A stretch of DNA of 62,022 bases from the NCBI GenBank assembly GCA_017962545.1, contig JAGCVD010000015.1, forward strand, positions 1 to 62,022. The letters run 5' to 3'. The notes beneath the pieces were generated by a model. The model was not told the origin of the DNA, did no database searches, and saw nothing but the letters and a program-made list of their open reading frames with translations. Shown piece after piece: positions 1 through 62,022 of this stretch. This stretch comes from Bacteroidales bacterium. GTDB lineage: Bacteria; Bacteroidota; Bacteroidia; Bacteroidales; P3. The translations under genes and the position numbers were made by a program. Positions within the stretch are counted from its first letter, which is position 1. Each line of letters opens with the position of its first letter.

Positions 1-458
1 TAGTCGGGCCAGTCCGTCCTCGAGCCAGAGGCCTGTATCATGGTGTCGAGGTAGTAGAGATAGTAATAGTCTGTGGCCAGCGGCATGGTGACGAGACAGG
101 CGAAGGCGGTGTCGCCAAGCTTTTTAATATCGTGAGCATCGCTGCCTGTAAAACTTCCATGGATAACCTTGTGCCATACCAGGTTGCCCTCGGGCGAAAC
201 TTTGGCAATCAGGACATCGCCATTATCCTGGCGGTGGCCGTGCGGGACGATGGGCAGCAGGCGGCTGCCGTTCTCCCAGCAGGTGTTGAAGTTGATGGAG
301 CCCAGGATGTAGAGGTTGCCCACACTGTCGACCACCGAGCCCACAATGTTCACATTCTCCCCAGGGGCATAGCCGCGGACCCACTCGAAACGCTGCGCCT
401 CGGACGGCACAGCCCAAAACAACAACACAAAGGCAATGAGCAAAGATTTGTTTTTCAT
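1..458 (-). CDS. Secreted propeller-like protein, N-terminal part (cut by window edge)
   Basis: The reading frame starts at ATG 458 and runs off the left edge, giving about 152 residues. It opens with a signal peptide (MKNKSLLIAFVLLLFW type core, then a PSEAQ cleavage-like site). The mature part has spaced motifs, VVDSVGNLYILGS and DVLIAKVSPEGNLVWHKV, which resemble SBBP-type beta-propeller repeats common in exported Bacteroidota proteins. The C-terminus lies outside, so a type IX sorting domain cannot be checked. A good promoter lies 50 bases upstream. Its function and substrate are unknown; export is the only well supported property. Confidence 0.75.
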   Translation of the reverse strand, partial: MKNKSLLIAFVLLFWAVPSEAQRFEWVRGYAPGENVNIVGSVVDSVGNLYILGSINFNTCWENGSRLLPIVPHGHRQDNGDVLIAKVSPEGNLVWHKVIHGSFTGSDAHDIKKLGDTAFACLVTMPLATDYYYLYYLDTMIQASGSRTDWPD

Positions 459-506
459 ACTCTTATACGTAATTTGGTCACAAAAAACACTTTTGTTCCG
501 TCACTG

Positions 507-537
507 CAAAAGTACGAAAAAGATTTCACTTTTCCAA
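507..537 (-). promoter_or_regulatory. Bacteroidota-type promoter for the secreted protein at 1-458
   Basis: On the minus strand, TACTTTTG (514..507) matches TAnnTTTG and TTG (537..535) lies 20 bases upstream. Transcription should start near 500, leaving an untranslated leader of about 40 bases. Confidence 0.6.
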
Positions 538-636
538 AAAAAACATTTGTTCCCCCAATTCTGTAAAAAGTAACCGTAATGCCATCAAGTATTCTGGGAC
601 TGAAACTATATTGCGGGCCGCCGGCGCCATAAAAAA

Positions 637-666
637 TTGCGGTATCAGTTTTTTTTCGTAATTTTG
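637..666 (+). promoter_or_regulatory. Bacteroidota-type promoter for argS
   Basis: TTG at 637-639 and TAATTTTG at 659-666 are separated by 19 bases, matching the -33/-7 consensus of the phylum. The expected start near 671 leaves a short leader before the ATG at 688. It also shows that translation cannot begin at the in-frame TTG at 637. Confidence 0.65.
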
Positions 667-687
667 CAGACAGAAAAACTCTGCTAT

Positions 688-2475
688 ATGAATATTGTAA
701 CTTCTCTTACACAGGCTATTAGCCAGGCTCTGCTGGCGCTGTACGGCATCGAGGCCGACGATAAATCGATTGTGCTGCAGGACACCCGCAAGGATTTCAA
801 GGGCGACTATACGCTGGTGGTGTTCCCCTATGTGAAACAGGCCCGCAAGGCTCCCGAGGCTGTGGCTCAGGAGATTGGCAGCCATGTGAAAGAGCATCTC
901 CCGCTCGTCAGCGGTTTCAACGTCATCAAGGGCTTCCTGAACTTCGAGGTGGCCGACAGCTATTGGCTGAAGTTTGTGGCCGAAAAGGGCAACGACACCG
1001 CTTTTGGCCTGCGTCAGGCCGACGTTACATCGGCTCCAGTAGTGGTTGAATACAGTAGTCCTAACACTAACAAGCCGTTGCATTTAGGTCATATCAGAAA
1101 CAACCTCCTCGGGTGGTCGGTGAGCCAGCTGCTGGCGGCCGCCGGCGCCAACGTGAAGAAGGTGAACCTCGTCAACGACCGAGGCATCCATATCTGCAAG
1201 AGTATGCTGGCATGGATGCGCTACGGTGGCGGCGAGACACCTGAGAGCAGCGGCATGAAGGGCGACCATCTGGTGGGCAAATACTATGTGGAGTTCGACA
1301 AACACTACAAGGAAGAGGTTAAACAGCTGATGGAGAGTGGGGTAGAGGAGGAGCAGGCCAAAAAGGAGGCCCCCTTGATGGTCGAGGCCCAGAGTATGTT
1401 GAAGCGTTGGGAAGAGGGCGACAAGGAGGTGCGTGCGCTGTGGGAGAAGATGAACGGATGGGTGTATGCCGGCTTTGACGAGACCTACCACCGTCTGGGC
1501 GTGGGCTTCGACAAGGTGTACTATGAGAGTCAGACCTATCTGCTCGGCAAGGAGCTCGTCAACAAGGGCTTGGATATGGGTGTGTTGTTCCGCAAGGAGG
1601 ACGGCTCGGTGTGGTGCGACCTGACGGGCGACGGCCTGGATCAGAAGTTGCTGCTGCGCCGCGACGGCACCAGCGTCTATATGACGCAGGACCTGGGCAC
1701 CGCCTTGTTGCGCCACAACGATTTCGGCGCCGAGAGGCTCATCTACGTGGTCGGCAACGAACAAGACTATCACTTTAAGGTACTGAAGTTAATACTCGGA
1801 AAACTAGGCTTTTCGTGGGCCGACAAAGTGTACCACCTCAGCTACGGTATGGTGGAGCTGCCCAACGGCAAGATGAAGTCGAGGGAAGGCACCGTGGTGG
1901 ACGCCGACGACCTGATCGACGAGATGGAGCAGACGGCCGCCGATATGAGCCGTGAGCACGGCAAGAACGACGAGCTTACGGAAGAGGAGCAGCGCCATCT
2001 GCACCACATCCTGGCGCTCGGAGCCCTCAAATACTTCATCCTCAAGGTCGACCCGACGAAGAATATGCTCTTCAACCCGGCCGAAAGCATCGACTTCAAC
2101 GGCAACACAGGTCCTTTCATACAATATACGCACGCGCGTATCCGTAGTATTGTCCGCAAGGCTGCAGAGAGTTCGGAGGTCGGAGCTTGGAGCTCGGAGT
2201 TGGAGATGAATGAGAAAGAACGCGCTGTGGTGAAGATTTTGCATGCGCTGCCGGAGAGCATCGCGGCTGCCGCCGCCGTCTTCAGCCCGGCCATGGTGGC
2301 CAACTATGCCTACGAGCTGGCCAAGGCTTTCAACAGTTTCTACCAGGACACGCCGATACTGCGCGAGGAGAACGCCCAGGTGCGCGCTTTCCGCGTCAGC
2401 CTCTGCGCCATGGTGGCCAACGCATTGAAAAACACGATGAATATTCTCGGCATAGAAGTGCCGGAACGAATGTAA
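688..2475 (+). CDS. argS: Arginyl-tRNA synthetase
   Basis: Class I aminoacyl-tRNA synthetase that charges tRNA-Arg; 595 residues, normal for the family. The N-terminal add-1 domain is followed by the HIGH motif as HLGH (about residues 132-135, after SSPNTNKP), the KMSKS loop as KMKS (about 395-398), and a DALR-type anticodon domain ending in NTMNILGIEVPERM. The ATG at 688 is used because the promoter overlaps the upstream in-frame TTG. Residues about 494-507 (SSEVGAWSSELEMN) are low complexity and are encoded by a 7-base tandem array, which looks like an insertion into an otherwise conserved helical region. A thioesterase gene starts one base after the stop codon, so the two are co-transcribed. 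Confidence 0.97.
   Translation: MNIVTSLTQAISQALLALYGIEADDKSIVLQDTRKDFKGDYTLVVFPYVKQARKAPEAVAQEIGSHVKEHLPLVSGFNVIKGFLNFEVADSYWLKFVAEKGNDTAFGLRQADVTSAPVVVEYSSPNTNKPLHLGHIRNNLLGWSVSQLLAAAGANVKKVNLVNDRGIHICKSMLAWMRYGGGETPESSGMKGDHLVGKYYVEFDKHYKEEVKQLMESGVEEEQAKKEAPLMVEAQSMLKRWEEGDKEVRALWEKMNGWVYAGFDETYHRLGVGFDKVYYESQTYLLGKELVNKGLDMGVLFRKEDGSVWCDLTGDGLDQKLLLRRDGTSVYMTQDLGTALLRHNDFGAERLIYVVGNEQDYHFKVLKLILGKLGFSWADKVYHLSYGMVELPNGKMKSREGTVVDADDLIDEMEQTAADMSREHGKNDELTEEEQRHLHHILALGALKYFILKVDPTKNMLFNPAESIDFNGNTGPFIQYTHARIRSIVRKAAESSEVGAWSSELEMNEKERAVVKILHALPESIAAAAAVFSPAMVANYAYELAKAFNSFYQDTPILREENAQVRAFRVSLCAMVANALKNTMNILGIEVPERM
2173..2200 (+). repeat. Heptamer array inside argS (4 units)
   Basis: Four tandem 7-base units, TCGGAGG, TCGGAGC, TTGGAGC and TCGGAGT, followed by a partial TGGAG. 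The unit has no stop codon in any reading frame on this strand. It encodes a low-complexity segment in the synthetase. Confidence 0.75.
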
Positions 2476-2476
2476 A

Positions 2477-3205
2477 ATGATTTTTTCGCAACATATTGAG
2501 GTTCCGTCGTACCTGTGTGACATCGACGACCGGCTGCACACATGGGCGGCGGTGCGCGTGTGCCAAGAAGTGACTGAACACCACGGAAATATCACCGGCA
2601 TAGGCTTCGACAAACTGCTGGAGCAGAACCACGCCTGGGTCATCACACGTGCGTTATACAATATATATAAGCTGCCGAACGCTTATGAGGAGATTGACCT
2701 AAGCACTTGGTCGAGAGGCAACAACGGACTTATCGCGATGCGTGACTACCGCATGCTGTCGGCCACGGGCGAAGAGCTGCTGACGGGAACGTCGTATTGG
2801 GCCATGATTGATATGTCGTCGCGGCGTGTGGTGCGGCTGAACGACGTGATTGCGCATTACGAAGATCACGACATGCTGGCCACGGAACATGCGACGCTGG
2901 ACAAAATCAAGCTGCCTGAGATGTCAGGCGACACGCCGGCATTGCAGACGCCAGCCACATTTGCCATGTTGGACCACACGCGGCATGTGAACAACTCGGA
3001 ATACATCAAGCTGATATTCGACGTGCTGCACGGCGTAGGATTCGACACGCACAAGCCGTTCACGCTGGAGCTGAATTTCCAGTTGGAGACGCGCTTTGGC
3101 GAATTGCTGACGATACATCATCGTCAGACAGACGGCGTGCATTATCTACAGATTATCAACCCGCGGGCGCTCAGTGTGGCCGCCAGGATTTCGCCATTGG
3201 CATAA
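2477..3205 (+). CDS. Acyl-ACP thioesterase
   Basis: 242 residues. It resembles the plant FatA/FatB-type acyl-[acyl-carrier-protein] hydrolases found in Bacteroidota, which release fatty acids from ACP. It has the double hot-dog layout: an N-terminal half with TWAAVRVCQEVTEHHG and ARALYN-like core strands, and a C-terminal half with the family signature HTRHVNNSEYIKL, whose Asn and His match the catalytic NxH motif. It starts one base after argS and is followed by a strong bidirectional terminator, so argS and this gene form a two-gene operon. Chain-length preference cannot be read from the sequence. Confidence 0.9.
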   Translation: MIFSQHIEVPSYLCDIDDRLHTWAAVRVCQEVTEHHGNITGIGFDKLLEQNHAWVITRALYNIYKLPNAYEEIDLSTWSRGNNGLIAMRDYRMLSATGEELLTGTSYWAMIDMSSRRVVRLNDVIAHYEDHDMLATEHATLDKIKLPEMSGDTPALQTPATFAMLDHTRHVNNSEYIKLIFDVLHGVGFDTHKPFTLELNFQLETRFGELLTIHHRQTDGVHYLQIINPRALSVAARISPLA

Positions 3206-3207
3206 CC

Positions 3208-3242
3208 ATCAAAACAGGCCGTTTACAGCGGCTTGTTTTGAT
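3208..3242. terminator. Bidirectional intrinsic terminator between thioesterase and CYTH genes
   Basis: Two 14-base arms (3208-3221 and 3229-3242) with one mismatch surround the loop TTTACAG. The outer ends are A-rich and T-rich (ATCAAAAC / GTTTTGAT), so the hairpin can end transcription from both converging operons. Confidence 0.75.
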
Positions 3243-3295
3243 CCCTCTTTTGTCATTAATACCGTGATTATGTTAAATAGAAATTATAGAAGTAT

Positions 3296-3320
3296 ACCCC
3301 GCCATTGGTATGCACGGGGT
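3296..3320 (-). terminator. Weak hairpin after the CYTH gene
   Basis: ACCCCG (3296-3301) and CGGGGT (3315-3320) can pair, just downstream of the CYTH stop codon on the minus strand. There is no T tract, so it may only assist the stronger hairpin further on. Confidence 0.3.
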
Positions 3321-3326
3321 TACAAA

Positions 3327-3785
3327 TCAGTCGTTAAAGGCAAGGTAACTGTTGCGATAATGAGGATTTTGCGAGATGTCGGAACCGAACCATTGCGGCG
3401 ATTTGAAACTGTCGGCAGCTTCGGTTGACGGGAATTCGACCTCGACGATACGCAAGCCTTCGTGGTGGCCGTGAAAAACATCCAGCTCGGCCGTCAGGTT
3501 GTCCATGGGAATCTTGTAGCGTGTCTTGAGCACCATACGTCCGTCGCATTTTGATTTCAGCAGATTGTAGGTCTCCTCGCTGAGGCGGAACTCTTCTTCC
3601 CTGTTATGGATGGCCGTGGATTTGTTGGCAGTCACCTCTTTGACCGTCAGCCAAAAAGCGTCGCCCGCCCTGCGGATGCGCAAGGTGGGCGACGTGCACA
3701 GATAGCCTTGTTCCATCTCGACGTGCGGATAACTCTCAAGGTTGTCCGGCAGACGGTCGACCAGGAACTTACGCTCTATTTCCAT
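3327..3785 (-). CDS. CYTH domain protein (triphosphate tunnel metalloenzyme)
   Basis: 152 residues beginning with the diagnostic ExExK motif (MEIERKFLV), followed by basic/acidic strands such as TLRIRRAGDAFWLTVK and DVFHGHHEGLRIVEVEFPS that build the tunnel of the CYTH fold. Short bacterial members usually hydrolyse inorganic triphosphate or nucleoside triphosphates; the natural substrate here is not evident. The start codon overlaps the purC stop (TAATG), placing it last in the 6810-to-3327 operon. Confidence 0.88.
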   Translation of the reverse strand: MEIERKFLVDRLPDNLESYPHVEMEQGYLCTSPTLRIRRAGDAFWLTVKEVTANKSTAIHNREEEFRLSEETYNLLKSKCDGRMVLKTRYKIPMDNLTAELDVFHGHHEGLRIVEVEFPSTEAADSFKSPQWFGSDISQNPHYRNSYLAFND

Positions 3786-4732
3786 TAGAGTGTGGCCAAG
3801 TAGTTGGTGACATTCTTCTCGATACGGGCCGCCACGTCGGCGCAGTCGTCGGCTTTCTGGAAGCGCTCGCCGGTGATGTGCTCGTAGAGTTCAATGTAGC
3901 GGTCGCTGATGCTGCTGACGATGGCGTCGGTCATCTCGGGAACCTTTTGGCCCTCTTTGCCCTGGAAGCCGTTGTCCATCAGCCATTCGCGCACGAACTC
4001 TTTGCTGAGCTGGCGCTGGTGCTCCCCTTTGGCGAGACGTTCCTCGTAGCCCTCGGCATAGAAATAGCGGCTGCTGTCGGGTGTGTGGATCTCGTCGATG
4101 AGGTAAATCTTACCGTCGCGTTTGCCGAACTCGTACTTGGTGTCGACCAGTATGAGGCCTTTGGCGGCGGCCATCTCGGTGCCGCGTTGGAAGAGCTGCA
4201 GCGCATAGCGCTCCAGCTGGTCGTAGTCCTCCTTGCTGACGAGGCCTGTGCGGATAATCTCCTCGCGGCTGATATTCTCGTCGTGTCCCTCGTCAGCCTT
4301 GGTGGTGGGCGTCACGATGGGCGTGGGAAATTTCTGGTTTTCGACCATGCCTTCGGGCAGCGGCACGCCGCAGAGGGTTCGTGCGCCGGCCTTGTACTCG
4401 CGCCAGGCGCTGCCGGCGAGGTATCCGCGGACAATCATCTCCACACGGAAGCCTTCGCACTTGAGGCCCACGGTGACCATCGGGTCGGGTGTGGCGAGTT
4501 TCCAGTTGGGAAGGATGTCGGCTGTGGCGTCGAGGAACTTGGCGGCAATCTGGTTCAGCACCTGTCCCTTGTAAGGGATGCCCTTGGGCAGCACCACGTC
4601 GAAAGCCGAGATGCGGTCGCTGACGACCATAGCCATGTAGCGGTCGTCGATGTTGTAGACGTCGCGCACCTTGCCGACGTACAGACTCTTCTGTTTCGGA
4701 AAATTGAAGTTTGTTTTAACGATAGCGTCCAT
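3785..4732 (-). CDS. purC: Phosphoribosylaminoimidazole-succinocarboxamide synthase
   Basis: SAICAR synthetase, the ATP-dependent step joining aspartate to CAIR in purine synthesis. 315 residues, the longer form typical of Bacteroidota and fungi rather than the roughly 240-residue E. coli form. Visible motifs: GKVRDVY near residue 20, [19 protein letters not shown] near 40-58, the [11 protein letters not shown] region near 100, and DTKYEFG and [12 protein letters not shown] in the second half. It starts one base downstream of rsmD and its stop overlaps the CYTH start, so translation is probably coupled. Confidence 0.97.
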
Positions 4733-4733
4733 A

Positions 4734-5279
4734 TTATTCGTCTAATTTATTTGCAAAAAAGGTGAAGTTGACTTTTCCATAGGCTCTGTGCTGCCAGAAA
4801 TGAGGGTGCTCCTCGAAACTATACTCGCGAGGATGCTCGAGGATGAAGATGCCGTCGTCGGTAAGCACTCCCCTATCGAACACCAGGTCGGGCAGCGTGG
4901 GCAGTCCCTCGAGGGCGTAGGGCGGGTCGGCGAAGACGATGTCGAAGCGACGGTTGGCCCGTTTGAGAAGGTCGAAGACATCGGCGCGAACCACATGCAG
5001 GTTGGTGACAGAGAGGTGGGTGGCGCAGCGCTTGATGAAGTCGGTACACTGGGCATTGATGTCGATGGATGTCACCTCACGGGCTCCGCGCGAGACGAAC
5101 TCGAGCGACACGGCACCGGTGCCGGCGAAGAGGTCCATCACCGAGCAGTCCTCATAATCCACATAGTTGTTGAGGATGTTGAACAGGCTCTCGCGCGCCA
5201 TATCGGTTGTGGGGCGTACAGGCAGGTTCTGAGGAGGCTCCAGCCGGCGGCCTCGCAATGATCCGGCGATGATACGCAT
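4734..5279 (-). CDS. rsmD: 16S rRNA guanine-966 N2-methyltransferase
   Basis: 181 residues. The opening [13 protein letters not shown] and the block [16 protein letters not shown] are hallmarks of RsmD, which methylates G966 of 16S rRNA in the 30S head using S-adenosylmethionine. The SAM-binding loop is [12 protein letters not shown] and the catalytic motif is DPPY (in [11 protein letters not shown]). It lies directly after a DUF3822 gene, an arrangement typical of Bacteroidota. Confidence 0.95.
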
Positions 5280-5286
5280 AGTGTCC

Positions 5287-6099
5287 TTACATCATTATCA
5301 ACGCGTGACGGTAAGCGTGCAGGGTTCTGAACTCGGGGTTCTTGTCGCGGCTGACGGTACCGTTGAAAAGCGTCGTGTTAGGGAAATAAGGTCGCAGACG
5401 GGCATAGCGGTCACGATCCACGTCGCCGCAGAGCAGCAGTTCGGCGCCGGCCTCCTCGAGGCCATAGGTCTTCATGACCTCCACGAGGTGATATACCGCC
5501 TCGTTGTCGTTGCCGAAGCGCAGCGTGTTGCCGTAGAGGTAACGTCCGTCGCGGAAGGCAGCCACATCCACCCTCCCCAGACGCCAGTGCGTCAGCATCA
5601 CGGGACGGTCGCCGCACCATTGCGCCAGCTGGGCCATCTTGGCGTGCTGGTGCATCACGGCGACGCCGGGCATGGCCACCTTGAAGGCTGTCACCACCTG
5701 GTCGCTGGCGGCGAAGACAGCCGTAGACTTCAGCGTCTCGCTGTGGCATGTCATCACCGTCTCGGGCGTGCTGCCCACCAGACGCAGGTACTGGCGGTTG
5801 GAAAGCGAGGTGTAGAGCTCGTCGGGTACCCATGTGCTCTCGTCGCTGAGCACGATGAGTTCCATCGAGGCGTAGCCCAGCGGACGTATGCCTGCCGAGG
5901 CGAAGAAGGCCTTGACGTCGGCCATCACACCGGTCATCGTGGCGGCATGAGTTCCCTCGGCCTCACCGAAGGCGAGCAGCTCACCGGCGGGCGTTACTTC
6001 GGTAAAAGAAAATCCATTGGCCCCAAGGCAAATGGATAATCTTTTTTTGCGCGAAGCAAGCTCGGTATCGGTGTTTATCAGAGTCTTGCAAGCGTACAT
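5287..6099 (-). CDS. DUF3822 family protein
   Basis: 270 residues. The sequence pattern (SICLGANGFSFTEV near the start, a middle VMTCHSETLKS block, then GNTLRFGNDNEAVYHLVEVM and ELLLCGDVDRDRYARLRPYFPNT) fits the DUF3822 family, which is confined to Bacteroidota and usually lies next to rsmD. An actin-like/ASKHA fold has been suggested for such proteins, but no biochemical role is established. There is no signal peptide. The gene ends 7 bases before rsmD. Confidence 0.75.
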   Translation of the reverse strand: MYACKTLINTDTELASRKKRLSICLGANGFSFTEVTPAGELLAFGEAEGTHAATMTGVMADVKAFFASAGIRPLGYASMELIVLSDESTWVPDELYTSLSNRQYLRLVGSTPETVMTCHSETLKSTAVFAASDQVVTAFKVAMPGVAVMHQHAKMAQLAQWCGDRPVMLTHWRLGRVDVAAFRDGRYLYGNTLRFGNDNEAVYHLVEVMKTYGLEEAGAELLLCGDVDRDRYARLRPYFPNTTLFNGTVSRDKNPEFRTLHAYRHALIMM

Positions 6100-6111
6100 G
6101 ACAGATTTGTA

Positions 6112-6810
6112 TTACTCGAAGTTACCGTCGGTAACGGCCTGGTTCAGGTCACCGACCTTCCAGCCGGCGTAGCGGCCCTTCACTTCGTTGATTTCGGCAA
6201 TCTTGTTCAGCACCGACTGGTGGTCCATGTCGCTCAGCAGCACCTCGAGAGGCACCTTGCACTCGAAAACAGGCACCATGAGGCCGCTCTTCTCAAGCAT
6301 GGCGGCTTTCAGTTCGAACTCGTTCTTCTCGCCCTTGGGATAGGGAACGTAGCGCAGGTTCAGAATCTCTTCGTCGGTGAGCTGGTGGGTGTAACCGTTG
6401 GCGTCGATGATGGGCAGCTTGCCATCCTCGCGCAGTTTGGCGATGGGGTTGACGAACACCTCGACACGCGAGATGTAGCCTTTCTTTACGCCCTCGAGTT
6501 CGGGAATCTCGTTGATGTCGACGTCGGCGGGAATCTTGTCATAGTTGATGACCTTGCTGACCACCTTCATGCTGTCCTCGTTCATCAGGCGGTTGAACAG
6601 CGTGTCGAAGCTGCCGCAGTAACGGCCGTAGGTTAACTTGTAGGCATCCTCAAGGGTGCGGATGGATTTGAGCTTCTCGGCGCAGGCGTCGCGGCGTTTG
6701 GTGTACTCGTTGTCGAAGCGCATGGGCTTCTGGATGCTGTTGTACAGTAGCACGGCGAGGCCCACGATTACGAGACCCAGCACAATCTGAATGATAGTTC
6801 TACCTTTCAT
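6112..6810 (-). CDS. Membrane-anchored protein of unknown function
   Basis: 232 residues. One N-terminal membrane helix (IIQIVLGLVIVGLAVLLYNSI, residues about 5-25) follows a single short cytoplasmic end, and the rest is predicted periplasmic. The juxtamembrane part (KRRDACAEKLKSIRTLEDAYKLTYGRY) resembles the helix of type IV pilin-like proteins in layout, but there is no prepilin cleavage motif. No enzyme motif is visible. It is first in the operon with DUF3822, rsmD, purC and the CYTH gene, and has its own promoter element. I do not recognise a named family beyond Bacteroidales conservation. Confidence 0.7.
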   Translation of the reverse strand: MKGRTIIQIVLGLVIVGLAVLLYNSIQKPMRFDNEYTKRRDACAEKLKSIRTLEDAYKLTYGRYCGSFDTLFNRLMNEDSMKVVSKVINYDKIPADVDINEIPELEGVKKGYISRVEVFVNPIAKLREDGKLPIIDANGYTHQLTDEEILNLRYVPYPKGEKNEFELKAAMLEKSGLMVPVFECKVPLEVLLSDMDHQSVLNKIAEINEVKGRYAGWKVGDLNQAVTDGNFE

Positions 6811-6906
6811 TGTTATTGTATTTTTCAGTTTATTTTCTTCTATCTATTTGTTTGTCAGTGTATGTAAAAGAGAACATCCTTTGCCCCCTCTTCATACAAC
6901 CGACTG

Positions 6907-6914
6907 CAAAAATA
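6907..6914 (-). promoter_or_regulatory. -7 element for the 6810-to-3327 operon
   Basis: TATTTTTG on the minus strand matches TAnnTTTG. The start is expected near 6901, giving a leader of about 90 bases. I see no clear TTG at -33. Confidence 0.45.
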
Positions 6915-6961
6915 CGCAAAAAAATTGAATTGGACAGCACATTGGAAGAAAAAAATATGGG

Positions 6962-8377
6962 TTAATCTTGTTCTCGGTGGCGGATGTCCACTATTACTGA
7001 GGGGTAAGTGCTTCTAATCCAACTGGCAAGGCGTTCGGCGCAATAAACGGAGCGGTGCTGCCCACCGGTGCAGCCGAAGGCTACGCTGAGGTGGGTGAAG
7101 TGTCTTTCCAGGTATTTGTCGATACTCTGTGCCACGATGGCTTCGGCGTGGGAAAGGAAGAGGTCGACGGGGGGCTTTTTCTGCAGGAACTCGACGACGG
7201 GACGGTCCTTCCCGGTGTAGCACTGGAACTCGGGATAGCGTCCTGGGTTGGGCAGCGCGCGGCAGTCGAAGATATGGCCGCCGCCATTGCCCGAGGTGTC
7301 TTCCGGAAGGCCTCGCTTATAGCTGAAGCTCGTCACGGTGACCGTAAGGGTGTCGGCGTCGGAGGATGCCGGATGGAGGACGGAGTTGGTGGTCAGCTGG
7401 CGTATGACGCGGTTCAGTTCAGGCAGGGAGACAGCGAGTGGATGCTCTTCGGCCAAACGACGCAGGTTGGCAAGTGCCAGAGGTATACTCTCGAGAAAAT
7501 AGGGCTTGCGTTCATAGAGGCCGCGGTAGCCGTAGGCGCCGAGGGTCTGCAGGATGCGTGCCAGAAGGTAAGCCCAGAAGAGGTCGAGCCAACGGCGGCG
7601 TTCCTCGCCACGGATACCCCGCACATCGAGGTAGCGCTTCAGCAGTTCGACACGATACACCTCGGGTATGTCGCTTTTGGCACTGTAGAGCAGCGACGCC
7701 ACATCGTACTGCGCAGCACCCCGACGGCCTCCCTGGTAGTCGATGTAGTAGAGCATCGGCTGTGAGTCGACCAACATGATATTGCGTCCTTGGAAGTCAC
7801 GGTAGAGGAAGTAGTTGCAGTCGGCAGAGAGAAGATGGTTGGTGAGTGTATCGAAGTCGTTCTCCAACAGTTCTTCGTCGAAGTCGATATGATTGAGCCT
7901 GAGGAAGAAATATTTGAAATAGTTGAGATCCCAATGTATGGAGCGGCTGTCGAAGGCGGGATGCGGATAGGCCACGCTGAAGTCCATATCGGCGCCCGCC
8001 GTCTGCAGCGCCGCCAAGTCGGCGAGAACCTTACGGTAGAGGTCGAGCATCTCGGCGTCGAATCCCCCACCCTGCCGTTTCTTCTCGTACAACAGACCAT
8101 AGAGTGTCTGGTCGCCGAGGTCCTGCTGCAGGTAATGCTGCCTGTCGTTGGCGACGAGATACAGTTCGGGCACGGGCATCCCTTTGGTACGGAAATGGCG
8201 TGTGTAGGCGAAGAAGGCCTCATTCTCACGCACCTCCGTCGCCACAGTGCCTATGCAGCGCCGTGTATTCCCCGAGAGACGATAGTAGCGGCGGTTGGAG
8301 CCGTTGGCACCGAGGGCAAGACAATCGGTACAGGGCTCCCCGGCCCATTGGGCGAAGAGCTGTCTGAGTTGCTCCAT
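6962..8377 (-). CDS. AmgK-like sugar kinase fused to a RapZ C-terminal domain
   Basis: 471 residues from ATG 8377, which lies 7 bases after the bactofilin stop. Residues about 1-310 form an aminoglycoside-phosphotransferase-fold kinase with the catalytic loop YRDFQGRNIML and the metal motif IDYQGGRRG, closest in style to AmgK-type anomeric amino-sugar kinases. Residues about 355-471 match the C-terminal domain of RapZ: SYKRGLPED, DCRALPNPGR and the phosphate-binding GCTGGQHRS. In enterobacteria that domain binds glucosamine-6-phosphate and small RNA; here RapZ's own N-terminal Walker ATPase is replaced by the kinase. A role in cell-wall amino-sugar recycling or sensing is an inference. Confidence 0.85.
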   Translation of the reverse strand: MEQLRQLFAQWAGEPCTDCLALGANGSNRRYYRLSGNTRRCIGTVATEVRENEAFFAYTRHFRTKGMPVPELYLVANDRQHYLQQDLGDQTLYGLLYEKKRQGGGFDAEMLDLYRKVLADLAALQTAGADMDFSVAYPHPAFDSRSIHWDLNYFKYFFLRLNHIDFDEELLENDFDTLTNHLLSADCNYFLYRDFQGRNIMLVDSQPMLYYIDYQGGRRGAAQYDVASLLYSAKSDIPEVYRVELLKRYLDVRGIRGEERRRWLDLFWAYLLARILQTLGAYGYRGLYERKPYFLESIPLALANLRRLAEEHPLAVSLPELNRVIRQLTTNSVLHPASSDADTLTVTVTSFSYKRGLPEDTSGNGGGHIFDCRALPNPGRYPEFQCYTGKDRPVVEFLQKKPPVDLFLSHAEAIVAQSIDKYLERHFTHLSVAFGCTGGQHRSVYCAERLASWIRSTYPSVIVDIRHREQD

Positions 8378-8384
8378 GGAGAGA

Positions 8385-8792
8385 TTAATCCTCGTTCTGA
8401 GCCTGAGCCTGTTCCTCGGTGGCTGCCTGCTCCTCGCGCTGGGCACGCACCTCGTCGATCATGCGGCATTTGCCGCTGAAGGTGGCACCGGGTTCGATGG
8501 AGAGCTTGTTGATGAGGATATCACCACGCACACGGGCGCTGGCATGCAGCGAGAGCAGTTCCTTGACGGAAAGGTTGCCGTTGACGGTGCCGATGACGTT
8601 GGCATTCTGGCAGAGAACGTTGCCGTTGACGACGCCGCTGTCGCCGACGACGAGCTTGCCGTTGAGTTGGATGTTGCCTTCCAGTTTGCCGTCGAGACGG
8701 AAGTCGCCGCTGGCGACGATATCACCCTTGATGACGGTGCCGTCGGTGATGATGTTGATGGGGCTGTTTTCGATTTCCATTGTTTTTGCCAT
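8385..8792 (-). CDS. Bactofilin (polymer-forming cytoskeletal protein)
   Basis: 135 residues with a central right-handed beta-helix core made of short hydrophobic/glycine repeats (GDIVASGDFRLDGKLEGNIQ, VGDSGVVNGNV, GTVNGNLSV, SARVRGDILI), flanked by a short N-terminus and a charged C-terminal tail rich in Glu and Gln. Bactofilins polymerise without nucleotide and organise cell-envelope or morphology factors. It lies between porW and the kinase/RapZ fusion in the same direction, so it is probably co-transcribed with both. Confidence 0.92.
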   Translation of the reverse strand: MAKTMEIENSPINIITDGTVIKGDIVASGDFRLDGKLEGNIQLNGKLVVGDSGVVNGNVLCQNANVIGTVNGNLSVKELLSLHASARVRGDILINKLSIEPGATFSGKCRMIDEVRAQREEQAATEEQAQAQNED

Positions 8793-8830
8793 AATAATAA
8801 ATATATTGTTTTAATTGTTTTTTACACTCG

Positions 8831-11593
8831 CTATTTGAGAAGGTATTTCTTGAAGAAAGCCTCGTAAGCCACAGGGTCTTTGCGGTTATAGAAAGTGGCG
8901 TAGTTCTGGGTGGAGATGGCGAATTCGCGGTGGTCGGCGTCGGCATATCTGCGCAAGGGACTCTCTTCCTGCTGTAGATGACGGTAGTAGCCCATAGCTT
9001 CGGCCTCGGTGGCGAACTTGTGCACGGTGATGAGTTGTGAGCTGTCGGTAAAGAGGATTGCGTTGACCTTATAGCCTGAATTGGTGTAGTACTGTGTGTT
9101 GAAGTCGGCCAGCTTGTATTGCAGTTCAGTGGCCTTGATATGGCGGTCGTTGATGAGTACCAGGACATAGTAGGTCTGCCCTTCGCGGTATCGGTACACC
9201 ATTGCCTCGGGGGGCAACTCGTCGCTGGTCGCCTGTGCTGCCGGCCGGTTGTCGGTTTTGGCGACGTCGGCCTCTTTCTTGTCAGCGGCTGTCGACTCTG
9301 AAATATCTCCCACCGCCGCCAGTTCGGTCGTATCTTCCAGCAGCCAGTCAATCTGAGCCTGTGCCAGCGGCACAATGCTGTCGGTGGCGTTGGAACGACG
9401 TACGATGTCGCGGAAGGTGCCGAGAGCCTCACTGCGCTGTCCCAGGCGAATCTGCGCCATGCCTTTCCAATAGTGGAACTTGGGCAGCAAAGGATGAGCG
9501 ACGTAGAGCTCGTCGGCTTGATCGGCGAGGGTGACGACGGCACTGTAGCGCCGCCGGCTGTACTGGTCGTAGACATCCTCGTAGGCATCCTCGACAACGC
9601 TCTCGCGGCGCAGGAGTTCTTTGTAGTATTCGTTGTCGCGTATAAGGTTGGCGAAGTCGCTGTCGGGGAAGCCCATCAGCACCATATCGCGATAATAATT
9701 GGCCTGTGGCGTGTTGCCCTGTCGGTCATAGATGCGGTAGAGCATATAGAATGTCTGCACAATCTCGTCGTAGGAGGTGTAGTCGTTGGCCAATCGCAGA
9801 TAACACTCCAGCGCTCGCGGTGTGTTGCGCACACCGTCGTAGAAGAGATAGCCTGCGTTGAGGAGGCTGATGGCCGTCAGCGAGTCGATGGAATCGTATT
9901 GCGACTGTGTGGTGGGCAGGTCTTTGAGGTAGTAAGCCACATTGTGCGGATCGTCGGGATTGCCGGTGTCGACAGTATTCTTGGCGACGGTGGTAGTGTC
10001 ACCTGCGCCGGTGTTGTCGGTGGTGTCGCTGTCGTCCTGGGCGTCGGGGATGAGCATCCCGAACGAGGGCTTGTGGGAGAGACACCAGTTGTCCTCCAGA
10101 GCACGCATTCCCCAGCGCTGACGGAAGGTCTCCTTGCCTTTCTGCACCGTGTTCTGGTTGTAGAAGTACCAATCGCCCTTGAGGGTGTTCTGCTGTGCTT
10201 TGTCTTCGGCTGAAAGTTCGTCAAGGAGCGCCTTCATCCGAGCCCTCTCCTCTTGCGCTTTGAGGGTGTCAATCTTGTCTTGTATCAGTGCGTTACGTTC
10301 GGACTCAGGCATTGCCGCCACCGCCAGCAGGCTGTCGCAACGCTCATAGACACGGGTGTAGGAGCAGAGTTCGGTGAGCATGTCGCTGCGCCGTTTGATG
10401 GAGAGGTAATTGGGATAGTCGGATGTGATGCACTGCATGGCGGTGTCGTAGTAGAGCTGAGCCTGGTCGTAGTTCTCGTAGATGTCGTAGTATATCTCGG
10501 CCAGACGGAGCGACGACTTGGCTTTCTGCGCCTTGTTGACGGTTGCGACGGCCACGCTGCGTCGAAGGTTGTCGCAAGCCTTTTGTGCATCTTTCACTCC
10601 GAGGAACATCTCCCCTTTTGCATAGTATATCTGGTCGCGGTATTCTTCGTTCTTCTTGTCGCGCAACATGGCGTCGAGCTGCCGTTCCAACTTTCCTATG
10701 TCGCTGTGCTCGAGGTCGGCACACGAGGCTTCTCCCAGACGAGCGTTGAATTCCATCACGTAGGGCGGACCGTAGGAGAGCACCTTGTGGTAGTATTTGG
10801 CGGCGACCGAGCGACGGTCGAGCTTCTGGTATATCTGCGCCAGCAGGAACGTCAGTCGGGCTTTGGTGCTGTTGCTCGACGTGTTTTCTAGGGCCAGATG
10901 GATGTACTCCACCGCTTTCTTGTATTTTTCTTGCGGCACCGTGGCTTCGACCATCGCCAGGTAGAGCTTGTCGCACTGGCTGCGTGTGAAGTTGCCCTTA
11001 CCCAGATACTGCACCAACTGGTCGAGGGTGGCCTCTGCCTCGGTGTAACGTTTCTCCTGCGTCATACAGCGGGCCAGCAGTACGGCGCCCTCGTCGCCGG
11101 CACGGGTACCGTGGAATTGCGATATCAGTATGTTGCAGGTGTTGGCGGTACTCACATAGTCTTGCTTGTAGAAAGTGGCGTAGGCCGTCAGCAGGTAACA
11201 CTCCTTGATATAGGGCACATGCTCCTCGCCGCCGACGAAGATGCTGTGCCGCTTGATGCCCTTGATGCCTTTCTCTATGGCGCGGTCCATCTCGGGATTC
11301 ACCGAGCGGGCCGCGTCGGCGTTGCCCAGATATTCCACAGGCAGGAACGTCGTGTAATCGTCAACGGCATCTTTCTTCAACTTCTCGAGACCTGCCTTGA
11401 GGCTCTCGTTGCCGTTCCACCACACATTGTAGTGGCAGGTAGTGTTGTGATACTGTATGTTGCTCCACTTGGCCTTTTCGGTCGAGCAGGACGATAAAAG
11501 GGTCGAAAAGGACAAAAGGGTTATAAAGGTCAAAAGGGTTCCTTTCAACCCCATTAAACCTCTCAAACCTCTTATACCTTTTAATCCCCTCAT
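8831..11593 (-). CDS. porW: Type IX secretion lipoprotein PorW/SprE, TPR-rich
   Basis: 920 residues from ATG 11593; an ATG at 11605 would overlap ychF and add only four residues. A lipoprotein signal ends at LLSSC (Cys36). The following NIQYHNTTCHYNVWWNGNES region is typical of PorW/SprE, which connects the type IX secretion motor to the translocon in Bacteroidota. The rest is mostly tetratricopeptide-like helices with an acidic linker (about residues 520-555), and the C-terminus shows an SPOR-like strand pattern. The whole signal peptide is encoded by 9-base tandem repeats. It lies 4 bases after ychF and before bactofilin. The other secretion components are not in this window. Confidence 0.8.
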   Translation of the reverse strand: MRGLKGIRGLRGLMGLKGTLLTFITLLSFSTLLSSCSTEKAKWSNIQYHNTTCHYNVWWNGNESLKAGLEKLKKDAVDDYTTFLPVEYLGNADAARSVNPEMDRAIEKGIKGIKRHSIFVGGEEHVPYIKECYLLTAYATFYKQDYVSTANTCNILISQFHGTRAGDEGAVLLARCMTQEKRYTEAEATLDQLVQYLGKGNFTRSQCDKLYLAMVEATVPQEKYKKAVEYIHLALENTSSNSTKARLTFLLAQIYQKLDRRSVAAKYYHKVLSYGPPYVMEFNARLGEASCADLEHSDIGKLERQLDAMLRDKKNEEYRDQIYYAKGEMFLGVKDAQKACDNLRRSVAVATVNKAQKAKSSLRLAEIYYDIYENYDQAQLYYDTAMQCITSDYPNYLSIKRRSDMLTELCSYTRVYERCDSLLAVAAMPESERNALIQDKIDTLKAQEERARMKALLDELSAEDKAQQNTLKGDWYFYNQNTVQKGKETFRQRWGMRALEDNWCLSHKPSFGMLIPDAQDDSDTTDNTGAGDTTTVAKNTVDTGNPDDPHNVAYYLKDLPTTQSQYDSIDSLTAISLLNAGYLFYDGVRNTPRALECYLRLANDYTSYDEIVQTFYMLYRIYDRQGNTPQANYYRDMVLMGFPDSDFANLIRDNEYYKELLRRESVVEDAYEDVYDQYSRRRYSAVVTLADQADELYVAHPLLPKFHYWKGMAQIRLGQRSEALGTFRDIVRRSNATDSIVPLAQAQIDWLLEDTTELAAVGDISESTAADKKEADVAKTDNRPAAQATSDELPPEAMVYRYREGQTYYVLVLINDRHIKATELQYKLADFNTQYYTNSGYKVNAILFTDSSQLITVHKFATEAEAMGYYRHLQQEESPLRRYADADHREFAISTQNYATFYNRKDPVAYEAFFKKYLLK
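11492..11590 (-). repeat. Nonamer array encoding the PorW signal peptide (11 units, two opposed arms)
   Basis: Eleven tandem 9-base units in frame. The first six (11590..11537) are AGAGGTTTA-like and read RGL, KGI, RGL, RGL, MGL, KGT. The last five (11536..11492) are CTTTTGACC-like and read LLT, FIT, LLS, FST, LLS. The reverse complement of the second group is again an AAAGG-type unit, so the two groups are the same kind of repeat in opposite orientation. Confidence 0.8.
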
Positions 11594-11597
11594 AATC

Positions 11598-12698
11598 TTA
11601 CACATTAAATCTGAAATGCATGATGTCGCCGTCCTGTACCACGTAGTCCTTGCCTTCGACGGCTATCTTGCCTGCCTCGCGGCACTTGGCCTCGCTTCCA
11701 AGGGTCACGTAGTCGTCGTACTTGATTACCTCGGCGCGGATGAAGCCTCGCTCGAAGTCGCTGTGTATGATGCCTGCCGTCTGAGGGGCTTTCATTCCCT
11801 TGCGGAAAGTCCATGCGCGGCACTCCTTGGGACCGGCGGTGAGGAAAGTCTGCAGGCCCAGCAGACGGTAGGCCGCCTTGATGAGGCGGTTCACGCCGCT
11901 CTCCTCGAGCCCCAGGTCCTCCAGGAACATCTGCTTCTCCTCGTAGGTCTCCAGCTCGGCGATGTCGGCCTCGATGCCGGCACCGATGAGCAGTACCTCG
12001 GCCTGCTCGTCCTTCACCGCCTCACGGACAGCGTCGGAGTACTTGTTGCCTTTTACCACCGACGCCTCGTCGACATTGCAGACATAGATGACGGGCTTCG
12101 TGGTCAGCAGCATCAAATCCCTGGCCACCTCGGCCTGGTTGTCGTCGAGCGCCACCGTGCGGGCACTCCTGCCCGCCAGCAGAGCCTCCTTATAGAGGTC
12201 CATCACCTCCACCAACTTCTTGGCACGCGCGTCACCGCCGGCTTTACCCTTCTTCACCTCCTTGTCGTAACGGTTCTCGATGGTCTCCAGGTCCTTGAAC
12301 TGCAGCTCCGTGTCGATGGTCAGCTTGTCGCGCACCGGGTCGACGGTACCATCCACGTGCGTGATATTGTCGTCGTCGAAGCAGCGCAGCACATGGATGA
12401 TGGCGTCGCAGTTGCGTATGTCGGCCAGAAACTTGTTGCCTAAACCCTCTCCCTTCGAGGCACCTTTCACCAGCCCGGCGATGTCGACAATCTCGACGGT
12501 GGCCGGTACTACAGAGGCGGGACGTTCAATCTCGACCAGCTTGGCCAGCCGTTCGTCAGGGACAGTAATGACGCCCACATTGGGCTCGATGGTACAGAAA
12601 GGGAAATTGGCTGCCTGCGCTTTCGCGTTGCTCAGACAGTTGAAGAGTGTCGACTTGCCCACGTTGGGCAGTCCTACGATACCGCATTGAAGACTCAT
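11598..12698 (-). CDS. ychF: Ribosome-binding ATPase YchF (Obg family)
   Basis: 366 residues, standard length. P-loop GLPNVGKSTLFN near the start, switch region EPNVGVI, DIAGLVKGASKGEGLGNKFL, and NVDE in place of the usual GTPase NKxD, which accounts for its ATP preference. The C-terminal TGS-like domain contains the signature FxxGMKAPQTAGIIHSDFERGFIRAEV. YchF associates with ribosomes and with oxidative-stress control of translation. Its stop lies 4 bases before the porW start. Confidence 0.97.
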   Translation of the reverse strand: MSLQCGIVGLPNVGKSTLFNCLSNAKAQAANFPFCTIEPNVGVITVPDERLAKLVEIERPASVVPATVEIVDIAGLVKGASKGEGLGNKFLADIRNCDAIIHVLRCFDDDNITHVDGTVDPVRDKLTIDTELQFKDLETIENRYDKEVKKGKAGGDARAKKLVEVMDLYKEALLAGRSARTVALDDNQAEVARDLMLLTTKPVIYVCNVDEASVVKGNKYSDAVREAVKDEQAEVLLIGAGIEADIAELETYEEKQMFLEDLGLEESGVNRLIKAAYRLLGLQTFLTAGPKECRAWTFRKGMKAPQTAGIIHSDFERGFIRAEVIKYDDYVTLGSEAKCREAGKIAVEGKDYVVQDGDIMHFRFNV

Positions 12699-12702
12699 TA
12701 TA

Positions 12703-12731
12703 GTTTACGGTTTACAGTTTTACAGTTTACA
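12703..12731. repeat. Heptamer array between ychF and the glycosyltransferase gene
   Basis: Units on the plus strand: GTTTACG, GTTTACA, GTTTTACA, GTTTACA. The array fills the spacer before ychF and supplies the stop codon (TAA at 12729..12727) of the upstream glycosyltransferase. Confidence 0.7.
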
Positions 12732-13662
12732 GTTCTTTCTCTATTAGGTATTGGTTGCGGGTGGTCGAATTGCGGCATATTAGTTCGCCGAGGAAGCCGG
12801 CCAGGAATAGCATCATGCCGATGAGCACGAAGAGCATCGACAGATAGAACCACACACTGTTGGTCAGCGAGATACTGCCGGCCAGCCGCAAGGCGAGTAC
12901 CACCACGAGGGCCACGAAGCCCATCAAGAACGCCACGCTGCCCACGGCGCCGAAGAAATGCATCGGCTGCTTGCCGAATTTCGACATGAACATAATGCTC
13001 ATCAAGTCCAGATAGCCGTTGATGAAGCGGTTCATGCCGAACTTCGTTACACCGAACTCGCGCTTGCGGTGCTGCACCACCTTCTCGCCTATCTTTCCAA
13101 AGCCGGCCCACTTGGCGATGACGGGGATGTAACGGTGCATTTCTCCGTACACCTCGATGCTCTTCACCACCTCGTGGCGATAGGCCTTCAGGCCACAGTT
13201 GAAGTCGTGCAGATAAATGCCGCTCATGCGGCGTGTCGTCCAGTTAAAGAGTTTCGACGGCAGGTTCTTTGCCAGCTTGCTGTCATAGCGTTTCTTCTTC
13301 CAACCGCTGACGAGGTCGTAGCCTTCCTCCTTGATCATACGGTACAGCTCGGGCACCTCATCGGGCGAATCCTGCAGGTCGGCGTCCATGGTGATAACCA
13401 CATCGCCCTCGGCGGCGGCGAAGCCTGTGTTGAGGGCCGCACTCTTGCCGTAGTTGCGGCGGAATTTGATACCGCGCCAGCAAGGATTCTGCGCATGCAA
13501 CTGTTCCACGGCCTGCCATGTGCCGTCATTGGAACCGTCGTCGACGACGATGACCTCGTAGGTGAGGTGGTGCTCGTTCATCACGCGGTCGACCCATTCG
13601 GCCAAGTGCGGCAGCGACTCAGCCTCATTATATGATGGCACTATGATTGAAATCTGTTTCAT
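12727..13662 (-). CDS. Family 2 glycosyltransferase, polyprenyl-phosphate type
   Basis: 311 residues. The N-terminal GT-A domain begins ISIIVPSYNEAESL, has the nucleotide motif VVDDGSNDGT and the catalytic/metal motif TMDADLQDSP, and a LHDFNCGLKAYR block. Two C-terminal membrane helices (about residues 232-256 and 268-295) anchor it. This is the layout of dolichol- or undecaprenyl-phosphate sugar transferases (DPM1/GtrB/ArnC-like). The sugar and lipid acceptor cannot be told. The start overlaps the DUF4199 stop by four bases, so the two are translationally coupled. Its stop codon lies inside a 7-base array. Confidence 0.92.
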   Translation of the reverse strand: MKQISIIVPSYNEAESLPHLAEWVDRVMNEHHLTYEVIVVDDGSNDGTWQAVEQLHAQNPCWRGIKFRRNYGKSAALNTGFAAAEGDVVITMDADLQDSPDEVPELYRMIKEEGYDLVSGWKKKRYDSKLAKNLPSKLFNWTTRRMSGIYLHDFNCGLKAYRHEVVKSIEVYGEMHRYIPVIAKWAGFGKIGEKVVQHRKREFGVTKFGMNRFINGYLDLMSIMFMSKFGKQPMHFFGAVGSVAFLMGFVALVVVLALRLAGSISLTNSVWFYLSMLFVLIGMMLFLAGFLGELICRNSTTRNQYLIEKEL

Positions 13663-14168
13663 TGTTGTTTATGTTTTATTTCCGATTTTTCATTACGTAA
13701 CACCACCGCCGCCACAAACGATCCGAAGGCGCCCAGCAGCAGCACTCCGGCAGCGGCCACGACAGCCCACCAAGCAGCCCAGTATTGCAGCGGATAGTTG
13801 GTGGTGGACAACTGGTAGCTGTTGGTGAAGAGCTGCGTTTGCTGCGGGGCTGTGACCTGTATGACGAAGAGCAGCACGCCATAGACCACAGCGGCCACGA
13901 GAGAGAGGCCTATGCCGAAAAGGAGTGCCTCCTTGAGGGTTATCTTCTTCTCGGGAAGACTGTTGCGATACCAAGCGGCGAACAGGAACAGCACCACCAA
14001 CAGGATGGCGTCGACCACCAGCGATGTGGGGCTCTCCATGGGACTTCCCATGAGCAGGCGCACAAGGACGTAGGCCGCCAACAGGAGCCCTGTGAGGAGC
14101 CCGCTGCGCAAGTACGCGCTTCGGTAGTTACCGTGAATAGTGCTGTTATATCTGTGGAATATTCCCAT
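13659..14168 (-). CDS. DUF4199 membrane protein
   Basis: 169 residues with four predicted membrane helices (about residues 20-40, 47-66, 83-106 and 132-155). It has the DUF4199 arrangement and the usual position directly before a DPM1-like glycosyltransferase in Bacteroidota. Function unknown; the coupling suggests it works with the glycosyltransferase in the membrane. The stretch NSYQLSTTNYPL resembles peptides encoded by decayed short repeats, but no repeat is clear at the DNA level. Confidence 0.75.
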   Translation of the reverse strand: MGIFHRYNSTIHGNYRSAYLRSGLLTGLLLAAYVLVRLLMGSPMESPTSLVVDAILLVVLFLFAAWYRNSLPEKKITLKEALLFGIGLSLVAAVVYGVLLFVIQVTAPQQTQLFTNSYQLSTTNYPLQYWAAWWAVVAAAGVLLLGAFGSFVAAVVLRNEKSEIKHKQQ

Positions 14169-14201
14169 TTTTTAATTCATTAAACTAACCTTATCAACCC
14201 A

Positions 14202-17180
14202 TTACCTCACTTTCGCCTCTAAGGCTTGTTTCACTTGGCGCTTGAGTTCAAGTGTCTGTTTCTCGACGACGCCCTGTTTGTCGGGGCGGAAGAAATCGGC
14301 GTAACGAACCTCGCCGAGCGAAATCTTGGGATTGCTCAGCGAACCTTTCACGTCGACACCCACCCGGGCTAGCAAGGGATTCTTCAGCAACTCTAGGTGG
14401 TAGCCGCATTGGTTGTCGAGTGAGTGCATACCCGAGGCGCAAATCTGATACTTGCCCAGCGTCAGCAGGAAGGGATAAACCTCGATGACCTTGTTCAGGC
14501 AGGTCAGCTCCACATCCAGACTGTCAATCTTAATCTTGTTATCCTTGTCCTTCCAACTCTTGAACTGCATCAACTTGGCTATTTGCGCAATGCTGTTGTT
14601 GTCCATCACCGTTAGGTCGGTGCCGCTGATGGCGGCGGCGCCTTTGAGCGAACTCATCAGCGGTTGGTACGAGGCATTCAGATAGGTCTCCGCCGCCAGA
14701 TGGAAATTGGCGTTGCCCTCGAAAGCCGCCAGCATAGGTACGAGGGTGTCGACGACGGGTATCATATTGAGCAATTCGTCGATTTGGATGTCCAGCAGAT
14801 GGAAATCGATGGCGGTGAAGAGGTGGCTGGGACGGGGCGACTTGTAGATAGCGGTGAGCTGCATGGTGGCGGCCTTGCAGACGAAACCTATCTGGTCGAG
14901 AACCGCAATGCCGTCCTTCACGGTGACGGCGCCGGCCAGGTCGCCCAGGTCATTTCCAAAGGCCAGCGACCGCTTGATATGCGTGTGCAGCGTGACGTCT
15001 ACATCCTTGGGCACAATGAAAGGATTGGCCTCCTGGGGGACATTGTCCTCCCGACGCATCTGCTCCAGCGTGTCGGCATTGCTGCCCATGCCGCTGACGA
15101 GAGCGAGAATCTGGTCTACGTCGGTATAGTTAGAAGTGAGGTTGAGATCGCCCACAAGCATGGCCTTGTGCTCGAGCCAGGATTCTAGATTCTCCAGCGA
15201 GCCGTACAGCTGGAAGTCGCTGTTGGCGAACATTATGTCGGCGTCGACGACCTCGCAGCGCTCGGGAGAATAGCGGAAGTCGAATTTGTTGAGATAGGCC
15301 GTCTCCGCCAATGTCGGAGAGGCCACCATACCGTCCTTGACGGCCACGTTGAGACGCGGATTATACTTATTGAAAATAGTGGTGCCGTTGGAATCGAGCC
15401 TGACAGAGCCGTCGAGCGACAGGGCCACGAGGTCTACCCGCGAGGAGTCGAGATTTAGGGAACTTTTCCCCAGCGACAGTTCGACGGCGGCAGCCAACTG
15501 TTCTTTCAATGGGTTGTTCACCCCTAGATTGATGTCGGGATTGTCCAGCGTACCCTCGATACCAGGCATCGCAAGCTTCAGCACGCCTGCCGTGAGACGT
15601 GTGTCGGCCAACTTGCCGGCGTGCTCCTTGGCAGGCAGCTGGAGGTTCAGCGCAAGGGCGTCGGCGGTGGCGTGGATGCTGTCGAAGACAACATCGAGGC
15701 CCTTGAAATCCAGCCTGCCTGTGGCGGCCATGTGCTCATAATCCTGCGCACGCAGCTGGCTCATCTTGAAATGGGCATGAATATCGACATCGGCAGCGCC
15801 CGACAAGGTGAGTTTCAAACTGTCGGGCACCATGGGTTGCGCATCCTCCAGCGGCAGCGCTCCCTTGACATAGGCGTCGATAAGCATATCGCCTAGCAAA
15901 TTATCGACTTGGCCATTGACGCTGACGTTGCTATTGATTGTATGCGCCTTGAGACTCTTTATCTTGACATTGCTGGGAGTCTTCTTCGATAGGTCGACCG
16001 AGGCGTCAAAGTCGCCGCAGATGCGGTTCACCTTATAGGGTAACGCCTGAGGATAATGGAATCGGCCGTCGGCGAGACCTACGTTGGCGTTGACCTTCAG
16101 CGCCGCCGGCTCGCCACAAGCATAGGCCTGCAGCTTCACCTTGCCGTCGACATCCATCCCTTTGGGCAGCACTTGCATAGGCAGCAACTCAAGTAGCGGC
16201 GCCACCTGCCACGCTCCGTCGGTAGTCACGACAGCGTCAATATTCATGGGGTCGAGACGCACATCTGCTTTGAGGCCGAGGGCATAGTCGTCGATCTGCA
16301 GACGGCTGTCGTCGAGTAAGAACTGCATGTTGAGCAAATCGGCATTGAACGGCATCTCCAGCTTCAGCAGGTCGTGCTTCGAGGCCTGCAACTTTTCGTT
16401 GACCAGATTGTTGAACCTGCCTTTTTTCACCTTCAGGCTCAAATCGCCGAGCAGCTCCTCGGGACAGCCTTCGGCCTCGAGGGCCAGTGTTATATCTTCC
16501 AGCAACGCATCCACCGTAGTGGCGCCGATGCTATCTTTGGTGCATAATGCGACGAGGTCACCGTCGAGGTTGAGCTTGGCCGCCACCCTACCCTCTTTCA
16601 GCGTGCCCACAACCGACAAGTCGAGATCGTCGACCGTAGCATCCATATGCCCTTGGTCGTTGTGTAAGTTGGCATTGAGGTCGCTGACCTTAATCTTTTT
16701 GAGGTCCATATTGGGCAGGCTGTCGAGACTGAATGGCTTCTTGACGGTATCCTTGTCGTCGGAATGCGGGAAAATGTCGAAATTGCTATGTCCCGCGCTG
16801 TCGATATAGAGCGATGCGACTACATCGTCGAGCAGCACCTGGTGGACAATAACCTCTTTCTCTTTGAGGTATTTCTTTACGTCGACACCTACGGTAAGGT
16901 TGCCGATGCGGGCCACCGTGTCGCTCGGGGCTCCTTCGACGGGATTGACAACGTAGACATCGTCTATTTGCAAGCCTGCATCAGGAAACGTCTTGAAAAG
17001 CGTAAGGTTTACCTTCCCGAAATGAGTCTCACAGTTCACATAGTTGGTGGCCAGCCGGTTGACAATCTTGGTCAGCTGGCTCGGTGTGAACACCAGCCAC
17101 AGCGCCACAGCCACCGTCACCACCATCAGACCCAGCAGCGAGCCCACGGATATTAGTACTATCTTCCAACCTTTCTTCAC
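14202..17180 (-). CDS. AsmA-family envelope protein
   Basis: 992 residues. One N-terminal membrane helix (IVLISVGSLLGLMVVTVAVALWL) anchors a very long periplasmic part. It shows the AsmA N-terminal pattern (FGKVNLTLFKTFPDAGLQIDDVYVVN) and, near the end, the AsmA C-terminal block with repeated beta strands (TYLNASYQPLMSSLKGAAAISGTDLTVMDNN). AsmA-like proteins form long hydrophobic grooves and are thought to move lipids between the inner and outer membranes. The gene is followed after 13 bases by a small lipoprotein gene in the same direction but upstream in transcription. Confidence 0.85.
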   Translation of the reverse strand: MKKGWKIVLISVGSLLGLMVVTVAVALWLVFTPSQLTKIVNRLATNYVNCETHFGKVNLTLFKTFPDAGLQIDDVYVVNPVEGAPSDTVARIGNLTVGVDVKKYLKEKEVIVHQVLLDDVVASLYIDSAGHSNFDIFPHSDDKDTVKKPFSLDSLPNMDLKKIKVSDLNANLHNDQGHMDATVDDLDLSVVGTLKEGRVAAKLNLDGDLVALCTKDSIGATTVDALLEDITLALEAEGCPEELLGDLSLKVKKGRFNNLVNEKLQASKHDLLKLEMPFNADLLNMQFLLDDSRLQIDDYALGLKADVRLDPMNIDAVVTTDGAWQVAPLLELLPMQVLPKGMDVDGKVKLQAYACGEPAALKVNANVGLADGRFHYPQALPYKVNRICGDFDASVDLSKKTPSNVKIKSLKAHTINSNVSVNGQVDNLLGDMLIDAYVKGALPLEDAQPMVPDSLKLTLSGAADVDIHAHFKMSQLRAQDYEHMAATGRLDFKGLDVVFDSIHATADALALNLQLPAKEHAGKLADTRLTAGVLKLAMPGIEGTLDNPDINLGVNNPLKEQLAAAVELSLGKSSLNLDSSRVDLVALSLDGSVRLDSNGTTIFNKYNPRLNVAVKDGMVASPTLAETAYLNKFDFRYSPERCEVVDADIMFANSDFQLYGSLENLESWLEHKAMLVGDLNLTSNYTDVDQILALVSGMGSNADTLEQMRREDNVPQEANPFIVPKDVDVTLHTHIKRSLAFGNDLGDLAGAVTVKDGIAVLDQIGFVCKAATMQLTAIYKSPRPSHLFTAIDFHLLDIQIDELLNMIPVVDTLVPMLAAFEGNANFHLAAETYLNASYQPLMSSLKGAAAISGTDLTVMDNNSIAQIAKLMQFKSWKDKDNKIKIDSLDVELTCLNKVIEVYPFLLTLGKYQICASGMHSLDNQCGYHLELLKNPLLARVGVDVKGSLSNPKISLGEVRYADFFRPDKQGVVEKQTLELKRQVKQALEAKVR

Positions 17181-17193
17181 CTCTGCCGATAAT

Positions 17194-17565
17194 TTAGTTT
17201 ATTCTGTATAGCGTATAGGTTCCAAGTTCCTCCTCGCGCACCATCTGGTTCTCGCTCATCTTCGTGATGACATAGATGCGGGTGATGGGAACATTGATGG
17301 TATCGCCCATGGTGGTATATTTGAGCCTATTGCCGTCCATGATATTCCATGTGTAGCTGTAGCTGGGACTCTGCTCGGAGAAACCCTCTGAGGCGTCCCA
17401 CTTGGCGCCCGTATGGTCGGCGTGGTAGCTCCAATACTCCTCGGTATATTCTTTCTTCCACGTGCCCACCAGCTCGCTGTCGCTTACCTGCAATGGTGTG
17501 TCGTCGTCGCAGGCGACCATTGCGAAAAGCGCGCACAACAAAACAAAAACTCTACCTTTTTTCAT
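17194..17565 (-). CDS. Small lipocalin-like lipoprotein
   Basis: 123 residues. Lipoprotein signal with Cys19 (LFAMVACDDD), giving an acidic +2 region. The mature part has SELVGTWKKEY followed by beta strands and SYTWNIMDGNRLKY, a pattern typical of the lipocalin-like domains found in small Bacteroidota lipoproteins. Ligand unknown. It sits between hpt and the AsmA gene, 13-16 bases from each, so it is probably part of the same transcript. Confidence 0.65.
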   Translation of the reverse strand: MKKGRVFVLLCALFAMVACDDDTPLQVSDSELVGTWKKEYTEEYWSYHADHTGAKWDASEGFSEQSPSYSYTWNIMDGNRLKYTTMGDTINVPITRIYVITKMSENQMVREEELGTYTLYRIN

Positions 17566-17581
17566 CCGGACTTATTGTTGT

Positions 17582-18109
17582 TTATTCATCAAGCACAAGG
17601 ACTTCGCCCAAGTTGCGTCCTTGCTCGTCGTAGTCAAGACCGTATCCCACGATGAACTCGTTGCCTATCTCCCGCCCCACATAGTCGACCTTGTAGTCGC
17701 CCTTGAAAGCATCGGGTTTGAAGAACAGGGAGCAGATACGCACGCTGGCGGGATGCAGCGCCTGCACGGCGTCGAGCATGTGGCGCATGGAGAATCCGCT
17801 GTCGACCACATCCTCCACAATCAGCACATCGCGTCCCTCGATGTTGGAGGAGAACGGCAGCAGGCACTTCACCTCGCCGGTGCTGCTCATGCCGCTGTAG
17901 GAAGCGTAGCGGACAAAGCTCACCTCGCATGGTATTGTCAGCTTGCGGGTCAGGTCGGCGGCAAACATATAGGCGCCAGTCAAGATAGGACACACCACCA
18001 GGTCTCGTCCCGCATAATCGCGGCTCACCCTATCGGCCAGGCGGTCGACAATACCGGCAATCTCCGCCTCACTGAGGAAAGCCCTGAACTCTTTGTCCTT
18101 AACCTTCAT
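17582..18109 (-). CDS. hpt: Hypoxanthine phosphoribosyltransferase
   Basis: 175 residues. Purine salvage enzyme converting hypoxanthine or guanine and PRPP to IMP or GMP. The PRPP-binding loop VLIVEDVVDSGFSM is clear (about residues 95-108), preceded by a type I PRT core (VVCPILTGAYMFAADL) and followed by FKPDAFKGDYKVDYVGREIGNEFIVGYGLDYDE, the C-terminal purine-recognition block of HPRTs. It lies 18 bases downstream of the SUMF1-domain gene, in a run containing pyrE. Confidence 0.95.
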   Translation of the reverse strand: MKVKDKEFRAFLSEAEIAGIVDRLADRVSRDYAGRDLVVCPILTGAYMFAADLTRKLTIPCEVSFVRYASYSGMSSTGEVKCLLPFSSNIEGRDVLIVEDVVDSGFSMRHMLDAVQALHPASVRICSLFFKPDAFKGDYKVDYVGREIGNEFIVGYGLDYDEQGRNLGEVLVLDE

Positions 18110-18127
18110 TACTATAACCTTTAACCG

Positions 18128-18916
18128 TCATTCCCCATCCATCACCACGCGCAGGCCGAAATACTCGCTCGTCGCAGTGGGGATGTACCAACTACGGTCG
18201 TACACCGTGCAGGCCGCCGACACACTGTTATAGTGGCCGCCGCGCAGCACACGGCTACTGCCCACACGGGCGCCTCGTGGGTTGGTTTGCTCGTCGGCAG
18301 TGTAACTGTCCATCCAATCCGAGCACCATTCCGCCACGTTGCCGCTCATGTCGTACAGACCCAGCGCATTGGGCTGCAACATACCGACCTTGTGCGTCGA
18401 GCGCTCGCTGTTGACACAGAACCACGCATAGCGCTCTAACTGTCCGCGCTGGCAGCCGGCAAAGGGAGTGGCGACTTTTGCTTTCATGCCGCCACGGGCG
18501 GCGTACTCCCATTCCGCCTCGGTCGGCAGACGGAAGCGGCGTCCCGTCTGTTGGCTCAGCAGGGTGACGAAACGTTGTGCGTCGGTCCAGCAAACCTGCT
18601 CCACAGGCAGCGAGTCGCTCTGGGTGAACTTCGACGGGTTCTCCCCCATCACAGCCTTCCACACCCCCTGCGTCACCTCCAGCCGGGCGATGAAGAAACC
18701 GTCGACCGTCACGCGGTGTTCGGGACGTGTGGCCTCATAGTTGTGGCTCACCCCACGGGCGCTGTTGCTGCCCATGGTGAAAGAACCGCCGTCGACCCAT
18801 ACGAGCTCGATGTGCTGCCCTTCAGGCAAATCAACCACCACCACGCTGTCGCCCGACTGTGCCTGCAGCACACACGACAGCAGCAGCGCCGTCGCTATGG
18901 CAAACAGTCTTTTCAT
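18128..18916 (-). CDS. Secreted SUMF1/formylglycine-generating-enzyme-like protein
   Basis: 262 residues from ATG 18916, whose ATGA overlaps the pyrE stop; the frame upstream of it is inside pyrE and is not needed. Signal peptide MKRLFAIATALLLSCVLQAQ, then a SUMF1 fold: WVDGGSFTMGSNS, LPTEAEWEYAARGG, GNVAEWCSDWMDSY, SRVLRGGHYNS. True formylglycine-generating enzymes use two close cysteines after RGG; here only one (SAACTVYDRS) is seen, so sulfatase activation is doubtful. Such domains in Bacteroidota often have structural, ligand-binding or envelope (GldK-like) roles. Confidence 0.85.
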   Translation of the reverse strand: MKRLFAIATALLLSCVLQAQSGDSVVVVDLPEGQHIELVWVDGGSFTMGSNSARGVSHNYEATRPEHRVTVDGFFIARLEVTQGVWKAVMGENPSKFTQSDSLPVEQVCWTDAQRFVTLLSQQTGRRFRLPTEAEWEYAARGGMKAKVATPFAGCQRGQLERYAWFCVNSERSTHKVGMLQPNALGLYDMSGNVAEWCSDWMDSYTADEQTNPRGARVGSSRVLRGGHYNSVSAACTVYDRSWYIPTATSEYFGLRVVMDGE

Positions 18917-19569
18917 GCCTCTCCGTGCTCCTTGCTCCACTGCTCGGGATTGACGCGCCAAGCGGCCAGGCTGTCCAAAGCCTCGGGACGGATGTAATCC
19001 TGCTCCTTGGCGACGCCAATCAGCGTGTCGTAGTCGGTCAGCGTCACGAGATCCACATTCTCATTCCGAAAATTGTCCGCCGCCACCTGCAGGCCGTAGG
19101 TGAAGATGGCCACCATGCCTTTCACATGGCAGCCTTTCTCGCGCAGCGCCTTGACGGCGATGAGCGAGCTCTTGCCCGTGGAGACCAAATCTTCCACTAC
19201 CACCACCGACTGACCCTCGTGAATCTCGCCTTCAATCTGGTTGGTTAACCCGTGGCTCTTCTGCTCGGAGCGCACATACACGAAAGGTTTTCCCAACTCC
19301 TGGGCCACGAGGGCGCCTTGGGCGATGCCTCCTGTAGCCACGCCGGCGATGACATCCACGTCGCCCCATGTCTCGCGGATCGCATCGACGAAACGCTGGC
19401 GGATGAATGTGCGTATCTCGGGATACGACAAAGTGACTCTGTTGTCACAATAAATGGGCGATTTGCGCCCTGAAGCCCATGTGAAAGGATGCTCGTTGTT
19501 GAGCTTTACTGCTTTCACTGTCAATAAGAAATTGGCCATCTGTGCGGCCATGTCGCTGTAGTTATTCAT
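18913..19569 (-). CDS. pyrE: Orotate phosphoribosyltransferase
   Basis: 218 residues. Converts orotate and PRPP to OMP in pyrimidine synthesis. Signature blocks: KLNNEHPFTWASGRKSPIYCDNR, VATGGIAQGALVAQELGKPFVYVRSEQKSHG, and the PRPP loop VVVVEDLVSTGKS. The annotated ATG at 19569 lies only about 5 bases from the promoter -7 element, so either the mRNA is leaderless or translation starts at Met7 (19551) or Met11, which matches the usual N-terminal length slightly better. It heads the transcript that continues through hpt and probably to asmA. Confidence 0.95.
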   Translation of the reverse strand: MNNYSDMAAQMANFLLTVKAVKLNNEHPFTWASGRKSPIYCDNRVTLSYPEIRTFIRQRFVDAIRETWGDVDVIAGVATGGIAQGALVAQELGKPFVYVRSEQKSHGLTNQIEGEIHEGQSVVVVEDLVSTGKSSLIAVKALREKGCHVKGMVAIFTYGLQVAADNFRNENVDLVTLTDYDTLIGVAKEQDYIRPEALDSLAAWRVNPEQWSKEHGEA

Positions 19570-19573
19570 GCTG

Positions 19574-19581
19574 CAAAGATA
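19574..19581 (-). promoter_or_regulatory. -7 element for pyrE
   Basis: TATCTTTG on the minus strand matches TAnnTTTG, preceded by a very A/T-rich tract. The predicted start falls on or next to the pyrE ATG. Confidence 0.55.
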
Positions 19582-19960
19582 CTAAAAAAATATAAAACAT
19601 AAAAAAAATAAAACGTCATAGTCAAAAAAATCCGGGAAACATACAAAATGAAATATGTTAAAAATACACATTTAAATTCTCAAAATTCATAAAATTAACA
19701 GTTATTAGTATTATTTGTAGCAAACACCAATTAAAGCTCATTATCAAAATTAACACTATACTTAGTTGAATAACAAAAATATAGAACATCCCCTACCGAC
19801 CCTCCCCCGACCCTCTATCCACCAACACTCTATATCTATCTGGTTTTTAGATAGGAATTGGGGTCAGAATAGAACTGGAGTGCGAAGAGGGTTCTGTATC
19901 CGGTTTAAGATATATTAACAAGTGTGATTTTTGACAAGAAAATGTAATGTTAATAAAAAG
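19582..19960. other. AT-rich divergent intergenic region
   Basis: The spacer between pyrE and the pyrophosphatase gene, about 466 bases in all, has no credible gene. It has poly-A/T tracts near pyrE, a C-rich patch (about 19792-19822), a small hairpin (CTATCT/AGATAG, about 19836-19854) and a G-rich segment that follows. I found no riboswitch or tRNA-like structure. Confidence 0.6.
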
Positions 19961-19964
19961 TTTT

Positions 19965-19993
19965 TTGCGCATAATATTATTTTCATATATTTG
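19965..19993 (+). promoter_or_regulatory. Promoter for the membrane pyrophosphatase
   Basis: TTG (19965-19967, within a T6G run) and TATATTTG (19986-19993) are 18 bases apart, matching the Bacteroidota consensus. The leader to the ATG at 20036 is about 37 bases. Confidence 0.65.
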
Positions 19994-20035
19994 TACTTTG
20001 ATTTTTCAAACGATTAGTTATTAAATAATCACTAT

Positions 20036-22474
20036 ATGAAGAAATTAACACTAACTTTACTGGCTCTGGCCACGCCCATTTTGGCGTCGGCCAGCGAGGC
20101 TGACCTGCGTATGCCGCAGGGTTTCGCCTCAAGCGACACGGCTTCCATTCTCTACTGGGGTTTCGCTGTCGTCATTCTCGGTCTTCTGTTCGGCTTCTGG
20201 CAGTTCAGCAAAGTTCGCAAGCTGAAGGCTCATAAGTCGATGCTTGAGATTGGCAATGTCATCTTCAAGACTTGTTCGACCTACCTGAAACAGCAGGGCA
20301 AGTTTCTCCTGTTGCTGTTCCTGTTCATCGGCGCCGCTATGGCTTTCTATTTCGGCGTGCTGAGCAAGGTGGACGGTGGCTGGGGCGCTGTGCTGCTCAT
20401 CTTGGCATGGACGGTGATTGGTATCCTCGGCTCCTATGCCGTCGCCTGGTTCGGTGTGCGTATGAACACGCTGGCCAACGCACGTATGGCTTTCGCCTCG
20501 CTGCGTCGCCGTCCCCTCGACCTGCTGAATATCCCGCTGCGTGCCGGTATGAGCATCGGCATCGTGCTGATATGCGTCGAGCTGGTGCTGATGCTGACCA
20601 TTCTGCTCTTCATGCCCGAGGAACTGGCGGGCAGCTGCTTCATCGGCTTCGCCATCGGTGAGAGCCTCGGCGCCAGCGCCCTGCGTATCGCTGGCGGTAT
20701 CTTCACCAAGATTGCCGATATCGGAAGTGACCTGATGAAGGTGGTCTTCAAGATTGGCGAGGACGACCCGCGTAACCCGGGTGTCATCGCCGACTGCACG
20801 GGCGACAATGCCGGCGACAGCATTGGACCCACCGCCGACGGCTTTGAGACCTACGGCGTCACCGGCGTGGCTCTGGTGAGCTTCATCCTGCTGGCCGTTC
20901 CCGAGCCCTCGATGCAGGTAAAACTGCTGGTATGGATTTTCGTTATGCGTATCCTCGGCATCGTGGCTTCGGTACTCTCCTACTATATCAACGGCGCCAT
21001 CGCGAAGGCCAAGTACAGCAAGGCTGACGACATCAATTTCGAGCACCCGCTGACCTCGCTGGTGTGGATTACCTCCATCATGAGCATCTGCGGCACCTTC
21101 CTGGCCAGCTATTTCATCCTCAACACCACCGATGTCAACGCCATCGTTCCCAACCTGTGGCTTGCGCTGAGCATCATCATCAGCTGTGGCACGCTGGGTG
21201 CGGCCCTTATCCCCGAGTTCACCAAACTGTTCACCTCGCCCACTTCGAAGCATGTGAAAGAAGTGGTGAAGGCTTCGGAACAGGGCGGCGCGTCGCTGAA
21301 CATCCTGAGCGGCCTGGTGGCCGGCAATATGGGCAGCTTCTGGACGGGCTTGGTGTTCTTCGTGCTGATGGTGATTGCCTACTTCGCCTCGTCGGCCTTC
21401 GGCCTGGGCGGCGTATTCGGCACCTACTACAGCATCTTCGCTTTCGGTCTGGTGGCTTTCGGCATGCTGGGTATGGGCCCCGTGACCATCGCTGTCGACA
21501 GCTACGGCCCCGTGACAGACAACGCACAGAGCGTCTACGAGCTTTCGCTGATCGAGGACGACGTGGAGAAGACCACCCGTGAGGTGGAGAGCGAGTTTGG
21601 CTTCAAGCCCGACTTCGAGAAAGCCAAGTACTACCTCGAGGCCAACGACGGCGCGGGCAACACCTTCAAGGCTACCGCCAAGCCTGTGCTCATCGGCACC
21701 GCCGTGGTAGGCGCCACCACGATGATTTTCAGCCTTATCCTGATGCTCGAAGGCTATTTCCAGAAGGGCAACCCCGACTTTATGATCAGCGATGTGCTGA
21801 ACCTCTTGAATCCCTACAGCATCCTGGGCTTCATCCTGGGCGGCTGCGTCATCTACTGGTTCACCGGCGCCTCGATGCAGGCTGTCACCACCGGTGCCAA
21901 CCGTGCCGTGGAGTTCATCAAAGAGAATATCAAACTCGACCCCAACGCTCCTAAGAAGGCCGACATCGCCAAGAGCCAGGAGGTGGTGAAGATTTGCACC
22001 AACTACGCCCAGAAAGGCATGATCAACATCTTCATCGCCATCTTCTGCTTCGCGCTGGCATTTGCCTGTCTGTCGTCGCCCCAGAGCATCGGTGGCCAGA
22101 ATGCCGTGTGCCTCTTCATCAGCTACTTGATTGCCATTGCCGTCTTCGGTCTGTTCCAGGCCGTCTTCATGGCCAATGCCGGCGGCGCGTGGGACAATGC
22201 GAAGAAGGTGGTCGAGGTCGACATGCAAGCAAAGGGCACTCCGCTGCACGACGCCAGTGTGGTGGGCGACACAGTGGGCGACCCGTTCAAGGATACCTCC
22301 AGCGTGGCGCTGAACCCCATCATCAAGTTCACCACTCTCTTCGGCGTGCTGGCCATGGAGATAGCCATCAGCGACAACTTCCAGTCGCTGGCACCTTGGT
22401 TCGGCGTGGCATTCCTGCTGGTGGCATTGGTGTTTGTGTATCGCTCGTTCTACAAGATGCGCATCAAGAAGTAA
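20036..22474 (+). CDS. hppA: Membrane-bound ion-pumping pyrophosphatase
   Basis: 812 residues and about 16 membrane helices. It couples hydrolysis of pyrophosphate to H+ and/or Na+ export across the inner membrane. The catalytic acidic cluster is seen in CTGDNAGDSIGPTADGFETYG (about residues 255-278) and in DTVGDPFKDTSS near the C-terminus. The segment after VDSYGPVTDNAQ is longer than in classical enzymes and leads to GNTFKAT; Lys545 stands where potassium-dependent enzymes have Ala, which suggests a potassium-independent type. The protein opens with a signal-like helix. It heads a rightward run that may extend to DUF58. Confidence 0.93.
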   Translation: MKKLTLTLLALATPILASASEADLRMPQGFASSDTASILYWGFAVVILGLLFGFWQFSKVRKLKAHKSMLEIGNVIFKTCSTYLKQQGKFLLLLFLFIGAAMAFYFGVLSKVDGGWGAVLLILAWTVIGILGSYAVAWFGVRMNTLANARMAFASLRRRPLDLLNIPLRAGMSIGIVLICVELVLMLTILLFMPEELAGSCFIGFAIGESLGASALRIAGGIFTKIADIGSDLMKVVFKIGEDDPRNPGVIADCTGDNAGDSIGPTADGFETYGVTGVALVSFILLAVPEPSMQVKLLVWIFVMRILGIVASVLSYYINGAIAKAKYSKADDINFEHPLTSLVWITSIMSICGTFLASYFILNTTDVNAIVPNLWLALSIIISCGTLGAALIPEFTKLFTSPTSKHVKEVVKASEQGGASLNILSGLVAGNMGSFWTGLVFFVLMVIAYFASSAFGLGGVFGTYYSIFAFGLVAFGMLGMGPVTIAVDSYGPVTDNAQSVYELSLIEDDVEKTTREVESEFGFKPDFEKAKYYLEANDGAGNTFKATAKPVLIGTAVVGATTMIFSLILMLEGYFQKGNPDFMISDVLNLLNPYSILGFILGGCVIYWFTGASMQAVTTGANRAVEFIKENIKLDPNAPKKADIAKSQEVVKICTNYAQKGMINIFIAIFCFALAFACLSSPQSIGGQNAVCLFISYLIAIAVFGLFQAVFMANAGGAWDNAKKVVEVDMQAKGTPLHDASVVGDTVGDPFKDTSSVALNPIIKFTTLFGVLAMEIAISDNFQSLAPWFGVAFLLVALVFVYRSFYKMRIKK

Positions 22475-22499
22475 GAACAAACCATAAAATCCAGATGTT

Positions 22500-23960
22500 A
22501 TGAAAAAAGGTTTTCTATGGGTACTGGCATCGGTGATGCTGCTGTCGTCGTGCAACAAGGACGACATGACGTTGCTGAGAGACCCGTACCGCGTGCAAGG
22601 TGAGCTGTCGCCGAGTTTCGGGCTTCCCGTCATCAGCAGCGGTCAGCTGAACCTGAACGACCTGCTGACGTCGTTCGATGGCACCTTCGCAGGCCTGATT
22701 ACGGCCGACAACACCATCACGTTCCACTACGACACTTCGATTCGCGAGACCATCAATATCGGTGGCATGGTGACGAAGAAGTCGCATGCGTCCAAGATGC
22801 GTCGGAGCAAGAGGGTGGCCGCAAAGGAGTATGCGGCGCCGTTCATCTCGCGCGACACCGTGATTGAGTACACGCTGCCCATCGACTTTTTCGACAAAGC
22901 CGATATGCAGTCGATTACCGATGCGGGAATGTCCATTAACGAACTGCGACTGAATCTGGCGGCCTTTGTCAGCGGCACGTGCCCGGAGAATGTCGACTCT
23001 GTGCTACGCGCCTATGTCAGCGCCCGTTTCGACAATCTGACCATCCAGTACACGGGACACGACTACCAGACGCACACGTTCACCGGCTTCGCCAGTCAGA
23101 GCCTGCAGCTGAACGACATCATCGGGGGCGGCACGCTGACGTTCGACAGCGTCAACCTGGCGGCCATCGTCAACAGTATGCCGCGCAGCATCACAGCAGG
23201 CTTCCACCTGCATGTGGAGGTGGACTCGGGCTTGGTGCTCGACAACCTGCACAATATGCTGACCGACACCTCGGCCATCACGTCGTTCTCCATACTGCTC
23301 GACAGCCTGAGGATGACTTCGTTGACCTTCGGCGCCGACCTGGATGTAAAGCTGCCTTTCGAAGTGCGCATCAACGGTCTGCCCTACAGCTACGACCTTG
23401 CGCTGAGGGGCAACGACGGCGGTAACGGCGGTGGCGGCAGTTCGTCGTCCATTTTCGACCAACTCGACTCGACGCTGAACAACCTGCTGGGTGACGGCGC
23501 CGTCAGCATGGATTCGTCGAAAGTGGCGGCCATCATCAAGTTCTCCAACGGCATACCCCTCGACCTGACGCTTAGTGGAACGCTGGTCGACAACAACGAC
23601 CAGGAATCCTACGTGCTCTTCGCCAACGAGAAGATTGCGTCGGCCATCACAGGTCCCGTAGAAAACCGCCCCGGTGTTGTGGAGGCGATACGCGACAGCG
23701 CCACAGTGGTGAACATTGACCTGACGGTGGAGGCGCTGGAGAGACTGACGGAAGCCAGTAAGCTGCGCCTGCGTTTGGTGCTGGCGACGGCCGACTTCGC
23801 CTCAGATCCGAACTTCAGAATGATTAAGAGGGACGACTACCTGAAGGTGAAGATGATGATCAAGCTAGACCCCAAAATCGACATCGACATGCAAGTGTTC
23901 GACGGTTTCGGCAATATGCTGAGCGGAGTGCCCGTAATCGGCGGTATGATTAACAACTAA
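22500..23960 (+). CDS. Predicted lipoprotein of unknown function
   Basis: 486 residues. Lipoprotein signal with Cys18 (VMLLSSCNKDD). The mature part is beta-rich with repeated patterns such as ITFHYDTSIRETINIGG, a Gly/Ser linker near residue 310 (GNDGGNGGGGSSSS), and a C-terminus ending DMQVFDGFGNMLSGVPVIGGM. I do not recognise a named domain. It starts 25 bases after hppA and is followed after 20 bases by a DUF5723 outer-membrane protein, a pairing that suggests a shared cell-surface or envelope function. Confidence 0.7.
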   Translation: MKKGFLWVLASVMLLSSCNKDDMTLLRDPYRVQGELSPSFGLPVISSGQLNLNDLLTSFDGTFAGLITADNTITFHYDTSIRETINIGGMVTKKSHASKMRRSKRVAAKEYAAPFISRDTVIEYTLPIDFFDKADMQSITDAGMSINELRLNLAAFVSGTCPENVDSVLRAYVSARFDNLTIQYTGHDYQTHTFTGFASQSLQLNDIIGGGTLTFDSVNLAAIVNSMPRSITAGFHLHVEVDSGLVLDNLHNMLTDTSAITSFSILLDSLRMTSLTFGADLDVKLPFEVRINGLPYSYDLALRGNDGGNGGGGSSSSIFDQLDSTLNNLLGDGAVSMDSSKVAAIIKFSNGIPLDLTLSGTLVDNNDQESYVLFANEKIASAITGPVENRPGVVEAIRDSATVVNIDLTVEALERLTEASKLRLRLVLATADFASDPNFRMIKRDDYLKVKMMIKLDPKIDIDMQVFDGFGNMLSGVPVIGGMINN

Positions 23961-23980
23961 AACATCGGGAGGACAAGACT

Positions 23981-25489
23981 ATGAAACGTAGAATAAGCAT
24001 TCTGGCAGCCCTCTTGGTGCTTGCGACGGGCACAGCAACCGCCCAGTACAACGAGACCAACAACCTGTTCTATTTTGCCCAGCGTTCGCCGCAGAGCAAC
24101 CAGTTGAACCCTGCATTCTTCCCGTCGGCGTTCTACCTGACGCTGCCGGGCATCAGCAGCCTGCAGCTGGGTTTGCCGTTGTCGATAGGCGACATCGTGA
24201 CCTACGATTCGGCACAGAGCGCCAATATCATCAACATTAACAATGTGTTCGACAAACTGGGCGACAACAACCAGTTCCGTCTCGGTCTGGATGTGAACAT
24301 CGCCGGCTTGGGCCTGAAGATAGGACCCGTGTTTTTTGACGCCAACATGCAAGTGCGTTCCCAGTTCAACTTGGGTATCCCGGTGAGCGTCATCAACACG
24401 GTGATGCAGGGCAACGTGAACGACGACGGCACCCCGATTCCCGAGGTGACGCTGCTCGACGGCAACCTGTTCAACATGCAGATGTACTTGGAGACCAGCG
24501 TGGGTGCCGGCTTGAAGGTGCCGATGACGGGTCTCACCGTGGGCGCCCACGTGAAGTTGCTCTCCGGTATTCTGAACATGCAGACCGACAACACAAAGGT
24601 AACGTTCGAGACCGAGGAGGACTATGAGACGGTGCGCGCGAAGGTGTACTACGAGATTATGGGCGCCTCGGTGCTGCCCATCGACTCGTCGTTCTCCGAG
24701 ATGTTCAGCAATCTGAACGTGAAAGATGTGGCGATGAACCTCATCGACCTCAACGGGGGCAACAACGGTGTGGCTTTCGACATCGGAGCTAAGTACGACC
24801 TCGGAATTTTTAGCTTCTCGGCTGCCATCAACGACCTTTCGGCTGGCATTCACTGGCAGAAGAATGTGGTCAGCCTGACGCCCAAGAACGGCCAGGGAAC
24901 CATCGAATTCGACGGACTGGATATCACCAACCTGCTGGATCACGGCAATATCAACGGCGATTCGCTGGCCCAATATCTGCAAGGACAGCTCGACGGTATG
25001 ATGCCGCAGTTCCTGACCGACTCGGGCGACTACTGGTACAGCATTCCCACGAAGCTGAACCTCGGCGCCTCGGTCAACCTGGGTATCCTCAGGGCCGGCA
25101 TTCTGTTCCACGGTCAATGGGATCGCGGCCTGTTGAGCAAGAGCACCTACAGCAGCTTCGGCGAGGCGTTGAGCGATGCATCGGCCAACTACGAGGCGGT
25201 GAAGAACACGTTCCGTTTCAACACCACTCTTTCGGCCGGCGTCAACTTGTTCAACTGGATTGAGGTGATTGCAGGCTCGTCGATGGTCTACGACGGACAC
25301 AGCAAGATTACGCTCGACAACTTCCTGAACCCGGGTGTGGGCATTATCCTCACTCCGGCAACACTGATACAGGCCTATGTAATGATGGACTATGCCAGCA
25401 GCATGTACCTTACCCAGATGAAGGCCTTCAACTTCAAGTTTGGCTTCAACATGCTTATCGGCAGCAACCGTAGCAGCAGAATACTGTAA
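23981..25489 (+). CDS. DUF5723 outer-membrane beta-barrel-like protein
   Basis: 502 residues. Signal peptide (MKRRISILAALLVLATGTATAQ), then NLFYFAQRSPQSNQLNPAFFPS, close to the start of DUF5723 proteins, followed by alternating strands typical of a FadL/PorV-like outer-membrane barrel, ending in NFKFGFNMLIGSNRSSRIL. It is predicted to sit in the outer membrane; ligand or partner unknown. Its TAA overlaps the der start (TAATG), so der is translationally coupled to an envelope gene. Confidence 0.75.
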   Translation: MKRRISILAALLVLATGTATAQYNETNNLFYFAQRSPQSNQLNPAFFPSAFYLTLPGISSLQLGLPLSIGDIVTYDSAQSANIININNVFDKLGDNNQFRLGLDVNIAGLGLKIGPVFFDANMQVRSQFNLGIPVSVINTVMQGNVNDDGTPIPEVTLLDGNLFNMQMYLETSVGAGLKVPMTGLTVGAHVKLLSGILNMQTDNTKVTFETEEDYETVRAKVYYEIMGASVLPIDSSFSEMFSNLNVKDVAMNLIDLNGGNNGVAFDIGAKYDLGIFSFSAAINDLSAGIHWQKNVVSLTPKNGQGTIEFDGLDITNLLDHGNINGDSLAQYLQGQLDGMMPQFLTDSGDYWYSIPTKLNLGASVNLGILRAGILFHGQWDRGLLSKSTYSSFGEALSDASANYEAVKNTFRFNTTLSAGVNLFNWIEVIAGSSMVYDGHSKITLDNFLNPGVGIILTPATLIQAYVMMDYASSMYLTQMKAFNFKFGFNMLIGSNRSSRIL

Positions 25490-26793
25490 TGAATATCATC
25501 GCCATCGTAGGACGCCCCAACGTGGGCAAATCGACCCTGTTCAACCGGCTTACCGAAAGCCGCCAGGCTATCGTCGACGAGACCAGCGGCGTGACGCGCG
25601 ACCGTCAGTATGGCCACGCGGACTGGAACGGCAAGCACTTCTCGGTAATCGACACGGGTGGTTACGTAATGGGCGGTGACGACGCTTTCGAGGAGGAGAT
25701 TAGGAAACAGGTGGCGCTGGCCGTCGACGAGGCCGACATTATCCTCTTTGTCGTCAATGCCCGTGAGGGATTGACGCCGATGGACGAGGATGTGGCCGAG
25801 ATGCTGCGCAAGAGCCCCAAGCCTGTCGTGCTGGCTGTCAACAAGGTTGACAATGCGGCGCAGATGGACTCGCTGGCGGAGTTCTACGCCCTCGGACTCG
25901 GCGACCCCTACCCCATTGCCGGCATCACCGGCAGCGGTACGGGCGACCTGCTGGACGTGCTGGTGAAGGACTTCGCCGACGGCGAGGAGGATCCCATCGA
26001 CGGGCTGCCACGCATCGCCGTGGTGGGACGTCCCAATGTGGGCAAGAGTTCGTTCATCAATATGATTACCGGCCAGCAACGGTCTGTAGTCACTCCTATT
26101 GCCGGCACCACACGCGACAGCGTGTATTCGCGCTACAACCTCTTCGGTTTCGACTTCAACTTTGTCGACACCGCAGGACTGCGCCGCAAGAGCAAGGTGA
26201 GCGAGGATCTGGAGTTCTACTCGGTGATGCGCTCGGTGCGAGCAATTGAGGCCAGCGACGTGTGCATCCTGATGCTCGACGCCAGTCAGGGACTGGAACA
26301 GCAGGACCTGAACATCTTCTCCCTTATCCAGCGCAACCACAAAGGCGTGGTCATCGTGGTCAACAAGTGGGATCTGGTGGAGAAGAACACCAACACACAT
26401 CGCGACTTCGAGCAGCTGATAAAAGAGCGCATCGCTCCTTTCGACGATGTGCCCATCGTCTTCACCAGCGTCATCAACAAGCAGCGCATCTTCAAGGTGT
26501 TGGAGACCGCCCGTGCTGTCTATGAGGCTCGCAGCCGCCGCATCGGCACATCGGAACTCAACGACACCCTGCTGCCTATAGTGAAAGAACAGAATCCGCC
26601 ACCATCGGTGAAAGGCAAATGGATAAAGATAAAATATGTCACCCAGTTGCCCACACCCTATCCGCAGTTCGTGTTCTTCTGCAACCTGCCGCAGTACATA
26701 CGCGACCCCTACAAACGTTTTGTAGAGAATCGCATGCGCGAGCTGTGGGATTTCCACGGGGTGCCGATGACCATCTATTTCAGAGCAAAGTAA
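25489..26793 (+). CDS. der: Ribosome-assembly GTPase Der (EngA)
   Basis: 434 residues with two consecutive GTPase domains and a C-terminal KH-like domain, the layout unique to Der, which acts in 50S maturation. First domain: GRPNVGKSTLFNRL, DTGGY, NKVD. Second domain: GRPNVGKSSFIN, DTAGLRRKSKV, NKWD. The C-terminal part (KWIKIKYVTQLPTPYPQFVFFCNLP) is the KH domain. The ATG overlaps the preceding stop codon. Downstream is an 8-base repeat array and then trxA. Confidence 0.97.
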   Translation: MNIIAIVGRPNVGKSTLFNRLTESRQAIVDETSGVTRDRQYGHADWNGKHFSVIDTGGYVMGGDDAFEEEIRKQVALAVDEADIILFVVNAREGLTPMDEDVAEMLRKSPKPVVLAVNKVDNAAQMDSLAEFYALGLGDPYPIAGITGSGTGDLLDVLVKDFADGEEDPIDGLPRIAVVGRPNVGKSSFINMITGQQRSVVTPIAGTTRDSVYSRYNLFGFDFNFVDTAGLRRKSKVSEDLEFYSVMRSVRAIEASDVCILMLDASQGLEQQDLNIFSLIQRNHKGVVIVVNKWDLVEKNTNTHRDFEQLIKERIAPFDDVPIVFTSVINKQRIFKVLETARAVYEARSRRIGTSELNDTLLPIVKEQNPPPSVKGKWIKIKYVTQLPTPYPQFVFFCNLPQYIRDPYKRFVENRMRELWDFHGVPMTIYFRAK

Positions 26794-26796
26794 AAA

Positions 26797-26828
26797 GCAA
26801 TAACGCAATAACACATTAACGCAATAAC
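26797..26828 (+). repeat. Octamer array between der and trxA (4 units)
   Basis: GCAATAAC, GCAATAAC, ACATTAAC, GCAATAAC in tandem. The array makes up nearly the whole 39-base spacer and ends 4 bases before the trxA ATG. Confidence 0.75.
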
Positions 26829-26832
26829 AAAC

Positions 26833-27147
26833 ATGAAAGTCACTGAAGAAAATTTCAACGCCCTGCTGAATACGGGCAAAGCCATGATGATTGATTTCGG
26901 CGCCACCTGGTGCGGTCCCTGCAAGGCTCTGGCTCCCCGCATCGAGGAGATTGAGAAAGAATACGACGGCCGTGCGGTGATTGGCACCGCCGATGTGGAC
27001 GAATGCAGCGACCTCGCTGCCAAGTTCCGCATCCGCAATGTCCCCACGGTGCTCTTCTTCAAGGGCGGCAGCGACCAACCCGTCGACAAGAGTGTGGGTC
27101 TGGTGGCTAAGGAGACGCTCACCGAGAAACTGGAGGCACTGTTGTAA
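26833..27147 (+). CDS. trxA: Thioredoxin
   Basis: 104 residues, a single thioredoxin domain with the redox motif WCGPCK (about residues 28-33) and the cis-proline loop NVPTVLFFKGG. No signal peptide, so it is cytoplasmic and supplies electrons to reductases. It follows der after a short repeat array and precedes a DUF58 gene. Confidence 0.95.
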   Translation: MKVTEENFNALLNTGKAMMIDFGATWCGPCKALAPRIEEIEKEYDGRAVIGTADVDECSDLAAKFRIRNVPTVLFFKGGSDQPVDKSVGLVAKETLTEKLEALL

Positions 27148-27153
27148 TTTTGG

Positions 27154-27239
27154 GGAGTGCATAGAGTTCAGGGAGTTCAGGACAAATGCACCGTTTAAGG
27201 TGACGTCTTGCACTCCTTGAACTTCTTGAACTCCTTGTA
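27154..27239. repeat. Inverted pair of nonamer arrays between trxA and DUF58
   Basis: Left arm 27154-27180: GGAGTGCAT, AGAGTTCAG, GGAGTTCAG. Right arm 27213-27239: CTCCTTGAA, CTTCTTGAA, CTCCTTGTA. The right arm is the same kind of unit in reverse complement, so the two can form a hairpin with a 32-base loop. There is no T tract; it could act as a processing or attenuation structure. Confidence 0.7.
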
Positions 27240-27243
27240 AAGG

Positions 27244-28170
27244 ATGGACCAAGGCCAGATTTCCCGTTATCATTCCCTCGACTTCTTTGCCCGGCAAGTG
27301 GTCGAGGGTTTTATCACAGGCCGTCACCGTAGCCCTTTCCACGGCTTCTCGGCCGAGTTCAGCGACTACCGTCATTACAACACTGGTGAGAGCACGCGCC
27401 ACGTCGACTGGCGTCTCTATGGCCGCACCGACCGTCTGTATGTGAAACAGTTCGAGGACGAGACCAACCTGCGGTGCCAGTTGGTCATCGACCGCAGTTC
27501 GTCGATGTTGTTCCCCATCGGGCGACAGGGTGATGTGGAGCAGCCCAACAAACTGACTTTCGCGGTCTATGCCGCTGCCGTGCTTGTGGAGTTGCTGCAC
27601 CGCCAGCGCGACGCTTTCGGGTTGACGCTCATTTCCGACGGTATCGACCTCAACACCCCCTGCCGCTCCAATGCTGTCCACCAGCGTTACCTTCTGGGTG
27701 AGCTCGACAGCCTGCTGCAGCCCGTCGATGCCGACAAGCGCCCCCTGCGGGGAACCTCGCTGGCCGACAGCCTGCATCTGGTGGCTGAACAGCTGCACCG
27801 CCGCTCGCTGGTGGTGCTCTTCACCGACGCTTTTGTCCGTTCCGACGAACAGGAGGCTCTTTTCGATGCGCTGCGCCACCTGCGCCACAATAAGCACGAG
27901 GTTGTCCTGTTTCACACTTTCGACCTGTCTCACGAGCTAAATCTGGACTATGACAGCCGGCCCTACCGCTTCATCGACCTGGAGAGCGGCCGCAGTCTGC
28001 GTGTGCAACCCTCGGAGGTGGCCGAGGCCTACCGCCGTGAGATGCATGCCCTGCAGTCAAACCTGCAGCAGCGCTCGCTCCAGTATCATATCGATTATGT
28101 GCCTGTCGACGTGGAGCAGGGATTCCATCAGGTGTTGCTCCCCTTCCTGTTGAAGCGCAGTAAAGTTTAA
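27244..28170 (+). CDS. DUF58 domain protein (von Willebrand A-like)
   Basis: 308 residues, cytoplasmic. The DUF58 signature FSDYRHYNTGESTRHVDWRLYGRTDRLYVKQFEDE is present (about residues 40-75, split here by eye), followed by a vWA-like fold with the metal-site pattern IDRSSSM and LVVLFTDAF. DUF58 proteins normally pair with a MoxR-type AAA ATPase gene and Bat proteins; neither is adjacent here. It starts right after the inverted nonamer arms. Confidence 0.9.
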   Translation: MDQGQISRYHSLDFFARQVVEGFITGRHRSPFHGFSAEFSDYRHYNTGESTRHVDWRLYGRTDRLYVKQFEDETNLRCQLVIDRSSSMLFPIGRQGDVEQPNKLTFAVYAAAVLVELLHRQRDAFGLTLISDGIDLNTPCRSNAVHQRYLLGELDSLLQPVDADKRPLRGTSLADSLHLVAEQLHRRSLVVLFTDAFVRSDEQEALFDALRHLRHNKHEVVLFHTFDLSHELNLDYDSRPYRFIDLESGRSLRVQPSEVAEAYRREMHALQSNLQQRSLQYHIDYVPVDVEQGFHQVLLPFLLKRSKV

Positions 28171-28259
28171 CTTGTGTGTTTTAAAAATTATTTTTAATAA
28201 TATATAACATTTTGAAAAGTTATACGTTATAAAAATGTTTTTTTTGAAGCAAAATAAAG

Positions 28260-29315
28260 ATGAAGTTATCGCAATTCAGGTTCAACCTGCCGAAAGAACT
28301 TATAGCTGAGAAGCCTGTCCGCAACCGTGACGAGGCAAGATTGTTGGTATTGCACCGCGAGAGCGGTGAGGTGGAGCACCGACTGTTCAAGGATTTTATA
28401 GAATATGTTGACGAGGATGACGTGGTGGTGGCCAATAACACGAGGGTGTTCCCCTCGCTGTTGGAGGGTGAGAAGGAGAAGACGGGCGCCCGTATCGAGG
28501 TGCTGCTGCTGCGTGAGCTGAACGAGGACATGCGGCTGTGGGATGTGATTGTCGACCCTGCCCGCAAGATTAGGATTGGCAACAAACTGTATTTCGGCAC
28601 CAACGACGCGCTAGTGGCCGAGGTGGTCGACAACACCACGAGCCGAGGACGTACCATCAGGTTCCTCTTCGACGGCAGCCACGAGGAATTCATCAGCATT
28701 GTGCGCGGCATGGGCCGCGTGCCGCTGCCCGACGAACTGCGCCGCCTGCGTGACATCGAGAAGAGCGACACGGAGAATTACCAGACAATTTACGCCAAGA
28801 AGGAGGGCAGCGTGGCCGCCCCCATAGCGGGCCTGCACTTCAGCCGTGAGCTGTTGAAGCGAATGGAGATAAAGGGCGTGAAATGGGTGGAGCTGACATT
28901 GCACACGGGCATGGGTGAATTCAAACCCATCGAGGTGGAAGACCTCTCAAAGCACCGTATGGACGCCGAGGAGATGCATGTAGACCAGAATGTGTGCGAA
29001 GCCATCATGAACGCCAAGAACAGCGGGAAGAAAGTCTGCTGCGTGGGCACCACGACGATGCGTGCGGTAGAGAGCGCGGTGACTATCCCAGGGACCATCC
29101 GCCCGTATGACGGATGGACCAACAAGTTCATCTTCCCCCCGTACGATTTTACGATAGCCGACATGATGGTGACGAATTTTCACCATTCCATGAGCAGCCA
29201 GTTTATCATGGCGAGCGCTTTCGCCGGTCCCGAGTTGCTGATGGAGACCTACCAGACGGCAATCAAGGAGAAGTATCGTTTCTCGACCTACGGCGACGCG
29301 ATGCTGATTCTTTAG
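28260..29315 (+). CDS. queA: tRNA preQ1-34 S-adenosylmethionine ribosyltransferase-isomerase
   Basis: 351 residues. Transfers and rearranges the ribose of S-adenosylmethionine onto preQ1 in tRNA to make epoxyqueuosine. Characteristic blocks: [28 protein letters not shown]-type opening, [34 protein letters not shown], and VNxH-like [11 protein letters not shown]. The usual family motif PTAGLHF appears as APIAGLHF. tgt, the preceding step, is in the same window at 48907. Upstream is an AT-rich spacer of 89 bases without an obvious TAnnTTTG box. Confidence 0.95.
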
Positions 29316-29346
29316 TAGTTAAGTAGACAGTAGTTAAGTAATTAAG
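29316..29346 (+). repeat. Short array between queA and rarA
   Basis: TAGTTAAG, TAGACAG, TAGTTAAG, TAATTAAG in tandem (7-8 bases each), filling the 34-base spacer from the queA stop to just before the rarA ATG. Confidence 0.65.
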
Positions 29347-29349
29347 ACA

Positions 29350-30594
29350 ATGGTTCCGCTAGCGGAAACACTGCGTCCAAAGAACCTGGATGAGTACATC
29401 GGACAACAGCACCTTATAGGACAAGGTGCTGTTCTTCGCACATTGATAGAGAGCGGCAATATCCCGTCGATGATTTTCTGGGGCCCTCCGGGCATCGGGA
29501 AGACGACCCTGGCAATGATTATCAGCAACACGCTGCACCGCCCCTTTCATACGCTCAGCGCCATCAGCAGCGGCGTGAAGGAGGTGCGCGAGGTGATTAA
29601 TGCGGCCCAGGAAGAAGAGGGCAGCATCCTTTTCATCGACGAGATACACCGTTTCAACAAGGCGCAGCAGGACTCGCTGCTGGGAGCCGTGGAACGGGGC
29701 ACCATCACGCTGATAGGCGCCACCACCGAGAACCCCTCGTTTGAGGTCATCTCCGCCCTACTTTCGCGCTGCCAGGTGTATGTGCTCCACGAGTTCGGCG
29801 AGAAGGACATGCGGCAGCTGATTGACAGCGCTGTGCGCTACTATCACTCGCAAGGCATTGCCATCGAGATGAAGGAGGAGGAAGCCTTGATGCGCATCAG
29901 CGGTGGCGACGCACGCAAGCTGCTTAACGCCATCGAGCTGGTGGTAAACCGTGGCGCCCGCATCATCGACAACCGCACGGTCACCGACGTCATCCAGCAG
30001 AATCTGGCTTTCTACGACAAAGGCGGCGAGATGCACTACGACATCATCTCGGCTTTCATCAAGAGCATGCGTGGCAGCGACCCTAACGGCGCCGTCTACT
30101 GGCTGGCGCGTATGATTGCCGGCGGCGAGGACCCGCTGTTCATCGCCCGCCGTATGCTCATCTTCGCCTCCGAAGACATCGGCAACGCCAACCCCAATGC
30201 CTTGTTGCTGGCCAACGCCACCTTCGAGGCGGTGAGCAAGATAGGCTATCCCGAATGCCGCATCAACCTCTCGCAATGTGCCTGCTACCTAGCCTGCTCG
30301 GCCAAGAGCAACGCCACATATATGGCTCTGGAGAACGCCACAGCGGTCATACGACAAACGGGTGATCTGCCTGTGCCGCTGCATATCCGCAACGCCCCCA
30401 CCAAGCTGATGAAGGAGATGGGTTATCACAAAGGGTATAAGTACGCTCACGATTTCGAGGGCAACTTCACCGAACAGGAATACTTGCCACAAGGGCTTGA
30501 GGGCACCAAGTTCTACGAACCCGGCAATACGGCCCGTGAGAACGAGACCCGCCGTCTGCTGAAGGAACGCTGGGGCGAGAAGTATGGCTATTAG
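29350..30594 (+). CDS. rarA: Replication-associated recombination protein RarA (MgsA)
   Basis: 414 residues. AAA+ ATPase of the RarA/WRNIP1 family acting at stalled forks. Visible: RPKNLDEYIGQQHLIG, Walker A WGPPGIGKTTLA, Walker B ILFIDEIHRFNK, sensor 1 LIGATTENPSF, arginine-finger block LLSRCQVYVL, then the tetramerisation domain (HYDIISAFIKSMRGSDPNGAVYWLARM). The gene ends four bases into a convergent overlap with the next gene, leaving no room for a terminator. Confidence 0.95.
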   Translation: MVPLAETLRPKNLDEYIGQQHLIGQGAVLRTLIESGNIPSMIFWGPPGIGKTTLAMIISNTLHRPFHTLSAISSGVKEVREVINAAQEEEGSILFIDEIHRFNKAQQDSLLGAVERGTITLIGATTENPSFEVISALLSRCQVYVLHEFGEKDMRQLIDSAVRYYHSQGIAIEMKEEEALMRISGGDARKLLNAIELVVNRGARIIDNRTVTDVIQQNLAFYDKGGEMHYDIISAFIKSMRGSDPNGAVYWLARMIAGGEDPLFIARRMLIFASEDIGNANPNALLLANATFEAVSKIGYPECRINLSQCACYLACSAKSNATYMALENATAVIRQTGDLPVPLHIRNAPTKLMKEMGYHKGYKYAHDFEGNFTEQEYLPQGLEGTKFYEPGNTARENETRRLLKERWGEKYGY

Positions 30595-31748
30595 CGGTAG
30601 TCTTTCAGCGAAGTCTGCATGATTTTATAGAAGGAGACCTCGAGCTTCGCACGATTGAGGTATCCACATTGATGCGCCAGACGCTCCATATCCTCGGGGT
30701 CATCGGTGTCGTAGAGGTGATTATGCTCATTCAAGAGCCTCAACGCATACTCGACGCGTAACGAGTCGATATAATCGGCGAAGGTAGAACCGTTATGCTG
30801 GTGGACGGCATCGACTATCTCGTCCTGCGACACATTGAAATGCTCAGCCAACAGGAATACCGACAAATCGGGGTTGATAAACTCCTTTTCTTTCTCCACA
30901 TAGTCGGCCAAGAGTTGCCCCAGATGCTGCAAATTCTTGCGCGAGCGCGCCGGCATCTGGTGTTTCTTTTCGTTAAGCATCTCGGCACCGATGGGTGTCC
31001 GGAAAGCATAGAAGCCAATCATGAACATTACCACGGCCTGCATGGCGGCACCAATGGCTGTACCAACAACCAGTCGTGGGGAGTTGAAAGGATGCATGAT
31101 ATAGCTGAATACCACGAAGAAACAGTTGAGAGCCACAAAGAGGTAGGTGCCCTGCAGGTCGGCGCGGTGGATGCGGTTGTCAGTGTAATACTCGTCAAGC
31201 AGACGGCTGAAACGGTTGATGCGTATGATACTGTAGACGCCGACGAAAGTTGTCTCTGCAACAATAAGAAACCAGTAGAGGTAGAAATGCACGGCGACGA
31301 TAAGGTTATAGCGCCAACTGCCGGCATAGAAATGATGGGCAATACCCTCGGAACCGCGCTGGATCCACAGGCGGTACATATCGGCACCGCCGATGATTGT
31401 CGACACGGCCATGAGCGCCACCACCACGACCGCCGGCATCACAAGCACATGGAGTCGGGACAGCAGTGGACGGTCCTCTCCGCTATCGGTCAAGTTGGTG
31501 ACTGCGGCCTGAATAAGCGGCGGAGTAAACATGGAAAGTATCATGAAAATGATAACAAGCAGATACTCGCCTTTGAGGAAGGTGTTGAAAAAGGAACTAT
31601 AAATGATGACGGCCAACGACATCGACGTCAATGCCGACATGATGAGCCACTGAGCCCCAAGCACACGGCGCTTAAAAAAAAGCGTCACAAAAGGCCAATA
31701 GAGCGACGAGAGGCCCAAAAGGAAATATATCAATGCTATCGGTGTCAT
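30591..31748 (-). CDS. Membrane protein with C-terminal AraC-like helix-turn-helix
   Basis: 385 residues. Residues 1 to about 255 hold seven predicted membrane helices. The C-terminal cytoplasmic part (about 270-385) has an AraC-type DNA-binding arrangement: LSVFLLAEHFNVSQDEIVDAVHQHNGSTFADYIDSLRVEYALRLL, where the first helix-turn-helix is clear, followed by MERLAHQCGYLNRAKLEVSFYKIMQTS, the second one. This is a membrane-embedded transcription factor architecture seen in Bacteroidota. It overlaps by four bases with a membrane gene of the same fold that lacks the DNA-binding part, so the two probably sense together. Confidence 0.8.
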   Translation of the reverse strand: MTPIALIYFLLGLSSLYWPFVTLFFKRRVLGAQWLIMSALTSMSLAVIIYSSFFNTFLKGEYLLVIIFMILSMFTPPLIQAAVTNLTDSGEDRPLLSRLHVLVMPAVVVVALMAVSTIIGGADMYRLWIQRGSEGIAHHFYAGSWRYNLIVAVHFYLYWFLIVAETTFVGVYSIIRINRFSRLLDEYYTDNRIHRADLQGTYLFVALNCFFVVFSYIMHPFNSPRLVVGTAIGAAMQAVVMFMIGFYAFRTPIGAEMLNEKKHQMPARSRKNLQHLGQLLADYVEKEKEFINPDLSVFLLAEHFNVSQDEIVDAVHQHNGSTFADYIDSLRVEYALRLLNEHNHLYDTDDPEDMERLAHQCGYLNRAKLEVSFYKIMQTSLKDYR

Positions 31749-32542
31749 GATTCGAGAGTTTTAGTACGTATATATTCAGCAAGATAACGGGCATCGTATT
31801 TCATGCCGTATGCCAAGCGCCCAGATATAAACTGCACCACCGCCAGCAGCACCACGCCAACGATGAGCCAGTATTTATAGTAGGGCGGCCTCATGTAGGC
31901 TGCATAGTATATAAAGCCAGCCAGCGGAACGAAAATCCAGACGATAATATTGTAGTCCCGCACGTTGAAGTACGGCAGGTTCATATCCTTGGCATAGTAG
32001 TCGTTATACCGCTTTTGAAAACGGCGTATCTTTAGCGTGGCAATAACTACCAATATGAACGAATAAACGATGAGCACTGTGGGGAACACCCTATATTTCC
32101 ATATTAGCATAAATGTCCATGCTGGATCCTCTTTACTCCAGACGAGGCCATATTCCCGGTAAGCTCGACACATCTCCTCGTAACGACGGGGTCCAAGCCA
32201 GAACACTGCGATAGTCAAACCAATGATAAACAGCAACGGAATCAAAAAGACACGCCTCTGCTCAAGTGTGGCGCCACGGGCCTCGGTATGCGAACAAATG
32301 CCGATATAATACATCGGACCGCAAACCACAGCCATCACCTCAAACGTATATGTGTAGATGAATATCTGCTCTTCTTGTCCTCGGAAAAAGACACCAAAGA
32401 CTGTCATGGCGACAGATTCTATCAAAAGCATCAGACTCAATATCACCTGCGACCTTGTGGGGCGTCGGTGACCCATCACGATTACCAGCGCCCAAACTGC
32501 CGAAACCAGTGCTGGCAAAAACAAAATGTAACTCCACTTCAT
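31745..32542 (-). CDS. Seven-helix membrane protein paired with the regulator
   Basis: 265 residues, about seven membrane helices, ending with a short charged tail (ARYLAEYIRTKTLES). Its arrangement resembles the membrane half of the next gene, with matching loops (RRFQKRYNDYYAKDM versus RFSRLLDEYYTDN), but it has no DNA-binding domain. It overlaps its neighbours by four bases on both sides (ispG upstream and the regulator downstream), so translation is coupled. A receptor or partner role is an inference from context. Confidence 0.7.
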   Translation of the reverse strand: MKWSYILFLPALVSAVWALVIVMGHRRPTRSQVILSLMLLIESVAMTVFGVFFRGQEEQIFIYTYTFEVMAVVCGPMYYIGICSHTEARGATLEQRRVFLIPLLFIIGLTIAVFWLGPRRYEEMCRAYREYGLVWSKEDPAWTFMLIWKYRVFPTVLIVYSFILVVIATLKIRRFQKRYNDYYAKDMNLPYFNVRDYNIIVWIFVPLAGFIYYAAYMRPPYYKYWLIVGVVLLAVVQFISGRLAYGMKYDARYLAEYIRTKTLES

Positions 32543-33669
32543 AGTCTATCGTTTTCTATTAGTTTAACCAATTCCTCGACGGCATCTTTCTGGTCGATGT
32601 CGCGTTTGACGATTTCTTTGCCTTTGTATAGGGTTATCTTCCCGTTGCCGGAACCCACATAGCCGTAGTCGGCGTCGGCCATCTCGCCGGGGCCATTGAC
32701 GATGCAACCCATCACGCCTATCTTCACACCTACGAGGTGCGCGGTCTTGGCCTTGATTTCCTGAAGGGCAGTCTGTATGTTGTACTGCGTGCGGCCACAG
32801 GAAGGACAGGCGATGTATTCCGGCTGCGTGATGCGGGCACCCACGGCCTGCAGTATGTCATAGGCCACGGGCATCTCCTTCTCGGGGTCCTCGGTGAGGC
32901 TGACACGGATGGTGTCGCCGATGCCGTCGAGCAGCAGGGCACCGATGCCGGCGGCACTCTTCAAGCGGCCCTGCATGCCGTCGCCCGCCTCGGTGACGCC
33001 AAGGTGTATCGGATAGTCCATACCCATCTGCTTCATCTTCTGTACGAAGAGACGGGTGCTCTCCACCATCACCTTCACGTTGGAGGCCTTCATGGAGAAG
33101 ACCAAGTCGTGGTAGTCCTGCTCGCGGCATACCTGCGCGAACTCGATGGCACTCTGAGCCATACCTTCGGGGCTGTTGCCATAGCGGCTCATGATGCGCT
33201 CGCTGAGCGAGCCGTGATTGGTGCCGATACGCATGGCGGTATGATGGGCCTTACAGATGTCGATGAGGGTGGACATCCTCTCCCCTATCCTTTTCAACTC
33301 ATCGTTGTATTCCTGCTCGGTGAACTCCAGCTTGCCGGTATTGCGGTCGGTGTAGTTTCCCGGATTCACGCGCACCTTCTCCACCAGTGTGGCAGCCACC
33401 TCGGCAGCCTTGGGATTGAAATGGATGTCGGCCACCAACGGCACCTCACAGCCACGACGGAGTAGCTCCTCCTTGATGCGGCCGAGGTTCTCTGCCGCCT
33501 TCACGTCGGGTGCCGTGATGCGCACCAGTTCGCAGCCCGCATCCACCATGCGGAGCGCCTGCTCCACGGTGGCCTGCGTGTCCATCGTGTCGGTGTTGGT
33601 CATGCTCTGCACCCTAATCGGCGCACCGCCGCCCAGCGTGAGGTTTCCTATCTTGATTTGTCTACTCAT
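32539..33669 (-). CDS. ispG: 4-hydroxy-3-methylbut-2-enyl diphosphate synthase
   Basis: 376 residues. Converts MEcPP to HMBPP in the MEP isoprenoid pathway using a 4Fe-4S cluster held by C288 and C291 (ACPSCGRTQ), a later Cys in MGCIVNGPGE and the nearby Glu. The TIM-barrel half includes MRIGTNHGSLSERIMSRYG and HLGVTEAGDGMQGRLKSA, wording closer to the long, three-domain IspG usual in Bacteroidota, yet the large middle domain is absent. Start overlaps the DUF2027-like stop by four bases. Confidence 0.95.
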   Translation of the reverse strand: MSRQIKIGNLTLGGGAPIRVQSMTNTDTMDTQATVEQALRMVDAGCELVRITAPDVKAAENLGRIKEELLRRGCEVPLVADIHFNPKAAEVAATLVEKVRVNPGNYTDRNTGKLEFTEQEYNDELKRIGERMSTLIDICKAHHTAMRIGTNHGSLSERIMSRYGNSPEGMAQSAIEFAQVCREQDYHDLVFSMKASNVKVMVESTRLFVQKMKQMGMDYPIHLGVTEAGDGMQGRLKSAAGIGALLLDGIGDTIRVSLTEDPEKEMPVAYDILQAVGARITQPEYIACPSCGRTQYNIQTALQEIKAKTAHLVGVKIGVMGCIVNGPGEMADADYGYVGSGNGKITLYKGKEIVKRDIDQKDAVEELVKLIENDRL

Positions 33670-34028
33670 GATATACGTGCTATTGTGCGCTGCAGGCTCA
33701 GCACCTGGCTCTTGAGTTGCTTTATCTGGTCCTGCAGGTTGGCGTTCTGGCTGCGGAGCTTTCGGTTCTCCTCGATCAGTTCGTATTGTGTCGGCTCGCG
33801 GTGCTCCTCTTTGGCTTTCTGCTCAATGCTCTGCCCAATCTTCTCATCGTTGAAGACCTTGCCCACCCCCTGCTGGTCGGCCATACGTATCAGTTGCGAA
33901 GGAGCAAAGGGCATATCGAAGCCACTCTCATCCTCGACATACACCATGCCGCCTTGTATCTTCTTCACCACTCCTCCTCCCACGGCGTTGAGGAACTTTA
34001 CTTTGTCGCCTACTTCAAATTGTGCCAT
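33666..34028 (-). CDS. Short DUF2027-like protein with coiled coil
   Basis: 120 residues. The first part, VGDKVKFLNAVGGGVVKKIQGGMVYVEDESGFDMPF, matches the N-terminal domain of Bacteroidota DUF2027/Smr proteins. In place of the usual long body and Smr nuclease domain, it ends in a coiled coil (residues about 75-120, NRKLRSQNANLQDQIKQLKS). It may be a truncated relative or a separate short family. It sits between mpl (3 bases away) and ispG (overlap of four). Confidence 0.65.
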   Translation of the reverse strand: MAQFEVGDKVKFLNAVGGGVVKKIQGGMVYVEDESGFDMPFAPSQLIRMADQQGVGKVFNDEKIGQSIEQKAKEEHREPTQYELIEENRKLRSQNANLQDQIKQLKSQVLSLQRTIARIS

Positions 34029-34031
34029 AAT

Positions 34032-35375
34032 CTAAAGTATTTCGTTTGCTAATTGGTTAAAGTCAATACCGTCGAAGTTGCCGCTGCTCATCATCAGCAG
34101 GTTGGCGTTATTCCAATCCATAGCCATCACCTTCTCCACCATCACCGTGCTGTCGGTGAACACCTCCACCGTGCCGCCGAAGGCCGCCTTCACCTCTTCG
34201 GGATGCAGGTCGGGCAGCTTCTTCAGCTGGAGCGCATGCTTGCTGTAGTAGACATAGCGCACGTCGGCCTCGTCCATCGCGCCTTTATACTGCTGCAGGA
34301 ACTCCTGCGTCAGCGAGCTGAAGGTGTGCAGCTCCATGCATGCCACCAGTTTGCGGTCGGGATATTGCTCACGCATGGCGTGAATGGTGGCGCGGAGCTT
34401 CGAGGGCGCATGGGCGAAGTCCTTGTAGACGGCACAGGTGTCGTTCTTCTTCACGAGCTCCAGACGCTTCGAGGCGCCCTCGAATGTGCTGATGGCCTCG
34501 TCGAACTGCTCGTCAGTAACGCCTACCTGTCGGCAAGCCAAACGAGCAGCGGTAAGATTGAGCAGGTTGTGGTGTCCAAATACCTGCAAGGCAGTATTGC
34601 CGATATAAGTAATGCCATTCTCCACGCGGTGCTCTGGGCAGACATACAGCAACTTCTGGATGTCCGTGCGTCGGTTATCCACCGCCACACGGTGCACCTC
34701 CTTGTCCTCATCGCAGTAAATCAGCGTGCCGTCGGGCTCTATCAAATCAATGAATTTGGCGAACTGCTCCCTGTATATATCAAACGTCGGGAAGACGTTG
34801 ATGTGATCCCACTCGATGCCGGTGATGATGGCTACATTGGGCTTGTAGAGGTGGAACTTGGGACGACGGTCGATGGGCGAGGTCAGGTACTCGTCGCCCT
34901 CGATGACCATTACCTTGGCGGTATGGCTCAGGCGCACCATCACCTCGAATCCCTTCAGCTGGGCACCCACCATATAGTCGGCCTCGATGCCACAATGCGC
35001 CAGCACATGCAGTATCATGGCTGTGGTCGTCGTCTTGCCGTGCGAGCCGCCAACGACAATTCTCAGCTTATCCTTCGATTGCTCATACAGATATTCAGGA
35101 TAGCTGTATATCTTTAATCCCAATTCTTGTGCTTTGAGCAACTCGGGGTTGTCGATACGGGCGTGCATACCCAGCACCACGGCGTCGAGGTCGGGAGTGA
35201 TGCGCTCGGGGTGCCAGCCTTCCTCTTTCGGCAGCAGCCCATATTTCTCCAAGCGGCTTTTGGCGGGGTCGAATATTTCGTCGTCACTACCCGTGACGGT
35301 GATACCTTTCTGGCAGAGAGCAATGGCGAGATTGTGCATCGCAGAGCCCCCGATGGCTATAAAGTGTACTCGCAT
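34032..35375 (-). CDS. mpl: UDP-N-acetylmuramate:L-alanyl-gamma-D-glutamyl-meso-diaminopimelate ligase
   Basis: 447 residues. Mur ligase family enzyme that reuses murein tripeptide by joining it to UDP-MurNAc. MurC-like N-terminus (HFIAIGGSAMHNLAIAL), ATP loop VGGSHGKTTTTAM, the Mpl/MurC metal-binding EGDEY, and GIEWDHINVFP. Its presence indicates active peptidoglycan recycling. First gene of the run mpl, DUF2027-like, ispG, membrane pair. No clear TAnnTTTG box upstream; the 292-base spacer there carries an 11-base repeat array. Confidence 0.93.
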   Translation of the reverse strand: MRVHFIAIGGSAMHNLAIALCQKGITVTGSDDEIFDPAKSRLEKYGLLPKEEGWHPERITPDLDAVVLGMHARIDNPELLKAQELGLKIYSYPEYLYEQSKDKLRIVVGGSHGKTTTTAMILHVLAHCGIEADYMVGAQLKGFEVMVRLSHTAKVMVIEGDEYLTSPIDRRPKFHLYKPNVAIITGIEWDHINVFPTFDIYREQFAKFIDLIEPDGTLIYCDEDKEVHRVAVDNRRTDIQKLLYVCPEHRVENGITYIGNTALQVFGHHNLLNLTAARLACRQVGVTDEQFDEAISTFEGASKRLELVKKNDTCAVYKDFAHAPSKLRATIHAMREQYPDRKLVACMELHTFSSLTQEFLQQYKGAMDEADVRYVYYSKHALQLKKLPDLHPEEVKAAFGGTVEVFTDSTVMVEKVMAMDWNNANLLMMSSGNFDGIDFNQLANEIL

Positions 35376-35504
35376 ATTTCGTTTGTTTTCTCATCATTAA
35401 CGACAATACGTCCGATTTATTATGTTCGCACGCGAGAAAAACAGCAAAACAGACTATCCAACACTCCTATGCCCTCCCTACCAGCAAGCCACTTCCCTCC
35501 CCAT

Positions 35505-35590
35505 TTCGACCATCGTTTAACCATACTTCGACCATACTTCAACCATAAGTAATGGTTAAACTACCATTGAAGGATTGTTTAAGTATGGTC
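35505..35590. repeat. 11-base tandem array with inverted partner arm
   Basis: 35505-35548 holds four 11-base units: TTCGACCATCG, TTTAACCATAC, TTCGACCATAC, TTCAACCATAA. The following ATGGTTAAAC (35552-35561) and GTTTAAGTATGGTC (35577-35590) are the same unit in reverse complement. The spacer 35376-35667 holds no gene; this array is its main content. Confidence 0.7.
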
Positions 35591-35667
35591 TAAAACCCGA
35601 AGGAAATACGGAGGGGATAGACACCACCCCCCTCCCGAATGTTTCGGAAGACAGAGGAAGCCAACAG

Positions 35668-36783
35668 TTAAACGTTGGCCTTGGGATAGAAGTAGAAGTA
35701 TTTGGTAACTTGCTTCTCCAGAAAATGGCGGTCGAGCTGGTCGCTGGCCTCGCTGATGGGCAGACAGCGTCCGTCTTTGTAGAGGACTTTTATCTCCTGG
35801 TCGTTGAAGTCGTAGGAACGGTTATGCAATTGCCCCGTGCCATGGAAGTAATCCGTCTCGACACCTTCAAAGGGCTCATTGCTGAAGCGTATAGCCGGCA
35901 GACGACGGTTGACCATATTGCGGCAAAGGGTGCTGAGCGTCGCGTCGTCCGAATGCTGCCAATGCTTGACGGCGACCATAATGTCGTCGTCGTCCACCTC
36001 GGCAAAGCGGTCGAGATCGAAAGTCGAAAGTTCAAAGTTGAAAGTCGAAAGATTCAACTCACGGGCACGACGGAGGATGTTGAGTAGCAGGTTGTCGGCG
36101 GCGATGACGGTCTTGTGCATATATACCTGCCAATACATCAGGCGGCGGCTGATGATGAATTTCTCGACGCTGTAGATGCCTTTCTCGTCGATAACGAGCT
36201 CGTCGTCATGCACGTTAAGCATACTGATGATGCGGTCAGTCCCCACGATGCCCTCGCTGACGCCGGTGAAGAAGGAGTCGCGCCCCAGATAGTCGAGGCG
36301 GTCCATATCGAGTTGGCTGCTGACGAGCTGGTGGAGGAAATGCTTTGGGTAGCGGTTGGCGAATATCTCGATGGCGGTGTTCAGCGCTCCGTTCATCTCT
36401 TTATTGATGCGCTGCATCATCAAGAGGGTTATCTCCTCGTGAGGCACGTCGACGAGCACGCGCTCGCTGGTGTGTGAGAAGGGACCGTGACCGATGTCGT
36501 GAAGCAGGATGGCCAGCTTGGCCCCGCGGCACTCGTCGTCGGTAATCTTAACACCTTTCTGGCGCAGCACCTCCAAGGCGCGGCCCATGAGATTGAGGGC
36601 GCCGAGCATGTGGCTGAAGCGGGTGTGCATGGCGCCGGGATAGACGAGGTAGGTCAACCCCAGCTGCTTGATGCGGCGTTGCCGCTGGAACCAAGGGTGC
36701 TCGACAACGCTGAGTATCACAGGGTCGTCGATGCTGAGGAAGCTGTCATATACGGGGTCGTTGATGATTTTGCGCTTGGTCAT
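35668..36783 (-). CDS. HD-domain phosphohydrolase (SAMHD1/dGTPase-like)
   Basis: 371 residues. HD metal-site residues appear in order: HTRFSHMLGALN, LLHDIGHGPFSH, and DMDRLDYLGRDSFF, as in SAMHD1-like dNTP hydrolases and their uncharacterised bacterial relatives. Substrate not determined. Residues about 245-256 (within ELNLSTFNFELSTFDLDRF) are encoded by a 7-base tandem array and look like an insertion in a loop. It is the last gene of the sufB-led run and starts 4 bases after the preceding stop. Confidence 0.88.
   Translation of the reverse strand: MTKRKIINDPVYDSFLSIDDPVILSVVEHPWFQRQRRIKQLGLTYLVYPGAMHTRFSHMLGALNLMGRALEVLRQKGVKITDDECRGAKLAILLHDIGHGPFSHTSERVLVDVPHEEITLLMMQRINKEMNGALNTAIEIFANRYPKHFLHQLVSSQLDMDRLDYLGRDSFFTGVSEGIVGTDRIISMLNVHDDELVIDEKGIYSVEKFIISRRLMYWQVYMHKTVIAADNLLLNILRRARELNLSTFNFELSTFDLDRFAEVDDDDIMVAVKHWQHSDDATLSTLCRNMVNRRLPAIRFSNEPFEGVETDYFHGTGQLHNRSYDFNDQEIKVLYKDGRCLPISEASDQLDRHFLEKQVTKYFYFYPKANV
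36017..36051 (-). repeat. Heptamer array inside the HD-domain gene (5 units)
   Basis: Plus-strand units TCGAAAG, TCGAAAG, TTCAAAG, TTGAAAG, TCGAAAG. Read on the coding strand the unit CTTTCGA is free of stop codons in all three frames, so the array can pass through a reading frame. Confidence 0.75.
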
Positions 36784-36787
36784 AGTC

Positions 36788-38296
36788 TTATTGCGGGATG
36801 GTGAGGATGCCCATACTGGGTTTCATCGCGCCGGCGAGGAGGTAGAAGCGGCCGTTGTTGCCGGCGAAAACGGGCGTGTTCAGTATGGCTTTATGCTCTT
36901 TCTCGACCACTTTCTTGGCCCCTTGTCCGTCGGGGGTAAACCAGTAGAGCGAGAGTGCCGAATTGGCCATAAGGAGGCTCTTGCTGCGCTGTGCGGGACG
37001 GTCGGGCGTGTATTCGTCGGTCTCGTGCTTCGACTCGTTGGTGAGCACAAACACCTTGCCGTTGTAGGAGAAGATATCGGCGCCCACATCAGGCCAACTG
37101 GCATTCTGGTTCCTCTGCGGTATACGGTTTATCGTGAGTTCTCCGTTCATATCGGCCTGGACCATCAAGATGCCCACGCTGTGGACAGTCTCGCTCATGG
37201 TCATACCGGTCTTGGCGTTGCGAGTCTCCACCTTCCATGTCCGCTGGTAGAGGGCCGCCCCACCCTGCGGCGTGGTGCAGCGGTCGAGCAGCCGCACATA
37301 GTCGACTTTGTGGGAGAGCATTTTCTCGCCGGCATCGGCGTTGAGGAAGAGACGGATGTCGTCGTCGGTGAAAGCATGGCGGTTAGCGACTGCTATCTTC
37401 TTGCTATCGAGGTCGAACAGCAAGCCCCACAGGCCTGTGTAGGAGCGGTTGCCCAGAGTTCCTATACGGAGGAAGCCATAGCCGCCCTTGCCTTCGAGGG
37501 CGACAGCGAGGACCTTGTTCCGTTCACAAGTCATCAGGGCTACGTCGCTCACGTCGGCGTCGAGCACATACTCGCCGTGCTTCTCGCCGTCGGCATTGGC
37601 GACATTGATGCGGAAGGCGGTAACGTCGTTGTTGCCGTCGATGGTGCCGGGTTGCAGGGTGGATATGGTGCCGTTGTTACATACCAATATCTGATGGATG
37701 TCGCTGAATTCCAGCGGCTGCTCCCACAACTTGTTCATATCCTTGTCGTAAAGAATGGCTACTGCCGACGAGCCTCCCTTTTTGCCCCACACGGCATATA
37801 CCACTCCGTGGTACTGTCCGTTGGGCGAGGTGGCCGTCCAGATATACCCTTCGTCACCTTTCTGCATGGTTGCATTGACCAGCGCATTGTCGGACACGAT
37901 GTCGAGGGTTTTGGCATCGAAAGCCAAATGACGCAGCACCAACGTGTTCTTCGCCTCATGGCTGAGGAGTAGGTGCAGACGGTTGTCCAAACGGAAGACC
38001 TCTCGTATCATATCGCCTTTCGTGTCGGCGATAGTCACACTCTCGGCGTCGTTCCATTCCATATCGCAGAGACGTACCTTGACAGCCTTCACGGGGTTGG
38101 TCAATGGGCCGCTGACAGCCTTGAGCACCGGCTCGACCACCAGCACCTCCCCTTCCTGCATGCCTTCCGCGAGGTGTATCATCTTCGGCGAATAAGCCTT
38201 ACCGTTGGTTTTGTCGCCCATACGGAACTCGATGTTCTGGGCCGTAACGGCGCCTGCGAAGCAGACGACGAGTAATGTCAGGATAGCTTTTTTCAT
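36788..38296 (-). CDS. Secreted protein of unknown function
   Basis: 502 residues from ATG 38296; the frame upstream of that point lies in the preceding gene and is ignored. Signal peptide MKKAILTLLVVCFAGAVTAQ. The body is beta-rich with recurring patterns such as FDAKTLDIVSDNALV and LYDKDMNKLWEQPLEF, suggesting a beta-propeller-like fold. No catalytic motif recognised. It is 8 bases after the C_GCAxxG_C_C gene and 4 bases before the HD gene. Confidence 0.7.
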   Translation of the reverse strand: MKKAILTLLVVCFAGAVTAQNIEFRMGDKTNGKAYSPKMIHLAEGMQEGEVLVVEPVLKAVSGPLTNPVKAVKVRLCDMEWNDAESVTIADTKGDMIREVFRLDNRLHLLLSHEAKNTLVLRHLAFDAKTLDIVSDNALVNATMQKGDEGYIWTATSPNGQYHGVVYAVWGKKGGSSAVAILYDKDMNKLWEQPLEFSDIHQILVCNNGTISTLQPGTIDGNNDVTAFRINVANADGEKHGEYVLDADVSDVALMTCERNKVLAVALEGKGGYGFLRIGTLGNRSYTGLWGLLFDLDSKKIAVANRHAFTDDDIRLFLNADAGEKMLSHKVDYVRLLDRCTTPQGGAALYQRTWKVETRNAKTGMTMSETVHSVGILMVQADMNGELTINRIPQRNQNASWPDVGADIFSYNGKVFVLTNESKHETDEYTPDRPAQRSKSLLMANSALSLYWFTPDGQGAKKVVEKEHKAILNTPVFAGNNGRFYLLAGAMKPSMGILTIPQ

Positions 38297-38304
38297 ATTG
38301 TGTT

Positions 38305-38661
38305 TTAAATTAAATCCGACAATAATCCGGCGGCGTGAGCCACCATCTCGGGGCAGGGCTTCTTGCCCATCTGGAGGAGCCGTCCACATACAATGTCGCC
38401 ATTTTCTTCACGAAATTTCTCTATCAGTGGGCGCACGTCAGCGGTGTGACCGGTGAGCCCACATACCATCGCCATGCCGCTGACGCAGCCGCAGACCTCT
38501 CGAGTGCCGGCGAGGCCGCGACCGAAGGGAGCGGCCACATTCATGGCGTCTTTGGCCTCGATGGGCAACTTGTTAGCATAGGCCATAACCACCGCCTGGC
38601 AGCAGTTGCAGCCTTGCTTGTGGAGCCCGCGGGCCTTATCCATACGTTCTTCTTTTGTCAT
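38305..38661 (-). CDS. C_GCAxxG_C_C family protein
   Basis: 118 residues. Cysteine pattern of the family: CNCCQAV near residue 18, REVCGCVSGMAM near 55, and later single cysteines (VCGRLL, PCPEMV). These small proteins are thought to bind a metal or redox cofactor; the exact role is unknown. It overlaps by four bases with the TrmH-family gene, in the sufB transcript, so a redox or iron-sulfur context is plausible. Confidence 0.85.
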   Translation of the reverse strand: MTKEERMDKARGLHKQGCNCCQAVVMAYANKLPIEAKDAMNVAAPFGRGLAGTREVCGCVSGMAMVCGLTGHTADVRPLIEKFREENGDIVCGRLLQMGKKPCPEMVAHAAGLLSDLI

Positions 38662-39188
38662 AGTTTCATCAGTTTATATAGTTCCCAGATGACGATGGCG
38701 GCGGCACAACTGACGTTAAGCGAGTGCTTAGTGCCGTACTGCGGTATCTCCAGCGAGCCGTCACAGAGTTCCATTACCGGTTCCTGCACACCGTCGAGCT
38801 CGTTGCCCAGAACAATAGCAATCGGGCCGTCGGTAGCCACGCTGTCGGCCCCAAGCCGCAAACTATTATGGGCTATCTCCACCGCATATATCCTGTAACC
38901 ACGCTCTTTCAGACCTCTCACACATGCGACGGTGTCCTCATGATAGGACCAATCTACGCTGTCTTCGGCACCGAGGGCAGTCTTGTGTATCTCGCGGTGA
39001 GGCGGCGTGGCGGTGATGCCGCAGAGGGCGATATGCTCTACTCGGAAGGCATCGGATGTGCGGAACACGGAGCCGATATTGTTCAGCGACCGCACGTTAT
39101 CAAGCACCACCGTCAGCAGAAGTTTTTCGCTCTCGCGGAACTCCTCCACCGTCAGGCGATGCATTTCCTCGGTCGTCAACTTCTTCAT
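38658..39188 (-). CDS. TrmH-family (SPOUT) RNA 2'-O-methyltransferase
   Basis: 176 residues. The SPOUT knot is marked by [18 protein letters not shown] (motif 1), [10 protein letters not shown] (motif 2) and [23 protein letters not shown] (motif 3). The short N-terminal extension does not identify the target, which may be tRNA or rRNA. Overlaps sufB and the C_GCAxxG_C_C gene by four bases each. Confidence 0.92.
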
Positions 39189-40630
39189 CCTACACTTCCT
39201 TCCAAGGATATTGACAATAGTTTCTGCGCTTCGACAGCAAACTCCATGGGGAGTTTCTTAAGGACGTCTTTGGCATAGCCGTTGACGATGAGGCCCACGG
39301 CGCTCTCGGGACTAATACCGCGCTGCTGGCAGTAGAAGAGCTGGTCCTCGGAGATCTTGCTCGTTGTGGCCTCGTGCTCCAAGATGGCTGTGTGGTTGTC
39401 GGCCTTGATGTAGGGCCATGTATGGGCGCCGCATTTATCGCCTAACAGCAGCGAGTCGCACTGTGAGTAGTTGCGGGCGTTGTCGGCCCCCTTGCCTATC
39501 TGCACCAGACCGCGGTAACTGTTGTGGCTGCGGCCGGCACTGATACCCTTACTCATAATGGTCGAGCGGGTATTCTTGCCGACATGAATCATCTTGGTGC
39601 CTGTGTCGGCCTGCTGGTAGTTGTTGGTAACGGCCACGCTGTAGAACTCTGCGGTCGAATCGTCGCCCTGCAAGATGCAACTTGGATACTTCCACGTCAC
39701 CGCGCTACCAGTTTCGACCTGCGTCCAACTCAGCTTCGAGTGCGAACCCTTGCAGATTCCGCGCTTGGTGACGAAGTTGTAGATACCGCCTTTGCCCTCT
39801 TTGTCGCCCGGATACCAGTTCTGCACGGTGCTGTATTTCACCTCGGCATCTTTCATGACGACAATCTCCACGATAGCGGCATGGAGTTGGTTTTCATCGC
39901 GTTGCGGGGCCGTACAGCCCTCCATATAACTAACGTAGGTACCTTCGTCGGCCACAATGAGTGTGCGCTCAAACTGGCCTGTGCCTTTAGCGTTGATGCG
40001 GAAATAAGAACTCAGCTCCATCGGGCAGCGCACCCCTTTGGGGATATAGCAGAAAGAGCCGTCGCTGAATACGGCGCTGTTGAGGGCAGCGAAGAAGTTG
40101 TCGGCCGACGGCACCACAGAGCCTAAGTACTTGCGCACCAGGTCGGGGTGCTTCTGCACGGCCTCGCTGATGGGCATGAAGATGATGCCTTTCTCCTCGA
40201 GGGCTTTCTGGCTGGTGGTCTTCACACTCACAGAGTCCATGATGGCATCATATGCCACACCAGCAAGTGCTTCGCGCTCACGCAGTGGGATGCCCAGCTT
40301 GTCGAAGGTGGCTAGCAGTTCGGGGTCCACCTCGTCCATGCTTTTCTTCTTCTCCTGCTTGGGGGCGGCGAAATAGATGATGTCCTGGTAGTTGGGAGTC
40401 TCATATTCGAGGTGTGCCCAGTCGGGCTCCTTCATCTTCTGCCAACGGCGGAAAGCCTCAAGGCGGAACTCCAGCAGCCACTCCGGCTCGTTCTTTTTCC
40501 TCGAAATCAATCGTACCACCTCCTCGTCCAATCCCTTGCGGATGGTCTCTGTGTCAATATCTGTAGTGAAGCCCCACTTGTATTCCTCGTTGGTAACTTC
40601 TTGTATTATATCTTTTTCAGTATCTTCCAT
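39185..40630 (-). CDS. sufB: Fe-S cluster assembly scaffold SufB
   Basis: 481 residues from ATG 40630 ([21 protein letters not shown]). The promoter -7 box at 40659-40666 excludes longer starts. SUF proteins assemble iron-sulfur clusters; SufB is the scaffold subunit. Family blocks: [85 protein letters not shown]. sufC and sufD are not next to it: the genes that follow are a TrmH-family methylase and a C_GCAxxG_C_C protein, so the suf operon has been broken up. Confidence 0.96.
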
Positions 40631-40658
40631 CACATAAATATGCTCTAAAATGCACATG

Positions 40659-40666
40659 CAAAAATA
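40659..40666 (-). promoter_or_regulatory. -7 element for sufB
   Basis: TATTTTTG on the minus strand matches TAnnTTTG. It begins two bases beyond the T tract of the upstream terminator, so the terminator stem occupies the -33 region. Confidence 0.55.
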
Positions 40667-40668
40667 CA

Positions 40669-40699
40669 AAAAAAGTCCGACATATTGCCGGACTTTTTT
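40669..40699. terminator. Intrinsic terminator after the dnaB-DHS operon
   Basis: Perfect 11-base arms AAAAAAGTCCG (40669-40679) and CGGACTTTTTT (40689-40699) with a 9-base loop, flanked by A and T runs on both sides. It ends the operon coming from dnaB and directly abuts the sufB promoter. Confidence 0.85.
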
Positions 40700-40717
40700 C
40701 ACAATAAACTTGTCTGA

Positions 40718-41755
40718 TTATTTCTGGAACAGTTTCTGCCAGTTTTTGTACTCGCGGTCGCGCCAGGCGCCGTTGTGGTAGGCGTAGCTGACGATGGCGG
40801 GGATGACGGTGGTGCCTTCGGCATAGACCATCTGCTGCAGTTCCTCACTCACCTTGCCCCAGCTGCCGGCCTCGAGGAGTGTGCTGGAGGAGCAGGCGCC
40901 GTCGCGGACGTCAGCCACGGTAATTTGGATGGCATACTTGTGCATGGGAACTTCCTTGCCGAGGATTTCGGCGCAGACGACGGTGTCCTGGGCAAAATTC
41001 TTGGGGGTGCCGCCGCCGACCATGAAGAGGCCGCTCTCGGGGCTGTTCATCTTGATTTCGGTGAGCTCGAGGAAGTCGGCCACGCTGTCGATGCTGACAT
41101 AGGGCTTGCCGGCCTGTTTGCGGAGCCACTGGTGCTTGCCAATGCCGAAGCCGGCGCTGCTGTCGCTGAAAGCGGGGCAGAAGATGGGCACGCCGCACTC
41201 GTAGCAGGTCTGGATAAGGCTCTCTTTCTTCACGCCGTGACCGTTGGCGAGCCATTTGCCCACCTCGTAGAGGAACTCGCGGCTGCTGTAGGGACGGCAC
41301 TCGAGGGTGTCGGCGACATCACAAGTGGCCTGGTCGCAAGCCTGCAACTCCTCCTCGTCGATGAAGGTGTCGTAGATGCGGTCGATGTAGAGTTCGCGGA
41401 GTTGGGTGTCGGGGATGACGTTCTCCTTGGTGCCGATGTAGTGCTTGTAGCCGAGGGCCTCGAAGAGGTCCATATCGATGATTGAAGCACCAGTTGAAAC
41501 AACTGCATCTACCATCTTGTTTTTCACCATATCAACATACACCTGCATGCAGCCAGCTGCGGAGGTGGAACCAGCGATGGTGAGGATGTTGGTGCAGTCC
41601 TTCTCGGCGATCATCTGGCAGAGGATGTCGGCGGCACGGGCAGTGTCACGGCTGGTGAAGCTCATGTGACGCATGGCGTCGATGAGCTCGGTGCTGTCGT
41701 ACTTCTTGATGTCAATGTGCTTGACGGTTTCTTTCAGGAGGTCTTTCTTTTCCAT
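40718..41755 (-). CDS. Deoxyhypusine-synthase-family protein
   Basis: 345 residues. NAD-dependent fold of the deoxyhypusine/homospermidine synthase family: SFTSRDTARAADIL, TIAGSTSAAG, VDAVVSTGASIIDMDLFE, PIFCPAFSDSSAGFG, and the active-site block EAGSWGKVSEE with Lys301 where eukaryotic enzymes carry the catalytic lysine. Bacteria lack eIF5A, so the bacterial relatives probably act on free polyamines; the substrate here is unknown. It is the last gene of the run dnaB, lipoprotein, this gene, closed by a strong terminator. Confidence 0.88.
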   Translation of the reverse strand: MEKKDLLKETVKHIDIKKYDSTELIDAMRHMSFTSRDTARAADILCQMIAEKDCTNILTIAGSTSAAGCMQVYVDMVKNKMVDAVVSTGASIIDMDLFEALGYKHYIGTKENVIPDTQLRELYIDRIYDTFIDEEELQACDQATCDVADTLECRPYSSREFLYEVGKWLANGHGVKKESLIQTCYECGVPIFCPAFSDSSAGFGIGKHQWLRKQAGKPYVSIDSVADFLELTEIKMNSPESGLFMVGGGTPKNFAQDTVVCAEILGKEVPMHKYAIQITVADVRDGACSSSTLLEAGSWGKVSEELQQMVYAEGTTVIPAIVSYAYHNGAWRDREYKNWQKLFQK

Positions 41756-41768
41756 TGTTATTATTTTT

Positions 41769-42236
41769 TTATTTGTTTGTCTTCTCTGTCAATGTGATAT
41801 TACATGTAATGTCACCCTCACCCTCGTACCAATGACCATTGCCACCGGTAAGTTGTACACCCTCGGTGTTAATCGACACAACCGTGTCGTTGTAGCTACC
41901 ATTCGAAACACCGTCGATATCGTGGACATCGACCGAGATTGGTTGCCCCGGGAAAGCGGATTGAAAATCGAGGGAATAGCGGCCGTCTTTATCCGTCGTG
42001 TCGCTATATCCCATCGTTTGAAGCTGGCCATCTTCATCATTCCATCGTTTGATTTCCTGCATGCCAATTCCTTCTATAGGGATGCCTTGTTCATCGGTAA
42101 CGATGCCATTCACATGATAGGAAGCCTCTGGACAGCCATATTCACACGACACACCGCATCCGGTCATGCTTAATCCTAACAGGCCACCCAAAGTGACCAG
42201 CAGCCAGTTCTTCAGTTTCAAATACTTTATCTTCAT
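41769..42236 (-). CDS. Radical-SAM-associated putative lipoprotein
   Basis: 155 residues. Lipoprotein signal with Cys27 (LSMTGCGVSC), then CEYGCPEASYHVNGIVTDEQGIPIEGI, close to the Bacteroidota family of putative lipoproteins usually encoded beside a radical SAM/SPASM enzyme. A carboxypeptidase-regulatory-like beta domain follows (TDKDGRYSLDFQSAFPGQPISVDVHDIDG). No radical SAM gene lies nearby; it sits 11 bases after dnaB and 13 before the DHS-like gene. Whether it is still modified is unknown. Confidence 0.75.
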   Translation of the reverse strand: MKIKYLKLKNWLLVTLGGLLGLSMTGCGVSCEYGCPEASYHVNGIVTDEQGIPIEGIGMQEIKRWNDEDGQLQTMGYSDTTDKDGRYSLDFQSAFPGQPISVDVHDIDGVSNGSYNDTVVSINTEGVQLTGGNGHWYEGEGDITCNITLTEKTNK

Positions 42237-42247
42237 AACTAAATATT

Positions 42248-43849
42248 TTAAAACGGCGTATCGGCGTCGGGGGTAGGTTTCGGTCCGTCTATCTCATTGT
42301 TTCCATACGGTCGCGAGTCCATCTCGTTGCTCGCATACGGTCGCGACGAGATGTCCTCGTTCATCTTCGACTCGACAATCATGGTGCCGCTCTGCTGGTC
42401 GAAGGCGGTGTTCTGCGGCAAGGCGCCGCCGATGAGTGAGGACTCAAGACCAGCCAGTTCACTGGGGTTCTCGAAGCGCACATAGTCGCTCACGAAGCGC
42501 ATACGCACCTCGCCTACCGAGCCCGAACGGTGCTTGGCGATAATAAGGTCGGCCATGCCTGCCGTAGAACCTTTGTCATCCTCTTGAATGTTGTAGTATT
42601 CAGGGCGATAAATGAAGATAACGATATCGGCATCCTGCTCGATGGCACCCGACTCACGCAAGTCACTCAGTTGCGGCTTGTTGCCAACACGATTCTCCAC
42701 CTGACGGCTCAGCTGCGACATGGCCAGCACGGGAATATTGAGTTCCTTGGAGAGCGCCTTGAGCTGACGCGAAATCATGCTTATCTCCTGTTCACGGTTG
42801 CCGTTGCGGTTATCGGTGGTGCCCGAGGACATGAGCTGCAGGTAGTCGATGAATATCATCTGTATATCAAAACGCTGCTTCAGACGACGTGCTTTGGCGC
42901 GAAGCTCGAAGATGGTCAGCGACGGGGTGTCGTCGATATATAGCGGTGCGCCGCTGAGGTGCTGTGCCGCCACCTTGAGCTGCTCCTTTTCGTGGGCCGC
43001 CAGACGCCCCTTCTTCAGGTGGTCGCCCTTAATGCGGGCCTCGCTGGAAATCAGTCGCATAGCCAGCTCCTGCCCACTCATTTCAAGCGAGAAGAAGGCC
43101 ACAGGCTTTTTGAAGTCGACAGCCATATTACGCGCCATACTCATGGCGCAGGCCGTCTTACCCATGGCGGGACGGGCGGCAAGGATGATAAGCGTGCCGG
43201 GTTGGAAGCCCGCCGTGATGCGGTCGAGACCCATGAAGCCACTCTCCAGACCACTGAGTCCGTCTTCCTTCTGTCCCGCCTCCTCAATTTGGTCGGTGGC
43301 CAGACTGACAAAGTCGCTCACAGGGTGGTAGTCCGAACGGAAGTTCTTGTCGTTGATGTCCATCAGGTGCTGCTCGGTCTGGTCAAGGAGGTTGACCACG
43401 TCAGTGGTCTCATCGTAAGCCTGCGTGATGGTCTCGGTCGAGATGCGAATCATCTCGCGCTGGATATACTTCTCGCTGAGCACACGGATATGGAACTCCA
43501 GATGCGCTGCAGACACTACATTCTCAGTGAGTTTACTAACACCATAGGCACCGCCGGCGGCCTCCAGTTCGCCGTCCAGACGCAGACGCTCCACCACCGT
43601 GTAGAGATCCACCGGCTGGCTCTGCTCGAAGAGTTTTCTTATCGCGCGGTAGATAGCCTGGTGCTCAGGCTTGTAAAAATACTCTACATGCAACGTCTCA
43701 ATGGCGTTGATCAAGGCTGTCTGGTCGAGCATGAGGGCACCCAACACGCTCTCCTCGAGGTTGACCGCCTGCGGAGGGGTGTTGCTGTTGATGCTGAATG
43801 CCTGCTCATAAGTCATTCGGCTTTTGCGTTTTATGTCGGTAGTAGGCAT
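42248..43849 (-). CDS. dnaB: Replicative DNA helicase
   Basis: 533 residues from ATG 43849; an in-frame TTG four codons earlier is too close to the promoter. The N-terminal primase-interacting domain (PPQAVNLEESVLGALMLDQ) is followed by the RecA-like hexameric motor: Walker A ARPAMGKTACA, FFSLEMSGQELAMRLIS, FIDYLQLM, and SQLSRQVENR. No intein. The C-terminal tail has a 10-residue tandem duplication (SRPYASNEMD / SRPYGNNEID). It heads the run ending with the DHS-like gene and diverges from the GroES-like gene. Confidence 0.97.
   Translation of the reverse strand: MPTTDIKRKSRMTYEQAFSINSNTPPQAVNLEESVLGALMLDQTALINAIETLHVEYFYKPEHQAIYRAIRKLFEQSQPVDLYTVVERLRLDGELEAAGGAYGVSKLTENVVSAAHLEFHIRVLSEKYIQREMIRISTETITQAYDETTDVVNLLDQTEQHLMDINDKNFRSDYHPVSDFVSLATDQIEEAGQKEDGLSGLESGFMGLDRITAGFQPGTLIILAARPAMGKTACAMSMARNMAVDFKKPVAFFSLEMSGQELAMRLISSEARIKGDHLKKGRLAAHEKEQLKVAAQHLSGAPLYIDDTPSLTIFELRAKARRLKQRFDIQMIFIDYLQLMSSGTTDNRNGNREQEISMISRQLKALSKELNIPVLAMSQLSRQVENRVGNKPQLSDLRESGAIEQDADIVIFIYRPEYYNIQEDDKGSTAGMADLIIAKHRSGSVGEVRMRFVSDYVRFENPSELAGLESSLIGGALPQNTAFDQQSGTMIVESKMNEDISSRPYASNEMDSRPYGNNEIDGPKPTPDADTPF
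42287..42346 (-). repeat. 30-base tandem duplication in the dnaB tail
   Basis: Two adjoining 30-base copies (42287-42316 and 42317-42346), identical over the last 13 bases and differing at six or so positions elsewhere. It adds 10 residues to the acidic, disordered C-terminus of DnaB. Confidence 0.7.
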
Positions 43850-43873
43850 CTTTTTCGGCAAAGAATTGAATTA

Positions 43874-43881
43874 CAAAAGTA
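43874..43881 (-). promoter_or_regulatory. -7 element for dnaB
   Basis: TACTTTTG on the minus strand matches TAnnTTTG; the start is expected near 43868, about 19 bases before the ATG at 43849. Confidence 0.5.
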
Positions 43882-43979
43882 CAACTTTTTTCCCATTCTG
43901 AGAACATTTTTTTCAACCGGCATTGAAATATCGACCCACCGAGGTAACATCCCAGAGGCATCTGAAATGTTAAAATGCG

Positions 43980-44012
43980 AGGATGGTGCAAGGATGATGC
44001 CTGGAAGATAGT
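43980..44012. repeat. Possible 11-base repeat in the dnaB-groES spacer
   Basis: AGGATGGTGCA, AGGATGATGCC and TGGAAGATAGT lie in tandem, and GGCATC/ATCCC segments at 43948-43962 resemble the unit in reverse complement. The match is loose and may be a decayed array. Confidence 0.35.
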
Positions 44013-44057
44013 GGGAGAAATAAATAAAAACATATTATAAATATTAACATTTTTTTG

Positions 44058-44065
44058 TATCTTTG
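44058..44065 (+). promoter_or_regulatory. -7 element for the GroES-like gene and alaS
   Basis: TATCTTTG matches TAnnTTTG. Start expected near 44070, 10 bases before the first ATG (44080) and 19 before the second (44089). Confidence 0.55.
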
Positions 44066-44079
44066 CATCTTGAATCAAG

Positions 44080-44448
44080 ATGAATGATATGGCTAAAACA
44101 AACATAGACAAACTGATAGTGATAGGCGACCGTGTGCTGATAGAGCCCGCGGTGGCCACCCACAAGACCAAAGGCGGCCTGCTGCTGCCGGCAGGCTATC
44201 AGGAGAAAGAAGAGATACAGACTGGCTATATCGTCAAATGCGGCCCCGGCTATCCGCTACCCACCGAAGGCGGTGACGAGGATTGGCAGCCCAGCGACAA
44301 GGAGCCGCGCTACCTGCCCTTGCAGGTGCGTCCTGGCGACATGGCCATCTTCATGCTCAAGAACGCCGTGGAGCTCAAATATGACGGCAAAAAATATTTC
44401 ATCGTGCCGCAGAACGGCATACTGATGGTGGAACGTGACGAATTTTAA
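44080..44448 (+). CDS. GroES-like co-chaperone family protein
   Basis: 122 residues. Cpn10 fold pattern: IVIGDRVLIEPAVATHKTKGGLLLPAG, followed by TGYIVKCGPGYPLP and a C-terminal strand pair YFIVPQNGILMVERDEF. It is longer than a standard GroES by a 15-residue loop (EGGDEDWQPSDKEPRYL) and is not next to groEL, so it is a paralogue with an unproven chaperonin partner. Translation may start at Met4 (44089). It lies 6 bases before alaS. Confidence 0.85.
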   Translation: MNDMAKTNIDKLIVIGDRVLIEPAVATHKTKGGLLLPAGYQEKEEIQTGYIVKCGPGYPLPTEGGDEDWQPSDKEPRYLPLQVRPGDMAIFMLKNAVELKYDGKKYFIVPQNGILMVERDEF

Positions 44449-44454
44449 CATACT

Positions 44455-47049
44455 ATGACAAGTAACGAAATACGCAAAGCCTTTTTAGACTATTTTGAAA
44501 GCAAACAACACCATGTGGTGCCCAGCGCTCCCATGGTCATCAAGAACGACCCGACGCTGATGTTCACCAACGCCGGCATGAACCAGTTCAAGGACATCTT
44601 CCTCGGCAACCAAGCCGCTCAGTGGTCACGTGCCACCGACAGCCAGAAATGCCTTCGTGTAAGCGGCAAGCACAACGACCTCGAGGAGGTGGGCCATGAC
44701 ACCTACCACCACACCATGTTCGAGATGCTGGGCAACTGGTCGTTCGGCGACTATTTCAAGAAAGAGGCCATCGCCTACGGCTGGGAGTTCCTCACCGAGG
44801 TGATGAAAATCAACAAGGACTGGCTCTATGTCACCGTTTTCGGTGGCGACGAAAAGGAGGGGCTCGCCATGGACACCGAAGCCTATGACTTCTGGAAGGC
44901 TCACATCAGCGAGGACCGCATCCTCAAAGGCTCTAAGAAGGACAACTTCTGGGAGATGGGCGACCAAGGTCCCTGCGGTCCCTGCTCGGAGATACACGTC
45001 GACATACGTCCCGACGAAGAGAAGGCCAAAGTGCCAGGCAAAGATCTGGTCAACAAAGACAATCCTCAAGTCATTGAGATATGGAACCTCGTGTTCATGC
45101 AGTTCAACCGCAAGGCTGACGGCACCCTCGAGCCGCTGAAAGCCAAGCATATCGACACCGGTATGGGTTTCGAGCGCCTCTGCATGGTGATGCAGGGCAA
45201 GCGTTCGAACTACGACACCGATGTGTTCCAACCCCTTATCCAGGAACTCGCCGCCAAGGCCGGTAAACAATACGGACAAGATGAAGAGGTCGATGTGGCG
45301 TTGCGCGTCTGTGCCGACCACCTGCGTGCCGTCAGCTTCTCCATCGCCGACGGGCAGCTGCCCAGCAACGTCAAGGCGGGCTACGTCATCCGTCGCATCC
45401 TGCGTCGCGCTGTCCGCTATGGCTACACCTTCCTCGGCTTCACCGAGCCGTTCATGAACACCCTCGTCCCCCCCCTCGTCGAACAGATGGGTCACCAATT
45501 CCCCGAGTTGCAGAAGCAGCAAGACCTTATCCAGCGCATCATCCTCGAAGAGGAGCAGGCCTTCCTCCGCACCCTCGCCGGCGGCATCAAGCGCTTCGAG
45601 GAATACGCCGGCAAATGCACAAGCAAGGTTGTTGATGGTGCCTTTGCATTTGAACTGTTCGACACCTATGGTTTCCCCATCGACCTCACCCAACTGCTTG
45701 CCAGCGAAAAAGGTCTCGCCGTTGATATGGAGGGCTTCGAGAAAGGCCTGCAGGAGCAGAAAGAGCGCAGCCGCGGAGCTGCAAAGGTTGAGAGCGACGA
45801 CTGGCAGGAACTACTGCCTGGTGTGGAGCAGGAATTCGTGGGTTACGACACCCTCGAAGCCGATGTACGCATTGCCCGCTACCGCCACGTGAAAGCCAAA
45901 GACAAGGAGTTCTACCAACTGGTGTTCGACCGCACCCCCTTCTATGGCGAGAGCGGCGGCCAGGCCGGCGACACAGGGGAATTGAGAATTGAAAATTTAA
46001 AATTGAAAATTGTCAATACCAAGAAAGAGAACGGCCTCATCGTGCATATCGTCAATGAGTTGCCCGCCGACCTGACGGCCACCTTCCACGCCTCGGTGGA
46101 TGTTACCAAGCGCCAAGCCACCGCCTGCAACCATTCGGCCACGCACCTGATGCACTACGCCCTTCGTCAGGTCCTCGGCGACCATGTGGAACAGAAAGGC
46201 TCGAGCGTCGATGCCGAACGCCTGAGGTTCGACTTCAGCCACTACGAGAAGATGAGCCACGAGCAGATACGCGAGGTGGAACGCCGTGTGAACGAGATGA
46301 TACGCCAGTGCCTGCCCCTCGAGGAGCATCGCGCCATGCCCATCGCCGAAGCCCAGAAGCTGGGTGCGATGGCCCTCTTCGGCGAGAAATACGGCGACCA
46401 TGTGCGTGTGGTCAAATATGGCACCAGTATCGAGTTCTGCGGCGGCACCCATGTCGCCAATACAGGCATGATAGGCAGCTTCCGCATCGTCAGCGAAGGC
46501 GCCGTTGCCGCCGGCATGCGCCGCATCGAGGCCATCACCGCCGAAGCAGCCACAGCCTTTGCCGACCATCAGCAGGAGCAATTGGCCGCATTGGCAGACC
46601 TCTTCAAAGGCACCAAAGACCTCGCGGCCTCCATCATCAAACTACAGGAAGAGAACACCCAACTGAAGGCCTCCGTCGAGCAGATGCAGAAAGAAAAAGC
46701 AGCAGGAGTGGCCCGCGAAATAGCGAACAAATTGACCTCGTCTCCGATACTCATTGAACGTATCGAAAACGATGTCAACCCCCTCAAGGATGCCATTGTT
46801 GCCCTCCGCAACGACCATCCCGATATGGCCGTGGTGCTCGGAAGTGTCAAAGACGGCAAACCCGCCTTGCTCATCGTGCTGGGTCAGAACCGCGTCGATG
46901 CCGGCCTCAACGCCGGTCAGCTGGTGCGCACCCTCGGCAAAGAAATACAAGGTGGTGGCGGCGGACAGCCTCATTTCGCCACCGCTGGCGGCAAGAACCC
47001 CGACGGCATAGACCGAGCTCTCTCCGTAGCCAAGGAGATGCTGCCTTAA
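44455..47049 (+). CDS. alaS: Alanyl-tRNA synthetase
   Basis: 864 residues, class II. Motif 1 region FTNAGMNQFKDIFLG, the aminoacylation core, then the editing domain with HxxxH (NHSATHLMHYALRQ) and the zinc-binding CGGTHVANTG, and the C-terminal DHHA1/C-Ala region with GGGGGQPHFATAGGKNPDG. Residues about 509-521 (ELRIENLKLKIVN) are encoded by a 7-base array inserted between the conserved GDTG and TKKENG blocks. The stop codon lies in the first unit of a second array. Confidence 0.98.
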   Translation: MTSNEIRKAFLDYFESKQHHVVPSAPMVIKNDPTLMFTNAGMNQFKDIFLGNQAAQWSRATDSQKCLRVSGKHNDLEEVGHDTYHHTMFEMLGNWSFGDYFKKEAIAYGWEFLTEVMKINKDWLYVTVFGGDEKEGLAMDTEAYDFWKAHISEDRILKGSKKDNFWEMGDQGPCGPCSEIHVDIRPDEEKAKVPGKDLVNKDNPQVIEIWNLVFMQFNRKADGTLEPLKAKHIDTGMGFERLCMVMQGKRSNYDTDVFQPLIQELAAKAGKQYGQDEEVDVALRVCADHLRAVSFSIADGQLPSNVKAGYVIRRILRRAVRYGYTFLGFTEPFMNTLVPPLVEQMGHQFPELQKQQDLIQRIILEEEQAFLRTLAGGIKRFEEYAGKCTSKVVDGAFAFELFDTYGFPIDLTQLLASEKGLAVDMEGFEKGLQEQKERSRGAAKVESDDWQELLPGVEQEFVGYDTLEADVRIARYRHVKAKDKEFYQLVFDRTPFYGESGGQAGDTGELRIENLKLKIVNTKKENGLIVHIVNELPADLTATFHASVDVTKRQATACNHSATHLMHYALRQVLGDHVEQKGSSVDAERLRFDFSHYEKMSHEQIREVERRVNEMIRQCLPLEEHRAMPIAEAQKLGAMALFGEKYGDHVRVVKYGTSIEFCGGTHVANTGMIGSFRIVSEGAVAAGMRRIEAITAEAATAFADHQQEQLAALADLFKGTKDLAASIIKLQEENTQLKASVEQMQKEKAAGVAREIANKLTSSPILIERIENDVNPLKDAIVALRNDHPDMAVVLGSVKDGKPALLIVLGQNRVDAGLNAGQLVRTLGKEIQGGGGGQPHFATAGGKNPDGIDRALSVAKEMLP
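45980..46014 (+). repeat. Heptamer array inside alaS (5 units)
   Basis: AATTGAG, AATTGAA, AATTTAA, AATTGAA, AATTGTC. With a 7-base period the reading frame changes at each unit; the third unit, where the consensus would read TGA in frame, has T instead of G and so avoids a stop. Confidence 0.8.
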
Positions 47050-47087
47050 ACCTTAAACATTAAACATTAAACCTTAAACATTATACA
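47046..47087 (+). repeat. Heptamer array after alaS (6 units)
   Basis: TTAAACC, TTAAACA, TTAAACA, TTAAACC, TTAAACA, TTATACA. It contains the alaS stop codon in its first unit and fills the spacer to the next ATG at 47090. Confidence 0.8.
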
Positions 47088-47089
47088 CT

Positions 47090-47335
47090 ATGGATTTACA
47101 GAGCATCACCACTTTAATGCTTTCTGCCGACTACAAGGACAGAATGAAAGGCGAGTACTACCACCTGCTCAACCGCAAGGAGAACCTTGAGGCCGTCCTC
47201 AAACTTTGGGACAACGGCAAGCTGACCTTCACCCCCGACTGCCCCCGTAGCATCTACGACCTGCAGATGCGCGCCATGAACGACTACAAGGCTGTCCTCG
47301 AGGCACGCGCCAAGATTGAAGGCGTAGCTCTTTAA
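47090..47335 (+). CDS. Small protein resembling the crAss001_48-related family
   Basis: 81 residues, mostly helical: DYKDRMKGEYYHLLNRKENLEAVLKLWDNG, then FTPDCPRSIYDLQMRAMNDYKAVLEARAKIEGV. The DYKxRxxxEYxxL...CP...QxxxMxxYxxxLxxRAxIEG pattern is that of small proteins common in phages and prophages, including the crAss001_48-related group; the assignment is by pattern only. No other phage gene is near. It sits between alaS and a secreted protein. Confidence 0.65.
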   Translation: MDLQSITTLMLSADYKDRMKGEYYHLLNRKENLEAVLKLWDNGKLTFTPDCPRSIYDLQMRAMNDYKAVLEARAKIEGVAL

Positions 47336-47347
47336 CAGCGCCTTACG

Positions 47348-48910
47348 ATGATTCGCAGAGGCTTCCTGACGCTGGCGCTGATGCTGGCGTCGGTAATGGT
47401 TGTGTGGGCCAATGGCGACCCTGTGGCAGTGCATTCCGCCATCACCCTCTCGCCCACCCCAGTGGCTGTACACGTTCCCGAGGTGCAGCTTGTGGACGAG
47501 CATGTCACCTTCGTACCCGACGGTCTCTACACCACCGTGACGGTGCGCTACTTGTTGCACAACCGCAGTAGCCGCTCGTTCGACAGCCTGCCCTACGGAT
47601 TCCCTATCGACTACTGGGGCAGCGGACCCGCAAAATGGACGAACCTCGACGATTACTCCGAATCAGAGATGGAGGTTGGCTGGCGCGACGGATATATCCG
47701 CAATGTCACCTTCATGCTGGGTGACAGCCAGTTGCCATGGCAATGTTCACGTGACACAGTAATTACCCCTTCAAGAAAAATCATTGTAGATGATGTTCTA
47801 ATAGATGTTGACACCGTAGGCTGGAATTTCAAGCACATCGAGGACAGCCTCTTCGCTCTCTACGGCGAGGAGATTTATTCTTACACCAAGGCAGTCTCCC
47901 GCCGCTGGTACTATACCTACCTCACCATTCCCGCGAACGGTTTTGTGACGCTGGAGGTGAGCTACAAGGTGGAATCTGCATTTTCGGAGGGTGCCTACCT
48001 TCGCAAGTACAATGTCTTGGAATTCTGGGGCGATTACTACTGGAACCTGCGTTTCTACTACGACTTCACCCCTGCCGCCTATTGGGGCGACGGCCATGCC
48101 AACCACTTCCGCGCAATGGTTGATGCATCGAAGGTCAATCTTATAACCGATGGTTATTGGCTTCGCGGACATGGTGGCACGGCTAGCGGCATCAAAGGTC
48201 TGCCCATGAAGCAGCAGGGCAACCTCTGGCACTACGAGACCAGCCGTTTCGACCTCGCCGCCGCCGAACCCTTCACCATAGACTACAAGCTTAAACAACC
48301 GCCGCACCAGCAGCTCGACCGCCTGCTGAACAACCGGGTACCTTCGTCGGAATACACCATCGAGGTGGGCGGCGTGGACAAGAAATATCCCGTCGGCAAC
48401 CTCACCGACCTCGACCCGTCAACGGCCACCGTACTGCGTCCAGACAAAAACGACTCTCTCTACATCACCATCCGTTTCAAGCAGCCCACCCCACTGGAGG
48501 GCATGATTCTGCTGAACGGCTACACCAAAAACGCCGACACTTGGCGCAACAACTCGCGCATCGACAGCATGATGGTCACCGGCAACGGCTACAGTGTACA
48601 CGAATTCGGCGTTAACGAAAAGCCAGACACCACCTACATTGCTTCCGACGACGACCTCTTCGGCAAAAGAGTGCGTGTGAACGACTACCGTTATTGGGTG
48701 ACTGTTCCCGACAAGTTCCCCACAAGGGAACCTGCGGCTTACGACTGGAAAACGCTTATCGACAACGCCACACTGGTCAGCCTGACAAACAATTATGGCC
48801 CCTGGTCGGTTCTCTACTACACCGAACTGCGCATCTACATTTCCGCTATCACACGCGGACTGAAATACAATGACCTTTGCCTCTCTGAGTTAATACTTAT
48901 TAAACGATGA
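47348..48910 (+). CDS. Secreted protein with C-terminal glycan-binding-like domain
   Basis: 520 residues. Signal peptide MIRRGFLTLALMLASVMVVWA. A large N-terminal beta-sandwich region (about 40-320; DEHVTFVPDGLYTTVTVRYLLHN) recalls DUF4424-like extracellular domains. The C-terminal part (about 340-520; NLTDLDPSTATVLRP, YITIRFKQPTPLEGMILLNGYTKN, YYTELRIYISAI) resembles the NADase-type glycan-binding, discoidin-like domain. Probably a surface or periplasmic carbohydrate binder. Its stop overlaps the tgt start (ATGA), an unexpected coupling. Confidence 0.7.
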   Translation: MIRRGFLTLALMLASVMVVWANGDPVAVHSAITLSPTPVAVHVPEVQLVDEHVTFVPDGLYTTVTVRYLLHNRSSRSFDSLPYGFPIDYWGSGPAKWTNLDDYSESEMEVGWRDGYIRNVTFMLGDSQLPWQCSRDTVITPSRKIIVDDVLIDVDTVGWNFKHIEDSLFALYGEEIYSYTKAVSRRWYYTYLTIPANGFVTLEVSYKVESAFSEGAYLRKYNVLEFWGDYYWNLRFYYDFTPAAYWGDGHANHFRAMVDASKVNLITDGYWLRGHGGTASGIKGLPMKQQGNLWHYETSRFDLAAAEPFTIDYKLKQPPHQQLDRLLNNRVPSSEYTIEVGGVDKKYPVGNLTDLDPSTATVLRPDKNDSLYITIRFKQPTPLEGMILLNGYTKNADTWRNNSRIDSMMVTGNGYSVHEFGVNEKPDTTYIASDDDLFGKRVRVNDYRYWVTVPDKFPTREPAAYDWKTLIDNATLVSLTNNYGPWSVLYYTELRIYISAITRGLKYNDLCLSELILIKR

Positions 48911-50019
48911 TCGACCGCCTGACTTTCGACCTCAACGCCACCTGCGGCGACGCCCGTGCCGGCGTGATACACACCGACCACGGCGACATACAGACCCCTA
49001 TATTCATGCCCGTGGGCACCGCCGGCAGCGTGAAAGCCGTGCATCAGCACGAGTTGAAAGAAGAGATAAAAGCCCAGATCATCCTCGGCAACACCTACCA
49101 CCTCTACCTTCGCCCCGGGTGCGACATCCTGAGGCAGGCGGGCGGACTCCACAAGTTCAACGGCTGGGACCGTCCGCTGCTGACCGACAGCGGCGGATTC
49201 CAGGTCTTCTCCCTGGCCGACAACCGCAAAATCAAGGAGGAAGGCTGCACCTTCCGCAGCCATATCGACGGCAGCAAGCACCTCTTCACCCCTGAGAACG
49301 TGATGGATATCCAACGCGTCATCGGCGCCGACATCATGATGGCCTTCGACGAATGCGCCCCCGGCGACAGCGACCACCGCTATGCCGAGAAATCCATGCA
49401 TCTCACCCACCGCTGGCTAGACCGATGCATCGCCCGTTTCAGAGAGACGGAACCGCACTACGGCCACCATCAGGCGTTATTCCCGATCGTGCAAGGCTGC
49501 CAGTATGCCGACCTGCGCAAGATCTCGGCCGAATATATCGCCAGCAAAGACCCCGAAGGTTGCGCCATCGGCGGCTTGGCCGTGGGCGAACCGACGGAGA
49601 AGATGTACGAGATGATAGAGGTGGTGAACGCCATCCTGCCCAAGGACCGTCCGCGTTACCTGATGGGCGTCGGCACCCCTCAGAACCTGCTGGAAGCCAT
49701 TGAACGCGGCGTGGATATGTTTGACTGCGTGATGCCCACCCGCAACGGCCGCAACGGCCTCCTCTTTACCCCCGAGGGCACCATCAATATTAAGAATAAG
49801 AAGTGGGAGACCTGCTTCGAGCCCATCTACAAAGACTACACCCTCGCCTACCTGCACCACCTCATCCGGGCCGAAGAGATTCTGGGCCTACAGATATGCT
49901 CCATCGTCAACCTCAAGTTCTATCTGTGGCTCGTCGGCGGAGCACGCCGCCATATACAACAAGGCGACTACGCCACTTGGAAGAGCGGCATGGTCGCCAA
50001 GTTGGGACGGAGGTTATAA
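48907..50019 (+). CDS. tgt: Queuine/preQ1 tRNA-guanine transglycosylase
   Basis: 370 residues. Exchanges G34 of GUN-anticodon tRNAs for preQ1. Characteristic blocks: PIFMPVGTAGSVKAV, LTDSGGFQVFSL with the catalytic aspartate region, QGCQYADLR, GGLAVGEPTEKMY, YLMGVGTPQNLLEAIERGVDMFDCVMPTRNGRNG, and the zinc site reduced here to the C-terminal cysteine/histidine region. queA is in the same window at 28260. The gene ends exactly where the convergent yebC gene ends, with no terminator between them. Confidence 0.96.
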   Translation: MIDRLTFDLNATCGDARAGVIHTDHGDIQTPIFMPVGTAGSVKAVHQHELKEEIKAQIILGNTYHLYLRPGCDILRQAGGLHKFNGWDRPLLTDSGGFQVFSLADNRKIKEEGCTFRSHIDGSKHLFTPENVMDIQRVIGADIMMAFDECAPGDSDHRYAEKSMHLTHRWLDRCIARFRETEPHYGHHQALFPIVQGCQYADLRKISAEYIASKDPEGCAIGGLAVGEPTEKMYEMIEVVNAILPKDRPRYLMGVGTPQNLLEAIERGVDMFDCVMPTRNGRNGLLFTPEGTINIKNKKWETCFEPIYKDYTLAYLHHLIRAEEILGLQICSIVNLKFYLWLVGGARRHIQQGDYATWKSGMVAKLGRRL

Positions 50020-50730
50020 TCAAGCCATATTATGGAAGACGTTGACTACGTCGTCGTCGTTCTCCAAACGCTCTAAGAGTCCGTTGACCTCTTCCTGCTC
50101 CTCTTCCGAGAGTTCGCGCACCGTCAACGGGATACGCTCAAACTTGAAGCTCTTAATCTCAAGTCCTTTGTCTTCAAGGAACTTGGAAATGGGGCCGTAG
50201 TTGGCGAAGTCAGCATAGATAAGTATCTCGTCCTCATCGCGGAACACCTCGTCGATGTCACAGTCGATGAGTTCCAACTCAAGCTCGTCCATGTCGATAT
50301 CATCGCGCCAGGCGACAACGAAAGAGCACTTGCGCTCGAAAAGGAAGTCGTTCATACCCATGGTACCCAGCTCACCCTTGCCACGCACGAAAGCAGCACG
50401 GAGGTTGGCCACGGTACGCGTGGGGTTGTCGGTGGCGGTCTCCACCACGATGGCGACACCGTGAGGGCCTTTGCCGTCATAGACAACCTCCTTGTAGGCC
50501 GACTTGTCCTTCTCTGTGGCGCGCTTGATGGCGCGTTCTACATTCTCCTTGGGCATCGACTCACTCTTGGCGGTCTGCATCAACAGGCGCAGACGGAGGT
50601 TGCTCGAAGGATCAGGGCCGCCGGCGAGGACGGCCAGTTCAATTTCCTTACCTATCTTGGTAAAGGTGCGGGCCATGTGGCCCCAACGTTTCAGTTTTCT
50701 TGCTTTGCGATATTCAAATGCGCGACCCAT
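50020..50730 (-). CDS. YebC/PmpR-family translation or transcription regulator
   Basis: 236 residues. YebC blocks: FTKIGKEIELAVLAGGPDPSSNLRLRLLMQTAKSESMPKENVERAIKRA (split), YDGKGPHGVAIVVE, NRTVANLRAAF-like NPTRTVANLR and GTMGMNDFLFERKCSF. Family members have been linked to transcription and, more recently, to relieving ribosome stalling. It is 4 bases after the SulP transporter gene. Confidence 0.93.
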   Translation of the reverse strand: MGRAFEYRKARKLKRWGHMARTFTKIGKEIELAVLAGGPDPSSNLRLRLLMQTAKSESMPKENVERAIKRATEKDKSAYKEVVYDGKGPHGVAIVVETATDNPTRTVANLRAAFVRGKGELGTMGMNDFLFERKCSFVVAWRDDIDMDELELELIDCDIDEVFRDEDEILIYADFANYGPISKFLEDKGLEIKSFKFERIPLTVRELSEEEQEEVNGLLERLENDDDVVNVFHNMA

Positions 50731-50734
50731 AGTA

Positions 50735-52429
50735 TTATTTGTTTTCTAATTGTTTGCGTAAATAATCAGTGCAGGCTTCAAAGGTGGGGAATGTATGGTC
50801 TTGGGGGACAACACCGGGGATGACCTTATGCGTGGTGAGCATATACATCGGCTGCGGCTGGATGATGGTCATAAGCACCTGGGTGCCGCGGGCCTGCAAA
50901 TCCTTGATAGCCTCTTCCATAGCGTAGAGGCCGCTCTGGTCCATGAAGCTGACCAGACGCATACGGATAATCACTATCTTGGCATCCTGCGGAACAGTCT
51001 GCATCACCTCCTTGAACTTATTGATGGTGCCGAAGAAGATGGGGCCGTTCAGGCGTTGGATGTATATCTTGTGCGCCACAGTGTCGGGCATTCCGCCCTC
51101 ATCGCTCCACGGACTCTCCTTGTCGAAGTTGGTCATCTCTTGACTGCTGTATCCGCCCTCAACAAGGTCGGAGGCGCGTTTCATAAAGAGCACACAAGCA
51201 ATCACCATACCTATACCCACAGCGGTGAGAAGGTCGACAAAGACGGTAACCAGGAACACCACGATGAGCACCACGGCGTCGGCACGCGGTATCTTGGGCA
51301 GGTCTTTGAAGCCACGGAAATCGATGATACCCCAGCCTACGGTGAGCAGGATGCCGGCCAGCACCGACAAGGGAACATATTTCACCACCGAGCCAAGTCC
51401 CAACATAATAGCCAGCAGGAAGAGGGCATGCACCATCCCTGAAATCTGTGTGCGGCCACCGCTCTTCACGTTCACCACAGTACGCATCGTGGCACCGGCA
51501 CCCGGCAGACCGCAGAAGAGGCCTGCAATAGCATTGCCTATACCCTGTCCTATCAACTCGCGGTTGCTGTTATGCTTGGTCTTGGTGATATTGTCGGCCA
51601 CCACCGAGGTGAGCAACGTGTCGATAGACCCCAGACCCGCCAATGTCAGGCCGGGAATCAAGGCCGCCATCACCACGGAGCCCCAGTTGACCGTGGAGAG
51701 GTCGATATTCGAGTTCGCGAAGAAAGGCATCGGCAGGCCCGACGGTATCTCACCGATGGTGGGCACACCCTCCATATTGACAAACAGCGACACCACGGTC
51801 ATCACAATCAAGGCTACCAGCGTCGAGGGCACCTTCTTGGTCACCAGCGGGAACAAATAGATGATGGCCACGGTACCGAGACCGAGAAGCAGCGCGGTAA
51901 ACGAGGTGTCGCCTACTGCGGCAGGCAGGCCAGCCAACAACTCAAGCATAGAGCCACCTTTACTCTGTCCGATTAGCGGATAGAGTTGCTGAAGGATAAT
52001 GATTACGCCGATACCACTCATGAAACCGCTCAACACAGGATACGGAATGTAACGCACATACTTGCCTATCTTGATGAGACCAAAGAAAACTTGGAATAGG
52101 CCGCAGAAAAGAGCCGCCAGCGCCATGCTGACCAGCACCGTTGAGAGATTACCTCCCGGGGCAGTGAAAGCACCGGTCACGAGAGTGGCCGAGATGACGG
52201 TCATGGGTCCCGTGGGACCGCTAATCTGACTGTGTGTGCCTCCGAAGAGAGCAGCAAAGAAGCCCAACAGCGTAGCGCCAACGAGTCCAGCGTATGCGCC
52301 GATAGGAGCACCTTCGGCTCCTATACCACTGAATGCCTGAATACCAAAAGCCAGCGCCAAGGGCAACGCAACGATACCGGCGGTAATACCGCCAAAAAGA
52401 TCGCCTTTAATGTTTTTAGTACTAATCAT
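50735..52429 (-). CDS. SulP-family anion transporter with STAS domain
   Basis: 564 residues. About 12-14 membrane helices: FGGITAGIVALPLALAFGI, GTHSQISGPTGPMTV, and GLPGAGATMRTVVNVKSGGRTQISG, typical of SulP. The cytoplasmic STAS domain (about 450-564) has IVIIRMRLVSFMDQSGLYAMEEAIK. Bacterial members carry bicarbonate, sulfate or dicarboxylates, usually with sodium or protons; the substrate here cannot be called from sequence. It is 17 bases after the PAP2 gene. Confidence 0.93.
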   Translation of the reverse strand: MISTKNIKGDLFGGITAGIVALPLALAFGIQAFSGIGAEGAPIGAYAGLVGATLLGFFAALFGGTHSQISGPTGPMTVISATLVTGAFTAPGGNLSTVLVSMALAALFCGLFQVFFGLIKIGKYVRYIPYPVLSGFMSGIGVIIILQQLYPLIGQSKGGSMLELLAGLPAAVGDTSFTALLLGLGTVAIIYLFPLVTKKVPSTLVALIVMTVVSLFVNMEGVPTIGEIPSGLPMPFFANSNIDLSTVNWGSVVMAALIPGLTLAGLGSIDTLLTSVVADNITKTKHNSNRELIGQGIGNAIAGLFCGLPGAGATMRTVVNVKSGGRTQISGMVHALFLLAIMLGLGSVVKYVPLSVLAGILLTVGWGIIDFRGFKDLPKIPRADAVVLIVVFLVTVFVDLLTAVGIGMVIACVLFMKRASDLVEGGYSSQEMTNFDKESPWSDEGGMPDTVAHKIYIQRLNGPIFFGTINKFKEVMQTVPQDAKIVIIRMRLVSFMDQSGLYAMEEAIKDLQARGTQVLMTIIQPQPMYMLTTHKVIPGVVPQDHTFPTFEACTDYLRKQLENK

Positions 52430-52446
52430 TCTATATTACGATATTA

Positions 52447-53076
52447 TTATTCAAACAACCAATAAGTGACATTCACCGATAGCAAGGCCACACCCACTCC
52501 GCCAAGAACATCGCTGGGCCAATGACGACTGTTGTAGACACGCATAGCACCGACAAGTGCAGCAACACCATAACCCACATAGGTCAGCCACGGATAACTA
52601 CGGCCGAATTCACGACGAATAATCTCGGCACCTGTAAATGCCATATAGGTATGCCCGCTAGGGAAACTGGTATACGACATTCCATCGGGACGCTCCACTT
52701 GATAGAGCAGTTTACCTGTCTCTATGGCCGCAAGACCCAGCACAGCGCTAACGGCGCTCAGAAGACTTATCTGTCCTGTATTGTGCTTACTTTTGAGCCC
52801 TGCAGCGCTGAGTACTATCGGTGCTGTGATTGGAACAAATTGCAAATAGTTATCAAATTGAAGTTTCTGTACATCGGCAAGATGGAGGTTGTCATACATG
52901 CTAACCTCATACTGATGAAGTTCAGGACGTACAGACACCAGCGTGGCTCCTGCGAGGAGCGTGGCCCCGATGAGAGGTTCCATCTTCGGCTTCAAGCGTG
53001 AATATGTGAGAGTGTCCCACTGCGCCGAGAGGGTCGTCGGAATCAATAATGCTAGCAGTATAATCAGTCTCTTCAT
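52447..53076 (-). CDS. PAP2-family membrane phosphatase
   Basis: 209 residues. Signal-like N-terminus (MKRLIILLALLIPTTLSAQ), several membrane segments, and the three-part acid-phosphatase motif: KLLYQVERP (K-x6-RP), PSGHT, and SRHWPSDVLGG (S-R-x-H-x3-D). It may act on undecaprenyl pyrophosphate or lipid A/phosphatidylglycerol phosphate; not decided by sequence. Overlaps comB by four bases. Confidence 0.92.
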   Translation of the reverse strand: MKRLIILLALLIPTTLSAQWDTLTYSRLKPKMEPLIGATLLAGATLVSVRPELHQYEVSMYDNLHLADVQKLQFDNYLQFVPITAPIVLSAAGLKSKHNTGQISLLSAVSAVLGLAAIETGKLLYQVERPDGMSYTSFPSGHTYMAFTGAEIIRREFGRSYPWLTYVGYGVAALVGAMRVYNSRHWPSDVLGGVGVALLSVNVTYWLFE

Positions 53077-53774
53077 AATGTCAATACTCCATCTTTCAAC
53101 ACCGGTACCACCGGACAGGTGTCTTGTTTGAAGGCAAAGACAACGTCGTCGTGGGCCTCCATCCTTTCCAGCCGATGGACATGCGAAGCATCACGGCAAA
53201 AGCTGTAAGGGTCCTCCTTCGCTTGCTGCCAAAGTTCTTTCGCCATATAGGCCGCATCGCCGACAGGCTCGGCCGAACCCGAAAGTTTCTCCATGATGGC
53301 GCCAGCCACCAGCGTGTCCTCCAGACAGAAATCGTTTTTCCAACCGGAGCACAGCAGCACCACGTCCATCTTCTCCTGTCGCAGACGGTCGCACAAAGCC
53401 GTCAGATTGGCAAAGCATCCCGTGAGCGACAAAGCAGCGTCGGCAGAACGCAAGATGCTCACCGTCCCGTTGGTGGTGCTGTAAGCCAGCCGGACACCCG
53501 TCATATCGTGACGCAGGTACTCCGTCGGCGAATTGCCGTACTCCGAGCCGGCGAGCTTCTTCCCTCCCCGTTCGGCGGCAATCTTGTATCCCTGCGGACG
53601 GTAGGCCTCCAAAGCCTCCAGCCTGTCCAGTGGCACTATCTCCCTGCAGCCCGCTTGGAAAGCGGCACAGACAGCCGTAGTGGCACGCAACAGGTCGATA
53701 GCCACCGTCACATGAGGTGCAGTAAGGGTACGGAAAGGATACAAGGCGGGAGTCAGCGAAACTTCTATCTTCAT
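53073..53774 (-). CDS. comB: 2-phosphosulfolactate phosphatase family protein
   Basis: 233 residues. ComB family: VAIDLLRATTAVCAAFQAG, AERGGKKLAGSEYGNSPTEY, LAYSTTNGTVSI, CSGWKNDFCLEDTLVAGAI. In methanogens the enzyme belongs to coenzyme M synthesis; in Bacteroidota it probably serves sulfolactate or another phosphate ester. Overlaps both neighbours by four bases. Confidence 0.9.
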   Translation of the reverse strand: MKIEVSLTPALYPFRTLTAPHVTVAIDLLRATTAVCAAFQAGCREIVPLDRLEALEAYRPQGYKIAAERGGKKLAGSEYGNSPTEYLRHDMTGVRLAYSTTNGTVSILRSADAALSLTGCFANLTALCDRLRQEKMDVVLLCSGWKNDFCLEDTLVAGAIMEKLSGSAEPVGDAAYMAKELWQQAKEDPYSFCRDASHVHRLERMEAHDDVVFAFKQDTCPVVPVLKDGVLTL

Positions 53775-54526
53775 AGTTCTTCATCGTCGGGGACTACCAT
53801 CACACTCCCGTCAGGATTGATTTGCATATTGAAATACTCAGCATGCGTAGGCACATAACGCTCAATACTGACAGGACGTGCACGACTGCCGGAGGGGAGG
53901 TCCTTAAGCACAAACTGGTTCAACGTCTCCACCAGACGGCAACGTTGGGCGGTCTCAAGGTCACATCCGTATTTGGCCGCGAAATCCAAGTCCGCCCCAA
54001 GGGGCTTGGGCTTGCCCTTGAAGTCGGAATGCAACATCTTGGTGGCTTTCACCACAGCATGCATCACCTCGCTCCCTGTACGGGCGGAACGCAATGCATA
54101 TTCGACCTCCACGGTCCAGCTGTTGTGCGTGGAACTCCATTTGTTGACGGTAATGAACAGGATGGCGTCGATGCCAAGTTCGGTATAATAGTCGTTGATG
54201 TTTTCATTGCGCAACTGCTTCACGGTACGACTCTCGGTGGCGGCCAGCTGGGCCGATGCCAGAGGCCCCGGCACATAGTAGCCGTTGAACACCAGCGGGT
54301 CCGATGCCGTGAGGAACAACTGTTTGGTGGCGATGTTCACCGAGGCGTTGTAGAGCGAATCCTCAATGGTGCGCACAGCACGACGCTCGGAATGGTCCAC
54401 CAGAGGGGCTATGTATATGGTCGCCGGACGCTCCTGGTAGACTTCGCTGTACTGCGCCATCTTCTTCTCTCCTCTGCAGCTGACAAACAGCAGCGGCAAC
54501 AATACTATCCACAATTTGTTCTTCAT
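53771..54526 (-). CDS. GNA1162/DUF799-type lipoprotein
   Basis: 251 residues. Lipoprotein signal with Cys17 (LLFVSCRG). Body pattern TIYIAPLVDHSERRAVRTIEDSLYNAS...LVFNGYYVPGPLASAQ...GIDAILFITVNKW fits the GNA1162 (DUF799) family, outer-membrane lipoproteins usually made with a CsgG-like and a DUF4810 lipoprotein. The DUF4810-like gene precedes it with a four-base overlap. A CsgG gene is missing. Confidence 0.75.
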   Translation of the reverse strand: MKNKLWIVLLPLLFVSCRGEKKMAQYSEVYQERPATIYIAPLVDHSERRAVRTIEDSLYNASVNIATKQLFLTASDPLVFNGYYVPGPLASAQLAATESRTVKQLRNENINDYYTELGIDAILFITVNKWSSTHNSWTVEVEYALRSARTGSEVMHAVVKATKMLHSDFKGKPKPLGADLDFAAKYGCDLETAQRCRLVETLNQFVLKDLPSGSRARPVSIERYVPTHAEYFNMQINPDGSVMVVPDDEEL

Positions 54527-55494
54527 TCTTCCGTTCCCCCTTTCTGCTGACGTTGGGCTTTGCGCTGAGCCGCTTCTTGTTCTCGTTGCGCCTTCTTTTC
54601 TGCAGCCTCCTGCTCACGTTGCGCTTTTCTCTCGGCAGTCTCTTGCTCACGTCGGCGCTGCTTGTCCAAAGCCTCCTGTTCTTTCTGCTTCTGCTTTTCG
54701 GCGGCAATGCGCTTCTGCTCTTTCTGCTTTTCGGCAGCCTGCTTCTTACGTTCTTTCTGCTTCTGCTTCTCCAGACGCTTCTTCTGCTTGTTGGCTTTGG
54801 CTTTCTCCTTCTCCTTCAACTTCTTGGCCTTCTCTTTCTCCACCTTGGCCTGCTTGCGGGCATCTATCTTGGCCTGCTTGGCGTTGGCCACCGAGTCGGC
54901 ATAGGCTTGTCGGGCTTTCTCTGCGGCCATCTGCTGTTCCGCCAGCAGCTCGCGTTTCTGGTTGGCGGTGAGGCGTATCTCTATGGGAATGGAGTCGACG
55001 GGAGTCTGTTTGCGCAGCCAGGCAGTGTCCGAACTGTCGACGACGGGAGCCACCTGCGGCAACGGCCTGAGTGCCGTCAGCGAGTCGTAGGCCCAACTCA
55101 TCAGTTGCCCTATATCGGCGGTGTCGCCCGATATGGCAAGCGTGTCACCCATCATGTCGGGCAGCAGGTGCTGCTTGATGCGCCACACCATACCGCGGCT
55201 CTCCGGGAAAGCACGCACCTCGGCGTTGAACATACGGCAGGCGGCATCACGGTGGCCCATCAATGCCAGGGTGACACCGTAATCGGCATACATGCCCGGA
55301 TGCAGGGTATCCTCCTTGATGGCGGCATTGATACTCTCGGCATAGGCAACCGCCAACGTGTGCAATCCGCCATAGGTGGCGTTGGTCTGATAGGACAACA
55401 CCTCCTCGCGCGGCATACCCTTGTATTGTCCCGAGCATCCCGCAATGACGGCCGTCAGCGTCATGATGAGCATTGTTCGAATAATCGGCTTCAT
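54523..55494 (-). CDS. DUF4810-like lipoprotein with long charged coiled-coil tail
   Basis: 323 residues. Lipoprotein signal with Cys20 (AVIAGCSGQ). Residues about 60-115 (HPGMYADYGVTLALMGHRDAACRMFNAEVRAFPESR) match the DUF4810 pattern. From about residue 180 the protein is an extreme Lys/Glu/Gln/Ala coiled coil (KEKAKKLKEKEKAKANKQ and similar), which DUF4810 proteins do not usually have. It follows the RNase P RNA gene and begins the run down to yebC. Confidence 0.7.
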   Translation of the reverse strand: MKPIIRTMLIMTLTAVIAGCSGQYKGMPREEVLSYQTNATYGGLHTLAVAYAESINAAIKEDTLHPGMYADYGVTLALMGHRDAACRMFNAEVRAFPESRGMVWRIKQHLLPDMMGDTLAISGDTADIGQLMSWAYDSLTALRPLPQVAPVVDSSDTAWLRKQTPVDSIPIEIRLTANQKRELLAEQQMAAEKARQAYADSVANAKQAKIDARKQAKVEKEKAKKLKEKEKAKANKQKKRLEKQKQKERKKQAAEKQKEQKRIAAEKQKQKEQEALDKQRRREQETAERKAQREQEAAEKKAQREQEAAQRKAQRQQKGGTEE

Positions 55495-55521
55495 ATTCCT
55501 TTCGTCAATAAATTAAAGAAA

Positions 55522-56037
55522 AAAAGCGAAGGTCTGTAAGCCGGGTTCTGTCGTGTTCTATCATTAATCTAGGGCCGCCGTCACCGACGGTCTCAATCAA
55601 CCCACCCTCCAACCTTGGACGGAAGTACTCTCGTCTTTTGAGGGCGAGCCTGCCCTCGGTCGCCCGACCGGCTGGTATACATGGTCTTTCAGCCCATGAG
55701 GCTTGCCATCGTGCCCGTCACCAGAACACGTCGTGGGCTCTTACCCCGCGTTTTCACCCTTACCCATCAAGGGTTATGGGTTATTGGTTATAGGTTACGG
55801 AGGTTGGGCGAAACTGATACATCCACATGTATGCGGCAGTGACTATAACCCATAACCTATAACCAATAACCTTTCACCTCTCGAAAGGCGGTTTCTTTTC
55901 TGTGGCGCTCGCTGTGGCCACACGGTTACCCGTAATGGCCCCTTCCCGTTAGGAAGCATGGTGGCTCGTGCTGCCCGGACTTTCCTCTCAGTCCCCTTTT
56001 ACGGGGCCGAGCGATAGAACGGCCTCCGCTATTTTTC
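55522..56037 (-). ncRNA. rnpB: RNase P RNA, bacterial type A, with heptamer-expanded P12
   Basis: Catalytic RNA that trims the 5' leader of tRNA precursors. P1 pairs AGCGGAGG (56030..56023) with CCTTCGCT (55532..55525). The conserved P4 strands are GAGGAAAGTCCGGGC (55987..55973) and ACAGAACCCGGCTTAC (55551..55536). GGTAAGGGTGAAA and GGTAAGAGCCCAC are also present. Total length is about 516 bases against the usual 350-400; the excess is a hairpin in the P12 position, made of two opposing 4-unit heptamer arms. The 3' end runs into CTTTTTTTC. A TAnnTTTG promoter lies just upstream. Confidence 0.95.
55772..55871. repeat. Opposed heptamer arms in the P12 hairpin of rnpB
   Basis: Plus strand, arm 1 (55772-55799): GGTTATG, GGTTATT, GGTTATA, GGTTACG. 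Arm 2 (55844-55871): TATAACC, CATAACC, TATAACC, AATAACC, the reverse complement of the same unit. Both arms have exactly four units and enclose a 44-base middle part. The best pairing is shifted by one unit. Confidence 0.85.
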
Positions 56038-56043
56038 CGGCGG

Positions 56044-56051
56044 CAAAAATA
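56044..56051 (-). promoter_or_regulatory. -7 element for rnpB
   Basis: TATTTTTG on the minus strand matches TAnnTTTG and lies about 6 bases before the expected RNA 5' end. Confidence 0.6.
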
Positions 56052-56093
56052 CGAAAAAAATACGATATGGCAGAAAAAAGTTGCCCTCGAACC

Positions 56094-56918
56094 CTATCTC
56101 ACCACCGTGACAGTACCCTTCTCTTCGCGCAGATTCCCAGCACTGTCGCGGTATCGGGCCACCCACACATACGTCCCCTGCGGCACCGTGCTGCCGCCCA
56201 TCGTGGCGTCCCAACCGCGGGCAATATCGTCCGTCGAGAAAATCTGACGGCCTCCACGGTTGAAAATAATCAGGTGGAAATGGCTGACGGCACTGGTGGC
56301 CTGAACCTTGAAGACGCGGTTCTCGACATCGTCCGACGAAGGCACGATGACATTCGGCGCCCACAACAGATTCTCATGTTGCGGCGTCACGGAAGCGCTG
56401 CCACCCTCCTTCGTCTCAGCGCGGAAATCGGAGTTGCTCGAAGCGTCAGCCAACTCCGCACCCTGCACTCCCTCCTCCGAACTCACAGCCGCCGCCTCAG
56501 TACCGGTTTCCCGAACCCCCGGGGCAATCACCGTCCTTACTGGCTCCACGGTTTCGACTGCCACCGTCGGCATTGGATCAACAGGACTCTCCTCCACCGC
56601 CGGACTTTCCTCCTTCGTTACCGATTGTTGTACAACAACAGCCACCGTCCTCGTTTCGCCGACAGCCGTCACCGTTGCAACTTCGGCCATCTGGGATGTA
56701 GCCTCGGACAACGTTGATTCCACCCCTGCCACCTCGGTCGATGCGACAGCCCTCGGCCCGACCACCGTCGGCTTCAGCAGCCACACGGCGACGCCGACCA
56801 CCACTGCGGCAGCCAGCGCCGCACCACCCACCCGGGCCCTGCGGCGCAGGCGTACACGGCGTTCAATCTTCCCGAACAGCCCCTCATCGGGCATCACGCG
56901 ATAATCCTTCAAGTCCAT
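56094..56918 (-). CDS. Anti-sigma-like membrane protein with gliding-motility (type B T9SS) C-terminal domain
   Basis: 274 residues. A short basic cytoplasmic end (MDLKDYRVMPDEGLFGKIE then RRVRLRRRARV) leads into one membrane helix (about 30-48), the layout of small Bacteroidota anti-sigma factors. A long Val/Thr/Glu-rich linker spans about 50-180. The end (about 185-274) matches the gliding-motility-associated/CHU_C domain: PNVIVPSSDDVENRVFKV, HLIIFNRGGRQIF, GWDATMGGSTVPQGTYVW, and GTVTVVR as the last residues. It directly follows an ECF sigma gene. That it holds the sigma factor inactive is an inference from context. Confidence 0.8.
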   Translation of the reverse strand: MDLKDYRVMPDEGLFGKIERRVRLRRRARVGGAALAAAVVVGVAVWLLKPTVVGPRAVASTEVAGVESTLSEATSQMAEVATVTAVGETRTVAVVVQQSVTKEESPAVEESPVDPMPTVAVETVEPVRTVIAPGVRETGTEAAAVSSEEGVQGAELADASSNSDFRAETKEGGSASVTPQHENLLWAPNVIVPSSDDVENRVFKVQATSAVSHFHLIIFNRGGRQIFSTDDIARGWDATMGGSTVPQGTYVWVARYRDSAGNLREEKGTVTVVR

Positions 56919-56967
56919 ATCTTAATTCTTAATTCTAAATTCTAAATTTTAATTTTCAATTTTCAAC
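56919..56967 (-). repeat. Heptamer array at the sigma/anti-sigma junction (7 units)
   Basis: Plus strand: ATCTTAA, TTCTTAA, TTCTAAA, TTCTAAA, TTTTAAT, TTTCAAT, TTTCAAC. It encodes the last residues (LKIEN) and stop codon of the sigma factor and forms the whole spacer to the anti-sigma ATG. Confidence 0.8.
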
Positions 56968-57467
56968 TCCTCCCTCAGGCGCCCCTTGGCACGGCAAAGC
57001 AGCGCCCTTACATTGACCTCGGTGCACCTCATCTTCTCGGCGGCCTCCTCGAAAGAGTAGCCCTCCACCTCGACCAGGTTGAAAGCGACGCGCTGTGCCG
57101 GCGTAAGACGGCGCAACGCCTCCGCCACCTCCTCGGTGCCGAAAGGATCCAACGGCTGCTGCACCCCGTCCACACCCTCCTCGTCGATATAGCGGGGACG
57201 CACGCGGCGACGGTAGTAATTCAGACACACATTCACCATCAGCCTGTAAATCCATGCACCCACACGCTCCGCGTCGCGCAGCCGCCCGATGTTTTCAAAG
57301 ACCTTCACGAACCCCTCCTGCAACAGGTCCTGCGCCTCGTCGCGGTCGTGCGCGTAACGCATGCACACACCCATGGCCATGGGGGCAAAAGTGTCGTACA
57401 GCATCCTCTGCGCCCGCCGGTCGTGCCGGCGGCAACCTGCGACAATATGAGCGTAACCTTCGGTCAT
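56949..57467 (-). CDS. ECF-family RNA polymerase sigma factor
   Basis: 172 residues. Region 2 is seen in DEAQDLLQEGFVKVFENIGRLRDAERVGAWIYRLMVN (split), and region 4 in LRRLTPAQRVAFNLVEVEGYSFEEAAEKMRCTEVNVRALLCRAKGRLREEL. It lacks region 3, as expected for ECF factors. The C-terminal residues after LREE are made by a heptamer array. The anti-sigma-like gene starts 30 bases later. In Porphyromonas an ECF factor (SigP) controls type IX secretion genes, a useful comparison. Confidence 0.93.
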   Translation of the reverse strand: MTEGYAHIVAGCRRHDRRAQRMLYDTFAPMAMGVCMRYAHDRDEAQDLLQEGFVKVFENIGRLRDAERVGAWIYRLMVNVCLNYYRRRVRPRYIDEEGVDGVQQPLDPFGTEEVAEALRRLTPAQRVAFNLVEVEGYSFEEAAEKMRCTEVNVRALLCRAKGRLREELKIEN

Positions 57468-57524
57468 TTTTGGTTTACAATATAGATACCCGAAAGAAGA
57501 TCATTGTTGCCGCATTAACATTAT

Positions 57525-58286
57525 TTAACAAGCCTCCGGCCTCACATCCACCACCTCCACACAGCCCTCCCCGACACGGAAAAGCACCTCCCAGCGGTCG
57601 AAAAAAAACGCATAGACACGTTGAGGGTCGTGCTGATAATGCGGACGGGGGTCGTGAGCCAAAGTCTGCACCAGCGCATTGCGCCGTTCCTCGGGGAGCT
57701 GCAGCAGCAAACCATGGTCGTCGACCACACCGAGAGCCGCCGAAGGCGCTTCCTGGGCAAAGCCGCTGCGAGCCTGTGGATGAGCGTCGGCATAGGCGAC
57801 ATAGGGCTTGATGTCGAAAATGGGGGTGCCGTCCACCAGATCGGCGCCGCCGACATAGAGCACAGGCCCCACCCCGGGCTCCTGCGCCACACGCAGCAGC
57901 CTGACACTGGACAGGCCTATGGCGTTGGGTCGGAAAGGACTGCGCGTGGCGAAAACCCCCACCCTCTTGTTGCCGCCCAGACGCGGCGGCCGCACCGTGG
58001 GGCTCCAACCATCAGACTTCAAGACCTCAAGACCACTAGACATCAAATCCTGAGCTCCCCTTGTCTCGCCGTCTCGAAGACTCGAAGACTCGCCGTCTCG
58101 AAGTCCATTCAGGTGAAACTTCCAGATAAGCCAGACATAGTCGAACTCCTCCAAACCGCGTACCGCCTCCGCCACACGGTATTCCGGCTCGAAAACCACA
58201 CGACCCTCACAGTCGACCAGTCCCGCCTGCCGCGGAACGCCGAACTTTTGCCTGAAAGGCGTCTCAATGTGCGCAATCTGTTTCAT
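57525..58286 (-). CDS. trmO: tRNA (t6A37) N6-methyltransferase TrmO
   Basis: 253 residues from ATG 58286, whose ATGA overlaps the aldo/keto reductase stop; an earlier GTG is less likely. TrmO methylates t6A37 in tRNA using S-adenosylmethionine. Family blocks: IETPFRQKFGVPRQAGL, FDYVWLIWKFH, WSPTVRPPRLGGN, VGVFATRSPFRPNAIGLS, and a C-terminal VYAFFFDRWEVLFRV. Residues about 60-92 (between WKFH and WSPTV) are an insertion encoded by two opposed 8-base arrays; other TrmO proteins have only a few residues there. Confidence 0.93.
   Translation of the reverse strand: MKQIAHIETPFRQKFGVPRQAGLVDCEGRVVFEPEYRVAEAVRGLEEFDYVWLIWKFHLNGLRDGESSSLRDGETRGAQDLMSSGLEVLKSDGWSPTVRPPRLGGNKRVGVFATRSPFRPNAIGLSSVRLLRVAQEPGVGPVLYVGGADLVDGTPIFDIKPYVAYADAHPQARSGFAQEAPSAALGVVDDHGLLLQLPEERRNALVQTLAHDPRPHYQHDPQRVYAFFFDRWEVLFRVGEGCVEVVDVRPEAC
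58010..58102. repeat. Opposed octamer arms inside trmO
   Basis: Plus strand, arm 1 (58010-58041): CATCAGAC, TTCAAGAC, CTCAAGAC, CACTAGAC. Arm 2 (58063-58102): GTCTCGCC, GTCTCGAA, GACTCGAA, GACTCGCC, GTCTCGAA. The second arm is the first kind of unit in reverse complement (GTCTyGAA). The units stay free of in-frame stops. Confidence 0.8.
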
Positions 58287-59293
58287 TGGGCCCACACCTT
58301 GTCGAAATCAGCCTTGTTCTTCACCAGCAAACTGGGGATATCCAAACCATAGGGACAGCGTGACTTGCAGAGGTCACAGTGCACACAATCGTCAATCTTG
58401 GCCATCTCCCTGGCCCACTCCTCGGTGACATACACACTGTGGGGAGCCCGCTGCAGGAAGAGACTCATACGGTTGCAGTCCTTAATCTGAATGCCGACAG
58501 TGCAAGGCTGGCAATAGCCGCATCCGCGACAGAAATTGCCGCTCAGTTCGCAACGGTCCTTCTCTATGATGGAGCGCATCTCGTCGGTGAGCACGGGTGG
58601 ATTGTCCTGATACGACAGCCACTCGTCGAGTTCGCTCTCCTTCTGGATACCCCAAATGGGGGCCACCTCGTACTGCGCCAGCCAGGCATAGGCAACGGCG
58701 CTGTGGGTGATGAGCCCGCCGCTGAGGCCTTTCATGCAGATGAAGCCCATATTGTGCTCGCGGCACATCTCCATGATACGCATATCGGCCTCGGTGGCCA
58801 AGTAGCTGAAGGGATACTGCAGGGTCTCGTACAGACCGCTTTCAATAGCCTCGATAGCAACCTTCTGACGATGGTTGGTAATACCGACATGACGCACTTT
58901 CCCTTGTCGCACGGCCTCCTGCATGGCTTCATACAGACCACTTCTGTCACCCGGTTTGGGACAGAAGTCTGGATTATGAAACTGGTAGAGGTCCACATAG
59001 TCGGTCCTCAACAGACGAAGACTCGTCTCAAGGTCTTTCCAGAACCCTTCTGCCGTGGTGGCGCCAGTCTTGGTGCTGATAATCACCTCGCTGCGACGGC
59101 CTTCCAACGCCACTCCCAGTTTCTCCTCGCTATCGGTATAGAAACGGGCGGTGTCGAAATAGTACATGCCGCCATCCAAAGCGCGGCGTATCAACTTCAC
59201 AGCCCCCTCCATCGGGACACGCTGCACGGGCAGAGCCCCGAAACCATTGCGCGGCACAACCAAGCCGCTACGTCCAAGCGTCACTTTCTGCAT
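58283..59293 (-). CDS. Aldo/keto reductase with C-terminal 4Fe-4S motifs
   Basis: 336 residues from ATG 59293. The frame upstream of it lies in the threonine aldolase gene. NADPH-type TIM barrel with the catalytic residues in FDTARFYTDSEEKLG (Asp, Tyr), VIISTKTG (Lys) and YQFHNPDF (His). The C-terminal extension carries cysteine clusters CRGCGYCQPC and CVHCDLCKSRCPYG, typical of ferredoxin-like clusters in Bacteroidota reductases. Substrate unknown. Overlaps trmO by four bases and threonine aldolase by thirteen. Confidence 0.93.
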   Translation of the reverse strand: MQKVTLGRSGLVVPRNGFGALPVQRVPMEGAVKLIRRALDGGMYYFDTARFYTDSEEKLGVALEGRRSEVIISTKTGATTAEGFWKDLETSLRLLRTDYVDLYQFHNPDFCPKPGDRSGLYEAMQEAVRQGKVRHVGITNHRQKVAIEAIESGLYETLQYPFSYLATEADMRIMEMCREHNMGFICMKGLSGGLITHSAVAYAWLAQYEVAPIWGIQKESELDEWLSYQDNPPVLTDEMRSIIEKDRCELSGNFCRGCGYCQPCTVGIQIKDCNRMSLFLQRAPHSVYVTEEWAREMAKIDDCVHCDLCKSRCPYGLDIPSLLVKNKADFDKVWAQ

Positions 59294-60312
59294 AGTTCCT
59301 CTTTTAAAGCATTGACAAAATTGTGTATATCTGCTTCTGTGGTGTCGAAAGAGCACATCCAGCGTACCACATCGGCAGCCTCGTCCCAGTCGTAGAAGAA
59401 ATAACGCTCCTGCAGGCGGTGCCACACAGCTGTGGGCAGCTGCACGAAGACGCTGTTCACCTGTACGGGGTACATTATCTTCACCCCCTCGACTTTCTCC
59501 ACCTCGGCCTTCAACAGCTGCGCCATGCGGTTGCTGTGCTCCGCGTTCCTACGCCACATGCCACTCTCCAGATAGCATTCCATCTGTGCCGCCATGAAGC
59601 GCATTTTGCTCCCCAGTTGGGTCATTTGCTTACGGCGGTATTTCATATCCACATCAAGCAAAGGATTGAGCAGCACACAACTCTCGCCCATTAGCAGGCC
59701 GTTCTTGGTGCCACCGAAACTCAGCGCGTCGACACCCAGGTCGGTGGTCATCTCCTTGAACGTGCATCCCAACGCCACAGCGGCATTAGCTAGACGGGCA
59801 CCATCGATATGCAGGTACATATTGTAACCATGCGCCATGTCGGCCAGCGCCTTGATTTCCTCGAGGGTGTAGAGCGTACCAAGCTCTGTGGGCTGGCTGA
59901 TGCTGATGGCCTTGGGCTGCGAATGATGCTCGAAGCCAAAGCCGTGCAGGCGCATCTTGACCAATTCGGGCGTCAACTTACCATCAGGCGTATCCACTGT
60001 CAATAATCGGCAACCCACCACTCTCTGCGGCGCACCGCATTCATCCACATTGATATGCGCCGTCTCGGCACACACCACCGCCTCGTGCGAGCGGCACATG
60101 GCGTCGATGCTCAGCACATTGGCTCCTGTACCGTTGAACACCAGGTAGATTCTTGCCTGCGACCCGAAGGTCTCCTTTATCAACTCTTCCAGCCGCGCCG
60201 TCACCTCGTCGTCGCCGTAGGCCAGTGCATGGCTGTCGTTGGCTCTTGCCAATGCCTCCAGCACCTCGGGACTGAAGCCCGAATGGTTGTCGCTTCCAAA
60301 ACCTCGTTTCAT
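59281..60312 (-). CDS. Low-specificity L-threonine aldolase family enzyme
   Basis: 343 residues. PLP-dependent cleavage of threonine-type beta-hydroxy amino acids to glycine and an aldehyde. Signature blocks: GSDNHSGFSPEVLEAL, HALAYGDDEVTARLEELIKETFG, LVFNGTGANVLS, LHIDGARLANAAVALG and the cofactor lysine in SFGGTKNG. The gene begins a three-gene run with the aldo/keto reductase and trmO. Confidence 0.93.
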   Translation of the reverse strand: MKRGFGSDNHSGFSPEVLEALARANDSHALAYGDDEVTARLEELIKETFGSQARIYLVFNGTGANVLSIDAMCRSHEAVVCAETAHINVDECGAPQRVVGCRLLTVDTPDGKLTPELVKMRLHGFGFEHHSQPKAISISQPTELGTLYTLEEIKALADMAHGYNMYLHIDGARLANAAVALGCTFKEMTTDLGVDALSFGGTKNGLLMGESCVLLNPLLDVDMKYRRKQMTQLGSKMRFMAAQMECYLESGMWRRNAEHSNRMAQLLKAEVEKVEGVKIMYPVQVNSVFVQLPTAVWHRLQERYFFYDWDEAADVVRWMCSFDTTEADIHNFVNALKEELCRK

Positions 60313-60358
60313 ATAGTAGTCAGTTAGTTAAGAACAAAAATGCGCATATTCGCTTTTG

Positions 60359-60366
60359 CAAATATA
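60359..60366 (-). promoter_or_regulatory. -7 element for the threonine aldolase run
   Basis: TATATTTG on the minus strand matches TAnnTTTG; the leader to the ATG at 60312 is about 42 bases. Confidence 0.55.
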
Positions 60367-60390
60367 CGCATTTTTTATTAATTGGGAAAA

Positions 60391-60429
60391 CCAACTTATT
60401 TGTTGGAAGGATTTTGGATAGTTATCCAA
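60391..60429. other. Two small palindromes downstream of clpB
   Basis: CCAACTTATTTGTTGG (60391-60406) and TTGGATAGTTATCCAA (60414-60429) lie between clpB and the threonine aldolase promoter. They may mark the end of clpB transcription, but there is no long T tract. Confidence 0.3.
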
Positions 60430-60458
60430 GACCCTGCTTGGGCTCGGCAAAACAAAAG

Positions 60459-62022
60459 TTATTTTGCTTTGCTCTCGCTTTGCGCAGGGTTGTAGAAGAC
60501 AAACTGGCCGTCGATGACGTCGATGATGATAGTCTCGTTGCTGTGTATCTTGCCTTCGAGCAGCTGACGGCTCATCTCGTTGAGTATCTCACGCTGGATG
60601 ACACGCTTCACCGGACGGGCACCCATGGCGGGGTCGTAGCCCACTTCGGCCAGCCGGCTGACGGCCTCGTCGGTTGCCGAGATGGTAATCTCGTTCTGCT
60701 CCAACATCTTGGCCACCATACGCAGCTGTATGCGGACGATGTCCTTAATCTGGTTCTGGCTCAAGGGCTGGAACATGATGATTTCGTCGATACGGTTCAA
60801 AAACTCGGGACGTATCCTCTGCTTCAGCAACTCCATCACGGCCTTCTTGGTCTCGTCGAGCTCGTACTGTGAGGGAACGCCGTTCTCCAGCTTCTCACGG
60901 ATGATGTCGCTGCCCATGTTCGAGGTCATGATGATGATAGTGTTCTTGAAGTCGCAGGTGCGGCCCTTGTTGTCGGTCAACCGACCGTCCTCGAGCACCT
61001 GCAGCAGGATGTTGAACACATCGGGGTGAGCCTTCTCAATCTCGTCGAACAGCACGATGCTGTAGGGTTTTCTACGCACAGCCTCGGTCAGCTGGCCGCT
61101 CTCGTCGTAACCGACGTACCCCGGAGGTGCACCGATAAGTCTAGAGACACTGTGGCGCTCCTGGTACTCGCTCATATCGATACGCACCATCATATTCTCG
61201 TCGTCGAACAGCACCTCGGCGAGGGCCTTTGCCAGCTCGGTCTTGCCGACACCCGTGGTGCCGAGGAAAATAAAGCTGCCGATGGGACGCTTGCCGTCGC
61301 TGAGGCCCGCACGCGAACGGCGCACAGCGTTGGCGATGACCGAGATGGCCTCGTCCTGACCCACCACACGCTTGTGCAGCTCGTCCTCGAGGTGCAGCAG
61401 CCGCTCGCGCTCGCTCTGCAGCATACGCGTCACGGGGATACCGGTCCACTTCGAGACCACCTCGGCAATCTGCTCCGAGTCGACCTCCTCGTTAATCAAG
61501 GCATTGTCCGACTGCATCTGCTTCAGCTGGTCCTTGAGCTCCTGCACCTTCTTCTCAGCCTCGCGGATACGGCCGTAGCGCAGTTCGGCCACCTTGGCAT
61601 AGTCGCCGGCACGCTCGGCCTGCTCGGCCTCGAACTTGTAACTCTCGATGTTCTTCACCTCGGCCTGGATGGCCTCCACCACCTGCTTCTCGTTCTGCCA
61701 GCGGGCCTTCATCTGGTCGCGCTGCTCGCGCAGTTCGGACAGTACCTTGTCGAGCTGGGCAATCTTGTCCTGGTCATTTTCTCTTTTAATAGCCTCGCGC
61801 TCAATCTCCAGCTGACGGATACGGCGTTCGATTTCATCCAGTTCCTCGGGCACCGAGTCAATCTCCAGTCTCAGCTTGGCCGCAGCCTCGTCGATAAGGT
61901 CTATGGCCTTGTCGGGCAGGAAACGGTCGCTGATGTAACGGTGCGAGAGCTCGGCGGCGGCGATGATGGCCTCGTCCTTGATACGCACACGGTGGTGCAC
62001 CTCATAGCGCTCCTTCAGGCCA
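60459..62022 (-). CDS. clpB: ATP-dependent disaggregase ClpB, C-terminal part (cut by window edge)
   Basis: About 520 residues of the C-terminal part; the N-terminus is outside. The end of the first AAA+ domain (DEAAAKLRLEIDSVP) is followed by the long coiled-coil middle domain (VKNIESYKFEAEQAERAGDYAKVAELRYG), the linker WTGIPVTRML, and the second AAA+ domain with Walker A TTGVGKTELAKAL, Walker B VLFDEIEKAHPDVFNILLQ and GAPPGYVGYDESGQLTEAVR. It solubilises aggregated proteins with DnaK. It ends in a short basic tail (SESKAK). Confidence 0.97.
   Translation of the reverse strand, partial: GLKERYEVHHRVRIKDEAIIAAAELSHRYISDRFLPDKAIDLIDEAAAKLRLEIDSVPEELDEIERRIRQLEIEREAIKRENDQDKIAQLDKVLSELREQRDQMKARWQNEKQVVEAIQAEVKNIESYKFEAEQAERAGDYAKVAELRYGRIREAEKKVQELKDQLKQMQSDNALINEEVDSEQIAEVVSKWTGIPVTRMLQSERERLLHLEDELHKRVVGQDEAISVIANAVRRSRAGLSDGKRPIGSFIFLGTTGVGKTELAKALAEVLFDDENMMVRIDMSEYQERHSVSRLIGAPPGYVGYDESGQLTEAVRRKPYSIVLFDEIEKAHPDVFNILLQVLEDGRLTDNKGRTCDFKNTIIIMTSNMGSDIIREKLENGVPSQYELDETKKAVMELLKQRIRPEFLNRIDEIIMFQPLSQNQIKDIVRIQLRMVAKMLEQNEITISATDEAVSRLAEVGYDPAMGARPVKRVIQREILNEMSRQLLEGKIHSNETIIIDVIDGQFVFYNPAQSESKAK

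Follow-up and report, generated by a model that had tools for sequence, protein, structure and literature searches.

We consider the chances about even that the genome-wide short-unit arrays described here are the Bacteroidales counterpart of the cyanobacterial STRR/heptamer repeats and that they spread when one array of a genome is copied to another. The arrays come and go between species, change their unit in place and form mirror pairs, a pattern that looks more like within-genome copying than local stutter. In the window, the whole stretch of 62,022 nucleotides of Bacteroidales DNA that was analysed, an earlier note had listed at least 13 loci carrying short arrays. Twelve of the 13 were recovered with TRF (period 7–11, at least 2.8 copies, score of at least 36) and their coordinates were correct; the 35505 locus lies below the copy limit and was recovered in a looser TRF run (11-mer, 2.6 copies). 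The unit lengths given in that note (7, 8, 9 or 11 bases) hold in general, except that the period at 27154 is 9 and not 8. The loci are as follows.

2165..2205, + strand: 7-mer array of the TCGGAGC type in a variable stretch of argS (ORF 637–2475; Pfam tRNA-synt_1d/DALR); TRF
11494..11590, − strand: inverted pair of 9-mer arrays that encodes the leader of a PorW-like TPR lipoprotein (ORF 8831–11605); TRF
12698..12734, no strand: 7-mer array GTTTACA between two genes, abutting the ends of both; TRF
26797..26828, no strand: 8-mer array GCAATAAC in the spacer upstream of a thioredoxin gene; TRF
27148..27240, no strand: inverted pair of 9-mer arrays in a spacer, one arm built of GGGAGTTCA and the other of CTTGAACTC; TRF
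29312..29348, no strand: 8-mer array AGTAGTTA between a queuosine-synthesis gene and the next gene; TRF
35500..35590, no strand: 11-mer inverted array (TTCGACCATAC) in a spacer
36012..36053, − strand: 7-mer array TCGAAAG in the gene of an HD-domain protein (ORF 35668–36783); TRF
45973..46015, + strand: 7-mer array AATTGAA within alaS (ORF 44455–47049), at a variable loop; TRF
47040..47090, no strand: 7-mer array TTAAACA at the end of alaS and beyond; TRF
55765..55875, − strand: two inverted 7-mer arms (GGTTATN) within rnpB, lengthening a stem; TRF
56915..56966, no strand: 7-mer array TTCTAAA shortly upstream of a CHU_C-domain gene (type IX secretion signal); TRF
58010..58110, − strand: 8-mer arrays AGACCTCA and GTCTCGAA in trmO (ORF 57525–58295); TRF

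The arrays are far more frequent than chance would give, as had been proposed: TRF called 17 of period 7–11 in the window, versus a mean of 0.08 and a maximum of 1 in 50 dinucleotide shuffles. An in-house detector, stricter than TRF, found 13 arrays of these periods at score 10, covering 10 of the named loci (0.06 in shuffles), and 8 at score 13 (7 of the 13; 0.00 in shuffles), and 8 versus 0.03 in 30 shuffles when periods 4–16 were allowed. Array density was 13.1 per 100 kb in the sampled host genome and 21.2 in 20 congeners, versus 0.6 in 20 other families of the order, which identifies the arrays as a non-random class enriched in one lineage; other Bacteroidota are patchily array-positive. 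Period 7 is raised most, then 11, 9 and 8, while periods 2–6 and 10 are barely up (with a looser cut, period 6 gave 8 arrays in the host sample versus 2 in controls). Across 120 genomes of the genus, a single restrictive 7-mer pattern gave 0 to 596 hits per genome, overlaps counted and background judged from seven zero-hit congeners. The reversed pattern, used as a control, gave similar counts, we think because arrays match it too. In the host sample, 31 of 68 arrays fell within stop-to-stop frames of at least 300 codons on either strand, some of which may be spurious. Several of the in-frame arrays belong to one repeat protein.

An orthologous site in this genus may lack an array, carry one, or carry one with a different unit; together with the 120 genomes available, this makes the origin of the arrays directly testable. 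The expected variation between species was found: 24 of 223 array blocks have a counterpart in another species that lacks three quarters or more of the block's length, and in 84 of the 85 pairs from these blocks the counterpart carries no array (one genome was used per species; an empty counterpart may stand for a gain in one species or a loss in the other). Where both species carry an array at a shared site, the unit differed in 61 of 107 pairs and was alike in 46 (best match over all arrays); with a single array on each side it was alike in 26 of 62 and different in 36. These pair counts are not independent, as a species pair may count from both sides and the loci were partly chosen around the genes of the window. 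By eye, the argS stretch holds AAAGTGG arrays in G008, TCTCAAC/TCTCAAT arrays in G019 and G009 and AAATTCA arrays in G036, and no array in G071, G023, G022 and G004. In alaS the unit is replaced between species at nearly equal length (25 of 30 alaS loci aligned). The GTTTACA array at 12698..12734 is absent in G071, G019, G009 and G022, and the pair at 27148..27240 in G071, G008, G023 and G009; the site at 29312..29348 is empty in G008, G036, G022 and G004 and nearly empty in G071. At 35500..35590, G008 and G023 carry CGATACTTCAA arrays and nothing aligned in the other five of the seven species found. The trmO insert is absent in seven of eight congeners, the eighth (G009) having a shorter, array-like insert. 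The 47046 site is alignable in seven congeners, and the 56919 site only in G036 among eight.

The earlier note held that each locus has a private unit. This proved wrong, as units recur. Among the matches listed for the alaS array (AATTGAA), many places in congeners appear; the host genome had four further matches to the alaS query, at positions beyond the listing. Within a genome, 6.2% of 7-mer, 9.8% of 8-mer, 10.1% of 9-mer and 14.7% of 11-mer array pairs have identical units. The corresponding shares are 1.9, 2.8, 2.0 and 0.4% for pairs from different genomes and 0.3, 0.1, 0.0 and 0% when the letters of the units are shuffled. For the 24 blocks with an empty counterpart, same-unit blocks (counted in the own genome only when at least 2 kb away) number 17.2 per Mb in the own genome versus 2.4 per Mb in others (7.1-fold); a partner was present for 11 of the 24 in the small sampled part of their own genome, and none was found there for 13. 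For the 14 blocks whose gap does not exceed 10 bases, the figures were 16.1 versus 1.7 per Mb, with a partner for 7 of 14. Array blocks as a whole matched other loci at 25.6 per Mb in the own genome and 7.2 per Mb in other genomes. Some of the matches within a genome extend over about 100 bp at 90% identity or more. A genome-specific bias in the units formed would also lead to recurrence within a genome, and in no single event was a copy followed from donor to recipient by a variant pattern of its own.

The view of the earlier note, that arrays are made from local sequence, we regard as rather unlikely; an on-site word of 7–11 bases would be amplified by slipped-strand or hairpin-primed synthesis, with inverted arms made by fold-back. 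Variants within arrays are chiefly point changes of a single unit, and 11-mer mirror pairs with tiny loops (gaps of 2–6 nt in 7 of 11), like the hairpins with symmetric 11-mer arms in G012, resemble fold-back extension. However, the units match the empty sites no better than do units of other genomes: over 23 blocks and 63 pairs the mean best match was 4.86 versus 4.73 bases, and 5.34 versus 5.31 in a wider window (one of the 24 blocks had no usable site in the narrow window). A short local seed may have been erased, because the eight compared congeners are 13–20% diverged at alaS. Against local birth also stand the recurrence of units within genomes and the near-normal level of periods 2–6, those of ordinary slippage.

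The inverted arm pairs noted earlier are a true excess. Neighbouring arrays formed 27 inverted and 12 direct same-unit pairs, besides 20 with another unit and 15 with another period, and random same-period pairs would be inverted in 4.9% of cases; the arms at rnpB and porW were confirmed. Arms of one species resemble each other more than they resemble the arms of another species at the same site (11.6 versus 7.3, p = 0.0015).

For the copying between arrays that we favour, we infer a mechanism of template switching, copying and return. Using homology of a few bases, a nascent strand at or near the replication fork would switch template to a different array in its own genome, copy some units in either orientation and then return. 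Such copying would add an array at a new site or overwrite an existing one with the phase unchanged, and an inverted arm would arise by fold-back on the array just copied. Selection would then retain harmless copies, as in spacers between co-directed genes, in the rnpB stem and in variable protein stretches (alaS, argS, trmO). Copying by itself leaves the preference for periods 7, 9 and 11 without explanation.

A dispersed mobile element, REP- or MITE-like, would place inverted arrays round a conserved core, mobilised by a transposase in trans. REP/RAYT elements, like the arrays, form short, dispersed, inverted structures between genes; they have a conserved palindromic core in every copy and a cognate Y1 (TnpA-REP) transposase in the genome. 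MITEs have terminal inverted repeats and a target-site duplication. Mirror arms are common among the arrays, and a GGCTG(A/C)CGCA motif adjoins some 7-mer arrays (CTGCCGCA, 13 versus 2.3 expected; GCTGACGC, 14 versus 3.0 expected), a hint that a minority of them may have arisen in a more element-like way. Of 465 occurrences of the shorter CTG(A/C)CGCA, CTTGCGCA and two variants, 33 had an array within 60 nt, against 18.4 expected if they fell in proportion to the DNA lying near arrays, and G036 carries compound array-core-array blocks repeated at several loci. Yet most arrays have no core nearby, and a core motif common to all arrays was rejected. No Y1_Tnp match was found in six array-bearing genomes (G000, G008, G009, G014, G019 and G029; three at least 95% complete, some incomplete), and the junctions, compared by eye between diverged species, showed no consistent target-site duplication. 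Unlike REP/RAYT, then, the arrays mostly lack a fixed core and do not track with a Y1 transposase, and we judge an element of this kind improbable. The core motifs often lie 2–4 nt past a 7-mer array.

Enzymatic addition of repeats, telomerase-like or templated by a reverse transcriptase, would agree with the fixed preferred periods and with the related purine-rich units, which we read as of the R R R T T N R type, but it seems very improbable. The sampled genomes hold 65 distinct 7-mers in 151 arrays. No RVT_1 match was found in seven array-bearing genomes (G000, G001, G002, G004, G008, G009 and G023), and five of these (G001, G002, G004, G009 and G023) are 95–98% complete; the suggested link to a reverse transcriptase fails this test.

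Ordinary repeats would accumulate if mismatch repair or the hairpin nuclease SbcCD were lost, but as the cause this is hardly credible and for 7-mers largely refuted. MutS is present in 35 of 37 genus genomes, and its loss does not explain the arrays. For SbcD, a first look had hinted at its absence from array-rich congeners, and array density pooled with earlier, partly chosen stretches differed by SbcD status (p = 0.007); on newly taken 20-kb stretches, however, densities of 10.7 (with SbcD) and 19.0 (without) arrays per 100 kb gave p = 0.14. Genomes with less than 9 kb were dropped, six from the first test (14 and 18 genomes reduced to 11 and 15) and four from the pooled one (14 and 23 reduced to 11 and 22), and G071, G070, G073 and G080, whose SbcD status was then unknown, stood outside both groups. 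Congeners lacking SbcD had 14 short-loop hairpins of period 11 over 939 kb (in 7 of 22 genomes) and those with SbcD had 1 over 396 kb (in 1 of 14), but the difference per genome was not significant (p = 0.15). The genus-wide count of the 7-mer pattern does not follow SbcD (57 with, 63 without, p = 0.39).

To our knowledge, bacterial heptamer repeats have been noted for decades and their origin was never agreed. STRR/heptanucleotide repeats of heterocystous cyanobacteria were reportedly described by Vioque in 1997, including some in rnpB. They had been named as the nearest analogy, and the likeness holds: both consist of degenerate 7-base units in tandem, recur many times in a genome and are found in the RNase P RNA gene. 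The STRR are defined for cyanobacteria and 7-base units only, whereas the present arrays belong to another phylum, have 8-, 9- and 11-base units as well, frequently form mirror pairs and often lie in long frames. In the P6b stem of the Nostoc trnL intron, heptamer classes replace each other repeatedly at a fixed stem-loop (PMC4476775); that is one locus with two classes, whereas here many loci, protein genes among them, carry dozens of units. TAACTGA repeats are described from Beggiatoaceae, cyanobacteria and five Bacteroidetes, mostly between genes, with repeat-free spacers in relatives (PMC4679880). They resemble the present arrays in these last features and in being heptamers of some Bacteroidetes, and differ in their single unit and regulatory proposal, against many units and many in-gene sites here. 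In Xanthomonas and Nostoc, heptamers far exceed other unit sizes and polymerase slippage was suggested as the cause (PMC4692102); the heptamer excess is shared, but those units are G-rich and of one type. Borg tandem repeats are likewise fast-evolving and found in genes and spacers; in the sections available they have perfect units, always a multiple of three bases in genes, and no mirror pairs are noted (PMC9879509). Satellite spread within a prokaryote genome is called rare in a published survey, which deals mainly with long repeats (PMC6749651). The literature, searched with thin coverage of subscription journals, yielded no account of such arrays in gut Bacteroidales and none of signal peptides made from arrays.

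The rnpB arms fold to a single long stem, which we take to be P12. Arrays are present in 4 of 36 rnpB genes of the genus and in none of the 20 located genes from other families (22 given, 2 not located), so that in rnpB, the one gene compared in this way, no unit is shared with those families. Unit turnover is not universal, because the rnpB arrays of the four species share one unit family.

In the PorW-like lipoprotein, the predicted signal peptide is encoded by inverted pairs with different units, and the pair spells a basic and then a hydrophobic stretch, as in a signal peptide; selection may keep this array since its product works. Arrays lie in alaS, argS and the PorW-like lipoprotein, and such repeats therefore enter important proteins. 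We tentatively suggest, with more doubt than confidence, that in bacteria transposase-independent copying seeds and rewrites short-period arrays genome-wide, in either orientation and often without change of length, and that new parts of proteins and RNAs come from it. If so, a purine-rich array and its mirror copy would yield the two halves of a signal peptide, one basic and one hydrophobic, or loops in proteins, or a stem in an RNA. The arrays of this gut Bacteroidales genus sit even inside essential genes.

The window is one entire contig of a host genome of 1.95 Mb (81% complete, 42 contigs), which was compared with 36 further genomes of the host genus and with 24 that belong to other families of the order. 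The short arrays described in the earlier note are indeed non-random: TRF found 17 arrays of period 7-11 in the window against 0.08 per shuffle, covering 12 of the 13 named loci. Array density per 100 kb was 13.1 in the host genome (412,980 bases, the window plus 20 stretches), 21.2 in 20 congeners (397,041 bases, stretches mostly picked around alaS or rnpB) and 0.6 in the 342,964 bases sampled from 20 other families; after one dinucleotide shuffle of each sampled stretch it was 0.0. Later congener stretches, mostly contig starts and screened with a slightly looser cut, gave 10.7 and 19.0 arrays per 100 kb in two congener sets. Period 10 was unrepresented, and periods 1-6 together contributed 5 arrays in the host genome and 5 in the congeners, against 4 in the controls; a few arrays of periods 6 and 10 turn up with looser cuts or in later stretches.

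Arrays by period in the density samples
Period 7: host genome 29, congeners 41
Period 8: host genome 4, congeners 7
Period 9: host genome 10, congeners 4
Period 11: host genome 6, congeners 28

These counts include the 9-base repeats of ACTAGTACC type carried by coding-like stretches in the host genome (L070, on contig G000:C9, 11395-17293), which are probably a repeated protein motif separate from the array phenomenon. Beyond the genus, 25 arrays were found in 581,209 bases (76 Bacteroidota loci from public records), clustered in a few lineages. One restrictive 7-mer pattern, searched in 120 genomes including that of the host, had 0 to 596 whole-genome matches per genome across species of the genus.

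In the sampled genus DNA, 74 of 223 array blocks could be aligned to an orthologous site in another species. For twenty-four blocks, one or more counterparts fell short of the block by at least three quarters of its length, giving 85 pairs with presence/absence differences that may be gains or losses; the counterpart was array-free in 84 of them, and some short counterparts are not perfectly clean, those of rnpB bearing other short hairpins. Where both sides carried an array (107 pairs), the unit was identical or one base off in 46 and differed by at least two bases or in period in 61. The alaS array occupies a loop of near-constant length with units of AATTGAA, GAGTTAA, AAAGTGG and GTTGCAAC types, and was not seen by eye in the ten aligned, more distant congeners (among stretches L050-L061). 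One stretch of argS bears TCGGAGC, AAAGTGG, TCTCAAC or AAATTCA arrays, or no array, depending on the genome. At 29312-29348, four species have an empty spacer and G071 an almost empty one; the host and three congeners (G019, G009 and G023) carry differing units there.

One gene draws its leader from such arrays:
8831-11605, minus strand, PorW-like TPR lipoprotein gene (named in the earlier note; Pfam gives TPR repeats only)
11494-11605, minus strand, leader of this gene

The N-terminus of the window protein is MCKIMRGLKGIRGLRGLMGLKGTLLTFITLLSFSTLLSSC. Its basic part comes from a purine-rich arm, and the hydrophobic part before the cysteine from the inverted arm; we read the whole as a predicted signal peptide with lipobox. 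Leaders in G036 (MINKEYKGVKGVRGVQDKCTVKGVLSRTPALLALFALLVLLVASC), G019 and G004 likewise derive from an inverted array pair, with other units. The pair is weaker in G009, and the leaders of G008, G023 and G022 are without it.

Each locus had been thought to own a private unit, which the wider sample contradicts. Among 285 arrays, identical units were 3 to 37 times commoner in within-genome than in between-genome pairs, depending on period. Certain units dominate a single species within the sampled DNA: AAACTTT occurs seven times, in G036 only, ACCAGATACCT five times, in G004 only, and AACTCCG five times, in the host only; AAAATTG is common to nine genomes. The most frequent 7-mers appear, in our reading of the units, to share a purine-rich form, R R R T T N R. 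In L137 and L129 (stretches of G023 and G008), several heptamer families are mixed within long blocks in which a TTCGAGTAATTCGC word recurs.

The related proposal that arrays are made from local sequence fared no better. The unit matched the empty orthologous site about as well as units from other genomes did (4.86 versus 4.73, and 5.34 versus 5.31; 23 blocks, 63 pairs). Within their own genome, and no closer than 2 kb, the 24 blocks with a shorter counterpart had 17.2 same-unit partners per Mb, against 2.4 per Mb in other genomes; for 11 of these blocks such a partner lay in the sampled part of their own genome. Because units match the empty sites no better than foreign units do and own-genome partners are in excess, we favour copying from array to array within the same genome over array birth out of local sequence. 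The copying may proceed by strand switch.

The excess of inverted arm pairs was borne out. Among 74 neighbouring array pairs (at most 150 bases apart), 27 were same-unit inverted, against 4.9% for random same-period pairs; a further 12 shared a unit in direct orientation, 20 differed in unit and 15 in period. Loops measured 2-6 bases in 7 of 11 inverted 11-mer pairs, and gaps 17-98 bases in the inverted 7-mer pairs (n = 14). At six sites the halves matched better within species (mean 11.6, n = 22) than across species (7.3, n = 72; p = 0.0015), an effect that varies by site and is absent at 12703, for example. Two near-identical hairpins, with 53-54-base arms of 11-base units and almost perfect complementarity, were observed in G012 (stretches L219 and L230). 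In rnpB, array arms lengthen a stem, which we take to be P12. Arrays occur in 4 of 36 rnpB genes of the genus, that of G036 lying outside the lengthened stem; all belong to the GGTTATN family, and unit turnover is therefore not universal.

Candidate drivers were rejected, with the proviso that some gene absences may reflect gaps in incomplete genomes. Y1 transposases were matched in 46 of 61 genomes, yet in none of several array-bearing ones. Reverse transcriptases were matched in 26 of 61, with none in G000, G001, G002, G004, G008, G009 or G023. Loss of MutS is contradicted by its presence in 35 of 37 genus genomes. SbcD seemed promising at first, but genus-wide pattern counts did not track its status (median 34 in 57 genomes with it, 62 in 63 without; p = 0.39). 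For 11-mer hairpins SbcD loss may still matter: 14 were counted in congeners without it and 1 in those with it (per genome p = 0.15).

Heptamer repeats have been reported from cyanobacteria, Xanthomonas, Beggiatoaceae and some Bacteroidetes (PMC4692102, PMC4679880). In Nostoc, one heptamer class is known to have been replaced by another at one stem-loop (PMC4476775), whereas here units change at many sites. Within the literature searched, the period set and unit change at many sites, including essential genes, appear new. The same holds for the measured excess of mirror pairs, the evidence that speaks against an origin in local sequence, and the predicted array-encoded signal peptides.

Two sequences were observed next to arrays. 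The top-enriched 8-mer, TCGAGTAA, occurs 8 times against 0.29 expected. The partly palindromic motif GGCTG(A/C)CGCA or GCTTGCGCA stands 2-4 bases after some 7-mer arrays (33 sites near arrays against 18.4 expected) and lies beside arrays in spacers of G000, G008, G019, G023 and G036.
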